From: Fragilaria crotonensis | Lineage: Eukaryota > Bacillariophyta > Fragilariophyceae > Fragilariales > Fragilariaceae | NCBI GenBank assembly: GCA_022925895.1 | Contig: JAKSYS010000183.1 | Coordinates: 1 to 64,000, forward strand | Reading direction: 5' to 3' | DNA: 64,000 bases | In this document: positions 1-64,000 of the stretch, piece after piece | Position numbering within the stretch: the first letter of the stretch is position 1 | How the letters are laid out: the number at the start of each line of letters is the position of its first letter | Program-made: the position numbers and the translations under genes | The notes under the pieces: model-generated | Database searches by the model: none | What the model saw: only the letters and a program-made list of their open reading frames with translations | Told to the model about the DNA's origin: nothing

Positions 1-167
1 AACCCAGTTTGCTCTTATGTTGAACTGTTGAACCGCTTCTGCAATAGCACCGTGACCTCCGTTCTTTCGAATCAGCGAGACGTAATCAACATGCCTGATC
101 GCCTTGATAGTTCTTTTTCCCGGCGGCATACTTCAAGTGTAACATACGAACACGTCCACTAATCCGG

Positions 168-187
168 CACTCGGAGTACTTGAGTCG
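168..187 (+). promoter_or_regulatory. Conserved palindromic motif upstream of SSP1
   Basis: CACTCGGAGTACTTGAGTCG lies about 90 bp upstream of the SSP1 start and contains the near-palindrome ACTCGGAGT. The same block sits at the same distance before SSP3 (about 38225-38242) and SSP2 (about 57113-57132), inside a conserved upstream region of about 220 bp. A cis-regulatory role is inferred from position and conservation only. Confidence 0.3.
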
Positions 188-275
188 CTCAAGGCCTCAA
201 CATGTGTCGAAGGTGTAACGTTGCAGTATAATCGTCACATTCATTCATCTTTGCACTTGAAGAACACCAACAAAA

Positions 276-691
276 ATGAGGATGAGGTTGATTCTAGCCG
301 CTCTTCTGCTCGCATACGCTGACGGTCAAGGTAACAATGTATGTTTCGTATGTGGCGAGGGCAAAGTCGTCACGCTCCCCGATGCATCATCTCGCTTCCG
401 GGCTTCGACACTGTTTCGTGTCAAATCCTGGCGAGCGCTGGTCTCAACGGAGCGTTTCCGGACGACCAGTGCGCCCAACTTCCAGCCTTGGTGGATGCTA
501 CTTGTGCTTGTGCGCCAGAGGCGACTGCCGCGCCAGTGTCCAAGTCGCCGACCACTAACGCGCCACATTATGGAAAAGGGAAAGGCAAAGGAAATTCACC
601 AGGTGAAAAGGTACCCACCCCGGCACCTATCAAGACAGCTACTAAGAAGCCTACCACCGAACAAGACAACGGAAAAGGAAAAGGGAAATGA
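276..691 (+). pseudogene. SSP1: secreted Cys-rich protein, frameshifted copy
   Basis: The start MRMRLILAALLLAYADGQ is a clear signal peptide. It is followed by the family motif CFVCGEGKVVT. One C is missing near position 384 compared with the copy at 57222, which throws the reading into another frame. The original reading resumes from about 385 and ends at 691 after a GKGKGK tail, as in the intact paralogue SSP3. The protein would be extracellular or cell-wall located; its function is unknown. The pattern C-x2-C, C, C, C-x-C suggests a small disulfide-bonded domain, and I recall similar Cys-rich secreted proteins in diatoms. The single-base loss could be a real mutation or an assembly error. 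The reading that simply stays open from 276 to 806 after the shift is not the family sequence for most of its length. Confidence 0.7.
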
Positions 692-1171
692 AGAGGCTTT
701 TCGTGACTTGCTGGAGATTGGTTGTTTCATGAGAGCGAGCGTTCCTGGTCAAGGGAAATCCAGGATGGAGATCACCTGTACTACATTGAACCTTAATGCA
801 GAGTAATAGGTAGGGTTCCTTGGTGAGTGAAATCCCAGAGAGAAATCTTAACTTTCGATATCCCTATGATAAGCGTAGTCCACTAGTGAAGATTACAACG
901 ACTACAAATAACACATCCATTGAGAACCTCGTCTTAGCATCTGCATTACTGATGAGGCCGCGGCGTCGAAGTTTCTGGTAACACCTACTTCAGAAGAATG
1001 TTGACATTTAATCGTTCGCAAATTGGATTACTAGACCAAAAAACCATTTTTCAGCCACATCAAGTCAGATTCGCCTTCACCAAAAATATCTTTTAGTCAA
1101 CGGGCTTTGTATATTGAATTACAGTAGCCCGGACCTGACTACTTTTCGCACATTACAATGTCCATATTTCC
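692..1171. other. Convergent intergenic region between SSP1 and P1
   Basis: About 480 bp lie between the tail-to-tail genes SSP1 and P1. I see no gene. The same sequence follows SSP2 at about 57640-58117. It probably holds both 3' untranslated regions; no distinct terminator motif is visible. Confidence 0.6.
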
Positions 1172-2846
1172 TCATGACTGGGCTGTGTTGTCGGGTTTGC
1201 ACAATGGAAGGAAAATTAATGCCAATGGTGGCAAGATAATCGTCACAACGTAAACCGGCACAACGTAATTCAGCAGGTAGATTGTTTGGTGTGTTTTTGT
1301 CGAGGCTTCCCTGTCGAATGAATGTCATATCGTACACTTCTGGAATCGAGTCAGTTCTTTCTTGGATGTTTGAGAATGTACGTCTCCTTCACAACGTCGT
1401 CAAGCTGTACAATGAATTCAAATGCCAAAGAATTCAGCACCATGTCAAGAGGATCCGGTGTTACAAAAATAACGTAAAATTGATGCCGTAGACGACAAGT
1501 TCATACCACGTGTCCATAATGCCGTCCAGGAATAGAGCCCCGAGGAGCCAACGTTCATCACGGAAGACCACCCGAACCAATTAACTTTTCTTTAGCCTTG
1601 CTTCCCATCTTGAAACAATTCTAACGAGGTAAATGCATCCGATGGCGCCTGCAACACTCTTTTGTATAGGGTTTGCGCTCATCGGGCACCCATTCGGTAG
1701 TGTGTAAGTTTGTACAGAGTAAACAAGTAAAAGAGCCGGAAGCGCCACTTGTACGGCAATAACAAGGATGAGGAGAAACTGTGTCCATCGTTTTCTCCAC
1801 GGATAAGACTCCTCGTGCATGGACATGATAGTCAATATTCCGATGTCCGACCGAGACTTCATGAATTCCTGCCACTTCACGGAAAGGGCGGTTCTGGCTG
1901 CGGTTTTGCAGCGAACCATTCCAGACGAGAATCGAAGATGGTATTGTTTTTTGCCGAGAACGCAAAAAAACACTAAATTTTGGCTTTGTATCTGCCATCC
2001 GATCTAATCGAGCGGCGGCACGAGCCAGAATTGCTGCCTTTCGATCGCAATCCTCAAGTTTTGATTCGCATTCTCAACGGCGGCTTTGGCGTCAGCAACA
2101 GCGTCTGTGTTGGCAGGGTTATAAAAATTGTCATAGGCTTCAGCAGTGACATCGGCTAGATATGCCTCGGCCCGATCCGCGAGTTCATAGGCAGCAGAGG
2201 CATTGACAGCAGCGATATCGGCAAGTTTACGGGCTTTAATGGCAATTTCGAACACAAAAATGTAATCGTCTTTCAGAAGAGAGGCAGAGAGAGAACGGAG
2301 ATAAGAATCGAAATCGACACCTTCAAGGGCTTCAGCGTCACCTTTAAAGCATTCAAGGACGGCACCTTTGACGGTACCAAGAAGACGAAGGAAATCGTCT
2401 TCCTGATCAGCAGCCTGGGGGTCAGCGACTCCCTGGGCGGCAGCGAGGGCATCGTCTTCTCCGCCATGAGGAGCTTGAGGATCAGCATCTCCCTGATCAG
2501 CTGCCTGGGGATCAGCTTCCTGGGGATCAGCTTCTCCGCGATCAACAGCCTGGGGTTCAGCTTCTCCGCGACCAACTGTCTGAGGATCAGCGTCTCCGCC
2601 ATCGGCAGCTTCGATGTCAGCGTCTCCACCTTCAGCAGCTTGAGGATCATCGTCTCCGAAATCAGGAGCTTCGATATCATCGTCTCCGAGATCAGGAGCT
2701 TCGAGATAAGCGACTACCGGAACAGCAGCATGGGGATCAGCGTCTCCGCCATTAGCAGCTTCGATATCAGCGTCTCCAACATCAGCAGCTTGGAACTCAG
2801 GGACATCGCCAGCTTCAGGCACTCTTGGAGGGTTGACGCCGTCCAT
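1172..2846 (-). pseudogene. P1: acidic-repeat multi-pass membrane protein, frameshifted copy
   Basis: From ATG at 2846 a 280-residue frame carries the family N-terminus: MDGVNPP, then about fifteen 10-residue acidic repeats of the ADGGDADPQA type, then an Ala-rich helical region. It then shifts frame near 2060. The rest is spread over other frames down to a TGA at 1172-1174 and includes MKSRSDIGILTIMSMHEE and membrane segments. Compared with 58118-59829, several 1-5 bp deletions and one of about 40 bp (near 1350) break this copy. However, the repeat region here is intact where the other copy is broken. The family has no function that I recognise. Probable location is a cell membrane. Confidence 0.65.
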
Positions 2847-3436
2847 GTCCTTGTTGCCTCCGATTCAATTCCAAGGTACTTGTTGACGTTGATGTCGATG
2901 AATAAATGTCCATTTATTTTCCGCGAGAGACACCACTTACGATGCGCTTCCAACCTAGGCTAGGTATCATGTCAAGAGTGTTATCTCATGCATCGTTAGA
3001 TTTAAGCCTGCTCCGTTGAGAGCGTCCGGCCTTCGATTTCACAACCGTTCCGTCACGTCCCTGGTCATACATAACTGGAGACTGGTTGTCATCTCCGTCA
3101 ATTAATCATATAGTACTCTCCAAAGCAGGAGTGCTTGCTCTCCACTCCTGGACAAAGTATGAATCGAGGTATGATATCAATCAAAGATATTGGAGGCTTC
3201 CTTCCAGTGGATGAGGCTCCTGCATCGCGGAACCTTTTAAAAACACTTGTGTTGTCTATGTAGATATGGCACTTTGGCATCAGATGCGTTGAGTTTTTAT
3301 CTCGTTTTATGATACACGCAAAGCACACTCGCGACGCTGCATCATGTCGTATCATGATAGTACTTGGTACTCCAGTGCTGTACTCGGAGTTGTAGGTAAA
3401 TACGATTGGTACAGTAGCAATACTACCGGTAGAGTA
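2847..3436. promoter_or_regulatory. Head-to-head spacer upstream of P1 (bidirectional promoter candidate)
   Basis: This non-coding spacer separates the P1 start from F3a, now displaced by Copia-A. It is repeated with high identity upstream of P2 (30684-31376), P5 (53894-54821) and P1' (59830-60434). Conserved blocks include the segment around TTAAGCCTGCTCCGTTGAGA and the one around TCCACTCCTGGACAAAG. Conservation between divergent genes suggests shared control. No TATA or initiator element can be assigned with confidence. Confidence 0.4.
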
Positions 3437-3441
3437 CTTTA

Positions 3442-4018
3442 AGTCGAAGTACACGGCGTGATCAAGGCTGCGTACTAGTTCGTAGAAACGGGTTCGGTCA
3501 AACGTAGAGTTTTAATTCTAGAGTTGTTTAACTTATGAGCTTATTTCTAGGTTTCACTTTGAAGGAACCAATTCAATCCAGGTCCGATTGAATCTTGCCG
3601 GTCTACTTTCTGAAGTTAGAGGGTTGTGGAGTGAACATTCAAAGCCTTCATCCCACTGATAAGGGCATTGAAATGTCAGCTCCAACTCCACTTGAGAGAA
3701 TTGTGATCGCAACAACTGTTGCAACATGGCCAGACTTAGCCAACATGATGAGGGACACATGTTGGAAATTAGTTGACACATGAAGGAGATTGCAGTTGAA
3801 TTGCACTGGGTTAATGTGGACAAATTGTTGTTGTAGAAAAGGAGGTTATGAGGGCGGAAAGCAGTCCGGGACAACTGTAGTTTTTGTACTGGCGATTCGC
3901 CGTATACAGTTGGCGTGAGAATCTTCGTATCCAAAGCCGGATGGGACTCAGCTGGCGGGGACGAAATTTCAACGTCAATAACGGCACAATAACAGCTGTT
4001 AGCTGCTGTACCTTGACT
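3442..4018 (-). repeat. Copia-A 3' LTR (left copy)
   Basis: This 577 bp LTR matches 27666-28248 and 60435-61021. Its ends are AGTC...GACT, not the usual TG...CA. The position is fixed by the CTTTA target duplication on the outer side and the polypurine tract on the inner side. It is 6-10 bp shorter than the other two copies because of scattered small deletions. Confidence 0.92.
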
Positions 4019-4160
4019 CTCCCTCTAATTCAATGAAACAAGAAATAGATTAGTGATGGTGTGGTGAAAATGTAGGACAGGAACAATAAACATATGGGCT
4101 TGCAGGATAAGAGGGAACACTCTTAAATCCACCCAACACAAATGCGGCGGTGCCGCTGTG

Positions 4161-6761
4161 TCACCAACCTTGAGCGAGCTGAATGCGTTCGAAAACTTCG
4201 ATTGAGGCCCCTAAGGTAGTCAGCCAACTGGTCAGTGGTTGCAATCTTGAGCACTTCAACATCTCCGTTGCGGACGTGGTGCCAAAAGAAGTGCCACTTA
4301 ACCAGGAAGTACTTGGTGCGATTAGTAATGCGTTGCTTGGTAGCGAGCAGCAGAGCACCGTTGTTGTCTTCAAAGACTCGGCAGCGAATGGTAGACTTGA
4401 AGTCAGGTGGCAGAGTCAATTCCTTGCAGATTTCTCCAAGAAGATCACGGCGGCAACAGAGTCCTCATGCTTGCACTGAGAGCAGAGTACTCAGATTCCA
4501 ATGTGGACAGGGAGATCTCTGTTTGTAGTTGAGACTTCCAGAGAATTGACAACCTCCAAGGGTGATGATGTAGCCGGTGGACTTGGCGCTGGTGTCAGAA
4601 TGATCAGGGTCACGGCCATGGAGTCCAGCAAAGTCAGCATCAACATAGCAATCAAGAGAGAGGTCTCCAGTTGGAGTCACAACAGTTCCTTTGTCAGCAG
4701 TGCGATGCAAGTAGCGGACAATGCGTTTGATTGCAATGGCATGGCTCTTCTTGGGAAATGATTGAACCTGGCAACTTGACTTACTGCAAATGTGATGTCT
4801 GGTCTTGTGTTTGTTGACAAGTACAAGAGCATTCCAACAATAGAGCGGTAGTTCCAGAACTCATCCATGGGTTCTCCATCAGGGTCAATCCCAAGGCATG
4901 CTTGCAAAGCAGGGGTGTGGTTGGAGTTGCAGTCTTGAAGTCCTGTTGCCTTTATGATCTTCTGGATCAAACCCTTTTGTGTTAGGGTGACAGTGTTGGC
5001 AACTTCATCCTTGACAAACTTGATTCCAAGGAAGTCAGTGAATGTGCCTTCACGAGTGAACTCCAAACCCAAATCAGTAAGATCCTGGAACAGTTTGTCA
5101 AGATCCTTCTTGTTGGAGTAGGCAATCCCAAGATCATCAACATAGAGAACAATCATGATGGTCTTGTTGTACAAGAGGCATGAGTCTGTGGCACTCTGCT
5201 TCAATCCTTGGAGGAGGAGTGCTTCACGAATGTGTTGATACCAAAGGTGGGGAGCAACCGAGAGACCGTAGAGGCTCTTAACAAGTCGTAGGCAAGTCCT
5301 TTGGTCGCTTGGCTGATCAGACTTGAAGCCCCTTGGCATGTGGATCCAGACTGGGTCAGTTAGGTTAGCTTGGACAAAGGCACTGCTGAAGTCAATGGAG
5401 CAAGTTTGCCATCCCAATGTTAGGGACAAGACAAGGAACAATCGAACTGAACTCCAAGCAACAACTGGGGCATAGGTTTCAGGTTCTCCTTCTTCAAGGT
5501 CGCCGAACACAGTAGCGCTTTGTACTTGGTGATTTCTCCATCTGGGGATCGCTTGCGCCGAAATACCCAAGTCCCTGGGAGAATCTTGGTCTTGGCTTCA
5601 AGGATACTGACTTCCTTCCAAGTTCCATTCTTCTCAAGGCTTGCCACTTCTGGCAGCTGCCTCCATCCACTTGGTCACATGCTCAATGTCAGCCATAGCT
5701 TGGTCAAAGCTCAGAGTGTCAGGATCAGATGCAGTTGCCTTGAAGGCAGTTGGGGAAAGGATGATTCCATTTTCCTCAAAGATCCAAGCACTTGGAGAAG
5801 CCATATCCATGGCCTTGAGTGTTGTCGTATCCAAGGCGTTTGGAAGGCGCGAATGCGGTTGGACCGGCGCGGAGACGTTGGTGGCGGAGGCGACTTGACT
5901 GGTTGCTCGTCACGTGGTGAGTCAAGGGCGAATGCATTGTCTGGAACAGGACTCTCCTCGCTTCAGACATTGGGGTCTGCTCCAGAACTGGGGAGAAGAT
6001 TGGCTGATGAACTGGGGAGATCGGGGTAGCTGGTACCTTGCGTGGCGTCGCTTCCTTGGCTTGTGAGCTGGAGTGTGGACGGCGTTGCAGAGATGAAGTT
6101 CTGATGTCTGGCGTTGGAGGAGACTGGAGAGACCGAAGATCGATAGACTGCTCCCTCGTTTGAGACATCAAAGGAGTTGGAGGCCTTGGAGTGAGCAATG
6201 GAGAACTTGGCAATGGCTGTTGGACAGTTGGTGTCCTGGGTGGAGCCTCAGCCAAGGGAGGAACTGGGAGTTGTTCAATTGCAACAGCTTCATCCATGGA
6301 GGCAGCAACTCTTGTTTGGTTCTCATTGATGGCTTCTGTAGCTTGGGAGTCCATTCGCGCTTCCTCTGTAGCATCATTGTCGTCGTCGTCATCGAATGGG
6401 AACTGATATCTTGAGTCGCCAAACAAACGGGCCCAACGCGTTGTATTAAAATCCGGGAGGGCATCCACATTAGTAGCCACCGTTGCAAACCAGTCATCAA
6501 ACACAATGTGATATTGGGGAGTGATGTACCCTGTCTCTGGATTCAAAACCAAGGGGACTGTGCTTGCATGCTTCTTGAGAGCCCCATGTTGACGCAGCGG
6601 ATGGACCGAGGCTTCCAGCGAGGCAGCTTCTTTCCATCTGCAATGGTTTTCAAGAGCATACAGGACATCCCCACACATGCAGATCATGATACTTCCTTTG
6701 CTCCCACCTGGACTTAGTGAAGACATCACTTGGACAGAGACCTGTTGCCAAATCAGAACAT
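4161..6761 (-). pseudogene. pol: Copia-A pol, 3' half (integrase C-terminus, RT, RNase H), frameshifted
   Basis: Fragments in all three minus frames reproduce, in order, the integrase tail (HDLHVWGCPVYAL-like), a Pro/Ser-rich linker, the reverse transcriptase with YVDD, and RNase H (YVDADFAGLHG). They end at a TGA near 4161. The equivalent region at 61164-63818 is one open frame, so this copy has about ten small indels. RT and RNase H copy the element RNA inside particles. The region stops abruptly at 6761, where the CACTA-like element is inserted in the integrase catalytic domain; integrase coding resumes at 18583. Confidence 0.88.
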
Positions 6762-6916
6762 CATCTAAGGGTGCCAAAACCAAGTCGGCTCTTGGATATG
6801 AAAAACCAATTATCTTTGATATGAGAATTTTTTGTTCATAATTTTTACCTAAAATATAGGTAAAAACTTAGGACTAAAGAGCTTGTACATCATGTGTATG
6901 AAGCGGGTTTCCTCGT

Positions 6917-7126
6917 ATTCCTGAACTCTGAAATTTATGTTTCCTGAACTTTTTCATCTCTTGCATAGGAGCTCATACTTTGCATTCCTGAGCTCCAAAA
7001 TTTCAATTCCTGAATTTCACTGACTCATTTTTACTAACACTCGGGTGGGATTCCTGAACTCTTGGACTCTAAATATATGAACTATACCACTTCTTCATTT
7101 GTGATCATGAATTTCAATTCCTGAAT
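6917..7126. repeat. Subterminal repeats, left end of the CACTA-like element
   Basis: Six copies of an ATTCCTGAACT-like motif lie within 210 bp: about 6917, 6941, 6984, 7006, 7051 and 7116. The reverse complement AGTTCAGGAAT recurs near the right end at 18371-18500. Such clustered subterminal motifs are the transposase binding sites in known CACTA elements; binding here is inferred. Confidence 0.6.
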
Positions 7127-7339
7127 TAGATATTCGAAAAGAAGAAGTTTGCTGTGTAGTGTGTATGAAGTAATCACCTCAGTAGTTCTGAGCTGACATT
7201 GTTCATATAATAGATGTTATTGTCGCTCATTTTAACTTTTGTTGGAGATTAGTTTTAATTGTGCCTATTCGTGTGGCTTTGATGAACCATTCTACTATTC
7301 ATTACTAAGTGTCTGATCTATTCTAAACTGCCTCCACTT

Positions 7340-8935
7340 TCAATTCACTGTAGACAAGTTCAGGAGCAAGATGACTGGAGTAGTTATCATCCTCCTCATC
7401 AGAGTCCTCGCAAATACATCAATGCACTTGTGTGGGCGTTTCTTACCCTTGTCATCAAATTGTTTCCTGACCCCGGCCAGACTCCTTTTTCCTTCTGGAC
7501 AGAAACATTTTAAGTAGTTCCTGGTTGAATGTTGGGGTGGTTGATTTCTTTCTATCATTCTTGATGGCCATGTATAATTCATCGTATTTCCTCATTCCCA
7601 CCTGTGACCAACCACAGCCTCCCCATTATCATGAGCACCCTTGTTCCTGGAGAATGTGTAAAGTGGTGGCTGCCGAACATGGTATTGCAAAGATTGGTCA
7701 GAAGTTAGGATGTGGTTTTTCATTTCATTTAGTATCATAGTGTAACTTACGGGTAGGTTGTTGTTGTCCTCATCAGTCCATGTACCAATTCGCTGTTTCC
7801 AACAAGTGATAACAAAACAAGTCAGTTTCTTGTTGTTTGTTCTGTGACAAACCATTCGGATAAACTTACCATTTTCTCTGTCTTAACTAATTCCGCGAAC
7901 CACCTCTTCCCATAGTTGATCAGGCACAGCAAAATGAATGCTTCATCACTTATGGACAGGATTTTCTTGCTCCATACTTTTCTGTCAGTTGTTGCACAGT
8001 GGTTCTCCATGTTGATAGTGTTATTCCACTTGCTGCCGACAATGCATGGGGCATAGGTGTCTATGATTTGGGCATAGTAGCAGATATTATCCCTCATCTT
8101 GAGGAGGTAACTGGTTTCTTCCTCGCTTCCACTGTATAGGCTGTGTTCATACGTTCCTAAATTGGAAGTGAATCCTCTGGATGCAAGGTGTTTGATGTTG
8201 AATGCAAGTGAGTGTGAGTATGCTCGGCTTTGGCAAAGTACACTCACTTCAATTCCTCACCTTTGAATTTCGTTTGCATGTTTTTATTGCATTGTTCAAG
8301 ATCAGTGTGTGTTTTTACAACTATTCTCCGCATCCCAAGCCACCAGTTTTCGGTTCCTCGAATGTTTGTGTGCTTCATGATAAAGCCACAAAGTGTTTTC
8401 TCATCTTCACTGAAATGAGAATGATAGTCTTTTTGATAGAACTTCCAAATAGAGAACACGTGTTTTTTGATGCAAGTCTTGATCACACTGATTTGATTCT
8501 CTTCTGTATTTTCCGTCATGCTCATGTCCACTATGCTGCTTAGCCCTGGAACCGATGATGTTAGTTGGCTGTCACTTGATTTCCCGACTTTAATAGTTGA
8601 AGGTAGGGATGGTGGATTTCCGTATGCATGCTTCTGTCCTAGTTTTGCATCCATTTTCCGTGGCACTTCTTCCTCCTCCTCCTCCTCGTTGTCACTTTGA
8701 ATCAGATCATTGGGATCTGTGGTCACTGCTTCACGCCTCTTATGAAGTCTCTCCTTTGTTTCCTAGAGCTGGGCTTTAAGGCAGTCATGCCTGCTGCTGT
8801 TTGGTGTGCCATTGATGCCATGGTTGTATTTGTGGTGCTTCCTTGTTGTGTGAAAACTTTCCGATTGTGCGCCAAATTTTGAACACTGAAAATCCTGTTT
8901 GTGGGATAGTCTTTTTGCCACCATTTGAATTTCAT
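7340..8935 (-). CDS. Spliced accessory gene of the CACTA-like element, unknown function
   Basis: A multi-exon minus-strand gene can be traced from ATG at 8935 (MKFKWWQKDYPTNRIFSVQN). Good introns are visible. One runs from GTGAGG at about 8254 to an AG just before the exon starting GFTSNLGTYEHS. One covers 7869-7793 (GTAAGT...CAG). A third starts with GTAAGT at 7750. A 42 nt exon (7792-7751) encodes RIGTWTDEDNNNLP. The protein has an acidic stretch (seven Glu near 8670) and Trp-rich and Lys/Arg-rich segments (SIWKFYQKDYHSHFSEDEK). Two apparent 1 bp shifts, near 8732 and 7590, interrupt it. It starts 500 bp from the divergent transposase gene. By position it could be a DNA-binding accessory protein like TNPA of En/Spm, but I see no recognisable domain. 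Confidence 0.5.
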
Positions 8936-9435
8936 ACCAAGTACCGAGTTGGTATGTAGGTTCTACACATTCATGCAGGGTTTTCAAATTTTGAATTCAT
9001 ACCACACCCCTTCATTTTTTACATACACCAAAAATGTACCGAAAGTAAATGTACAATTTGAATGCACGCTTTCCGAACTTCTGTTTAGTGAATCTGTGTC
9101 CTGTCAATTTCAACACCTCATTTTCACTTCACTCGTCCTCTTCAAAACCCTTTCTTCAAAACCTTCTCTTCAAAATGTTGTCCTCGTCTGCTTCCTCAAA
9201 GGCACCCCTGCTCTTCTGTCAAAACCCTTCTGCCTGAATTTCAACAAGAAACCCTTTTCCAATCAAGCAGCATATACACAGCATATTGATAGAAACATCG
9301 GGTGTTATAATTTCATTGTGAAGAAATCACACCATGCAGCAACACATGGGGCTTCTGCTTCACACCGTCGCGTCTTCATGAGGATGGGAATATCACATGC
9401 ACAAGTAACAAGAGGCCTGCCCTTTAAGGCGACAT

Positions 9436-12109
9436 ATGGTGAATGATCCCCACATGGATTTTGATGGCACAGACAACCTTCTGCAGTTTCCGGCTGGCAA
9501 TGGTGTGGAAGTTGAAAGCACTTCTTGTGAGGACATCGAGGACTGCAACAAAAGTGATGATTTGTCCATGTTAAGTGATGACCCAAACATTCTTACCTGT
9601 ACGAATTCTGCACTTGATGAAGATGTGGAAGCCCCATCATTTCGTTCAAACTTCATGTATACTACCGATCAGAAGTGGACTGTTTCTCTCCTCAAAATCC
9701 TGGACCATGCCAATGCACCCGACTACACTTTTGGTCAAGTCCTGGAGTGGGCACGCTCTGCATCTGCTGATAATTATTCTTACAACCCAGTGGGTGGACT
9801 CGCGTGCCAAAAATGTTGATGCCCTGATCAACTCAGTTCGTAATGGGAAAAGACTGCTTCCCTTTGTACGAAGAGTGGATGTACATCATGGCTCTCCATC
9901 AGATGTGATTTGTTTTGACTTCGCTTCACAGTTGCTAAGTTTGCTGCAAAATCCAAGCATTATGACTGCAGAAAACCTTGCCATCGATATCAATGATCCC
10001 CTGAAGCCCTACCACAAATTGAAAGGCAGCAATGTTTTGGGTGAGGCACTGTCCGGGAGTGTCTATCGCAAGGCGTATGATCGATTAATCACAGATCCTC
10101 AGAAGCAATTGTTTGTTCCAATCATCCAATGGATTGATCGTACCTCTGTAACAGGGAATGATCGCCACTTAAACCCTACATGTTCACTCCAGCCATTTTT
10201 ACAGAAAAATTCAGAAGGAGTATCAAGGCATGGGGCTATCATGGCTTTCTCCCAAAGAGGAAGTCCTCATCAGCTCAGAAGCAGACACTTCGTATGGCGA
10301 TGCCATTCGTATCTATCATAAGGAGCTGGATGCTGTATTGAGACCTTTCGAAATGTTCACCACAACTGTGTGGTGTTCATTTGCCAATTGGTCCAAAGGG
10401 TAGAATCTGTGTCGACATTGTCACATGTGTGTTGTTCATCATTCAAGATATGCAAGAAGGAGATATGCTGTGTGGTCGGTATGGTGTTCACACCAGTGGA
10501 ATCCAACGCCTCATCGGTGCTGTGATGTCAATTATGATGATCTGAAGAACTGTGATGTCCATTGCAAATACCTGGTAGCCTCGGATATGGGTTTCATTGC
10601 CAGGAGTAATGATGATGATCTCAGGAAACGATGGTCTCAACATAAACTTGAAAATGCATTTGAACACATTGCCTTTGCTGACCCTGAGCGTGGAATCTTT
10701 GGGGCCACTCCTGTGGAGACAATGCATGCATTTCGGAAAGGTGTCATCGAGAAAGTAACAAAACTTATATTGACAGTCTTCCAGCATCCAAGAAGGCTGC
10801 CTTTGATGACCTTGCAATAGCATTTCACAAGTCTCATCGCCAAACCTACCGAAAGGAGTATCCATCAACAGATTTCAGCAATGGGGTAACAAATTTGACA
10901 AAGATAACTGCATCAGAACGCGTTGGCCTCGTTTTTGTTTGTCATCCTCTTCCAATATGAAGCAGGATGGCAAATGATCCAAACATGTCTTGAGAAAAGA
11001 ACAACTAAGAAGGTTCCTGAGGTCCTTGAAGTACTTGAATCTCTCCTTTGTTTCGATGCTTGGCTAAACCAGAGTCATTACTGGGAGACTACAAATCCAG
11101 CACATGTTGCAAATGAAATGAAGAAACATCAGGATTCCATTCGCAATTTCATGGATATGTGCAAACAGTCCATTCCCTTGAAAGTTGAGGGAAAGGAGGA
11201 TGACAAGAAAAAGGGTAAGAAAAAGGGAACCATCATAAGGAAGGAAGGACAGAAAAGCAATGCCGAGGATGCATGGAAGTTTCCGAAATTCCATGAGTTG
11301 TTACACATTGTGGATGATATGTCTCGGTTTGGCTCTCCAGTGAACTTTTGTGCACAGCGTCCAGAATCACTTCTAATTCCTGCTGCAAAGCACCCTGGGA
11401 GACGGGCACAGAAGCGAATTGAGGGTTCTGCATATGAACTTCAGGCAGCCCAACGTTTAATGTACTCCTTCATGATCGACACCATACACACGCGCATATG
11501 GGAGCAACCAGATGGTGATGCTGATGTACCCGACAGCCACCATGATGATGAAACAACAAGGAATGGAATCTTTCAGAGCACCGGACAAGCAACATTTGGC
11601 TGTGTTTATCGATTCAAATCGAGTAAACAAATTCAGTACAAAATTGAATGGGACACCAGAACTCACCGTGATTTACTTGCTCTTCCCTGGAGTTGATTGA
11701 GTTTCTTTGATTCCTTTAAGGAATCCGACTCAATAACATTTTGTACTGAATACAAACGAGATGTCCACACCTTTCGATGTCATCCCTGCTATCAGTCCGA
11801 TGGTCCCATACATGACTGGATGATAATTGACTTTGGGAACATGGGAAGTTTCCTGTCGTTTGGCTCTTGTAGTTGTTGTTGACTCACCCGCGGATCCGGA
11901 CGAGAGATACCAACTGGTTGTTCAATCAACAACAGAAGAAATTAAAGAACACGAGTCAACACTGTTGAGGGAGGAAGTGGTCTCCAACATACCACCTTGT
12001 CTCTGGAAACACTGTCGTGGCCCCTTGTTTTGTTATATCCATCTCACACAACAGTTCCACAGTTCTTGAGACAAAACCATATACAGAGTGGGCATCCAAA
12101 TTCGCTTAG
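9436..12109 (+). pseudogene. CACTA/Plavaka-like transposase, frameshifted
   Basis: The gene opens with MVNDPHMDFDGTDNLLQFPA. Recognisable transposase blocks follow in order: LFVPIIQWIDRTSVTGNDR at about 10110; AWGYHGFLPK at about 10230; GRICVDIVTCVLFIIQDMQE and the CGRYGVHTSGIQR block at 10400-10510; DPERGIFGATPVETMHAFRK at about 10680; FHELLHIVDDMSRFGSP and FCAQRPESLLIPAAK at about 11290-11400. It ends EWASKFA at 12107-12109. At least five single-base shifts (near 9810, 10165, 10300, 10520, 10800) break it, with more after 11690. The protein would cut and join transposon ends in the nucleus. Assignment rests on remembered similarity to CACTA/Plavaka-type proteins; the catalytic acidic residues are not assigned. 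Its stop codon overlaps the stop of the convergent gene. Confidence 0.72.
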
Positions 12110-12924
12110 CTAGCTTGTTGCATCAAAGTACCTAAAGGAAACATGTTGCCATCGTCTGTCCGAGCCCTCACAATCTTTGGACCATCACCATCGGCTCGCC
12201 GCTTGTTTGAATCTACCCAAAGAGTAAAACTTGCCTTCCTGTTGATGTCTGGGCCATCATAAAAAGAGAGTTGCCTCCGAAAGCTCACAAACTCATTCTT
12301 CACAGTTGAGGTTGAGCAGCAATAATCCAAGGCCTCCTTGCAGAGAGGAATTGCAACCACTTCATTTGCATCATACACATACCCACTGTGAATGGTAACT
12401 GCATGTGAACCATTTCCATCGGATTCATTGAGCACAGCCAATACCATTGTGTCCTTCATTTGTTCTTGAAGGAGTTGCCAATCAAACATGTGTGGTCTCT
12501 TCAGAACTTGTCGGGTGATCCATGTAGGCAGCTGAGTTTCAGCAAACTGTCCCACCTTTCGAATGGCATCAACAGTACCTCCTCTTAGGTGACTTTCACC
12601 AAAATGGTTAATGGATTTGGCAGCATTATCAAAGCCAATTGCATATAAAGCACTGGCCAATGACTTTGAAACACAAAGATCTTCACCTTCGGATTGTACA
12701 AAGTGGACCTGGGGTGCTTCAGGAACCTGCAGCTTGGGATATTCATGCAAATGTGATTCTTTGAAATCGCCCACTGGTATGTCAACAAATCCACACCTCA
12801 TACGCTTGACCTCCTCCAAGAATCCTGTCTTAAATTGTTTCACAAAGTCTTCATCAGTTCGAATGGGCTGTGTTTCTCCATGAAAGATGACCTCCCAGTA
12901 ACCAGGGGCCTGTATCTGCTTCAT
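12106..12924 (-). CDS. Papain-like cysteine protease-like protein of the CACTA-like element
   Basis: An intact 272-residue frame runs from ATG at 12924 to TAA at 12106-12108. Cys84 in EDLCVSKSLASALYAIG starts a helix-like stretch. It is followed by His174 in GNGSHAVTIHSGYVYDAN with Asp185 or Asn187 after it. The order Cys, His, Asp/Asn with those spacings is that of papain-fold peptidases, but overall similarity to a named family cannot be judged here. It ends tail to tail with the transposase gene and follows the Ulp1-like coding region on the same strand, so it could be a separate gene or the last part of a polyprotein. It is one of the few frames in this element without a break. Confidence 0.5.
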   Translation of the reverse strand: MKQIQAPGYWEVIFHGETQPIRTDEDFVKQFKTGFLEEVKRMRCGFVDIPVGDFKESHLHEYPKLQVPEAPQVHFVQSEGEDLCVSKSLASALYAIGFDNAAKSINHFGESHLRGGTVDAIRKVGQFAETQLPTWITRQVLKRPHMFDWQLLQEQMKDTMVLAVLNESDGNGSHAVTIHSGYVYDANEVVAIPLCKEALDYCCSTSTVKNEFVSFRRQLSFYDGPDINRKASFTLWVDSNKRRADGDGPKIVRARTDDGNMFPLGTLMQQAS

Positions 12925-13088
12925 ATGTTTACCCCTGGTGAGTCACTGTTGCTCCTTAAGGACCTTTTCGACTGAGGATCAAACACCCATTGTGTCTGTG
13001 GGGAACGTATCGCAGCTTATGTACCTTTTAGTATGAATGAGGATGGTTTCCTTCAGGAACAGGTACAAATCCATCCGTGTTTCCAACG

Positions 13089-14137
13089 TTAATGACATGT
13101 TGGATTACCCTTTGCATAATCGGCATCCTTGATCCAGTCTTTGGAAACAGCAATTTTTCTTCCTTCTTTCCAACTTTCCTTCTTTTGTCTTAACATTGTA
13201 AACCAAAAGTGCAACAAAGGTATCTTCACGTGGGTTGTACTTGAGGCCATGCACCATGGCCTCAGTGCCAAATGTCCATTCCAATTCAAATGCCCTTTGA
13301 ATTTCTTCCTTTCCTTCTTCATAAACTTTATTTCTTTCGTGTACTGCTCTCTGTAATCATCCTTTGTCTTTTTCTTCTTACATCCATCAATTTTTCTTTG
13401 CATCTCGCCCGCTTCTTTTCCACATTCTTCATGTGATCTTTGGTAGAGCTCCAACCCCAGTACAAAAATCTGTCCTCCACGAATTTGTTCATTGCTGCTT
13501 CATCCCTAAGAAGCACTGGTCGATCTTCACCGTCATCTCCTTTCTTTCGCCACTTTTTTCTAAATTTCTCAACTTCATTGTCTGATACCAATGTTTTGTA
13601 CCTACTTTCTCCGAAAGGTAATTTCGGGCATTCATCAGGTACATGAATGTCTCCATAACCATACGTACGAGGAGGCCCACCTTTCCATACCCTGCTTGCT
13701 CGGGGAAGCTTAGCAGGATCATTCCACCAGGCTTCGTTGAGATCAATATCTTCTTCCTGTTGTTCAGGTCCATCAGCAGATCCAGATGGTTTGAAATCGG
13801 CAACATCCTCCTCTGATGGCAAACTCCGTTCATTGGCATTTGGCAAAACATCCTCCCTGGAAGAAACATCCTCCAACGTAACACTGTCGTCCTCTGTGGC
13901 ATTGGATGGTACTGGCACCCAGGGCCACGTGAAAGTCTGAAGTTCCAACTTCAGACTTCCGTAACAGGGATCCATCAAATGATTTGAATTCTGACGTTTT
14001 GGGACTGTGACGTGTTGAAATTCTGCAATGCGATCAAACAGCAAAAACCACTGTGCTTTCATCGCATGCAAGTAGGAAATGGAAGCCGAATCATCCCTTT
14101 TAAACAGTTTTGTGAATATTCCTGTGGAAAACAGCAA
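13089..14137 (-). CDS. C-terminal charged region of the CACTA-like ORF2, unknown function
   Basis: A 269-residue frame (14137-13328) follows the Ulp1-like segment and is continued by a second frame to 13089. It contains an acidic linker (SNATEDDSVTLEDVSS; EEDIDLNEAWWND), then a motif (GGPPRTYGYGDIHVPDEC), then a long Lys/Arg-rich helical tail (KNVEKKRARCKEKLMDVRRK) probably forming a coiled coil. The continuation includes TFGTEAMVHGLKYNPRED in a shifted frame. No catalytic domain is recognised. It may be the tail of the same protein as the Ulp1-like part, with the frame change due to an intron, a shift or an error. Confidence 0.4.
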
Positions 14138-15280
14138 ATGTGCTCCTTCGATTTCACATCAGTTGACATCTGGATTTCCATGCGATCGCGTCTAAACATT
14201 TCGTTGTACGCTGCAACTCCATCTTGAGTCCCAATGATATCTCGGAGAATTATTGCAATTGCAGCTATAATCCCAATCCCACAGCTATGGCCATCTTCTT
14301 GCAGGGGAAGAACATCATTATCCAACACCCTCAATGCAGGGAATGTATTGGTGCCCTTCATTTGCCCAAAAGGTTCGTCCGAACGGACTGAGCCACTTCA
14401 TCTTGTTTGGAGTGCTGCTATCATTTGCACTGTTTTTCCTTTGCTCCTGGTAACTGAAGGCAAGGTTCAGGAACCAGACAACACCGACATTGTTTGGAAT
14501 TTTTCTCGTGCCGGAGGGATGAAGACTGCAATAGCGAAAAAACATGTCCGGAGGCATGATACATCATCCGTGGCAGCCACAACGTCTCCAGCATTGAAAA
14601 CAAATGTTGCCCCCAATGATCGTTGCTGAGATTCGAGGAAACACAATCAACCTTTTCTGCAGAAGCCCTGGATAGAACAACAGGACTTCCTTCACAACAC
14701 GATTCATTTGGTCATCATACTTCTGGTAAAGTTCTTCCTTAGAACTTCCATACCTTTTTTCACAAGGGCAAGACATTCTGCATGATCGGCTCCATTGGCT
14801 ACCATCAAGTCGTTTTCGTACTTCTTTGCAGATAGATGACGTTGAAGACGCAAAGCAACCTTGAATTACCTGCATGTCGTCAAAAGACAGGATTGCAACT
14901 GATGTGTGATACCTGCCATCCCTCATGAGGAGTGAAGTCATCATTTGCAGCTCACGGGTGGCCATCCAAGTTTTCCCACCACTTTTGCTATGATCAAGCC
15001 TTTCCTGTGATCCCATTTCTCCAAAACCACGCAACTGGTCAGGCAGAACCAGGTCACCAAATGGTGGTGGAAGAAGGTTGTTCAAATAGTCCAGACCGGT
15101 AAATGCCTCTTCCAGATCTGCATTTGTCAGCAATGCTCCACTTGCAACATCATCTTGGAGATCGATTGTTGATGAAGGGTATTGGCACCATACAAATGTT
15201 TTTCTGGTGTTGCTACCATCATTCCGTGCACTGACTGTCTCATTGTTGCTCTGCACAATCTCCAAAACATCACTGCTCAC
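14059..15280 (-). CDS. Ulp1/C48-like cysteine protease region of the CACTA-like element
   Basis: The expected Ulp1 order His, Asp, Gln, Cys can be read on the minus strand. SNDHWG lies near 14610, followed by FVFNAGDV. RVLDND lies near 14315. LPLQEDGHSCGIG near 14280-14310 gives the oxyanion Gln and the catalytic Cys. Two small frame changes, near 14600 and 14370, break continuity. Ulp1-type proteases remove SUMO-like modifiers and are repeatedly captured by CACTA elements in plants; their benefit there is not settled. The preceding segment (15280-14640) has a CPC motif and no domain that I recognise. The assignment rests on motifs only. Confidence 0.55.
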
Positions 15281-16405
15281 GAGGAAGGGGAACCACCACT
15301 CGATTTTGCGACTATATTGATCTTGCTTTCTTCCTCTGACTCAACAACAGCACGCTGGGAACCATCATTTCTTGTTGCACTGATCACATCACTGTTGCTT
15401 TCAACAACCTCGACAGCAGCACTGTTAGCAGCACTGTTCAAAAGGGAACCGGAAGAAAGTTTCATCAGAGGGATAATGCAGTGCTCCTCAGACTCTGGTA
15501 CAATCCATGCAAATCCACCTGTGGTCTCGTCCATTAAGGTGTCGGCAATTGTCTTGGGAAGAAACTCAATGCCAGTTGTGTCTTGGAGATTGATTTGACG
15601 GAACCCACAGGCTTGGTAGAATTCCTTTGGCTCGTCATGGGGACACTGCAAGTAGATGTCCACACCATGTAGGCTCTCCTGACATTGTGACAGCTCACGG
15701 TGAGACAATAATAAAAAAGTTGAATGCTTGATGAGCATTACTAACATCAGACGTCCAAACCCTTGCCGTCTCCAGGATGTAAGACCGGATGGCTTCCGTG
15801 ATTCAGATTCTGCAATCAACAGCCAAAGCACCAACGACGCACCAACTTCATCTCCAATTCCACTTCAAATGTAATGCATGCAATAACAACAGAGTCTTGG
15901 CACCCTATGACAGATTTCTTGAAGGGGTCATCTTCTTTCCAAGAGGACGTCCCACAATCATTATTGATGGATCAGAATTCACAGCACGATCGATAGAGCT
16001 CAAATCAGCTTCTGTAGAATTGAATGATGTGCTGTAGAATTGCCTTGCAGCTTCTGTCGCCCACTTAAACCTTGTCGCCTCAGCTTTGTTTGTTTGGACA
16101 CGTGTGGGGTACAACGTAACTACCTTGAATTGCCAAATTTCATTGGAGTCCTCTCTTTCTCTGAGTCATAATCTTGGACAACGGGAGGTCTTGAAACCAA
16201 GAGCTGAACATGTGTAGTGGAAACTCTGAAACAGCACGAGCGGGTGATGATAAAAGACTCGAACTTGCGATCTGAATTGTTTATTGACCTTTGTTCCTGG
16301 AGGTGGTGTGAATTCATCCATACCATCACGGAACAGGTACGCCTTATCCATAGGGACTCCTCCTTGCTGACGAGAGACAGGGGACAGTGATGGAACCTCT
16401 GCCAT
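15277..16405 (-). CDS. GNAT acetyltransferase-like N-terminal region of the CACTA-like ORF2
   Basis: From ATG at 16405 (MAEVPSLSPVSRQQGGVPMD) the frame shifts several times, at about 16180, 15900 and 15850. It reaches a 185-residue frame with the GNAT signature: WRRQGFGRLMLVMLI at about 15760 fits motif A (R/Q-x-x-G-x-G), followed by GVDIYLQC and EFYQACGFRQIN, the typical final strand with FYxxxGF. Such domains transfer acyl groups from acyl-CoA. The C-terminal part is Ser/Val/Glu-rich and leads into the Ulp1-like region. A GNAT domain in a DNA transposon is unusual. Whether it is one fused protein is inferred from strand, order and absence of gaps. Confidence 0.5.
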
Positions 16406-16798
16406 TTTGTTGGTTGAAATATGAATAATCCTCCAACTGGTGTGCGTATACAACTCTTGAGCATGCGAACAGACAACTGACAAAAAGAACCAATACCGGT
16501 AGATCAATCTGGTTTGATTCACTCAAATCAATGAGAATCTCTCGCAGATGACCGAATATTGGATTCTAGATGACAGATTGCCTTACAAACTCAATCGAAG
16601 CACGCACACAAGACGAAGTACTTATTCCCTCAATTAACAACAAAATGAGAAGCACAACACTTGTCGACAAGGATCCTAATTATGAAAGGAGAAGAAGAGG
16701 ATGTGAGATTGAAAGCTGGAAAATACAATCATGTGCAATGACACAACGTCAACAAGAAAGACTGGAGTACAGTACCAGCACAATGTTGTACGGAAGCC

Positions 16799-17530
16799 TC
16801 CAAGGTACTGTCGTGGTGCGAACTCGTCCCAGTACTTGACAGTACCATGAGTACAGTACGTAGACAATGGTACAGGCACAACAGGAGTACCTCAACAAAT
16901 CAATCAGTTGCTCACAATGATGGAAACGACGATTCAACACAACATTCTTGTGTTGATAGGACAAAACAATCAAAAACTCACGAACAAGAACGACAGTTAA
17001 GTGCCCTTGTTAGTGGAAAGGAAGAAGAAGCAAAGGGCAAAGGGGACAAGCACAGAATGAAACATTCAATGCGGTGTTGGGCATGACACCAAGTTGTGAC
17101 ATCGACAACCGTACAGCAGGCACAAGGTAGTATTGTAATAAACCGTAGGCCCACCAAGGTACTGTCATACTCCCAGTACTTGATAGCAACATGAGTACAG
17201 TACGTAGACAACAGTACATGCACAAGGTAGTGTTGTACCGTAGCCTCCAAGGTACTGTCGTATTCCCAGTACTTGGCAGTACCATAAGTACGGCACGTAG
17301 ACCACGGTACAGGCGCGACGTAGTGTATTACCGTAGCCTCCAAGGTACTGTCGTACTCCCAGTACTTGGCAGCACCCTAAGTACGGTAGGTAGACGACTG
17401 TACAGGCGCGACGTAGTGTATCACCGTAACCTCCAAGGTACTGTCGTGCGAACTCGTCCCAGTACTTGACTGCACCCTGAGCACCGTACGTAGACAACGG
17501 TACTGGCACAACGGGAGTACCTCAAAACTC
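16799..17530. repeat. 93 bp minisatellite near the right end of the CACTA-like element
   Basis: Four tandem units start with CCAAGGTACTGTC at 17154, 17247, 17340 and 17433, a period of 93 bp. A fifth, separated unit lies at about 16805. Units are GTAC-rich and about 85-90 percent alike. The intervening 16900-17130 and the following 17530-18360 hold no gene; the latter is AC-rich with many GTAC and CCATAC words. Confidence 0.85.
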
Positions 17531-18370
17531 ATTCGACCATCACCATGATGGAAACATTCAATCAACACAACAATCAACACGAAAAGCACATTTGCAGTCT
17601 TACCACTTAAGACTGCAATGTCTTGTGGGTGGGAAAGGACGAAGAAGGAGCGAAGATGCCAAATAATGGAGCATCAATGTGGTGTCGGGCATGACACCAA
17701 GTGGTGGAGTGCTCAACGAACGAAGTGTGAGATGTGACACTTCCGCAAAAAAATCACGTACGATTCTACTAAAGACAATACTGTGGCTGAAAAGAATTAA
17801 TTCCTTGTAGAAATATACAGCATGCACTGGTATTGGTGCCAAAGAATTAATCAGTACATACTATCGCCTACAATTCTACGGTTTGTTGTTGAAAACACAA
17901 GATCACGTAGTACGTAGCATAGTGTCATAGGAGTACTCGCATGATACAATACTGTACTAAAATTATACGCTACCACCATACCGTAGTACACAAAACACAG
18001 CGCTATAGTAATGAAAGTACCGTACACAGTACCACACTACCATACACACAGACCACGCCGTAGCTACCATACTGTACACCACCGCACCATACTAAACGTA
18101 CTGTAGCAGGCACCGAACACCATGCACCATGCACCAGACACGCCCATAGCTACTTGTACAACGTACAATGTACAGCGTATAACCAACAACGAACCATTGC
18201 GCTAGTACGACGGTAGTATCCCAGCTGACAGCACTGTAAAACCGCTGTATACTGTACACTGTACGGCACAACCAATAGTCCACCCACGATACACCATGCT
18301 ACTCCAGTATTTCGTACAAAACACGTACAGTACTCGGTGTTTTATGTGCATCGAAATAATGAAGAAAAAG

Positions 18371-18500
18371 CTCAGGAATAATACTGCAGTAGTTCAGGAG
18401 CAAAAAAAATTCTTCATAAAAATGAGGAAACAGCAAATGTCGGAATCCTGAACTAAATAAATAAACCAGAAAAAAACTTCAGGAATCCTGAACTAAATAT
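18371..18500. repeat. Subterminal repeats, right end of the CACTA-like element
   Basis: TTCAGGA/CTCAGGA motifs at about 18371, 18392 and 18477 are the reverse complement of the left-end ATTCCTGAACT array. Direct-orientation copies lie at about 18443, 18484 and 18504. The array lies 80-210 bp inside the right terminus, mirroring the left end. Confidence 0.55.
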
Positions 18501-18582
18501 GGGAATCCTGAAATTTTTCCAATAAATATGATAAAAATTCTTGTATCAACTATGGTACTTAGTTTTGGCACCCTTAGATGAT

Positions 18583-21500
18583 GGTTGGTGAAAGATAGCA
18601 TGGGAGACTGCCATTGGCCAAAGTGTTGCATCAGCCACATCTGTCAATGTACCGCTGAATGGAGCATCATTGTCCGAAATCGACATGATCGCTTGGATTG
18701 CCCTCTCAGCATGGCCATTGTGATGGTGAGCTCCAACTCCAGCAAACTTGACTTGCTTCAGAGTTCCAAGGTGCTCAGTGAACTTAGCTGAGGTGAAGCT
18801 CCCACCATTGTCAGAGAGATAGGATTGTGGAATGACTCCACTGTCCCTTGCCATCAACTCAAAGTTCTGCTTGGCCTTCAGGTCTCATGAGTGTTCAGAT
18901 GCTTCTGAAACTCGACATGCACAAAGTTGGAAGCATGATCAATGAAGAGGCAGCCACCAGCAAACATGTCTGAGTTCAAGCTCCTTGTTCCAGCTGAAGA
19001 GAAGAGCCTTCCCTTTGTTCCACAAATGAAGTGATCAATGGAGACTTGTTGTCCAGGAGCAAGTTATATGCCTTGAGAACTCCAGCTCGATCCTTGATAA
19101 CAGTTGTGATCTTGGCAGGAGCTGGCGCTGATGTTGCTTCCCATATTGGCATGCAGCACACTTGGGAGGGTTGACAATCCGGCAGGCAGCAGTGTGGAGT
19201 GATCGATGCGACTCACTCCGACTCAGGACTCCAGTTCGCATGATGAATTGGATCTTGCGAAAAGAAAGGTGTCCAAGGCGGTGGTGCCACCTTAACAACT
19301 CCTTCTCAGCTTCAGTCAAGTTGAGGTTGCTCTCGTGAACAGTGTTCAAAGTAATGTTGAGAGCTGCAACTGCCTTGGGAGTATCTGAGCTGCGGTGTGC
19401 ATCAGAGGTAGGCAAGTTGTTGTCAGGGTTGACTCTTGCAATGAGTTGCCCTCTGGCTTCATCAGAGGTGCCACTCAAGGTCAGTTGATGAGCTTCAATG
19501 GTGATGGTTTCTCCAGGATAAGCTTGGAGCAAGCTTGTGGTGGATAGGAGCCTGACCTTGATGCAAGACACCAAGTATGCTGGGACCTTGAGCATCCTTA
19601 GGTTGCCCAGAGTATCTTGTATTGCCCACAGAACATGACCTTGACCTTCAATCCTGAGTCCCTTTGCAATGCCCTGCAGTTGAGTAATAGGGCCAGGAGT
19701 GTTGATGGGTCCAACAAAGTCCTTGCGGTCAGGAGTGATCGAGATGCTTGCGCCAGAGTCCCAGATGACTGGAAACGTTGAAGTCTTGGGAAGGGATTCG
19801 CGGAAGCGGTCGGTTGACTGGAGAGCCATGCGAAGGATTGTGGAGTAGTTGCCGTTTGGAAACTTAGCCATGTTCACTTGCATTGCCATCTTGCGAGCAG
19901 CTTGAAGTTGCTTGGAGGTCCACTGATGGTTCCCTAGGCCTTGGAAGCCAATGGGAGAGACGGGGCGATAGACGCCGTTGGACTTGGGAAGCCTGCGAGC
20001 GCGGCGTCGCTGCCAGCGAAGCGGAGCGTCGAGGTAGGCGTCGTTGATATCGCAGTGGTTGATCCTTGGCCCTTCCTCTTGCGTCGACAAATCCGATGGC
20101 GAGCGGGATGTGTTACGGACCTTGGGGCAAGGTTCAGTTGGCCCATGGACGATTGTATCGTTGCAGTGGCGGCAGGTCCAGTGAGTTGATCGCGGAATGG
20201 AGCGCTTGAGCGAATCGACACGCTGAAGGAGAGTCGCAACCTTGGAGTGAAGGTCGTTCAACTGCACTTGCTGCTGTTGTTCAACCAACGTTGGTGCATT
20301 CCTCCGAATGTAGCGTCCCATGGATCGCAAGTTAATGGGGTACCTGCGATGCAGTCCATGGGAGCGAATACTTCCGGCTTGGGGAACATTCGCGCGTCGT
20401 GTGACCTTGCGATTGTGTTGCTTGAGAGCACGACGATGGCGGCGGGAAGGTAGCTCCTTAGGATCAGGCTCAGGCGATGTTGAGCTGGGCTTAGGAAGCC
20501 AGAACAGTACGACCATGGCCAGTAGTGCCCAAAGCAATGGAGCAATGAGCGCCTCCTGGTGAGCCTCCAAAAATTGCGAGACGTGCGGGCGAACGACCAT
20601 GACATGCGCTCGAAGGATTGCCATGACTTGGCTCCAATCGACGGCGTTGAAATGCGCCATGGCGAGTTGAATAATTTCCAGCGTGGAGGTCCACATAGTT
20701 TTTGCAAACGGGACTGAAAATATTGCCATCACGTAGGTGAGCAGTAGAACGAGTACGGGGAGGATCCGGGTCATCATGGTGCGCAGGATAAAGAGCGCGT
20801 CAGTCACACTTGGGACGACCTCAATTTCCGTGGTCCACACCGATGGATCGAAGGCAAGGGAGACATTGTTGATTGCAGAACCAACACCTTGAGGGCCCTC
20901 AGAGCTCTTCTTGACGCCAGTATGCGTTGCCGTTGCGTGGGTGGTGGTCCAACGCTTGCAGCTTGCGCACCAGTTGAAAGCTTTTCCGTTGGCTTGCTTG
21001 ACTTGAGGTGCTCCAGATGGAGGAGGAGTAGACTTCCAGGACTTGACATCCTTTGGTCTTTCATTGCCATTCCCGTTCCTGCCCTTGCCCTTGTTCTCTG
21101 GGCATTCGCGCGACCAGTGTCCAGGCTTGTTGCACTTGTGACAGACTCCTTTCTTGGCAAGTCCAGCGCCATTGTTGGAGGCCTTGGACTGGATGAGGTT
21201 GAGTACCTCAGCTCTGGTGATTGAGTTGCCATGTTTCCGAATGCAGCTGGTGGAGCCTTGGAGTCGCGAGTGTGACGTGCAGGCGGCCACTCCTTCCTGT
21301 CAAAGAGCGTCCTGTAGGCATCCTCTGCGTGAGCGCAGATGTCCTTGTAGGTCAGCTTGTTGACTTGCATGTGAAGGTTGGCAGCTTCCTTGTCCTTGAA
21401 TCCAATGTCCAACAAGGCTTGCTCCAACTTCTGCTTGACAGATCGCAAAGGAAAGCGGAAGTCCTCGTTGCCAGAACCACCAGACAAAAGAAAGATCTTG

Positions 21501-21647
21501 AGCATGGCCAGAGTGAGGTTGTGGTCATACTGGCCAGCAGTCGTCAACTCATTTGCATCCTTGCGAAAGTGAGCTGCCAATTGTTCAAGGTTCTCTCCAG
21601 AGTACTGACTTGGGAGCCTGGCCTTGATGATGGCCTTGAGATCTTCA
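18583..21647 (-). pseudogene. gag-pol: Copia-A gag C-terminus, protease and integrase, frameshifted
   Basis: Minus-strand coding resumes inside gag (FEDLKAIIKARLPSQYSG, 21647). It shifts near 21230 into a 751-residue frame (21290-19035). That frame holds zinc knuckle C50/C53/H58/C63, a second CxxC at 108/111, two hydrophobic segments at about 173-197 and 248-266, the aspartic protease DSGA at 511-514, and the integrase zinc domain HH...CAAC at about 668-713. After another shift near 19130 come the integrase catalytic residues: D in FIDHAS, D in YLSDNGG, E in HAERAIQ. It ends at the CACTA-like insertion. The membrane segments between zinc knuckle and protease are not normal for Copia. Confidence 0.9.
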
Positions 21648-21649
21648 AA

Positions 21650-24600
21650 CATCTAAGGGTGCTTATCCGAACACAAGGCGTAGTAATGAAAAAAATTAGC
21701 TCAGGCTTAAGGTAATTATTTTCAAGTATCCCTGAGATAAACAACTCAGCTATCTTCTCCACCTACGAGCCTTTTTCTCATATTTCCGTAAGGTGGACTG
21801 CCGTACATTTGATGTACAGCAATCTTATTTCTGTAACGGGAAATTCCAGGATTGCAGTGGTCGGACTTCAATATTACCTTGCTCACTAGAGGTTTTTATC
21901 CTAATCATTTTAGTAAATATTGCTGGTCTATTTCTTATTCCCAACCTTTTCTCTTCTTAATTTCCGCACTACCTGTTCGTGTTTACTAAATTTCCAAAAT
22001 GGAAGTATGTCTTAACACGGGTGCTTTACATGCATTCTTCACATTAATTACAACGAATGCAGGCTCCTACTAATTTTATTTGGCAAAGTACATCATACAA
22101 TGATCGCATTTCCAAAAATGTATTGTTCGTACTGGGAACTCACAATTTGTCATTTTGGTCCATGTCATAGTATTCATCTTGTGTGCACGTTGATTCTGTC
22201 TCCATGATGCTATTCATACTTTTGTGTGCATTTTGATTTGTTCCCAGCAGTTCAGCAGTTACTTACAACTTGTACATTCAGCATTTGCGGTCTGCAATAT
22301 CATCTCCTGCCTGCAAGAGCAGGGTTTATTAGTTCAGTGGTGTGTGGTATTGAAAAAAATTGCCGACAGTGCTATCTCAGTACTTACCGCTTGTGGTTTT
22401 TTCACTTTGCTGTACTCGCTCCAATATGTGTAATTAGTCAATTGTTCAAGAAGAAGGTTACGTCTTGACGCAGCAAAGCAGGTGATGACTGACGATAACT
22501 GGATGATGTGCATGGCAAACAAAAAACAACGAAACAAATTGATAAAACAAACACAAGAAAAATTGCAATTGAGGATGTCGCAAAAGGATGGACGCACCTG
22601 TGAATTTGGGCAACATATGCACTTTCTTCTGCTCAGGTTTGTTTAATTTGCGAAGCTGTTACAGGAGAAGGACAGGGATCAGTTTAATCAACAAATGTAC
22701 AAACAAAATAACAGTGGCAATAATATATCAGACGAATCCATTCATCATCACTGTGACAAATACAATGTTCATTGCTTGCTACATACTACTGTAGCACACA
22801 TCACCAACTTCTGACAGTGATCTTGTTTGATCCTCCTTGCAAACAGGGTGATTGCAGTCAAATGCGATGGAAATCAAAGTGGTAACTAAAGCCGACTTTG
22901 TTGTTGTTGTCAGAATATCATCATTTGCTGAACATTTGTGAAAATATTTGTAATACTACTAGCCCGCCCTTCTTGATTTTTGAATGTATGATTTGAAAGC
23001 CTGCCCTACTTGATTTTTTGAATGTAATGATAATTAAAAGCAGTCACGTATACAATTTTCTGGAAATACGATAGGGGCTCCTTATTAACTCCCAACAAAA
23101 TTGATGGCAAGTTTGACCGTTGAAAAAACAAGGTTATTTTTGAAGTATGCATTGGTCTGCATATTGTATAAATGTATGTTTTGTAGAATTTTGAAATTTG
23201 AATGCTTTCCCACAAACAAATTAGAAAACAGGAGCGTACAAGCACACTTTCACGTATACATGGACTACAGGCAAATTCTCTACCAGGGGGAAATCATTAT
23301 GCACACAATTTGAATTGCGTACTACACTTCTAGTACTTCATCTACGTATCAGTAATAACTGAAATAGGTATCACCTTGAATACATTTTATTCCATTTACT
23401 AGTCAAAGATGATATCGCATGAGATGACTTTTGTGACTTGATTCAGATTCCAACGAAACATCCACAGCTCTTGCCCACCACATTGTCATAGTCGACGACC
23501 ATTGTTCAAAGACAAGACTGCTTCGAACATTCAGTCCTCATCTCACACTTCATAAATGTGTTGATGAATGGAATATCATCTCCATGAGTGCATGTGAGTA
23601 GTTCACTGGGTGCACATTTTGCAATGTTTTGACTTCGTGTTTTTTCTGCTGAACGTAAAACGAGTTTGTAGTATTCCGAGCGTAGTGCTTCATGGAACAG
23701 TACGAGTACCAACACACGGTGTGTGCGAAAGTGCTGGGGTATAAATTGCAGGTTTCCAGCAGTTTACTGTAGCACACTTCTTACCAGTGCCAGTAATGCC
23801 CTTTTCGTCATTTGTCTGAGAACGTACTGCTGTACACCAGTACAAAACTAGAATACTTACTGCATGGTGGTGTTGTTGTCGATGTTGTGAACTATCTTCT
23901 TACAATATTCTATTGTTTACTTCTACTCAGGTGAAGGAATAACCATCCTTTCATGAGGGATAATGGGGTTTTGGTTTGAAAGCCACCAGGGTCCTTGTCG
24001 CTTTCTGAAGTGTTTTCACCTGGTCACCTGCGAGAGGTTGCGCAGTAATAGCGTTTTCCGAACCAGTCGTGCCTTACCAGTGAATCACCAAGATCGTATT
24101 GTCTCTACAGAGTTCATAGGCAACCGAAACTAGATTCATCTGAATCTACACACAGATAAAAATGTGTGCTGGTATTTCATAAACCACCATCTTTGCATGC
24201 AAAGGCTGGAACACTGAATAAAAATGTAGAGCGTCAGCACCAGCCACATCACACATATGATACACTAGTCCTTAATTCCAAGGCAAGAATTCTCAACCAC
24301 CAGACTTGAGTGACTTTTTGTCCGTCAGGATTAAATTATGGTACTGTTCTGGAAAAGATCACCAAGCCTTCAGCCAATTGCAATCTACTCAGGAGCTTTC
24401 TCCTCTCGGTGTAAGTCCTTCCATCCTGAAGCAAGGTAATTGCCGCAAAGGTTGGGAAGCACAAGCCAAGTCTTGACATGCCTCAGTTCACAGATGTTGT
24501 GCATTCATTGCCTCCGCGATACCGTTCACTTCACAAGGTCTTTGTGCATCCTGGATGTGGGTTTGCAATCCTCAACTCCAGTTGCAAGGGTCAACATTGC

Positions 24601-26610
24601 AATGAGGGAATATGCAATTCTTTTTGTGCTTAAATTTGAATCTCTCGTAATAGTTCTGCAACGTGAGGTTCCTGCACTGTGAACATCACGCCTTTCAGAT
24701 TGAGCTTCCGAGCTCTTTGCTATTCGCACTATTTGAAATGATTGCAAAGCCTACGGCAAAAATTATTTCAATCACGTGCTGAAAAAACCAGAATTTGCAA
24801 TACGACAAGGCCGCTTGGCAATAAGAGATTGCGTTCGTACAAATGTTTTGCAATTGCGATTATTGGCAGCAATGTATTACATTTGTTTGTCTAACAATGA
24901 TCTTACCAGTGTATTGTCTTGGTTTGTTAAACAACACCAATGTACTAATGGTTTGCTCCGATGACAAAATACCAACCTACATAGTTGCTTTGCTGGGTCA
25001 CTATGTCACAAAGCAATAAATTTCATAGCCCCGTAGTTCGTACTGGCATCACCAATTTAATAAAAATTGTTTTTCGCGGAGTACTCCCGGTAGTAGATTA
25101 CCAGCATTTGGTGCTCGGATGTAATATGTAGTACATTACTAGTCATGACTCCGGACTCACGAACAGCCATGAGGTGCGACGTATGGATTACACATTTTTT
25201 ACTTCGAGTAGCTGACAATTGCAGCATACTGTACGTGGAGTACAGTGTACAATCAACAATCAATAAAAGCATAGTACGCATACTCCTTCCTCCAAGTACA
25301 CACAAGATCTGCACAACATTCCACTGGGACAACCGAGAGTTCATAGCTTATTAATTCGGATTACAAAAGCATTTACCTAGTACTACTAGTCTACCGTAGA
25401 CCTCAAATCGGGACTTGACATTTATTTGTTTTTTGTGAGGCATGTGGCAACGTAAATGTATTGTATTCTAAGTATGTTACTATAAACTGTCGTACAGTAG
25501 TTTGGATTGTGTTTAAATTGCAAAGTGATCCAGTACTACTGTACCACTGGGGTACTGAGCAACACCATACAACGCAAGACTTAAACTTGTACCCGGGCAC
25601 AACAATGGAACACAATCACTTTGAAACTAATCACATGCACAAAGCAAGGCTCCCGCTGCTTCTTCCTCATTTCCCTCCTCTTCATTTCCTTTGCAACAAA
25701 AAAGTGGAGTAAGGCATTGATTGGTAAGAGATTTCTCATGCAAACAACATTTGCAGATTGGTTGGTCGTTGTCAAGAAATTGGTGCGAAAAGTTAGCAGT
25801 ACAAAATGTCAGTAGAGAATAAAATGATTGTACGGCGAACCACGCTATGAACTCCGATGAACTTTCAGCATTCTTGTCTCAATGAAGGACTTACCATTTT
25901 GACAGCATCATGGATGCTGTACTCTCTAAAGGTCTCTCATTTTAAATGCTGAGTGGCAAAAAATTGGGCATGCCTTTCTGTTTCCTGACATATTGGACAT
26001 CAGTTTTTGTTGTCATCACAAACTGCTGTGAAGGAAGAAAAATTACGGCTGAAAATGAATGCCAGTAGTTGGTGGAGTACTCGGAGTACCCCACAAAATT
26101 TGTGAATGTCATCACCTAGTACAGAGTAAGGTAAAATAGGGTTCAGAGGATTTCTTTAAAACTGCATGAGTACAAGTGCTGGTACCAGGTATACCTGTTG
26201 TTTTTGATACTACGTTCAATAAATTGCTGGTGCAGAGGCTTGAAAACACACACGTGCCATTCCAATACAGCCTGATCAGAAAACTGAGGAGTGGCTTAGG
26301 CATAAATCTGACCACAAATAAATTGTAAATCAATAAATGCTAAGGTAACTGTACTACGTAATTACGCAAGTTGGTAAAATGTTGATTTACGAACTTGGTT
26401 GACACAAATCAGATAATATTTCTATGGGATTCACCTACTTTTCATGTAAATTGCAAATGGGAGATATTTTTGGTTCCCAAAAGTTGTATGGAAATGGGCT
26501 ACGATGCATGCATACCTGAGGTTTTTAATAAAATTCCTGAACTTTGTAATGGGATTACAAGGAAAAATTCTACTAAAAACGCCACAACCTCGGATCGGCG
26601 CCCTTAGATG
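21650..26610. mobile_element. Non-coding TIR transposon (5.0 kb) nested in Copia-A gag
   Basis: The termini are inverted repeats CATCTAAGGGTGC (left) and CATCTAAGGGCGC (right, reversed), flanked by the 2 bp duplication AA (21648-21649 and 26611-26612). Excision with one AA restores the gag frame as TSIERFEDLKAII. The termini match those of the 11.8 kb CACTA-like element, so this is probably a non-autonomous relative moved by the same transposase. The interior is AT-rich; the longest frames are under 100 codons with no recognisable domain. One ATTCCTGAACT motif lies at about 26532 near the right end. A GGAGTACTCGGAGTACC palindrome lies at about 26075. Confidence 0.85.
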
Positions 26611-26612
26611 AA

Positions 26613-27421
26613 CCTCTCAATGGAGGTGGACTGGATTGACTTGAGGAACTGGAGCCACACAACTGGGAAGGAGTCAGAATCATCCAACCTCTCAGTTACC
26701 TTGTTGCTGAGCTCAGTGGAGAGTGAAGCAAGCAAATAGGTCCTAGCTGCCATGTCGTTGGTCCTGTCATACTTGTCGTAGCGTTGAACTTGAGCTTCCG
26801 CCAACAACTTTGCCGACTGGACCGTGTACCTGGCGTGAGCCTTGATAACGTTAGTCATCTTGGCGTCGTCAGTTGGGTCCCTGAGGTAAGCAATGGAGTC
26901 CATCCCGGTGTCCTTGAGATGATCCCAGACAACATTCTGGAAGCTGATCAAATCATCACTTGGCTTGAAGGAGATCTTGTGCCCAGTTCTCCTGAAGTTG
27001 TAGCCCTTCTGGGCTGCAGAAACATAGACAGGGCGGAGCTGGTTGGGAGAGGTGTGCTCTAGGAGAGCAATGGAGCCATCCAAACCTGTCCAGGTGTAGT
27101 TGGGCTTTCCACCTGTCCAAGCAGACCATTCATCCTTGGTCACCAAAGTGATTCCCCAATGAGGGGAACAAGAGGCTTGAGCTTGAAGGAGCTGGGAGCT
27201 CCACTGGGGCAGTCATTGAGTTGGGAACTCAAGACAGACTCTTCATCAGTAGCAAGAGTCCTGGCGAGCGATTGCCTGGTGAGGCGAACGTCGACAGGAT
27301 CGGAGATCTCGAATCCTTCTGGATTGCCGCGGCCTTCGACAGCAGTCCCGAGGATTCCAACAACAGGTTCGTCTGGAAGATTCGTCGGGGACGTAGAGCC
27401 TTCAGATGGTGGAACCGACAT
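26613..27421 (-). pseudogene. gag: Copia-A gag N-terminus
   Basis: Reading begins MSVPPSEGSTSPTNLPDEP at 27421 and shifts frame once near 27143. It continues VTKDEWSAWTGGKPNYTWTG through a helical region (AHARYTVQSAKLLAEAQVQRY) to TSIERF, where the 5 kb element interrupts it. The continuation is at 21647. Gag forms the particle shell. The single shift may be a mutation or a base error. Confidence 0.82.
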
Positions 27422-27665
27422 GATGATTGGAGTCTTGGCTTGGAAAGCAGATCTTCAACCACTCAACAGATTGCTGACTGCGTACTCGAGTTGGCAGAGA
27501 GCAATGAATCAGCCTAGTCTTGGGAAGACGTGGGGCTGTCGCAGGATCACCGGAGGAGACCTGCCTTGACGCGGAGTGTAACTTCCTTGGAAAGGAACTT
27601 GAAACGAGCTTGCCGGAGAGGAAAGTGCGTTAGAGGGTAAGTCTTATTATTGGGCGAAAATAACC

Positions 27666-28248
27666 AGTCGAAGTACACGGCGTGATCAAGGCTGCGTACT
27701 AGTTCGTAGAAATCCGGGTTCGGTCAAACGTAGAGTTTTAATTCTAGAGTTGTTTAACTTATGAGCTTATTTCTAGGTTTCACTTTGAAGGAACCAATTC
27801 AATCCAGGTCCGATTGAATCTTGCCGGTCTACTTTCGCGAAGTTAGAGGGTTGTGGGAGTGAACATTCAAAGCCTTCATCCCACTGATAAGGGCATTGAA
27901 ATGTCAGCTCAACTCCACTTGCAAGAGAATTGGTGATCGCAACAACTGTTGCAACATGGCCAGACTTAGCCAACATGATGAGGACACATGTTGGAAATTA
28001 GTTGACACATGAAGGGAGATTGCAGTTGAATTGCACTGGGTTAATGTGGACAAATTGTTGTTGTAGAAAAGGAGGTTATGAGGGCGGAAAGCAGTCCGGG
28101 ACAACTGTAGTTTTTGTACTGGCGATTCGCCGTATACAGTTGGCGTGAGAATCTTCGTATCCAAAGCCGGATGGGACTCAGCTGGCGGGGACGAAATTTC
28201 AACGTCAATAACGGCACAATAACAGCTGTTAGCTGCTGTACCTTGACT
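27666..28248 (-). repeat. Copia-A 5' LTR (right copy)
   Basis: This is the second, 583 bp LTR with the same AGTC...GACT ends, followed on the outer side by CTTTA (28249-28253). It contains promoter and polyadenylation signals by definition; none is individually clear. On its inner side the primer-binding-like sequence TGGTTATTTTCGCC begins within the last base of the LTR. Confidence 0.92.
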
Positions 28249-28565
28249 CTTTAGACTTTACTGAGTACTGAGGACTCCAGTGCTCTGAGTATACTGTACT
28301 TTGAGTACAGTAGGTTTCGTAGGTTCAGGCGTGCGATTGCAACAACGGGAACCCACACGAATCCATCGCTTTACGAAGAAATGTGTTATGCGGTCACCAC
28401 TGCCCGCATTCCCTCTTCAGTCCTTGCCGCGAACGCATCTCCATCGCTCGAGTCTGTAGAACTGTTCTTGACACCATCAAGACATTTGGCATCAAGGTTG
28501 GAGAAGGAAGCGTGATTCTAGGACATCCTTCGATTGAACCTGCACAGGTTGCTGTTTGTTGCACC

Positions 28566-29185
28566 ATGTTGCCTTTTCGCACGACTCCCAAGAAGTCAGT
28601 ATGTTCTCTACTGTCACCGGCACGATCACTCGCACTGGTACTGTCGCTGATACTGGACTCATTGTGGCAGTCACCTGGGTCGGCTCCGGTTCAGGCCATG
28701 TTAGGTACTTGAACCAGTTCTACCTTACGCATGCCAATGAGCTTATGGATTGGTCTGAATTACTGCCCTATACACTAGGAAGAAGACTTCAAAATGATTC
28801 TGGAAAGGGTGATGATGGCATGTATTTCTGCATCGGCGAGGATGGAACCCCGGTTGCCATGGGACAGAATGGCGGAGGAAGGCGAACATTACGACGACTG
28901 ACCGACGCATCTCCACCATATTGCAATGATTTGCCTGGCGGATATCCTGGCAATTTTGGCAATTCGCAATATCCTTTTCCCCCGCCAAATTATCCTGTTG
29001 CTAGTCCAGCCGCCATTGGAGGCGATGCTCCCACTTTGGAGTCAAGGTATGCCCCATTTACACCAGATCGGTCGCCTTTAGCATCACCCACTTTTGTCAG
29101 TGCAACACTTGGAAAAACTGGGAAAAACTCTGTTTTGTATACGTACCCGCAACAGGGTACTTGTACTGCATACTGCATAATGTAG
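28566..29185 (+). pseudogene. F3a: single-pass membrane protein, frameshifted and 3'-truncated
   Basis: From ATG at 28566 (MLPFRTTPKKSVCSLLSPAR) the copy follows F3c but lacks one C near 28654, moving the rest into the next frame: HVRYLNQFYLTHANELMDWS, then a Pro-rich region. Homology stops near 29110 after FVSATL. A short unrelated tail ends at 29185, so the conserved C-terminal part of the family is missing. It lies 318 bp right of the Copia-A insertion, which has separated it from its divergent partner P1 by about 25 kb. It is probably not functional. Confidence 0.68.
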
Positions 29186-29464
29186 GACAAAAAGAGAGTT
29201 TTAGAACGTGTGCTACGGAGCAGACAGAGTAGAACCAGTCATACGTTCTGGAGATCCTGTCGTTGTTTTATGGGAATTGGGAATTCTATGTACAGTCTAT
29301 GAAATACACCGAACAAATGTGATGAACCCATACTCGTACCGTATGTCATAGAATGTAGAATCATTACTTCGGGATTTTACTGTCAACAACAACCCTACGG
29401 CTGGTATATACCGATCGACCTCGTTTGAAACATCGTTCTCTCGGCGGCGTTATTACGGTTGAAA

Positions 29465-30683
29465 TCACACAGGCTTGCAATATGGAAGGTAAAACAAAAT
29501 CAACACTGGCAAGACCCATGCCAAAACGCGGAGAGGCATAACTTCAATCAACGCGTCGTACATTGAGTGTGCTGGTGGCTTTGCGTCCCTGGTGAGATAG
29601 AATTGCTTATCGTACGCTTCGATAACCGAGTTCTGGTTCTTGGGCGTCTGATTGTCCTCCCCGTGCATCGCAATAGAAATAGCCTTGTTCTCCCAGTGCA
29701 TAAGAATAGAAATGTACTTCTCCTTCACAACATCGTCAAGCTGTAGAATGAATTCAAATGCCAAGGAGTTCAGCACCATGTTGAGGGATCTGGTGTGACA
29801 AAAACAATGAAAAGATTGATGGCGTACACGAAAACTTCATACCACATGTTCATACAGTGATCCAGGAATCGCGCCACACTGAGCCTGAGGCGAACAAATT
29901 TACCAAAAGATGCATGGTCAGTTTTAATTGCAACAGAGTGTTCGCTTGCCTTGCTTGTCAACATAAAAACAATTCTGACGATGTAAATGCATCCGATGGC
30001 AGATGCAACAGCCTTGGCTATCCGTCTGCGCTCATCGGGCAAAATTCGACTATGATGTAAGTTTGTCGAGCGTACAGAAGTAGAAGACTCGGAAGCATAA
30101 ACTGCGCGATAAGGACAAGGAAGAGAAGAAACCAAATCCAGACGTTATTCCACCAATTCTTGTGGTGCATCACCATGATTGTGAACATGCCAATGTCCGA
30201 CTGAGACTTCATGAATTCCTCCCAGTCCGCTGAAAGGGCGGCTCTGGCATTGGTACGTGACGCGATCAAATCCAGCCCAATTTTGATGACTCGTTCATTG
30301 CCTGCAGCACCGTCCGGTAATTCACCAGCCTCCTTATCTGCCAGGGCATCTGCTTTAGCGGCTTCTCTAGCCAAACAGCTGCTTCCTCATCCAAAAGTTA
30401 GCTTCTACCCACGCGCGTGCTGCAGCGGCTTCGGCATGGCCAACTAATGCCTGGGAAACGGCCCCAGGAACATTGCTTTGATTAGCAGCGGCTTGGGCTG
30501 CCTCTAGCAGAGTCTGCGCGTGAACGGCGAGTACATAGAGATCGCTAGCTCTCTTGGCAGCGTCAGCGGCCAACTCTCGGGCTTCAATGGCTTCGTTGAA
30601 GGCATCAATGAAACGGTCAGCTTGGAGATCAGGGCGTCGTCGGCGTCGTTATCAATTTGGATTGGAGGGTCGACAGCGTCCAT
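29465..30683 (-). pseudogene. P2: family P membrane protein without acidic repeats, frameshifted
   Basis: ATG at 30683 gives MDAVDPPIQIDNDADDA. The long acidic repeat is absent, and an Ala-rich region follows directly. Family motifs are spread over three frames: EEFMKSQSDIGMFTIMVMHH, LLFLVLIAQFMLPSLLLLYA, AFEFILQLDDVVKEKYIS. It ends YCKPV with TGA at 29465-29467. At least four shifts are needed to join them (near 30590, 30370, 30080 and 29780). It faces F3b across the conserved spacer. Confidence 0.65.
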
Positions 30684-31373
30684 GTTTTATTGCCTCTGAG
30701 TCAATTCCGCGCTACTTTTCGACGTTGATGTCTATGAATTAATGTCATCGCAATTTTGCGTTTGACACACCACTTACAAAGTGCTTTCAACTGATGATAG
30801 GTATCATGTCAAGAGCGTTATCTCATGCATCGCTAGATTTAAGCCTGCTCCGTTGAGAGCGTTCGGCCGATTTCCCAACCGTTCCGTCACGTCCCTGGTC
30901 ATACATAACTGGAGACTGGAAAAGTTGTCATCTCCGTCAATTAATCATTTAATACTCTCCAAAGCAGGAGTGCTTGCTCTCCACTCCTGGACAAAGTATG
31001 AATCGAGGTATGATATCAATCAAAGATATTGGAGGCTTCCTTCTAGTGGATGATGCATCGCGGAACCTTTTAAAAACACTTGTGTTGTCTATGTAGATAT
31101 GGCACTTTGGTATCAGGTGCGTTGAGTTTTTATCTCTTTTTTATGATACAGTACGCAATACACTCAGTGACGCTGCATCATATCGTATCATGATAGTACT
31201 TGGTACTCCAGTGCTGTACTCGGGTTGTCGTAAATTCGATTGGTACAGTAGCAATACTACCGGTAGAGTACTTTAGACTTTACTCTCCAGTGCTCTGAGT
31301 GTACTGTACTTTGAGTACAGTAGCTTGTCGGTTCAGTGCGATTGCAACAACGGGAACCCTCGGATACATCGCT
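30684..31373. promoter_or_regulatory. Head-to-head spacer between P2 and F3b
   Basis: This is the same conserved spacer as at 2847-3436 and 53894-54821. It includes the sequence of the empty Copia-A target site (about 31269-31285). The 1.4 kb element inserted at 31377 splits it from the last ~200 bp before the F3b start. No gene is seen. Confidence 0.4.
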
Positions 31374-31376
31374 TTA

Positions 31377-32784
31377 GGCCGATGCTTACCGTAAACAAAA
31401 CTGTTTTTACAAAATTCGCAGAGCCTTTTGGTGCAATTTTTGTGTGACAACCCTCCTTAAGTTAACAAAACTGTTTTCACAAAATTTGCAGCATGTTTTG
31501 TTGCAAGTTTTGTGTGACAACCCTCCTTACCGTCAACAGAAATTTTTGTTTTATGTTTAATATCCATACATGAGGAGCATTTAAAATGGAAAACATACGA
31601 GTGCAAGTGGAATGGTCATTTTACGAGACTCGTCCATTTTGCACCTTCACACCACCATGTCAGATCCACCATCAGGCATGGCTTCTTTGCCGAAATCAGA
31701 AATGAAGAAGAAGAGTCGGAACTGTGGAACGAATGTGAGAAAGAGGGGCTTAGAGCTTGCATGGTGGTGCGGTACTGCTTGTTTCGACGATGAATGTCTA
31801 AGCAATCAACGCCACATTCGCGATGGCAAGTATGAAAGCGATGGCGAGTAGTAGTAGCTAGGTGTCCTATGTAGTAGTACTAAGTCAGTTAACAAATAGT
31901 TTAAATGGTAGGAATGTTTCGAGGCTTATCATTGACCAGAAACTTCGGCCAAATCACTACATTCTTGTGAAATGCAAGCTTAAAATGCTCCACAAGCATG
32001 GACTGGTGCTGAAACAGCGGTAGTAACGATAGGTTGTTAACGGTCTCGTTGTCTTTTCAAGAAATGCTTCTGTTGGTGTTGCTCATCAAATGATCATGAT
32101 CGCCGATATTGTCCTCCTCACTGTCAAATGCTTCGTCATCACGAGCCATATAGCCACAGTAAGTTCCATCGTACGTTAATGGCCCCCTAGTATCACCAGC
32201 ATTGAGGAGATCCATCAACCTCCAGATCGATGCCGGAATATCGCTTGTATCTTCATTTAGCGCACCGCCTTCAGTTTCCCAGCGTCTTCTTGATCAAGAT
32301 GTTCTTGAAAATTGTCATCGTTAAATGTGCGATTCTCGTTGTAGCAAGCCCATTCATTGATGGGACGAACGTCGTGCACACCATCGCGAATGCTTTGCAT
32401 CAATGCTGTCACATCGGTTCGAAGTTCTCTACCGGTAGACTATGAGAAGAACCCATCTTCCGCAGGTGACGAAAGAAATGTGAAACACAGTGGGTTGAGA
32501 TGAATGGAGGCAACTAGGAGATATTGACAACGAAGAAGACACCGTCACATAAATACAGAGGTGCTGTTTTTTAATGTATCCAAGGTCGCGAGGCAAATTT
32601 TGTTCGGCTCCGGGATATTCACAAAATTTGCAGCAAGTTTCGTGGAAAAGTGGGATGTCACCCGGCTTCACGAAAAATGCAGCATTTTTTGTGAATTGTT
32701 TTGTGTGGTTAAGCACCAGGTTTTATAAAATTTTCATCGAATTTTGTTTTTGTTTGCAACTTTTGTCTACGGTAAGCATCGGCC
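31377..32784. mobile_element. Non-autonomous PIF/Harbinger-like element in the F3b 5' region
   Basis: Inverted repeats start GGCCGATGCTTACCGTA and are flanked by TTA at 31374-31376 and 32785-32787. Paralogues at 28350-28400 and 54610-54650 lack the insert. A TTA duplication with GG-starting ends is the PIF/Harbinger hallmark. Near the left end a ~90 bp unit containing CAAAACTGTTTTCACAAAAT is repeated about 1.5 times. The interior has one 79-codon frame (31612-31851) with no recognised domain and no transposase. Confidence 0.85.
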
Positions 32785-32983
32785 TTACGACGATATCTGT
32801 GTTATGCGGTCACCACTGCCCGCATTCCCTATTCAGTCCTTGCCGCGAACGCATCTCCATCGCTCGAGTCTGTAGAACTGTTCTTGACACCATCAAGACA
32901 TTTGGCATCAAGGTTGGAGAGAAGGAAGCGTGATTCTAGGACATCCTTCGATTGAACCTGGACAGGTTGCTGTTTGTTGCACC

Positions 32984-33875
32984 ATGTTGCCTTTTCGCAC
33001 GACTCCCAAGAAGTCAGTATGTTCTCTACTGTCACCGGCACGGTCTTTAGCACTGTTACTGTTGCTGATACTCGGACTTCTTGTTTCAGTCACCTGGGTA
33101 AGCTCCGGTTCGGGCCATGTTAGGCACTTGTACCAGTCCTACCTTACGCATGCCAAAGAGCTTATGGATTGGTCTGAATCACTGCCCTATACACTAGGAA
33201 GAAGACTTCAACATGATTCTGGAAAGGGTGATGATGGCATGTATTTCTGCATCGGTAAGGATGGCAACCCCGTCACCATGGGACAGAATGGCGGAGGAAG
33301 GCGAACATTACAACGACTGCGCGACGCATATCCGCCATATTGCAATGATTCGGTAGGTGGCGGATATCCTGGGGATGTTGGCAATTCGCAATATCCGATT
33401 CCTCCACCAAATTATCCTGTTGCTAGTCCGGCCACCATTGAAGTCGATCCTCCTACTTTGCAGTCGAGCGATGCCCCATTTGCACCAGATCGGTCGCCTT
33501 TAGCGTCACCCACTTTTGTCAGTGCAACACTTACCCCGCATCCAACGTTTCCCGATATATTCCTCAATACTACCAGGCGGCATCTCATTACGAGTCAAGT
33601 AAGCTGTGCGCTCCCACCATTTCCGGAACGAGTCACTAGTTCTGGACTACGAAAACGAATTGTTTGGAGTCGCCGAATGGCCGAGAGGCTTGGAACATGG
33701 TTGCGTCTTCTTCAAAGACAGGGAAGACGTGTTGATTCACAGCGTGACGAAGGCGTCCCCTTTGATCATCCACACTCCTGGAAAGTTCTATGGTTGTCTC
33801 GACCTTTTGATCGAAAAGGTGGGTGGCCTTAGTCAAAGAAGATACCTCAAGGCCAATGAGGTCAAGAAACACTAG
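32984..33875 (+). CDS. F3b: single-pass membrane protein with Pro-rich ectodomain
   Basis: ATG at 32984 gives MLPFRTTPKKSVCSLLSPAR followed by a hydrophobic segment at about 21-41, a signal anchor. A conserved region follows (LTHAKELMDWSE; SGKGDDGMYFCIGKDG), then Gly/Pro-rich sequence (NSQYPIPPPNYPVASP). At ITSQ (33598) the frame could continue to 33834. The better reading uses GT at 33599 and AG at 33632 (34 nt, phase 0) to join a second frame: SLVLDYENELFGVAEWPRGL to KKH at 33875, 285 residues in all. The same arrangement is kept in F3c, where the first frame has a stop. The intron would be very short, so a frameshift is the alternative. Function unknown; cell surface or endomembrane location is inferred. 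Confidence 0.6.
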
Positions 33876-34340
33876 AGTTGCGATGGCGCGCCTGTCGCAT
33901 ATGATTCTTTGGAAAATAAACATTCGGGATTTTGTGGGCATAGAAATTAGGATTAAAATGTAGTATTCTATCATACAGTATACGTAGAAATACCGGTTAT
34001 AGTCCTTCGAGTCCGCAGTAGGCAAGAAAGGTCTCAATGATGGCATCTTCGTTTCAATCGTCGGCGATTCGGTTCCTTTTGTTTGAGGGTTACGGAAGTT
34101 TAGGAGTGTTGTTCATGCGATGCAAAATCGAAAACGAGGAGCTGTATCAACCAAAGATCCTGCATTTGATACGGCCACTACAAGAAAGGATGATCTTACA
34201 CAATTTTCAACAGTTGAAGGTTGGGATTGGTGGTCATGGTCGATGGTGGCGTTACAACTCGTGCGGAACACTCGCACTCTGAATCCCGATTCCGACTTGG
34301 AGGTATGCGAAGCACTAAACCTCAACGTCAGACTATTGGC
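33876..34340. repeat. Cluster spacer repeat after F3b
   Basis: This region matches 55714-56175 with over 95 percent identity, and parts recur at 37090-37300 and 40550-40740. It is continued at 34727-35000 after the solo LTR. Short frames run through it on both strands, but their conservation only reflects the duplication. No gene is supported. Confidence 0.6.
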
Positions 34341-34345
34341 CACGT

Positions 34346-34721
34346 TGTTGGAAGATCTAACTTTACAGCTATCATAGATCGAAACAGTCTGATTCCAGTG
34401 ACCGCGTCTCGGACAACAGTATCGGTACCGGTAACAGTACCACACTAGGACTTGACGCCAACGAGAATCCTCACCCGACGAGCGTATCTTGGGCTGACGT
34501 GGTAAAAGGAAGACGTGGCACCAAGATACTTGGAAACCTACCTTATAGTGTAAAAGAGAAAGGATTGCAGGAGATCATTCTCTCGAAGTAATCCAGTTGA
34601 TTAACGATTTGATTTGATTGATCTCGTCGTCTAGTCTTCAGTAATCTAGACTAACCCGATACCCCTCGATACGCACTGGGTTCAGGGCCCATAGTGCTTC
34701 GGGAGCATCTACTTTATAACA
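34346..34721 (+). mobile_element. Solo LTR of a Copia element related to Copia-B
   Basis: A 376 bp block starts TGTTGG and ends AACA, flanked by CACGT at 34341-34345 and 34722-34726. The empty site is seen in the paralogous spacer at about 37289 (GGCCACGTATGCC). Inside, a plus-strand frame encodes SWADVVKGRRGTKILGN and ends at a TAA near 34590. It resembles the LTR-encoded end of Copia-B pol (TWADIVKMPPRETKQNV). It formed by recombination between the LTRs of a full element. Confidence 0.82.
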
Positions 34722-34726
34722 CACGT

Positions 34727-35324
34727 ATGTATGCCCCGCCTACACGGCTAGACGTGGTCCCGGGGGGCTTTTCAATAGCATCGGGGTAAACATTGTGAGT
34801 TTACAGTTTGTCTTCGGAAGTTGGGAGTTGAATCTCCACGATGTTCTGTGCTGTCACATCAGCGAAACTTCGAACGAGTTATCATACCGACTTGGTACCT
34901 GGTATCGCGTTCGTTCCTTGTTGGTTGGCATCCATCAAATGCAACGAATGTGAAGCGTCAATTTTCAATTCAAGCTCGTTCTTCGGGTTTGACGACGCGA
35001 CCCTGTTGCTCGAAACACCCATGCACTCTCTGATTCACAACGCCAAATGTTGTCCCAACAAACAAAAGAGAACGTACAGTACTGGAGTACAATGGCTCCC
35101 AATGCATACCGGCCTGGCGTAAAATGCTTGACATGGTCAAAGGGGCTTGTCAAAAATATGATATTGATGGATGATCCGAAGCAGCATCCCTTGCCCGCAT
35201 TGCTGTCGTCCGAGGTGTCATAATGATCCTCCGCTCACTAAACCACGGTTGAGATGCCGCTGTTTCGAAACAATATACAGTACGGTGGAGAACCAAATAT
35301 AGATGGGTGTTAATTATCCTGTTA
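34727..35324. repeat. Cluster spacer between the solo LTR and P3
   Basis: Spacer sequence is shared with 37310-37560, 40730-41090 and 56200-56440, with the common core GTGAGTTTACAGTTYGKCTT. A block at 35155-35230 (TGATGGATGATCCGAA) also occurs after SSP3 at about 38900. No gene is seen. By comparison with other units an SSP gene may have been lost here. Confidence 0.5.
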
Positions 35325-36833
35325 TTAGAAGGAGGGGGGAGGGGAGGGGGACGAAGTCCCAGATTTGCACCATGGAAGCCAAATCAAAGCCAACACAATG
35401 AGGACTGGCAGAATGTTGTTTAACATGTTGTACAACACATCGTACAACCTGTACAACACTTTGCCCACTTTGCCCACTATGCCCACTATGCCCACTATGC
35501 CCACGTTGTCCGCGTCGTCCACGTTGTCCGCTGAGTATGCTCGTGGCGTGGCGTCCCTGGTGAGATGGAATGTCTTATCGTACACTGCGATAATCGAGTC
35601 GTGGAACCTGGCATGCGTAGAAAGCGAGTACTCCTCCTCCACAACAATAGAAACATACTTCTTCTTCACACCGTCGTCAAGCTGTAGAATGAATTCAAAT
35701 GCCAACGCATTCAGCACCATGTTGAGGGGATCTGGTGTCACGAAAACAATGAAGAGATTGATGCCGTACATGAAAAGTTCATACGGTGTATTCATAACGC
35801 CGTCCAGGAATAGGGCCACACGGAGCCAGCGGAAGGTTTGAGTTGAACCATATCGTTCGCGTTTCTTGCTTTTCAACGAAAACGTTATTCTGACGAGGTA
35901 AATGCATCCGATGGCAATTGCAACGAGCAGTTGTATAACGTCGGCGCTCATCGGGCACCCATTCGGTAGTTTGTAAGTGTCTTTAGCGTACAGAAGTAGA
36001 ACAATCGGAAGCATCACCTGTGCGATAAGGACCAGGAGGAGAAGGATTCGCACCCAAACTGTCTTCAACCAATTCTTCTTGTTGTGCATGAAGAAGATAG
36101 TCAACATTCCGATGTCCGACTGATTCTTCATGAATTTCTGCCACTTCTTTGATCGGACGGCATCCTCAGCGGTAAGTGATGCAAGCCAAGCCAACTTAGC
36201 ATCGGTGACTCCTGTGTCGGCTGCTTCATCGACCGCGTTGGCAGCGACATTGACCGGTACTTCATTGACCGCTGATGCAAAGGCCGTTCCTGCATCGGCT
36301 AGGGTACCGGGATGAGTACCTGATGCAGCGACAGCTGTAGTCTCATATGCGTCAGCGGAAGGATGAGCCAATTGTGCTGCAAATTCATCTGCTTCAGCAG
36401 CAGCTTTAGCCGCTCGTGCTGCAGCCTTATCGCATTCGTCAGCTTCGTTCGATGCGGCATCGAAAGCGTCTTTGGCGGCGGCAAGTAATGCCTTGGAACT
36501 GTCATCGGGCGCATTGCCATGGATAGCAGTGACATTGGCTTCGGCTGCCGCTAGCACTGCCTTTGCGTGAACGACGCGTTCATAGGCAGCAGAGGCTTTG
36601 TTGGTAGCGGCAGTGGCATCTTCATGGGCTTTAATGGCAGCGTTCAATGCAGCAATGAAATCATCATCCTGACCATCAACTTGTAGATCATCGTTTTCGA
36701 AACCAGGAGCTTGGGAATCAGCATCTGCGCCATCATGAGCTTCGGGATCAGCGCCTACGCGACCAGCGGCTTCGAGATCAAGGGCCTCGTCATCTTCAGC
36801 ATCAATTTGGATTGGAGGGTTGACACCGCCCAT
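35325..36833 (-). CDS. P3: intact family P membrane protein
   Basis: An uninterrupted 502-residue frame starts MGGVNPPIQIDAEDDEALD. Residues 1-60 are acidic with about four degenerate repeats. Residues 60-225 are Ala-rich helices. KKWQKFMKNQSDIGMLT spans 229-245. Membrane segments lie at about 260-282, 298-321, 351-368 and 472-489. The most conserved stretch is AFEFILQLDD at about 378-387, after the third segment, followed by the YVSI...YDKTFHLTRDATP region. A 9 bp repeat encodes VGIVGIVGIVGKVGKV at about 444-459. It ends WCKSGTSSPSPPPSF. The 3' end contains long G runs on the plus strand (35332-35350). No known family is recognised. The topology suggests a polytopic protein with a large acidic N-terminal domain. 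Confidence 0.85.
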   Translation of the reverse strand: MGGVNPPIQIDAEDDEALDLEAAGRVGADPEAHDGADADSQAPGFENDDLQVDGQDDDFIAALNAAIKAHEDATAATNKASAAYERVVHAKAVLAAAEANVTAIHGNAPDDSSKALLAAAKDAFDAASNEADECDKAAARAAKAAAEADEFAAQLAHPSADAYETTAVAASGTHPGTLADAGTAFASAVNEVPVNVAANAVDEAADTGVTDAKLAWLASLTAEDAVRSKKWQKFMKNQSDIGMLTIFFMHNKKNWLKTVWVRILLLLVLIAQVMLPIVLLLYAKDTYKLPNGCPMSADVIQLLVAIAIGCIYLVRITFSLKSKKRERYGSTQTFRWLRVALFLDGVMNTPYELFMYGINLFIVFVTPDPLNMVLNALAFEFILQLDDGVKKKYVSIVVEEEYSLSTHARFHDSIIAVYDKTFHLTRDATPRAYSADNVDDADNVGIVGIVGIVGKVGKVLYRLYDVLYNMLNNILPVLIVLALIWLPWCKSGTSSPSPPPSF

Positions 36834-38130
36834 GTTCTTATAGCTTCCGATTCAATTCCACGGTACTTTTTGATGTTTATGTCGCTGAAATATGTCCTCG
36901 GCATTTCGCGTTTGAAAGACCACTTACAAAGTGCTTTCAACCGATGATTGATAGTATGATGTAAAGAGTGTATTTTTGCATCGTCAGATTTAAGCCTGCT
37001 GCGATAAGAGTGTTTGGCTTCCGATTTCAAAACCGTTCCGTCAAGTCTGGAGTCTGGAGTAGTTGTCTTCTCATCCTGCATACCCTTCGTGCATGTGATA
37101 CTGGCACTACAAGAAAAGGAGATCTTTGAGACCTTGTTACGTAATCGTCAACAAGTGAAGGTTCGGATTGGAGGTCAAGGACGATGTTCACGTTTAACAT
37201 TGTTGGTCGTGTGGAACACTAGCGCTCTGAATCCCGATTCCGAATGGAAGGCACGCGAAGCACTAAAAACCGCAATGTCAGACTATCGGCCACGTATGCC
37301 CTGCCTGAATGGCTTGGCGTGGTCTCAAGGGCATTTCCAATTGCATCGGGGTAAACAATGTGAGTTTACAGTTCGGCTTCTGAAGTTGGGAGTTGCATCA
37401 CCGCAATATGTTCTGGGCTCACATCAGCCAAACTTCGCACGATTTATCATACCGACTTTTGGTATGCATACTTGGTATGACTTTCGTTTCTTGTTGGTGG
37501 GCATCCTTCAAGTGTAACGAATGCGAAGCTTCGCATTTCAGTTCGGACTTCGGACCAAGCTTGAAGACATGGTCGAAGGGGGTTATCAAAAATATGCATT
37601 TTAGAATATTTAGATATGACGTACAGTACTACAATTATGTTCTGTATAGTGTGTACCAGGTACTGTATGATCCAAAACGGCATCCAGAACAATGCATGCC
37701 GTTTTGCTGTCCACTGTGGTGTTTGTCTAGTGCACACCTATTCATAGTAGCTGCATCCAACGGTGCGAGTTTTACAGTTCGCAGCCACCTTGCTCAGGCT
37801 CCTGTTCTTCAAACAACAATGGTTGAACGATGGGAAACGTTGAACCACGACTGCAGCTGCATTCGTTTCAAATGACTCCACAATTTCGTCTGACAACTTT
37901 GTCATACACAAAGCAATGCTTAATGTATCATGGCTTCCTCCCTGGGTCAACGGTGTTCCTCGCATTCCCCTCGCATTCCTTCAGTACACCGTCAATTGTT
38001 CCAAAACAGATTTGCAATATACTACCAGTAGGAGTACATACAAGCGGGTGCTTATGTTGAACTGTTGAACCTTGGAACCACTTCTGCAATCGCACCTTGA
38101 CCTCCTCTATTCCGAACCAGCAAGATGTAA
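36834..38130. repeat. Spacer between P3 and SSP3 with partial cluster repeats
   Basis: Segments of the P/F3 spacer (36900-37060) and of the post-F3 spacer (37075-37560) are present, but F3 itself is missing, so a deletion probably removed it. From about 38055 the sequence matches the 220 bp upstream region of the other SSP genes. Between 37570 and 38050 I see no gene. Confidence 0.5.
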
Positions 38131-38346
38131 TCAACATGCCTGGCCGCCTTTTAAAAGTCACTTTGTATTTCTTTCCTCGGCGGTGGACTTCAAGTGTAAC
38201 ATAGACACGAGTCCACTAATCTGGTACTCGGAGTACTTGAGTCGCTTCACCTCAACTAGTGTTGAAGTTGTAAAGTGTGCAGTACCATCACAATCAAAAT
38301 CATCATCGCCTGCATACTTCTTCGCACTTCAAGAACACCAACCAAG

Positions 38347-38754
38347 ATGAGGATGAGGTTGATTCTACTAGCCATTCTTCTCGCAAACGCTGACGGCCAA
38401 AGCAATAATGTATGCTTCGTATGTGGCGAGGGTAAAGTCGTCACGATCCCAAACGCCGTCGTTGAGATTCCGGGCCAACCCAGTGTTCCGTGTCAAGTCC
38501 TGTCGATCGCTGGTCTTAACGGATCGTTTCCGCCCGACCAGTGTGCTCTTCTTCCAGGGATGGTGGGAAATCTTTTTGGTTGCGCACCAGTGTCCGCATC
38601 ACCAACCACAAGGGCACCGTACCATGCTGGAAAAGGGAAAGGAAAAGGCAATTCGTCACCAGCTGAAAAGGTACCCAGCACCACGACACCAACTACTACA
38701 GTTACGAAGACGCCTACCACCGCACAATACAACGGAAAAGGAAAAGGGAAATGA
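38347..38754 (+). CDS. SSP3: secreted Cys-rich protein with Lys-Gly tail, intact
   Basis: The 135-residue protein starts MRMRLILLAILLANADGQ, a signal peptide with likely cleavage after residue 18. An upstream in-frame Met exists, but the signal peptide fixes this start and agrees with the paralogues. Cysteines at 23, 26, 49, 66 and 79 match SSP2, but Cys77 is Phe here, leaving an odd number. The second half is Thr/Pro/Ser-rich with two GKGKGK clusters, one near residue 95 and one at the C-terminus before TGA. It is probably extracellular and perhaps wall-associated; Lys clusters recall silica-associated diatom peptides, which is only an analogy. It is convergent with P4. Confidence 0.85.
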   Translation: MRMRLILLAILLANADGQSNNVCFVCGEGKVVTIPNAVVEIPGQPSVPCQVLSIAGLNGSFPPDQCALLPGMVGNLFGCAPVSASPTTRAPYHAGKGKGKGNSSPAEKVPSTTTPTTTVTKTPTTAQYNGKGKGK

Positions 38755-39138
38755 GCATGCTGTATTCGTGCTGACTTGGAGATTTGCCGTTTCATGAGAG
38801 CGAGGGATTCCTGTGGTCAAGGGAAATCCAGGAAGGAGATCACATTGTGCTACGTTGAACCTAAATACATACTTATAGGTTGGCTTATCAAAACGGAACC
38901 TGATGGATGATCCGAAACGGCTTCCCGTGCCCGCCTTGCTTGTGTCCTCCGAGGTGTCATCCCGTATCCCCGCCCGCACCAAAGCCATGTTGAGAAGCTG
39001 CTGTTACACATACTTTTATGCTATAGTAACCCACTCTGCTTGGAAAGCTGTTGCGCGTTGATTCGCAACAAATGATCCTGCTATTAGGGAGGAGGGAAGT
39101 TACACAAATGGGCGCACATTTAGAGTTCTCAAATTTCT

Positions 39139-40284
39139 TCATGATTTTGATAGGTTCCCAGGTTTGCACCATGGAAGGTAAATCACGACATAGAGTTGCG
39201 TGGTAAGCCTTACAATATAGCCAAAAGCGAGGCTCAACACGCTGCCCGTTAAGAATTCTGGCCTCCTGGCTTCGCTGGTTAGCTCAAATGTCGCATCGTA
39301 CACTTGGATAATCGTGTCGTGGTACTTGGCATGAATAGAAATGTACTTTTCTTTCACAACGTCGTCTAACTGTAGGATGAACTCAAATGCCAAAGCATTC
39401 AACACCATGCCAAGGGGATCCGCCGTGAAGAAAACAATCAAAAGATTAGTGATGTAAACGAACCCTTCGTAGTACGTGTTCATGCCTTTGTCCAGGAAAA
39501 GTGCCAGATCGCGCCACACAGAATCACGAGCGATCCTTTTCATTTCGACTGAGGGTTCGCAGCTCTTGCTAAAATAACTAAAAACAATTCGGGTCTGGTA
39601 GATGCATCCGATGGCAAATGCGACAACCCTTGGTAGTGCGTCGGCGCTATTCGGGCAGGAACTCGTCCCGTCGAAAAGGTATGGAGTATTCACAAGTAAA
39701 AGAATTGGAAACATCACCTGTGCGAGAAGGAGAAGGAAGAGAAGACTAATCATCCAGTAGCTGAGTAGATCCCGCGGATACGCCTCATTGTGCATGAACA
39801 TGATAGTGAACATCCCGATGTCGGACCGAGACTTCATGAATTGCTGCCATTCCTCTGATTTAGCAGCTGTTACTGGTGCAACCCTAGCATCATAATCAGA
39901 ATAAGAGGCTGCGGCAGCGGCATCTGCTGCAACGACTGCTACAGCATAAGCGTCCGCTGCTAGGGCAGCGGTAGTGCAATCTGTTGCAGCGGTCGCGCAT
40001 TGGTCAGCAACGTCGGACCAAGTTTTGAAAACGAATGCACAGACAAAAGCCTTGGCCAAGGCATCGGCCTTGTCATCGGCGTTGGCGTTGGCCTTGGCCT
40101 TGACAACGGCTTCCGCTTCGTCTAGCACTGCTTGTGCACGGACGGCGCGTGCACGGGCAGCAGAGGCTCGGTCAGCAGCAGCCGCGGATGCGATATGGGC
40201 ATCCAAGGCAATGTTAAAGGCAGCAATGCAAGGGTCTCCCTAAGCATCAGCATCAAATTCGATTGGAGAGTCTACACCGGCCAT
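39139..40284 (-). pseudogene. P4: family P membrane protein with early in-frame stop
   Basis: ATG at 40284 gives MAGVDSPIEFDADA followed by an in-frame TAG at 40240-40242. The frame then stays open for 355 codons from about 40206, but without an ATG near the family start. The body is intact: an Ala-rich region without acidic repeats, EEWQQFMKSRSDIGMFTIMF, three to four membrane segments (LLFLLLLAQVMFPILLLVNT; FAIGCIYQTRIVFSYFS), AFEFILQLDDVVKEKYISI, and the end WCKPGNLSKS. Either the stop inactivates the gene, or an internal start or intron bypasses it. It is convergent with SSP3. Confidence 0.7.
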
Positions 40285-41211
40285 GTTAGATTGCGCCTGA
40301 CTTGATTCCACGCTACTTTTCCACAGTGTCCTCTCACAACTCTCCGTATGTAACACCACTTTAGAAGTGCTTTGAACCGATAATCGTATCTTGTACTACT
40401 TGTACTCCGGAATGCTCCCAGTATCAGATGCTCGACACGAAATTGCTGCGTTAAGAAGCCTCCAGTTTCACAACCGTGTCTTGAATATGTTTTTTATGTG
40501 AAGGCGAACGAGAAGTTGCATCAACAAAGATCCTGCATACTCTTCGTGCACTTGATACAGTCACTTCAAGAAAAGGAGAATCTTACAGATCTTGTTGCAT
40601 AATCTCCAACGAGTGAAGGTTCGGATTTGAGGTCAAGGTCGATGTTCGCTCTGACGTTGTTGGTCGTTTGGAACACACACTCGCACTGAATCTCCACTCC
40701 GAACTGAAAAAGGGCACGCGACACGGCATTATCTCGGGGGCTTTTCACTTACATCGTAGTGAACAATGTGAGTTTACTGTTCGGCTTCTGAAGTTGGGAG
40801 TTGAATCACCGTAATGTTCTGGCCTCACATCAGCCAAACGTCGCACGATTTATCATACCAGGTACCGATTTGGTCCTGTATGCCTGGTACAATCGTATCG
40901 CGTTCGTTCCTTGTTATTATTTGGCATCCACCATCAGCTGCAACGAATGCGAATGCGAATGCGAATGCGAATGCGAAGCTTCGCATTTCAGTTCACGCAT
41001 GGCTCTTCAGGTTCAAGGAGCTGGTCATCATGGCCCGGCTTTGACGGCGGAACACGTGGTCAAAGGGGCTTATCAAAATGCACTGATTGTTGTCCTCCGA
41101 GGTGTGTCATGCCGACCCCCCGGCCCCCGCCCACCAAACTATGTATGATATGCATACATGTGTATGATACAGGATGAGAAAAGCCACTCTTTCGCGACAA
41201 CATACAGCACT
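40285..41211. repeat. Spacer after P4 with cluster repeats
   Basis: Partial cluster spacer sequence (40470-40900), then a hexanucleotide array (GAATGC)5 at about 40943-40973 ending in AAGCTT. No gene is seen. The region ends at the TTA where the row of Harbinger-type elements begins. Confidence 0.6.
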
Positions 41212-41214
41212 TTA

Positions 41215-41992
41215 GGCCGGTGCTTACAGCAAACGAAACGTCCCGCAAAACAGAACGCCGCGTCTATTCCGGGGAAAAATGGTCCTTACAGCCCCCAAAA
41301 CTGCCCCCGAATGGCGCGCGCGTTTCGGGAATCCGGGTAATTTTGATCGAAACCACAGAACGCCGCGGGCGTTCTGTGTGAAAGCCGGGTTCGCACGAAA
41401 CGCAACAACCGAGTTTGTGTATGAAGTGCTACGTAATTAGAACTCGGACTAAATGGGACCAGACATGGGACGGTGTGGTACTACAGTATGCTGTGCCAAT
41501 GGAGTACAATGCGAGTTGCGGTGCGCGGGCAGGCGGCTATTCTTGTCTTCGGAACTCATCTGATTGTCACCGATAACCGCATCCGATAGATAAGCTCGTC
41601 GTTTGATCCGAGACGGCGAATCGTAGCATCCGAACGAAACGAGCGCCTGCCTTTCTTTCACGAGCCGCGGCATGTCTGTCGAGTGCTTCTTGCGGTTTTT
41701 TGGCCCATTTGCTCATGGCGGCAAATTTGTTCGACGAACGAAGTGACAAGCGACAAACGAGACGACTGATACACATGATACCTTTAGTACATTTTTAACG
41801 CAACTACATTCAACGCCTGATTTCTTTTACACTTATTCATGTCAGTATAGTATACATAAAATGCTCTCCGATTCTGCGGTTTTGTGGTTATTTCTAGGGA
41901 GTACGCCTGTAAGGACCATATTTCACGTTTTCACGGAACAGTACGTGACGTCCGTTCTGCTGAAAACGTTTCGTTCGCTGCAAGCACCGGCC
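41215..41992. mobile_element. TTA-flanked MITE A (PIF/Harbinger-like)
   Basis: Inverted termini start GGCCGGTGCTT, then CAGCRAACGAAACG, flanked by TTA at 41212-41214 and 41993-41995. The terminus resembles that of the element at 31377 (GGCCGATGCTTAC). The 778 bp interior has inverted GC-rich words (AGAACGCCGCG) and no transposase. The right-hand TTA is shared with the next element. Confidence 0.85.
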
Positions 41993-42108
41993 TTAGGCCC
42001 GTTCCAATCGCTGCAGATTCAGCCGCAAAATCAGCCGCAGATTGCATTCGTATGAGTCAAACTTTTCTGCGGCTGATTTTTCAGAGCTGCGGCTGAATAA
42101 CCTCCAGG

Positions 42109-42468
42109 CAGGCTGTGTTATTTGGGGAAAGTTCCCCAAAACACCAAAATAACTTATTTCGGGACATTTTTGAAACTTATTTTGGGAACTTTAATTGGGA
42201 ACATTACAGTACACAGTACAGTGAGAGTCCTACGTGATTCCTACGTGGATCGTCACTACATCGATGATATCATACAGTAAAACAGTAATTCAGTACTACT
42301 TTGACCGAGTCGCCAGTACGACGCCAGTCCAAAAAAGATTCGGGCGATGGCCAGTTGATCTCTACTGAATCCTACGTATTCTACACGGTTTAAATCGGGA
42401 ACTTTTAAAATGTTTAATTGGGAACAAATTCCCAAAATAAGAAAAAGTTCCCAAAATAACACAGCCTG
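42109..42468. mobile_element. hAT-type MITE inside the Harbinger element
   Basis: The 360 bp element has inverted termini CAGGCTGTGTTATTT(T/G)GGG and the 8 bp duplication CCTCCAGG at 42101-42108 and 42469-42476. An 8 bp duplication with CAGG ends is the hAT pattern. The interior is filled with (G)GGAAC/GTTCCC words and has no coding. Confidence 0.85.
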
Positions 42469-42628
42469 CCTCCAGGCAATCCTTGGGAGGTTTTTCAGCC
42501 GCAATTCAGCCGCAGAATTTTAGGTGTTCTCAAATCAGCCGCAGAATTTTAGGTGTTCTCAAATCAGCCACAGAATTTAAGGTGCACAACAATCTTGGAT
42601 TTGCTGTCCCATACCACACCAACAAGCA

Positions 42629-43290
42629 ATGAGTGGCGGCAGCAGCATGTTGTCATCCTCCCTGCTGGAAGAATTGGATGACTTGGATTTGTGCATTCTT
42701 CTCCTTCTACTACATACACTGGAGGGTGATTTAATTGTTCTCAGAGCAAATCTCATCGCAGCAAGGGAACGGATTAGAAGGGAAGACTTCACGGAGAAGC
42801 GTGCGAAGCCCAATGTTGCGATGCGACAATCTTTTGATCAAATCATTCAAGTGCTGTCACCCATTCATTTTCGCAGAATGTTTAGGATGAATCGATGATC
42901 TTTTGACAGACTTTGTGAATGCATCATCGCCAAGGTTGGAGAGACTACATTTAAGTCGCAAGAGTGGCTGCTTTCCCATGAAGCTACGAGAACGTCAACG
43001 TACCACGCGACCAATGCCCTGAGAGGTATTCTATCAGGGGAAGTTAAAATTGCAATTATGCTACGCCTTATGGCTGGAGCCAGTTATCTTGATGTCCTGC
43101 TCACATACGGTATCTCAACTGCTTCTGTGTATTTGGTGTTCCACGAAGCACTTGCCTGGATACCCTCGACGTTTCAATTTTCTTTCGTGAAATGGATTGT
43201 TTCTAAAGACGAAGCCGCTCTGAACAGTGTTGCAGAAGGATTCTTGTCAGCAAGTGGTGGGGTTTCAGGAAGTGCATTGGTGCTTTAGAT
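42629..43290 (+). pseudogene. Harbinger transposase, N-terminal part
   Basis: ATG at 42629 opens MSGGSSMLSSSLLEELDDLD. An in-frame TGA occurs at 42896-42898. The same frame then continues with RLCECIIAKVGETTF and the helical region VKIAIMLRLMAGASYLDVLL, typical of DDE_Tnp_4 proteins. A 1 bp shift near 43255 changes frame to FRKCIGALDGVAI, carrying the first catalytic Asp in ALDG. There the LINE is inserted. The rest is at 45124-45835. Confidence 0.8.
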
Positions 43291-43305
43291 GGCGTCGCCA
43301 TTATA

Positions 43306-45108
43306 TACTAAACTCTTCTATACATGTTTATAACCGGCGATCTATTTCTAGGTCGATTCATTTCATGTTGCTAGCCTCAAAGGGCGGGCGAATTGGTTAG
43401 GGACAGAACAAGATAAAGTTGCAATAGCAGAGCTATACGACAGCAGACAGGATGAAAACATGGCGAAAGCGAACGCGTGCGCATAGTGGACACACGGAGG
43501 AGGAAAAGAAGCGATGTTCAGAGAATTCGCAGCAGTAGAGTAGAATCAGGATGACGAGGAGGGAAAGAAGCCCGTGATAGGAAGTTGGAGCTGTAACAGC
43601 GGGTCCGCGGAGCGGAGAGCAGACGCCAAGGAAGGCACGGACAAAGAGATGGGAGGATCCGCACCAAGAGGAGGGGAAGCATAGGGAAAATAAGTCGATA
43701 AAAGTTGTTGGCGCGTCCCGGTTGCAGAGGAGTGGGAGGTGGCAAGGCGCGCAAGACGAAGCCATCGTTTGCGTTGTCGGGGGGGCTGACGGAGTCTGTC
43801 TTCCAGGGGTAGAGTAAAATAACTCTGTAGTATTGGCGAGAATGTTGACTTCAGGGAGTAGAGTTGGGAGATGGCGTGATTTAGTGAAGCATGGACAATG
43901 GCAAGACTATCGGAGCCGACTTCATGAAGCACTGCATTCCTCCTTTTCCAGATGGCCAGAGAGTAGTCTTGAACAGCCAGAATCACATCAGACAGTGAGG
44001 GTTCGGTGCGTTTTCGACTATTAGTCTATTAGTCGAGACTTGCACTGGCGACGAGGCAGCGGCAGAACCCCATTCTAGGCTAACAAAGCCACGGGAGAAG
44101 TTTAACCAACCGATTGCATGTTGTCGATACAGTGCGCGGTCAGCATAAAAAGGAGCGCTGGGACGATCAGCTTCTGTTGGTGCGAGGAGGCTCGACGATA
44201 CCGCAAAGGATGCAGGATTGAGAGTCCAGTCTCGAATGGCTCGAAGGAGAGTAGAGCCGCGTTCGCCATAGTCCGCAAGAACCTTGCGTAGGGGAATCAT
44301 GGCATAATACCGAAATGCAAGAGCACGAGGTTCGACACATGTGAGCATATGTAGAAAGTCCTCCGCTTCTGCGCAGTAGGGGCATTGACGCGCAATCTCC
44401 AAATTGGACCCGCCGCTTCCAAATTTCGCACGCTGAGATCCGAGGTTAAGCCAATTGTGAACCAGCTTCGAGCGGGTGACGGGGTTTACAAGGGCAGGGC
44501 GTCGAGCACCCTGCATGAAGGAGTCCCATGCAATGGATTCCCAGATTTGATTGGTCCATTTGTACTTGGCTTGCAGAAATGCACGGTGGCGAGCCAAACA
44601 GATGGACTCACGGAGGCGAGCAATGTAATGCGACGAGATGACTTGCCCAGAGTATCGGACAGCAACAGAGAGTGTTCGAGGGATAAGAGGAATGGAAAGA
44701 GTGCGCTGTGCAGCATTGCCTGATTGTTGTTTCAGCTGATCAGTAGCCATCGTATCGCACAGAACGTTTAGCTGTGCGGGAAACGGCAGGTCGTCAAAGG
44801 CCGTGGAGTCATCCTGGTGGTTGGGAACATGAGTAAGGCGAAAATGCTTCAAAACGTAGTGAGCGGAGCTCATTGTAGACAGAAGATCGGCGTGGTTGGG
44901 AAAGCGTCGTATGGGAATCAGATCGCGAAGCAGCTTGACGTTGCTGATGGCGCTGGTGCTGTCAACATACAGACGAAAGTTACATTGAATGTCCACCTGG
45001 TGGTAGGTGGCGAATTCGTTGACATAAAGAGTGAGAGATGCAATCGCAGCAGCTTCGCTGCGAAGCGAGCTCTGGCACCGATGCCATCCGTCAACAGGAC
45101 CAGAGTTC
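43306..45108 (-). mobile_element. 5'-truncated LINE inserted in the transposase gene
   Basis: The 1,803 bp insert is flanked by a 15 bp duplication GGCGTCGCCATTATA (43291-43305 and 45109-45123). It has no LTR and no inverted repeats and is oriented on the minus strand. It keeps only the C-terminal part of a non-LTR retrotransposon. The long variable duplication and 5' truncation are typical of target-primed reverse transcription. No poly(A) tail is visible at the 3' end (43306). Confidence 0.85.
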
Positions 45109-45120
45109 GGCGTCGCCATT
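43546..45120 (-). pseudogene. LINE C-terminal region: RNase H and zinc motif
   Basis: A 387-residue frame begins, by chance of insertion, at an ATG within the target duplication (MATP). It contains an RNase H domain: Glu in SEAAAIASL, Asp in LYVDSTSAISN, HVPNHQDD, and Asp in LNVLCDTMAT. The first catalytic Asp lies upstream and is lost. A CPYCAEAEDFLHMLTC zinc-binding motif follows. After a shift near 43985 the frame continues DYSLAIWKRRNAVLHEVGSD to 43546, a C-terminal pattern that I associate with diatom LINEs. No reverse transcriptase remains. Confidence 0.8.
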
Positions 45121-45123
45121 ATA

Positions 45124-45835
45124 ATTAAGTGTCCAGCCAGTTGCAAGCAACCTAATCAGTGACCCAGGAAACTACTTTTGCAGAAAGGGGTTTTATGCTT
45201 TGAACGTACAGGCCATCTGTGACAAATCACGACGTGTGCTGTGGATGAGTGCAGGTCATAAGGGTTCTACAGATGATTCTACTGCTTTTCTTGAAACGCA
45301 ACTCTTCAAGATTCTCGAGGACAGTTCCGATTGGCTTCACGAGAAAGGATATTTCTTGGTTGGTGATTCTGCGTACCCATTGATGGGTCACCTCATGGTT
45401 CCATACTCTGATGCCAAGTCCCTTTCTCCCGAAGATGCCTTCAATTTTTGGCATTCCAACAGCCGAATCCAAATCGAATGTACGTTTGGCGAAGTTGTGA
45501 TGCGCTGGGGAATTCTATGGAGGAAGCTGCTTTTTGACATTCAAGATGTCGGCAAGGTAGTAACTGCAGCAATGCTCCTTCATAATTTCTTACTAATTGA
45601 CGAACGAGAATCCGATCTTGGTTTCAATTCTGAAGATGCAGATTACTTTCGCAACTTCTCCCTCCGTGAACTAGATGAGCGTGCTGTCGTGTCGAGTAAG
45701 GCACCATCTGCAGTGGCAACAGCAGTCTGGGTCATTGCGAGGGTCGTCAAACACCTGCAAGGGGGGTGGCATTTCAAGATCAGCATCCATCGTTGTTGCT
45801 TTTTGTGCATTTGTGGCGTTACAGCGAGTGCATAG
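45124..45835 (+). pseudogene. Harbinger transposase, C-terminal catalytic part
   Basis: After the LINE the transposase continues with PGNYFCRKGFYALNVQAICD, GSTDDSTAF (second Asp), GYFLVGDSAYPLMGHLMVPY, and SRIQIECTFGEVVMRWGILW (catalytic Glu), then VTAAMLLHNFLL. All are standard DDE_Tnp_4 blocks in the expected order and spacing. The C-terminal 60 residues are not conserved. Because the LINE separates the first Asp from the rest, the enzyme cannot be made. Confidence 0.88.
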
Positions 45836-46058
45836 ATCTGTGCATAGTACATTCTGCTCCTCGGAGGGAGTTCAAGATATATTCTGTTTGCTTGTCAGAA
45901 GAGAATAACACTCCAGTTCACATCTTGGTCAAATTCTGCGGAGTCCTCTTTTCAGTGTTTCCAACCGTCATAACGAATCAGCCGCAAAAACGGCGTGCAA
46001 AGCGTGCGGTTGCAAGTGATTTTTGCGGCTAAACCTGCAGCGATTGGAAAGGGCCTTA

Positions 46059-46816
46059 GAGCATGCGCACCGGTAGCGCTATTTTGTAGCGTCTTTAGAA
46101 ACTTAAGGTGTCTTTAGAAACCTATTTTGGATATTTCGGAAATGTCCTGTGTGGGTCCTATCCCACACCTGTAACGCTATTTTTTGTCAGATTCAAAAAC
46201 TGGCGCGGACCCGTGCCCAAAATTACAAAGGTCTGACCCGCGCCCGCGCCTAATTACGAAGTATGATCCATACTTCACTCCGTTCTTAAAAATTATAGTG
46301 GGCACTGTCGTCTCTCGACGTATCTTGTCTCGAACTTTTATGAGGAGAACCACTACAGGAGCAGAAGACAATGGGGTATTGTACCTGGTTTGCGTGCAAA
46401 ATGTATGCCAAACTTCAGGGCTGAAGACATTGTCGTCGAATATACAGGAGGAAAAGAACATCCATGTTGATTGGTGTCATTTTTTGTTTTTTGTTTCCTT
46501 CCCAAGATATGACATACGGCGCACGATCGCACGATCGCACGATCGATGGAAGCAAGTCAATCGAAGTGATCAAATAGAGGAAATGCTGCAATCGAACTAA
46601 TCGAATAGGACATATTTCGACACGCTGCAATCTGACATTTGGTGACCAAACGCTATTCCAATGTCCACATGTGGACGTTGGAATAGCGTTTGGTCAGAAA
46701 ATTGCGTCGCAAAAGTTACAATGTAGCGTATCAGGCCCAACCGGTGGTTATAATTTTACGATTTTTCGGTCAGATCTGACAGAAATCAGAAAATAGCGTT
46801 ACCGGTGCGCATGCTC
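46059..46816. mobile_element. TTA-flanked MITE C
   Basis: Inverted termini GAGCATGCGCACCGGTARCG continue CTATTTT, with TTA at 46056-46058 and 46817-46819. The 758 bp interior has no transposase. It contains a 54 bp near-perfect palindrome (46643-46696) and GCACGATCGCACGATCGCAC repeats at about 46520. Confidence 0.85.
46643..46696. repeat. 54 bp near-perfect palindrome
   Basis: TGACCAAACGCTATTCCAA (46643-46661) is exactly inverted at 46678-46696. The centre GTCCACATGTGGAC is itself palindromic. Only the pair 62/77 mismatches. It could form a cruciform, or be a very small foldback element inside MITE C. Confidence 0.9.
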
Positions 46817-47142
46817 TTATCTGTGGTAACAGGTAAGACAGCAGGGGTTCCTATGGGTCGAGTATGCATAACCCCTGCGGCTGTGCTTAAAAATAGATTT
46901 TTGATTTGGCATATGTTTATATGGTATATACCGTAGTACTGGTACTTGTACGTGTCTGCAAGGTGTAGAAGTGAATTGAAACCTACGCTGCACTGGACTG
47001 AGATGCCATCGTTGTACTGTGCTACCGTGAGGTCATCCATCGAAATGTGAAACATGATACGCTGTACTGACCGGTCTCTAACTAATTTCGTACGAACTAC
47101 GCGACAAATGAGCTCTGGAATGTCAAATGCCATTTCTGACAC
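46786..47142 (-). CDS. Hypothetical 115-118 residue frame
   Basis: A frame with ATG at about 47133 (MAFDIPELICRVVRTK) runs through the host segment between MITE C and Copia-B and ends inside the MITE terminus. No domain, paralogue or splice evidence supports it. It lies downstream of the P5 3' end. It may be chance. Confidence 0.15.
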   Translation of the reverse strand: MSEMAFDIPELICRVVRTKLVRDRSVQRIMFHISMDDLTVAQYNDGISVQCSVGFNSLLHLADTYKYQYYGIYHINICQIKNLFLSTAAGVMHTRPIGTPAVLPVTTDKSMRTGNAIF

Positions 47143-47376
47143 GTTCGACGAGTGTGTCGTTCATATGCATACGATCGAATGCCGAATTTACTGTACCTGG
47201 TAGCTTATAATTTCTCAGAACGTACTTTGTGTGAAGCCTTCCTACAGTAATTTTCTTACAGTACTACGTACTACATCCTACGATTAGAGTATCATCTCCG
47301 GTGATAGTCTCAATTAAGTGTAATGAGCGATGAGCGATGAAAGATTCGGCCATTTTTCAGAGAGGAGGGGCGTCTG

Positions 47377-47708
47377 TGTTGGGAAAGAACAACCGATTAC
47401 GCGCGACATCGCACCTCCGGGTGCAAATGAGGTTGCGAAAGAACAAGTAAAAGGTAAAGACGAGATACGTGACCTAACGTGGGCCGACATAGTGAAAATG
47501 CCCCCGCGTGAAACGAAGCAGAACGTACTACGAGGAAGAGAAGGTAAAAAAAGGATAAGTTTCGAGCGCACTTTCTCGCAACAATCCCGTTAGTAGAACC
47601 GAAGTTTGATTGACTTCCGACTGCTATCAACATTGTCTACACCGCCTGGAAAAGCAATAAGGAGTTAAACGCTCCATCATATTGTAGGCGGAATAGCTAT
47701 TTGCAACA
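47377..47708 (+). repeat. Copia-B 5' LTR
   Basis: The 332 bp LTR has TG...CA ends. It carries an open frame (DLTWADIVKMPPRETKQNVL) that in the 3' LTR forms the end of pol. The following sequence TTGTTGCGAGAAAGG (47709-47723) would be the primer-binding position. Confidence 0.92.
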
Positions 47709-47790
47709 TTGTTGCGAGAAAGGTACAATTCCTGTATTTATACATCAGACGCATTTTCACTAACGTATCGTTCCTGCCCAAACCCGATTA

Positions 47791-48675
47791 ATGGAAGACA
47801 GAAGCTTCGAAGAGCTTGTTGAGGAACTACGAGAACTGAAGATCAAGGAAGCAGAGCTTACCGTCAGAATCGAGCACGCAAGACTAGCAAGAACAGAGAG
47901 GGCCGTCGCAACAACCGCTCCACCGCTCGAACGTACGTTTTTCACAAACGGTTTCAGGCCGGGCGATCGCGTTCGCGTCACGAACAAGGTACGGAAGCCA
48001 GCAACTGCGGGGCCAACGTGGACCGAAGCTAGGGAGCGCCTGGCCACAGTAACAAGGGTCATTCCCGATCAGGTTCACATTCTAACGGACAACGGAACCA
48101 AGACCTGGCGAGCCCCAAATAACCTGAAGCAGATATTCGACTCGCACTAGCCAGCATGAGCAGCAACAGCAGTACCGCTGCCGACACCACCACCAGCGGT
48201 CTAACAACCGACACTGGACGAAGCAACCCCCCGGGGCGGACGGGAGGCCGCGGCAGAGGGCGCGGAGGCAGAGGAGGCGGACGCGGACACGCTCGCTCCA
48301 CCGCTTCCAGGCCCAGGAGTAGCGGTTTCAAAGGCACGACCCCGGAGATGAACGGGAACGTTTTTGAGTGTTATGATGAGCAGACGGATCGTAGGCAGTA
48401 CATGAAAACGCTCGAGGCTTTGGAGGGATACGCGAAGAAGACCCTTAAATACGCCGAAGACCTGTCCCCACTCTTCGCATCCGAGATGAAGCTACCTGTA
48501 CTGGAGAAACCAGCGAGGCCAGGTGAAGAGGCTGACGAAACGGACATCGCAATTTGGAACGAGGACGTTCGCGACTATGCGAAGAGGAAGCGCGTTCTCC
48601 GAGGGAACCTCGCTGCGATCCACGCGGTTATTTGGGGACAGTGTAGCGAATCCATGAAGGCGAAAGGCCTGACAT
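47791..48675 (+). CDS. gag: Copia-B gag region (two frames), truncated
   Basis: The first frame (47791-48150, 119 residues) begins MEDRSFEELVEELRELKIKE, a coiled coil. It then has RPGDRVRVTNKVRKPATAGP and RLATVTRVIPDQVHIL, an SH3-like small barrel typical of this diatom Copia lineage. The second frame starts at 48156 (MSSNSSTAADTTTSGL) with a Gly/Arg-rich stretch (GRGRGGRGGGRGH), then a gag-like helical domain (QYMKTLEALEGYAKKTLKY; IHAVIWGQCSESMKAKG). At about 48675 it runs out of register into integrase sequence, which marks the deletion. The two frames are 5 nt apart. Confidence 0.75.
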
Positions 48676-51600
48676 TGCTACCCTCAAGGGCAAGACCACA
48701 CGTGCCGGCACCGCCACGCACACGCCTGCGTTCGAATCCGTTCCTCTGCCCCCTCCGGTGCTCGAACACCACCGCGACGTCGTACTGTGCGTTGATTTTT
48801 TCTTTGTCCAAGGCCATCCGTTTCTTCACACCATCTCGCGCAACATCCAGTTCCGCACAGTCAGCTCCGTCCCTGACCGCACACATTCTACAATGGTGAA
48901 AGAAATCCAGGCCATCCTCCGCCTCTACGCCGACCGCGGTTTCCGCGTGCGCACCCTCCATGTTGATCACGAGTTCGCCTGCGTCCGCAACGACATCTCA
49001 CCAGTTCACCTTGACGTCGTCGCCCCCGACAGCCACGTTGGGGAAATTGAGCGCTCCGTTTGCACCGTGAAGGAGCGCCTCCGGTCCACCGTCCACGGTC
49101 TCCCTTTCAAGCGTTTGCCCAAGCTCATGATCGTCCACATGGTGGCCGACGCTGTACGCTGCCTCAACATGTTCCCCGCCGACAACGGCGTCTCATCTTC
49201 CCTGAGCCCCCTTTCCATCGTGACCGGCGTCCCGCCTCCCGACTACGCGTCTCTTCGTCTCGAGTTTGGCTCCTATGTCCAACTTTTCCAAGACCATTCC
49301 CCGTCCAACACCATCGCTGCCCGCACCCTCGGCGCCATTGCCCTCACCCCGACTGGCAACGCGCACGGCGACTACCACTTCCTGTCGCTCGCGTCCGGTT
49401 GTCGTGTCTCCCGACACCGCTGGACCGCCCTCCCGATGACCGACATTGCTATCGCTCGTGTCGAGACCCTCGCCCTTCACGAAAAGCAGCCCCTCATTCA
49501 GGAGGATGGCCTCGTCGTTGAATGGCGCCCAAACCAGCCCGTTGACGTTGACGAATACGACCGCGACTACGTTCCCCCCCTTCGCGATGATGTCGATGAC
49601 CCCCTCCTCGCCGCCGATTATCCCCCCCTTGACCCGACCGAATTGGCTGATCTTCGCGCCGATGCTGCTCCTCTCGATGATGCCCCTTTTCCCGCCGTCG
49701 CGTTCGAGGACCAAGGAGCGCACATACCGCAGCCCGACGCTAACCCCGCCATCAACAATCGGCAACAGGAACCCTATCCAGCGTTTGACGAAACCAACGA
49801 GCACAATGATTCATCTGCATCCTACGAGGAAGACGACGAGGAAGACGCCGACGAACACACCTACGACGACACAAATGGGGACTACACAGCACAAGAAGAC
49901 GACGAAGGCTACGAACAGGACCATGACGAACCACACGTCGACGCAGACGCAGATTTTAACCACGATGACGCCGCACTACTAGGAGACGACAACGACGCAC
50001 ACGACGGGCGCCTCCAAGATGATACGAACGCGGCGGAGCAAGGAGCGAACACGACCACCGGTACGGACCAAGGAGCGGCTTTACAAGCCAGATACAACTT
50101 TCGGAACCGAGTTGACAGTACCGCCAGGCGATTCAGAACTGCCATGGATGAACCATTCAACAACAAGTCGTACTTCCCGCCAACTCAGCTTTTATACGCT
50201 GGCGGCGACATTTTTTGCTACATCATGGACATGTGCGCGACTGACCCTGAGTTTGCCTACACCATGACACAGATGTCTGCCAATGCAGGGATAAAAAAGC
50301 ACGGAAGAAAGGCAATGGAGGCTTTAATGGCCGAATTCGCTCAACTCGAGGACCTAACTGCCTACGAACCGCTTGACCCCACAAAGCTGACCAGGGCCCA
50401 AAGAAATCGGCCCTCAGAGCCATAAATCTGATCAAGGAGAAACGGTGCGGAAAGCTAAAAGGACGCACTGTTGCAGACGGACGAGCACAGAGGACACTGT
50501 ACGACAAATCAGAAACTGCATCGCCAACGGTGGCTACGGACTCCCTCATGATATCGATTGCGTGCGACGCTCGAGAACGACGTGACGTTGGCACCGCCGA
50601 TATCGCCGGGGCATATCTAAAAGCATACATGAAGGATTTTGTAATCATGAAGTACACGGGTGCGTCCGTAGACATATTATGTGAGATGAACCCCAGGTAC
50701 AAGGTTTTTGTAACCGTCGAGAATGGGCAGAAGGTCATATACGTGCGACTCATCAAGGCCTTATATGGGTGCGTACAGTCTGCCCTCTTGTGGTACGAAA
50801 TGTTTCATTCGTACCTTGCTGAAATTGGTTTTGAGTTGAACCCATATGATCCGTGCGTAGCAAACAAGATCATAAATGGTAAACAATGCACCATCGCGTG
50901 GTACGTCAACGACATGAAAATTTCACACGTCGACCCGAACGTTGTCACCGACGTGATTGGACAGATCGAAGACCGTTTTGGGAAGATGACCGTCACCAGA
51001 GGTAAGGAGCACACGTTCCTTGGAATGAAGATTTTGTACAAGGAGAACGGAACTGCAGAGATCACAATGCGAGACTACTTGGAGGAAGCCATCGCAGACT
51101 CCGGGTTGGACATAACCAGGAGCGCTTCCACGCCGGCCAGGAGAGACTTGTTCGAGACCGATGCCACCGCACGGGCCCTAACGAAGAGGGACGCCGAGGT
51201 TTTTCATAGCGTGGCCGCCAAGCTTTTATACGTATCCATCCGTGCGCGCATGGACATACTGCTCCCCGTCATTTTTCTGTGCACGCGAGTGTCCAAAAGC
51301 ACGGAGCAGGACCGGGCCAAGTTAAAGCGAGTGTTGGAGTACTTGAAGGGGACTCTACATCTCAAGTATACGATTGGCTCTGACGACATGGGAAAAATCA
51401 GGACCTGGGTGGACGCATCGTACGCAGTTCACCCCGATATGAAGAGCCACACCGGCGGCCTACTATCGTTCGGAACCGGCGGATTAGTCTGCAAGTCAGG
51501 CAAGCAGAAGCTTAACACCAAAAGTTCCACTGAAGCGGAGCTAGTCGGAGCCAGTGACTACTTGCCTAACTTGATATGGGTACAGAATTTCCTCAAAGGA

Positions 51601-52122
51601 CAGGGATACAAGGTGACAGAGAGTACGCTACAACAGGACAACGAAAGTGCAATCAAGGTGGAGAAGAACGGACGGATGTCGGCTGGACAGAAGTCTAGAC
51701 ACATCGACGTTAGGTATTTTTGGATTAAAGATCGGGTGGAGTCAAGCGGAATCACTATACAGCATTGTCCCACCCTCGAGATGTTAGCGGATTTTTTTAC
51801 CAAACCTCTACAAGGAAACCTGTTCCGCCGCTTCCGCGACGTCGTGCTAGGGTACAGTCACATCGACACCCTTCGGCGCGACCCCGCCGTACCGTTCGAG
51901 GAGCGTGTTGGGAAAGAACAACCGATTACGCGCGACATCGCACCTCCGGGTGCAAATGAGGTTGCGAAAGAACAAGTAAAAGGTAAAGACGAGATACGTG
52001 ACCTAACGTGGGCCGACATAGTGAAAATGCCCCCGCGTGAAACGAAGCAGAACGTACTACGAGGAAGAGAAGGTAAAAAAAGGATAAGTTGCGAGCGCAC
52101 TTTCTCGCAACAATCCCGTTAG
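48676..52122 (+). pseudogene. pol: Copia-B pol: integrase fragment, RT with YVND, RNase H, LTR-encoded tail
   Basis: The frame PDIATLKGKTTRAGTATHTP (48676 on) leads into the integrase core (VLCVDFFFVQGHPFLHTIS; LHVDHEFACVRND; HVGEIERSVCTVKERL). A long acidic Asp/Glu linker follows to 50425. One frameshift near 50400 precedes the RT (DVGTADIAGAYLKAYMKDF; WYVNDMKISHV; FGKMTVTRGKEHTFLGM) and RNase H (TWVDASYAVHPDMKSHTGG; SSTEAELVGASDYL; QDNESAIKVEKNG). The RT active-site YVDD reads YVND, losing a metal-binding Asp. The last 72 residues are encoded by the 3' LTR and end SQQSR at 52122. From 48700 to 49700 codons strongly end in C. Confidence 0.88.
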
Positions 52123-52237
52123 TAGAACCGAAGTTTGATTGACTTCCGACTGCTATCAACATTGTCTACACCGCCTGGAAAAGCAATAAGGAGTTAAACG
52201 CTCCATCATATTGTAGGCGGAATAGCTATTTGCAACA
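51906..52237 (+). repeat. Copia-B 3' LTR
   Basis: This LTR is the same length as the 5' LTR, with one clear substitution (TTTCGAGC in the 5' copy, TTGCGAGC here). It encodes the pol C-terminus on the plus strand. On the minus strand it supplies the last codons and stop of the interrupted P5 gene. Confidence 0.92.
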
Positions 52238-53893
52238 GTCTGACAAATTCCCATCAGGTTTGCAATATGAAAGGTAAAACAACGTCAACGGTGGCGATGT
52301 ACACGCCAAAATGGGGACAACGTAACCAATCCACACGTCATAAACGTCATACAACGCTTGAAGCTGGTATGTCCATTCTGGTTCAGTTGCGTCAAAGGTG
52401 AGAAGGAATCTCTCATCGTACTTTTCGATAATCGAGTGGTGGTTCATGGCATATGTAAAAAAATACTTCTTCTCATCCTGCACAACAATAGAAATGTACT
52501 TCTCCTTCACAACATCGTCAAGCTGTAGAATGAATTCAAATGCCAAAGAGTTCAGCACCATGTCAAGGGGATCCGGCGTTGCGAAGACAATGAAAAGATT
52601 GATGCCGTACACGAAAACTTCATACCACACGTCCATAAAGTGGTCAAGGTAAAGGGCCAGGACCACATCAAGATTGTTGATGAAGTGGACACCTCCTTCC
52701 GACCAACGCATAAAGTGTTCCGAGAAACTGTTCGCATAGCTCCTGAAAGGGCCCGCTCTTAATGTGACATAGTGTTCGCTAGTCTTGCTTTTCAACAAAA
52801 ACGAAATTCTGACGAGGTAAATGCACCCGATGGCAAATGCAACAACCCTTGGCAATGTGCCGGCGCTATTCGGGCAAAAACTGGGTATGCTGTAAGTTTG
52901 TTGAGCGTACAGAAGTAGAAGAATCGGAAGCATCAACTGTGCGACAAGGACAAGGGTGAGAAGACACCAAACGAAGAGGTAATTCCACAGATTCTCCTTG
53001 TTGTGCATGAGCATGATAGTCAACATTCCAATGTCCGAGTGAGACTTCATGAATTCCTGCCACTTTTCTGATCGGTTGGCATTGGTAACGGCAACTGCGC
53101 GAACCCAAGCCAAGAAAACCTTGATCATTGCTTCATTGGGTTCGGCCCTGGCCGAAAACCTAACGTTTTCCAAATCTGCTAAAGCGACTTTTGCAGCTTC
53201 AACAGCATCAGATGCAGCAAACTGGCGACTTAGAGCTTCCACCTCCGCAGTGGCTTTAGCGGGCCCGACGACCCGATTGAATAGTGTGGACAAGGCGTCA
53301 GAGTCGCCACGATAATAGTATGCCCTTTGCACTGTATGTGCGAGTGCCGCGAGTTCATTGGATTTAGAGGCTTCGGCTGCAGCCTCAGCGGCCTTGCTTT
53401 GGGCTGTAAGGGCTCCGTCGACGGCCTCAATGAAAGGAGCAGCAGCTTGGGCATCGGCTTCTATAAATGCTGCCAATGAGGCAGCATGGGGATCACCGTC
53501 TCCCTGAGCAGCAGCTCCCTGAGCAGCAGCTTGGGGGTCGCCGTCTCCCTTAGCAGCAGTTTGAGGATCGCCGACTCTGAAATCAGAAGCGCCGAGATCA
53601 TCGTCTCTATCTTCTGGAGCTTCGGGAGCAACGTCTCCGAAATCGGGAACTTCGAGATCAGCGTCTCCGCCATCAGGAGCGTCGAGATCATCGTCTCCGC
53701 CATCAGCAGCTTCGAAATCATCGTCTCCGCCATCAGGCGCTTGGGGATCAGCGTCTCCGCCATCAGCAGCTTCGAGATCATCGGCTCCGCCATCGGGAGC
53801 TTGGGGATCAGCGTCTCCGCCATCAGCAGCTTCGAGATCAGGGGCGTCATCAGCGTCATCATCAATTTGGATTCGAGGGTCGACACCGTCCAT
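52226..53893 (-). CDS. P5: family P membrane protein, C-terminus altered by Copia-B
   Basis: An uninterrupted 555-residue frame from ATG at 53893 (MDGVDPRIQIDDDADDAPDL). About fourteen 10-residue acidic repeats (ADGGDADPQAP type) occupy residues 20-150. An Ala-rich region follows, then KWQEFMKSHSDIGMLTIMLM, membrane segments (LLTLVLVAQLMLPILLLLYA; VVAFAIGCIYLVRISFLL; VFVYGINLFIVFATPDPLD), AFEFILQLDDVVKEKYISIV, and a final segment ending LFYLSYCKPDGNLSD. The last residues CCK and the stop come from the Copia-B LTR. On the far side of the element (47371 down) the original codons read APPL then TGA. It is the longest and best preserved member and faces F3c head to head. Confidence 0.85.
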   Translation of the reverse strand: MDGVDPRIQIDDDADDAPDLEAADGGDADPQAPDGGADDLEAADGGDADPQAPDGGDDDFEAADGGDDDLDAPDGGDADLEVPDFGDVAPEAPEDRDDDLGASDFRVGDPQTAAKGDGDPQAAAQGAAAQGDGDPHAASLAAFIEADAQAAAPFIEAVDGALTAQSKAAEAAAEASKSNELAALAHTVQRAYYYRGDSDALSTLFNRVVGPAKATAEVEALSRQFAASDAVEAAKVALADLENVRFSARAEPNEAMIKVFLAWVRAVAVTNANRSEKWQEFMKSHSDIGMLTIMLMHNKENLWNYLFVWCLLTLVLVAQLMLPILLLLYAQQTYSIPSFCPNSAGTLPRVVAFAIGCIYLVRISFLLKSKTSEHYVTLRAGPFRSYANSFSEHFMRWSEGGVHFINNLDVVLALYLDHFMDVWYEVFVYGINLFIVFATPDPLDMVLNSLAFEFILQLDDVVKEKYISIVVQDEKKYFFTYAMNHHSIIEKYDERFLLTFDATEPEWTYQLQALYDVYDVWIGYVVPILACTSPPLTLFYLSYCKPDGNLSDCCK

Positions 53894-54821
53894 GATCTAT
53901 TGCCTCCGATTCAATTCCACGGTACTTTTGACGTTGATGCCAATGAATATTGTCCTCGCAATTTTGCGTTTGAAACACCACTTAGAATGTGCTTTCAACC
54001 GATGATTAATAGTGTATCATGCAAAGAGTGTAATCTCATGCATCGTCAGATTTAAGCCTGCTGCGATAAGAGCGTTCGGCCTCCGATTTCACAGCCGTTC
54101 CGTCAAGTCTCTGATCATACAGAACTGGACACTGGAGTGGTTTGGTCTTCTCCGTCAATCAATCATGTATTACTCTGCAATCAGGAGTGCTTGCTCTCCA
54201 CTCCTTGACAAAGTATGAATCGAGGTATGATATCAATTGAAGATTTATGAGGCTTCACTTCCAGTTGATGGTGCTCCAACATCGCGGAACATTTTAAAAC
54301 CACTTTTTTTGTCTATGTACACGTGACATATATGGGGATCAGATGCGTTGAGTTTTTTACCTCGTTTTTCTGATATCATACACAATACAGGCTGTGACGC
54401 TGCATCATGTCATCATGTCGTATCATGATAGTACTCGGTGCTCCAGTGCTGTACGCCGGAGTAGTCATAAATACGATTGGTACAGTAGCAATACTAACGG
54501 TAGATTACTTTAGACTTAACTCGGAGTAGACTCCATCAGAGTGCTCGGAGTATACTGTACTTTGAGTACAGTAGCTTGTCGGTTCAGTGCGATTGCAACA
54601 ACGGGAACCCAGACGAATACATCGCTTTTCGAAGGTATGTGTTATGCGGTCTCCACTGCCCGCATTCCCTATTCAGTCCTAGCCGCGAACGCATCTCCAT
54701 CACTCGAGTCTGTAGAACTGTTCTTGCCATCAAGACATTTGGCATCAAGGTTGGAGAGAAGGAAGCGTGATTCGAGGACATCCCTTCGATTGAACCTGCA
54801 CAGGTAGCTGTTTGTTGCACA
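53894..54821. promoter_or_regulatory. Head-to-head spacer between P5 and F3c
   Basis: This is the complete, uninterrupted form of the divergent spacer (928 bp), shared with 30684-31373 plus 32788-32983. It contains GTACTTTGAGTACAGTAG (about 54556-54573), the empty form of the Copia-A target region (about 54500-54520) and no insertion. Short frames in the last 280 bp are not supported as genes. Confidence 0.45.
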
Positions 54822-55713
54822 ATGTTGCCTTTTCGCACGACTCCCAAGAAGTCAGCATGTTCTCTGCTGTCACCGGCACGGTCACTAGCACTGGTACAGT
54901 TGCTGATACTCGGACTCATTGTAGTATTCACCTGGGTCAGCTCCGGTTCAGGCCATGTTAGGTACTTGTACCAGTTCTACCTTACGCATGCCAATGAGCT
55001 TATGGATTGGTCTGAATCACGGCCCTATACACTAGGAAGAAGACTTCAAAATGATTCTGGAAAGGGTGATGATGGCATGTATTTCTGCATCGGTGAGGAT
55101 GGCAGCCCCGTTGCCATGGGACAGAATGGCGGAGGAAGGCGAACATTTCGACGACTGCGCGACGCATCTCCACCATATTGCAGTGATTTGGTAGGTGGCG
55201 GATATCCTGACGATGTTGGCAATTCGCAATATCCTTTTCCCCCGCCAAATTATCCTGTTGCTAGTCCGGCCACAATTGAAGTCGATCCTCCTACTTTGCA
55301 GTCGGGCGCTGCCCCATTTGCACCAGATCGGTCGCCTATAGCGTCACCCACTTTTGTCAGTGAAACGCTTTCCCCGCATCCTACCTTTCCCGATGTATTC
55401 CTCAATACTACCCGGCGGCATCTCATTACGTGTCAAGTAATCTGTGCGCTCCCACCATTTCCGGAACGAGTCACTAGTTCTGGACTACGAAAACGAATTG
55501 TTTGGAGTCGCCGAATGGCCGAGAGGCTTGGAACATAGTTGCGTCTTCTTCAAAGACAGGGAAGACGTGTTGATTCACAGCGTGACGAAGGCGTCCCCTT
55601 TGATCATCCACACTCCTGGAAAGTTCTATGGTTGTCTCGACCTTTTGATCGAAAAGGTGGGTGGCCTTAGTCAAAGAAGATACCTAAAGGCCAATGAGGT
55701 CAAGAAACACTAG
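54822..55713 (+). CDS. F3c: single-pass membrane protein with Pro-rich ectodomain
   Basis: ATG at 54822 (MLPFRTTPKKSACSLLSPAR). A signal anchor lies at about 21-40, then SGKGDDGMYFCIGEDGSP and the Pro-rich NSQYPFPPPNYPVASP. The first frame runs to a TAG at 55536-55538. With GT at 55437 and AG at 55469-55470 (34 nt) it joins, in phase, the frame SLVLDYENELFGVAEWPRGL to KKH at 55713, giving 285 residues, exactly as in F3b. The single G-to-A change that creates the TAG is only Gly to Ser in the joined frame, which favours that reading. It is divergent from P5 and followed by the conserved spacer and SSP2. Confidence 0.62.
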
Positions 55714-56945
55714 AGTTGCGATGGCGCGCCTGTCGCATATGATTCTTTGGAAAATAAACATTCGGGATTTTGTGGGCATAGAAATTAGGATTAAAATGTA
55801 GTATTCTATCATACAGTATACGTAGAAATACCGGTTGTAGTCCTTCGAGTCCTCAGTAGGCAAGAAAGGTCTCAATGATGGCATCTTTGTTTCAATCGTC
55901 GGCGATTCGGTTCCTTTTGTTTGAGGGTTACGGAAGTTTAGGAGTGTTGTTCCTGCGATGCAAAATCGAAAACGAGGAGCTGCTTCAACCAAAGATCCTG
56001 CATTTGATACGGCCACTACAAGAAAGGATGATCTTACACAATCTTCAACAGTTGAAGGTTCGGATTGGAGGTCATGGTCGATGGTGGCGTTGCAATTCGT
56101 GTGGAACACTCGAGCTCTGAATCCCGATTCCGAATTGCAGGTATGCGAAGCACTAAACCTCAATGTCAGACTATTGGCAACGTATGCCATGCCGACATGG
56201 CTATAGGCGTGGTCTCGGGGTTTTCCGATGGCATCGGGGTAAACATTGTGAGTTTACAGTTTGTCTTTGGAAGTTGGGAGTTGAATCACCGCGATGTTCG
56301 CTGTGCGGTCACATCAGCGAAACTTCGAACGATTTATCATACCGACTTGGTACAACCTGGTATCGCGTTCGTTTCTGGTTGGTTGGCAATCCATCAGCTG
56401 CAACGAATGCGAAGCGTTGCATTTCATTCTGGCTCGGCTTAACGATCAAAGTGGGAGTGATTATTAGAAATGACATATTTCTGGATTATCCGAACCTGCT
56501 TCTTGTAAGTGCCCGCATTGGTGTCCACCGAGCAGCGAGTCGTTGTCACGTGGTACCAGTAGGTCTACGTATAGCTCTTACCTCCTACTATAGTCGAACT
56601 GTACAGATGTGTACATGTCCCACAATGCCTATGGCCTATGGCCTATGCCTATGGCCTATGGCATACCGGGATCCATGTACCAGTCGTACTCGGACTACAA
56701 ATTTTGCAGTTCATAGTTCATATGGCTGCATGGCTGCAAACCTGTTCGAACGCCGTGGGACGCATGATAATTGGCGTAGCGGTACTGTATGCATACTTTG
56801 ACACTCGTCTCGAATGACTCCACAATTTCGTCCATACAACTTTTGTCATACTCCAAACGATGCAGGTTGCTCCCACGTTGTGGTCGGTGCTCCACTCTTA
56901 CCTTTGGTGCATCTTCAATCTTCCGAATCAGATAAGAGTATGTAG
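55714..56945. repeat. Conserved spacer between F3c and SSP2
   Basis: The first 730 bp match 33876-34340 plus 34727-34980, without the solo LTR. Then comes a (CCTATGG)n-like microsatellite at about 56625-56662. No gene is recognised. The region from 56946 onward matches window position 1. Confidence 0.6.
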
Positions 56946-57221
56946 AACCCAGTTTGCTCTTATGTTGAACTGTTGAACCGCTTCTGCAATAGCACCGTGA
57001 CCTCCGTTCTTTCGAATCAGCGAGACGTAATCAACATGCCTGATCGCCTTGATAGTTCTTTTTCCCCGGCGGCATACTTCAAGTGTAACATACGAACACG
57101 TCCACTAATCCGGCACTCGGAGTACTTGAGTCGCTCAAGGCCTCAACATGTGTCGAAGGTGTAACGTTGCAGTATAATCGTCACATTCATTCATCTTTGC
57201 ACTTGAAGAACACCAACAAAA

Positions 57222-57752
57222 ATGAGGATGAGGTTGATTCTAGCCGCTCTTCTGCTCGCATACGCTGACGGTCAAGGTAACAATGTATGTTTCGTATGTG
57301 GCGAGGGCAAAGTCGTCACGCTCCCCGATGCCATCATCTCGCTTCCGGGCTTCGACACTGTTTCGTGTCAAATCCTGGCGAGCGCTGGTCTCAACGGAGC
57401 GTTTCCGGACGACCAGTGCGCCCAACTTCCAGCCTTGGTGGATGCTACTTGTGCTTGTGCGCCAGAGGCGACTGCCGCGCCAGTGTCCAAGTCGCCGACC
57501 ACTAACGCGCCACATTATGGAAAAGGGAAAGGCAAAGGAAATTCACCAGGTGAAAAGGTACCCACCCCGGCACCTATCAAGACAGCTACTAAGAAGCCTA
57601 CCACCGAACAAGACAACGGAAAAGGAAAAGGAAATGAAGAGGCTTTTCGTGACTTGCTGGAGATTGGTTGTTTCATGAGAGCGAGCGTTCCTGGTCAAGG
57701 GAAATCCAGGATGGAGATCACCTGTACTACATTGAACCTTAATGCAGAGTAA
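57222..57752 (+). CDS. SSP2: secreted Cys-rich protein
   Basis: A 176-residue frame begins MRMRLILAALLLAYADGQ, a signal peptide. Cysteines lie at 23, 26, 49, 66, 77 and 79 in the pattern C-x2-C, C, C, C-x-C, giving three possible disulfides. A Thr/Pro/Ala-rich tail has two Lys-Gly clusters (about 101-106 and 133-136). In SSP3, and in the left copy, translation stops right after the second cluster. Here one G fewer in GGAAAAGGAAATGA lets the frame run on for 40 extra residues (NEEAFRDLLEIGCFMRA). The extra tail is therefore probably not native. Function unknown; probably extracellular. Convergent with P1'. Confidence 0.78.
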   Translation: MRMRLILAALLLAYADGQGNNVCFVCGEGKVVTLPDAIISLPGFDTVSCQILASAGLNGAFPDDQCAQLPALVDATCACAPEATAAPVSKSPTTNAPHYGKGKGKGNSPGEKVPTPAPIKTATKKPTTEQDNGKGKGNEEAFRDLLEIGCFMRASVPGQGKSRMEITCTTLNLNAE

Positions 57753-58117
57753 TAGGTAGGGTTCCTTGGTGAGTGAAATCCCAGAGAGAAATCTTAACTT
57801 TCGATATCCCTATGATAAGCGTAGTCCACTAGTGAAGATTACAACGACTACAAATAACACATCCATTGAGAACCTCGTCTTAGCATCTGCATTACTGATG
57901 AGGCCGCGGCGTCGAAGTTTCTGGTAACACCTACTTCAGAAGAATGTTGACATTTAATCGTTCGCAAATTGGATTACTAGACCAAAAAACCATTTTTCAG
58001 CCACATCAAGTCAGATTCGCCTTCACCAAAAATATCTTTTAGTCAACGGGCTTTGTATATTGAATTACAGTAGCCCGGACCTGACTACTTTTCGCACATT
58101 ACAATGTCCATATTTCC

Positions 58118-59829
58118 TCATGACTGGGCTGTGTTGTCGGGTTTGCACAATGGAAGGAAAATTAATGCCAATGGTGGCAAGATAATCGTCACAACGTAAA
58201 CCGGCACAACGTAATTCAGCAGGTAGATTGTTTGGTGTGTTTTTGTCGAGGCTTCCCTGTCGAATTCGAATGTCATATCGTACACTTCTGGAATCGAGTC
58301 GTATTTCTTGGAATCTTTGAAAAACGAGTCGTCTTTCTTGGAATGTTTGAGAATGTACGTCTCCTTCACAACGTCGTCAAGCTGTACAATGAATTCAAAT
58401 GCCAAAGAATTCAGCACCATGTCAAGAGGATCCGGTGTTACAAAAATAACGTAAAAATTGATGCCGTAGACGACAAGTTCATACCACGTGTCCATAATGC
58501 CGTCCAGGAATAGAGCCCCGAGGAGCCAACGTTCATCACGGAAGACCACCCGAATTCCAATTAACTTTTCTTTAGCCTTGCTTCCCATCTTGGAAACAAT
58601 TCTAACGAGGTAAATGCATCCGATGGCGCCTGCAACACTCTTTTGTATAGGGTTTGCGCTCATCGGGCACCCATTCGGTAGTGTGTAAGTTTGTACAGAG
58701 TAAACAAGTAAAAGAGCCGGAAGCGCCACTTGTACGGCAATAACAAGGATGAGGAGAAACTGTGTCCATCGTTTTCTCCACGGATAAGACTCCTCGTGCA
58801 TGGACATGATAGTCAATATTCCGATGTCCGACCGAGACTTCATGAATTCCTGCCACTTCACGGAAAGGGCGGTTCTGGCTGCGGTTTTTGCAGCGAACCA
58901 TTCCAGACGAGAATCGAAGATGGTATTGTTTTTGCCCGAGAACGCAAAAAAAAACACTAAATTTTTGGCTTTGGTATCTGCCATCCGATCTAATCGAGCG
59001 GCGGCACGAGCCAGAATTGCTGCCTTTCGATCGCAATCCTCAAGTTTTTGATTCGCATTCTCAACGGCGGCTTTGGCGTCAGCAACAGCGTCTGTGTTGG
59101 CAGGGTTATAAAAATTGTCATAGGCTTCAGCAGTGACATCGGCTAGATATGCCTCGGCCCGATCCGCGAGTTCATAGGCAGCAGAGGCATTGACAGCAGC
59201 GATATCGGCAAGTTTACGGGCTTTAATGGCAATTTCGAACACAAAAATGTAATCGTCTTTCAGAAGAGAGGCAGAGAGAGAACGGAGATAAGAATCGAAA
59301 TCGACACCTTCAAGGGCTTCAGCGTCACCTTTAAAGCATTCAAGGACGGCACCTTTGACGGTACCAAGAAGACGAAGGAAATCGTCTTCCTGATCAGCAG
59401 CCTGGGGTCAGCGACTCCTGGGCGGCAGCGAGGCATCGTCTTCTCCGCCATGAGGAGCTTGAGGATCAGCATCTCCTGATCAGCTGCCTGGGGATCAGCT
59501 TCCTGGGGATCAGCTTCTCCGCGATCAACAGCCTGGGGTTCAGCTTCTCCGCGACCAACTGTCTGAGGATCAGCGTCTCCGCCATCGGCAGCTTCGATGT
59601 CAGCGTCTCCACCTTCAGCAGCTTGAGGATCATCGTCTCCGAAATCAGGAGCTTCGATATCATCGTCTCCGAGATCAGGAGCTTCGAGATAAGCGACTAC
59701 CGGAACAGCAGCATGGGGATCAGCGTCTCCGCCATTAGCAGCTTCGATATCAGCGTCTCCAACATCAGCAGCTTGGAACTCAGGGACATCGCCAGCTTCA
59801 GGCACTCTTGGAGGGTTGACGCCGTCCAT
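58118..59829 (-). pseudogene. P1': family P membrane protein, one frame break
   Basis: Two frames cover the gene. 59829-59260 gives MDGVNPPRVPEAGDVPEF and the acidic repeats, then loses register near 59475 because of four single-base losses in homopolymers. The body resumes within 59242-58118 (374 residues). That part has EIAIKARKLADIAAVNASAA, KWQEFMKSRSDIGILTIMSM, membrane segments (LLILVIAVQVALPALLLVYS; VAGAIGCIYLVRIV; VVYGINFYVIFVTPDPLD), AFEFIVQLDDVVKETY and the end CKPDNTAQS. A short tandem duplication encodes KKDDSFFKDSKKYDS. The left copy is intact exactly where this one is broken. Confidence 0.75.
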
Positions 59830-60434
59830 GTCCTTGTTGCCTCCGATTCAATTCCAAGGTACTTGTTGACGTTGATGTCGATGAATAAATGTCCATTTAT
59901 TTTCCGCGAGAGACACCACTTACGATGCGCTTCCAACCTAGGCTAGGTATCATGTCAAGAGTGTTATCTCATGCATCGTTAGATTTAAGCCTGCTCCGTT
60001 GAGAGCGTCCGGCCTTCGATTTCACAACCGTTCCGTCACGTCCCTGGTCATACATAACTGGAGACTGGAAAAGTTGTCATCTCCGTCAATTAATCATATA
60101 GTACTCTCCAAAGCAGGAGTGCTTGCTCTCCACTCCTGGACAAAGTATGAATCGAGGTATGATATCAATCAAAGATATTGGAGGCTTCCCTTCCAGTGGA
60201 TGAGGCTCCTGCATCGCGGAACCTTTTAAAAACACTTGTGTTGTCTATGTAGATATGGCACTTTGGCATCAGATGCGTTGAGTTTTTTATCTCGTTTTTA
60301 TGATACACGCAAAGCACACTCGCGACGCTGCATCATGTCGTATCATGATAGTACTTGGTACTCCAGTGCTGTACTCCGGAGTTGTAGGGTAAATACGATT
60401 GGTACAGTAGCAATACTACCGGTAGAGTACTTTA
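59830..60434. promoter_or_regulatory. Spacer upstream of P1' (right copy)
   Basis: Same as 2847-3441 including the CTTTA at 60430-60434 just before the Copia-A LTR. Here the sequence AAAAG missing at about 3080 in the left copy is present, as in the P2 spacer. Confidence 0.4.
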
Positions 60435-61021
60435 AGTCGAAGTACACGGCGTGATCAAGGCTGCGTACTAGTTCGTAGAAATCCGGGTTCGGTCAAACGT
60501 AGAGTTTTAATTCTAGAGTTGTTTAACTTATGAGCTTATTTCTAGGTTTCACTTTGAAGGAACCAATTCAATCCAGGTCCGATTGAATCTTGCCGGTCTA
60601 CTTTCGCGAAGTTAGAGGGTTGTGGGAGTGAACATTCAAAGCCTTCATCCCACTGATAAGGGCATTGAAATGTCAGCTCCAACTCCACTTGCAAGAGTAA
60701 ATTGGTGATCGCAACAACTGTTGCAACATGGCCAGACTTAGCCAACATGATGAGGGACACATGTTGGAAATTAGTTGACACATGAAGGGAGATTGCAGTT
60801 GAATTGCACTGGGTTAATGTGGACAAATTGTTGTTGTAGAAAAGGAGGTTATGAGGGCGGAAAGCAGTCCGGGACAACTGTAGTTTTTGTACTGGCGATT
60901 CGCCGTATACAGTTGGCGTGAGAATCTTCGTATCCAAAGCCGGATGGGACTCAGCTGGCGGGGACGAAATTTCAACGTCAATAACGGCACAATAACAGCT
61001 GTTAGCTGCTGTACCTTGACT
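60435..61021 (-). repeat. Copia-A 3' LTR, right copy
   Basis: This is the 587 bp LTR with AGTC...GACT ends, flanked outside by CTTTA and inside by the polypurine tract. It is the longest of the three copies; the others lack a few bases each. Confidence 0.92.
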
Positions 61022-61163
61022 CTCCCTCTAATTCAATGAAACAAGAAATAGATTAGTGATGGTGTGGTGAAAATGTAGGACAGGAACAATAAACATATGG
61101 GCTTGCAGGATAAGAGGGGAACACTCTTAAATCCACCCAACACAAATGCGGCGGTGCCGCGTG

Positions 61164-63796
61164 TCACCAACCTTGAGCGAGCTTTCGAATGCGTTCGAAA
61201 ACTTCGCGATTGAGGCCCTTGGTAAGGTAGTCAGCCAACTGGTCAGTGGTTGCAATCTTGAGCACTTCAACATCTCCGTTGCGGACGTGGTGCCAAAAGA
61301 AGTGCCACTTAACCAGGAAGTACTTGGTGCGATTAGTAATGCGTTGCTTGGTAGCGAGCAGCAGAGCACCGTTGTTGTCTTCAAAGACGCGGCAGCGAAT
61401 GGTAGACTTGAAGTCAGGTGGCAGAGTCAATTCCTTGCAGATTTCTCCAAGAAGATCACGAAGTGGCAACAGAGTCCTCATGCTTGCACTGAGAGCAGAG
61501 TACTCAGATTCCAATGTGGACAGGGAGATCTCTGTTTGTAGTTGAGACTTCCAGAGAATTGGACAACCTCCAAGGGTGATGATGTAGCCGGTGCGGGACT
61601 TGGCGCTGGTGTCAGAATGATCAGGGTCACGGCCATGGAGTCCAGCAAAGTCAGCATCAACATAGCAATCAAGAGAGAGGTCGCCAGTTGGAGTCACAAC
61701 AGTTCCTTTGTCAGCAGTACGATGCAAGTAGCGGACAATGCGTTTGATTGCAATGGCATGGCTCTTCTTGGGAGAATGATTGAACCTGGCAACTTGACTT
61801 ACTGCAAATGTGATGTCTGGTCTTGTGTTTGTTGACAAGTACAAGAGCATTCCAACAATAGAGCGGTAGTTCCAGAACTCATCCATGGGTTCTCCATCAG
61901 GGTCAATCCCAAGGCATGCTTGCAAAGCAGGGGTGTGGTTGGAGTTGCAGTCTTGAAGTCCTGTTGCCTTTATGATCTTCTGGATCAAACCCTTTTGTGT
62001 TAGGGTGACAGTGTTGGCAACTTCATCCTTGACAAACTTGATTCCAAGGAAGTCAGTGAATGTGCCTTCACGAGTGAACTCCAAACCCAAATCAGTAAGA
62101 TCCTGGAACAGTTTGTCAAGATCCTTCTTGTTGGAGTAGGCAATCCCAAGATCATCAACATAGAGAACAATCATGATGGTCTTGTTGTACAAGAGGCATG
62201 AGTCTGTGGCACTCTGCTTCAATCCTTGGAGGAGGAGTGCTTCACGAATGTGTTGATACCAAAGGTGGGGAGCAACCGAGAGACCGTAGAGGCTCTTAAC
62301 AAGTCGTAGGCAAGTCCTTTGGTCGCTTGGCTGATCAGACTTGAAGCCCCTTGGCATGTGGATCCAGACTGGGTCAGTTAGGTTAGCTTGGACAAAGGCA
62401 CTGCTGAAGTCAATGGAGCAAGTTTGCCATCCCAATGTTAGGGACAAGACAAGGAACAATCGAACTGAACTCCAAGCAACAACTGGGGCATAGGTTTCAG
62501 GTTCTCCTTCTTCAAGGTCGCCTCGAACACAGTAGCGCGCTTTGTACTTGGTGATTTCTCCATCTGGGGATCGCTTGCGCCGAAATACCCAAGTCCCTGG
62601 GAGAATCTTGGTCTTGGCTTCAAGGATACTGACTTCCTTCCAAGTTCCATTCTTCTCAAGGCTTGCCACTTCCTTGGCAGCTGCCTCCATCCACTTGGTC
62701 ACATGCTCAATGTCAGCCATAGCTTGGTCAAAGCTCAGAGTGTCAGGATCAGATGCAGTTGCCTTGAAGGCAGTTGGGGAAAGGATGATTCCATTTTCCT
62801 CAAAGATCCAAGCACTTGGAGAAGCCAAGTATCCATGGCCTTGAGTGTTGTCGTATCCAAGGCGTTGTGGTGCTGCGCGAATGCGGTTGGACCGGCGCGG
62901 AGACGTTGGTGGCGGAGGCGACTTGACTGGTTGCTCGTCACGTGGTGAGTCAAGGGCGAATGCATTGTCTGGAACAGGACTCTCCCTCGCTTCAGACATT
63001 GGGGTCTGCTCCAGAACTGGGGAGAAGATTGGCTGATGAACTGGGGAGATCGGGGTAGCTGGTACCTTGCGTGGCGTCGCTTCCTTGGCTTGTGAGCTGG
63101 AGTGTGGACGGCGTTGCAGAGATGAAGTTCTGATGTCTGGCGTTGGAGGAGACTGGAGAGACCGAAGATCGATAGACTGCTCCCTCGTTTGAGACATCAA
63201 AGGAGTTGGAGGCCTTGGAGTGAGCAATGGAGAACTTGGCAATGGCTGTTGGACAGTTGGTGTCCTGGGTGGAGCCTCAGCCAAGGGAGGAACTGGGAGT
63301 TGTTCAATTGCAACAGCTTCATCCATGGAGGCAGCAACTCTTGTTTGGTTCTCATTGATGGCTTCTGTAGCTTGGGAGTCCATTCGCGCTTCCTCTGTAG
63401 CATCATTGTCGTCGTCGTCATCGAATGGGAACTGATATCTTGAGTCGCCAAACAAACGGGCCCAACGCGTTGTATTAAAATCCGGGAGGGCATCCACATT
63501 AGTAGCCACCGTTGCAAACCAGTCATCAAACACAATGTGATATTGGGGAGTGATGTACCCTGTCTCTGGATTCAAAACCAAGGGGACTGTGCTTGCATGC
63601 TTCTTGGAGAGCCCCATGTTGACGCAGCGGATGGACCGAGGCTTCCAGCGAGGCAGCTTCTTTCCATCTGCAATGGTTTTCTCAAGAGCATACACAGGAC
63701 ATCCCCACACATGCAGATCATGATACTTCCTTTGCTCCCACCTGGACTTAGTGAAGACATCACTTGGACAGAGACCTGTTGCCAAATCAGGAACAT
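61164..63796 (-). CDS. pol: Copia-A pol, 3' half, intact reading frame
   Basis: One frame of about 880 residues from the CACTA-like insertion point to TGA at 61164. It holds the integrase C-terminal region (HDLHVWGCPVYAL at about 34-46), a Pro/Ser linker (150-340), and the reverse transcriptase from about 380 (SLEKNGTWKEV; SIDFSSAFVQA; YVDD at 553-556). RNase H follows with YVDADFAG near 719-726, STLESEY near 768 and FEDNNGAL near 812, and the end ADYLTKGLNREVFERIRKLA. All catalytic residues are present. It has no start codon of its own because the integrase is interrupted at 63797; the frame continues into the transposon by chance. Confidence 0.92.
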
Positions 63797-64000
63797 CATC
63801 TAAGGGTGCCAAAACCAAGTCGGCTCTTGGATATGAAAAACCAATTATCTTTGATATGAGAATTTTTTGTTCATAATTTTTACCTAAAATATAGGTAAAA
63901 ACTTAGGACTAAAGAGCTTGTACATCATGTGTATGAAGCGGGTTTCCTCGTATTCCTGAACTCTGAAATTTATGTTTCCTGAACTTTTTCATCTCTTGCA
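63797..64000. mobile_element. Left end of the CACTA-like element, right copy (runs out of window)
   Basis: The terminus CATCTAAGGGTGCCAAAAC at 63797 matches 6762 and the sequence stays identical to the window end. It includes the first two subterminal ATTCCTGAACT-type motifs (about 63952 and 63976). The rest of the element lies outside the window. Confidence 0.9.

Follow-up and report, generated by a model that had tools for sequence, protein, structure and literature searches.

In the draft genome of Fragilaria crotonensis SAG 28.96, a unit of about 57 kb, which contains a small gene family together with many transposons, is present nearly twice in a row on one contig. Our preferred reading, to which we give a probability of roughly 0.6, is that this near-identical unit stands in direct tandem in the genome (a first copy of segment A, then segment B, then a second copy of A, perhaps continuing) as the product of a recent duplication. 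The window, meaning the whole stretch of DNA that was analysed, comprises positions 1-64000 (64,000 nucleotides) of contig C95, which is 94,055 bases long; the draft was obtained with Nanopore R9.4.1, Canu, Pilon and Redundans. If the tandem is true, the contig would record a very recent duplication, 57 kb long, in which the copies of a diatom gene cluster have already been parted by transposon insertions, and it could serve to time both duplication and transposition.

Extent of the repeated unit

A preliminary description of the window had reported the same 7 kb at both of its ends, and positions 1-6965 and 56946-64000 are indeed joined in one blastn alignment at 98.4% identity (11 mismatches, 52 gap openings). 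Position 64000 is merely the edge of the window and not the end of the repeat: the sequence beyond it goes on repeating 6966 onward, as had been proposed for checking, up to the end of the contig at 94055. Positions 56946-94055 thereby present 1-41223 again in the same order and in direct orientation, displaced by 56,945 bases and with a contig prefix that matches the suffix over 37 kb. The layout is as follows:

1 to 41223, plus strand: segment A, unit 1 copy (A1), matched to the second copy (A2) in four collinear megablast pieces at 98.2-99.6% identity
41224 to 56945, plus strand: segment B, between the copies of A
56946 to 64000, plus strand: start of A2 (blastn and megablast), continuing to 94055 beyond the window

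No second near-identical copy of B was found among the matches listed, whether the segment was searched as such (best 39 of 414 candidates, its own locus not being among them) or through 42000-46056 (best 40 of 110 candidates), and none is listed for 52240-58200, for which all 33 candidates were scored. C95 contains no unique flank outside either copy because both contig ends sit within the unit, the right one falling 9 bases into a transposon. The two long copies resemble a recent tandem segmental duplication in their direct orientation, in their near-identity over tens of kilobases and in their setting, a cluster in which genes and transposons recur. They differ from one in that the outer flanks are not visible; their physical tandem position in the cell is inferred from the sequence of one contig.

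Transposon insertions private to each copy

Each unit carries a transposon for which the other unit has an empty site:

21650 to 26610: transposon private to unit 1 (4.96 kb), with TIR, target-site duplication and an empty site in unit 2
37747 to 37749: empty site where unit 1 lacks the TIR element that unit 2 alone carries, seen in the comparison of the units

The first of these has a 21-bp imperfect TIR beginning CATCTAAGGG and a 2-bp AA target-site duplication, and nearly identical yet interrupted copies of it lie on C214 and C181. The element private to unit 2 measures 740 bases (C95 89890-90629), has a 30-bp perfect TIR with TA on both sides, and is represented by 8 other full-length copies at 96-99% among the matches listed. 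Since these private insertions have their empty sites in the opposite copies, two different DNA versions exist; what the contig holds is two real versions of the unit, as opposed to a single sequence read with errors. The idea that read errors are the sole cause was rejected on the strength of the two insertions, their TIRs, target-site duplications and empty sites, and with this the earlier suggestion that a single sequence had been read twice is refuted. As this case shows, transposon empty sites make it possible, even when no reads are at hand, to distinguish a genuine pair of copies from a single copy that has read errors.

Continuity from A1 through B to A2

The other elements and gene order placed along the window are these:

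3437 to 28253, minus strand: Copia-A retrotransposon, LTR matches at 3442-4020 and 27666-28250, with its target-site duplications (CTTTA)
6759 to 18583: 11.8-kb TIR element nested in Copia-A and common to both units (sequence matches)
41212 to 46820: three adjoining TIR elements with TTA at each border (continuity support in B)
46969 to 47320: diverged LTR-like repeat flanked by AAGTG at either end (continuity support in B)
47372 to 52242, plus strand: second Copia element with a 333-bp LTR match and an intact GTCTG target-site duplication (continuity support in B)
52226 to 57752: P5-F-SSP gene order running from B into A2

Copia-A is common to both units, and its LTR, its CTTTA flank and the insertion point of the TIR element occupy equivalent places in the two copies, as had been described before. 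The 8000-16000 stretch of the nested element is whole at 16 places listed, both units included.

Within B, the three adjoining TIR elements, which we take to be Harbinger-like, contain a DDE_Tnp_4 ORF at 45245-45835. The LTR-like repeat that follows matches paired copies about 6.8 kb apart at 87-89% (46973-47313) and is abutted on both sides by AAGTG (46974-47315), a motif that was sought after the fact and that is accompanied in the 25-base border windows by a second common motif, GTGTA, which does not abut the repeat. Next comes the second Copia element, whose body at 47377-52237 has GTCTG at either side; a chimera through this body is held unlikely, the same GTCTG being found on its two flanks. 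Independent continuity support was found for neither 46821-46968 nor 47321-47371. At the passage from B to A2, the P-F-SSP gene order present at 35.5-38.9 kb is repeated. Similarity of the F gene at 54618-56436 to other F copies shifts along the gene; a hybrid junction was considered, and the change can be an old gene conversion.

Homology to another contig, C119, extends over most of 55467-60434; C119 has a separate insertion and no LTR at the place homologous to that of Copia-A. Across 56946 its identity is 99.2-99.6% (gaps uncounted) in three 250-base windows covering 56424-57173, and it drops to about 93% along 2.8 kb, where 118 mismatches stand against 15 gap openings. On these figures we rejected the possibility that C119 holds the unit a third time in near-identical form; being a homologue at about 93%, it backs the neighbourhood at 56946 and not the tandem itself. 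A chimera at 56946 is held unlikely, C119 being collinear across this position. The order A-B-A is supported by the matching target-site duplications, by the conserved gene order and by C119 crossing 56946 at about 99%.

Small differences between the copies

Across the 36,161 positions at which A1 and A2 are aligned, 181 small indels and 42 substitutions separate them; 12 of the substitutions lie clear of indels, a very low clean divergence. Single-base indels account for 121 of the 181, and 102 of these fall in homopolymer runs of at least 2, in which 46% of bases sit. Unit 1 is the shorter at 123 indels (99 within the first 20.5 kb) and unit 2 at 58 (29 within the last 3.2 kb), and the runs of which copy is shorter number 36 compared with a shuffled mean of 79.8. 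The predominance of short indels that had been claimed for 1-6965 holds there as well, with 49 small indels against 12 substitutions when events are counted and with unit 1 shorter in 43 of the 49. When 6 copies of the shared transposon from other contigs (of 24 matches) were aligned together with both units, all 8 aligned copies had private deletions, each with 2-11 per 8 kb. Between the units, this 8-row MAFFT alignment gives 15 substitutions over its 8 kb and blastn gives 5 for that stretch, the excess lying mostly in two clusters at gaps. The LTR pair of Copia-A is identical in unit 2 (589 bases), and in unit 1 its members measure 579 and 585 bases.

Nanopore R9 homopolymer indels can remain in repeats after short-read polishing. 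The small indels look like such unpolished errors: they are mostly of one base, lie in homopolymers, are clustered by copy and occur also in the copies of the shared transposon on other contigs. The two transposon insertions fall outside this class, as perhaps does a 28-base difference near 1353, where a tandem repeat of about 30 bases has two copies in unit 2 and one in unit 1. This difference lies between two alignment pieces and so stands outside all indel counts; C119 has the single-repeat state, as unit 1 does, and the difference may be a third real one between the units. Of the earlier proposal of one locus represented twice with homopolymer-type errors, the part concerning errors is supported by the indel profile and by the use of Nanopore R9.4.1, Canu and Pilon, and the part concerning a single sequence is refuted.

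The complementary damage to reading frames that the preliminary description had listed was mostly right. The P1 ORF is longer on the left (280 compared with 189 aa, by ORF length), and only the right copy has an open Copia pol frame of 817 aa. The SSP tail stop is not missing on the right, an equivalent stop being present in both copies; both ORFs (276-806 and 57222-57752) have 176 aa and differ in the middle. As the small frame breaks in C95 look mostly like sequencing errors, users of the draft should not rely on the gene counts, frames or pseudogene calls of this contig as they stand.

Possible origin of the two copies

A recent 57-kb tandem duplication, which had been offered earlier as an alternative, is the better supported reading of the remaining evidence. 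Such a duplication would have arisen inside a region already built of repeated P-F-SSP modules and nested transposons, most likely through an unequal exchange that we infer to have taken place between repeats of this kind. The private transposons (4.96 kb and 0.74 kb) would have been gained after the duplication or would already have been present as alleles before the exchange. Uncorrected Nanopore indels would then be laid over the true differences between the copies. Short reads used in polishing probably went to the better-matching copy, leaving raw errors in the other, which would account for the complementary deletions.

Alternative explanations

The most serious alternative, which we consider doubtful although by no means negligible, is a heterotype false duplication in which A1 and A2 would be the alleles of a single locus that the assembler, or a later processing step, joined head to tail. 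Redundans acts on whole contigs, which it removes, and a duplicate inside a contig is therefore not removable by it. The authors of the draft treat SAG 28.96 as a heterogeneous diploid and chose Redundans for that reason, so that alleles are a plausible origin for the two versions, and presence or absence of a transposon is a usual allelic difference. In the parts of the diatom study PMC8147415 that bear on this, haplotype-specific insertions of LTR elements are described in diatoms, Canu separated both Phaeodactylum haplotypes, and super-scaffolds were mis-joined at places with segmental duplications or LTR elements close to the ends of contigs, all of which favours the joining of alleles. 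So does the position of both C95 ends inside the repeat, as does the frequency of same-scaffold false duplication in the newer assemblies of PMC9516828: the same-scaffold share of false duplication given there is 7-24% in the earlier assemblies and the greater part in the three newer ones, namely 22.2 out of 24.1, 4.8 out of 5.8 and 3.4 out of 5.6 Mb.

The joining of alleles requires, however, a seam within 41224-56945, nearly all of which has continuity support of its own, and a seam without a gap. The least-supported stretch, 46821-47371, contains a dispersed repeat, but the similarity of its copies does not exceed 89% in the best 40 of 101 candidates. The strong MCM loci are single in 7 of 7 cases, with listed matches among them at most 82% identical, a result that may be weakened by Redundans having removed allelic contigs earlier. 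PMC9516828 names a gap between same-scaffold copies among the primary characteristics of false duplication, and C95 contains no N in its 94,055 bases. The case resembles the heterotype class of that study, as characterised there, in its two very similar versions, its allele-like insertions and its diploid draft, and is unlike it in that the copies have no gap between them and that the boundary sequence is matched by another contig. In weighing the two, we count the AAGTG pair for the tandem, and the repeat at the seam together with the same-scaffold figures of PMC9516828 against it.

A variant of the tandem reading, in which C95 is part of a polymorphic amplicon, seems to us unlikely. Here unequal exchange between homologous chromosomes would have set two alleles of an SSP-P-F gene cluster rich in transposons next to each other in one step, and the unit would now exist in at least three copies or also as a circle, either of which would account for the missing flank.

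Quite improbable, in our view, is that C95 comes from a circular molecule of 57 kb or from an array of at least three variable tandem units. The 37-kb agreement of prefix and suffix would fit, as would the failure of either end to reach sequence outside the unit, but contig ends inside repeats are usual in this assembly, with its N50 of 89 kb. Copies unrolled from a single circle would moreover be identical except for errors, and two or more kinds of circle would be needed to produce the private insertions; this refutes the single unrolled circle that had been suggested, unless circles vary. Homotype false duplication, a single sequence represented twice through read errors only, agrees with the indel profile and the Nanopore method but is hardly tenable, insertions of 4.96 kb and 0.74 kb with TIRs, target-site duplications and opposite empty sites not being read errors.

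Two other sets of similar genes were considered, one as a gauge of allelic divergence and one for signs of allelic duplicates. For the first, C97 and C771 carry SIT genes of three and two domains that are 95.3% identical over 4.7 kb and could be alleles or paralogues; for the second, some Cpn60 genes have close scores (517.8 and 510.3 bits), this comparison being one of scores.

Extent of the repeat and its assembly background

The repeat that the preliminary description had noticed at the two ends of the window is real and bigger than noted, as the second copy passes 64000 and reaches the end of the contig (JAKSYS010000183.1, here C95; 94,055 bases, of which the window covers 1-64000). Bases 56946-94055 match 1-41223 from first to last base in four collinear pieces at 98.2-99.6% identity, so the sequence past 64000 does repeat that after 6965. 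Both ends of C95 fall within the repeated part, and unique flank is absent on either side of the repeat in the whole contig. We regard the repeat in this draft diatom genome as a segmental duplication, probably recent and in tandem.

Layout of C95
1-41223: A1 (unit 1), first copy
41224-56945: B, stretch between the copies
56946-94055: A2 (unit 2), second copy, to the contig end

The assembly comprises 62,107,879 bases in 881 contigs. For the draft of Fragilaria crotonensis SAG 28.96, the announcement gives, in the part available, 879 nuclear contigs that total 61.85 Mb with a G+C content of 47.40%, Nanopore R9.4.1 reads with an N50 of 17.8 kb, and a pipeline of Canu, Pilon with Bowtie2, and Redundans against redundant contigs of the diploid; that part makes no mention of the C95 duplication (PMC9476933). 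Base counts put the window at 47% G+C. The two contigs beyond 879 are presumably organelles. Contig C881 carries two inverted Cpn60 matches with nearly equal scores (6645-7532 and 134799-135686), which may reflect a repeat in an organelle contig or else an overlap left by the assembly.

Two versions of the DNA, with probable residual read errors

The units differ by one private transposon insertion each.

Transposons of the units
6759-18583: 11.8-kb TIR element nested in Copia-A, an LTR retrotransposon common to both units; TIR CATCTAAGGGTGCC; apparent 2-bp target-site duplication AT
21650-26610: 4.96-kb element, unit 1 only; 21-bp imperfect terminal inverted repeats starting CATCTAAGGG; AA on each side
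89890-90629 (C95): 740-base element, unit 2 only; perfect 30-bp inverted repeats; TA on each side

The empty site for the 4.96-kb element is present in unit 2 and that for the 740-base element in unit 1; therefore two different DNA versions exist. Among the matches listed, the 4.96-kb element has two nearly identical, interrupted copies elsewhere (contigs C214 and C181) plus more distant ones, while copies matching all 740 bases at 96-99% lie in at least eight other places (best 40 of 49 candidates). The terminal CATCTAAGGG is shared by the 4.96-kb and 11.8-kb elements; counting the two units, the 8000-16000 stretch of the latter occurs uninterrupted in at least 16 places at 98-100% identity, and four of its ORFs scanned against Pfam gave no match at E 0.01.

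Over 36,161 aligned positions the units differ by 181 small indels (1-9 bases) and 42 substitutions. Single bases account for 121 of the indels, and 102 of these lie inside homopolymer runs of at least 2 and 70 in runs of at least 3, for comparison with base shares in such runs of 46% and 15%. Unit 1 is the shorter copy at 123 indels and unit 2 at 58; the first 20.5 kb of unit 1, the left part of the contig, holds 99 of the 123 (expected share 0.565), and the last 3.2 kb of unit 2, at the right contig end, holds 29 of the 58 (expected share 0.089). Which copy is shorter switches blockwise, in 36 runs against a shuffle mean of 79.8 (20,000 shuffles), or 33 against 47.8 without the last 3.2 kb. 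As an outside reference we aligned 8 kb of the nested 11.8-kb transposon from both units and six copies on other contigs. Every row had 2-11 private deletions (unit 1 ten, unit 2 three); at indels that separate the units and on which the six outside copies are unanimous, it was the shorter unit that deviated, nine times unit 1 and three times unit 2, and a further 33 such indel events fall at sites where the six disagree. The Copia-A LTRs of unit 2 are identical at 589 bases, and those of unit 1 measure 579 and 585 bases.

This indel profile looks like residual Nanopore errors, which Pilon may have left in place because short reads would be drawn to the better-matching copy. Of the 42 substitutions, just 12 are isolated (no indel or second substitution within 10 bases; ~0.03%), and part of these may be errors too. 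Left out of the counts was a 28-base difference near 1353 (C95 58301-58331 in unit 2), a ~30-base tandem repeat with two copies in unit 2 and a single copy in unit 1 and in contig C119. The initial interpretation, one locus represented twice with homopolymer-type read errors, was thus right about the errors, given the homopolymer-rich, copy-clustered 1-base indels, and wrong in allowing one sequence only, given the private insertions and their empty sites.

Tandem order or joined alleles

If the order of the copies were false, a seam would be required within 41224-56945, for most of which there is evidence of continuity.

Features in and around B
35325-36833, 52226-53893, 54822-55538, 57222-57752, and homologues: array of P, F and SSP genes
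41212-46820: three adjoining elements, TTA at every border; one with a DDE_Tnp_4 transposase
46974-47315: diverged LTR-like repeat, AAGTG on both sides, found after the fact
47377-52237: Copia, GTCTG on both sides

The gene order P, F, SSP at 52.2-57.8 kb is that at 35.5-38.9 kb (75-81% identity). C119 is homologous in the same order over 55467-60434, with some stretches diverged and the homology split at 56424-56427 by an 8.7-kb insertion of its own, and it is continuous through 56946 at 99.2-99.6% per 250 bases, gaps excluded. The Copia-A LTR is absent from C119 at this place and the far-side sequence is without clear match, hence there is no clean empty site. The segments of B without continuity support are 46821-46968 and 47321-47371. 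Because the rest of B and the step into A2 do have such support, and because C95 contains no N, we tentatively favour a real tandem.

The main rival is that two alleles of the diploid were joined in assembly. Transposons specific to one allele of a diploid would readily supply two versions; haplotype-specific LTR-element insertions in diatoms, and haplotype separation by Canu in Phaeodactylum, are described in the available part of PMC8147415. The accessible portion of PMC9516828 reports that, of alleles placed as false duplicates, 7-24% shared a scaffold in earlier assemblies, whereas in newer ones most did (22.2 of 24.1, 4.8 of 5.8 and 3.4 of 5.6 Mb). The LTR-like repeat at the possible seam might in principle aid a misjoin; however, its best other copy among those scored is 89% alike. 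All seven strong MCM loci are single, which speaks against joined alleles, yet Redundans could have dropped their alleles as separate contigs. Two further points weigh against the tandem: neither side shows a unique flank, and no near-identical second B turned up among the matches listed. Searching for a second B with 42000-46056 gave its own locus and otherwise pieces only, the longest 94% over 1.8 kb (best 40 of 110 candidates). With 52240-58200 (33 of 33 candidates scored) we recovered the own locus and, before 56946, no near-identical second copy except a 97% piece on C119. Another search, which is weak, listed none and left out B's own locus as well.

As to the probable origin of the duplication, similar same-direction modules are chained through the region (e.g., 54638-56183 vs 32798-34345 at 94.9%), and such a chain would be a good substrate for unequal exchange. 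Were the exchange between homologous chromosomes, the units would have differed in transposons from the start.

Gene array and other contigs

The P proteins are acidic and repeat-rich, with stretches judged hydrophobic by eye, and the SSP proteins are small and cysteine-containing; four representatives of the array scanned against Pfam gave no match at E 0.01. Homologous pieces lie on C119, C573 and C50. C119 has a 5.1-kb direct duplication of its own (55805-60924 and 67701-72801; 97.9%), with the 3' part of an F gene inside it; the excess of substitutions (57) over gap openings (24) suggests a greater age than that of the C95 repeat. At 17406-19296 the same contig carries a tandem array of units of ~116 bases.

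Elsewhere the genome has silicon transporter genes (Pfam PF03842; best match 646 bits), for which one of 14 control genomes gave a match, below the cut-off; their presence is indicative of a diatom. The silicon transporter ORF within 27000-36000 of contig C97 has three repeated domains (1456 aa) and that within 19000-25058 of C771 has two (1008 aa), and the two loci are 95.3% alike over 4.7 kb.
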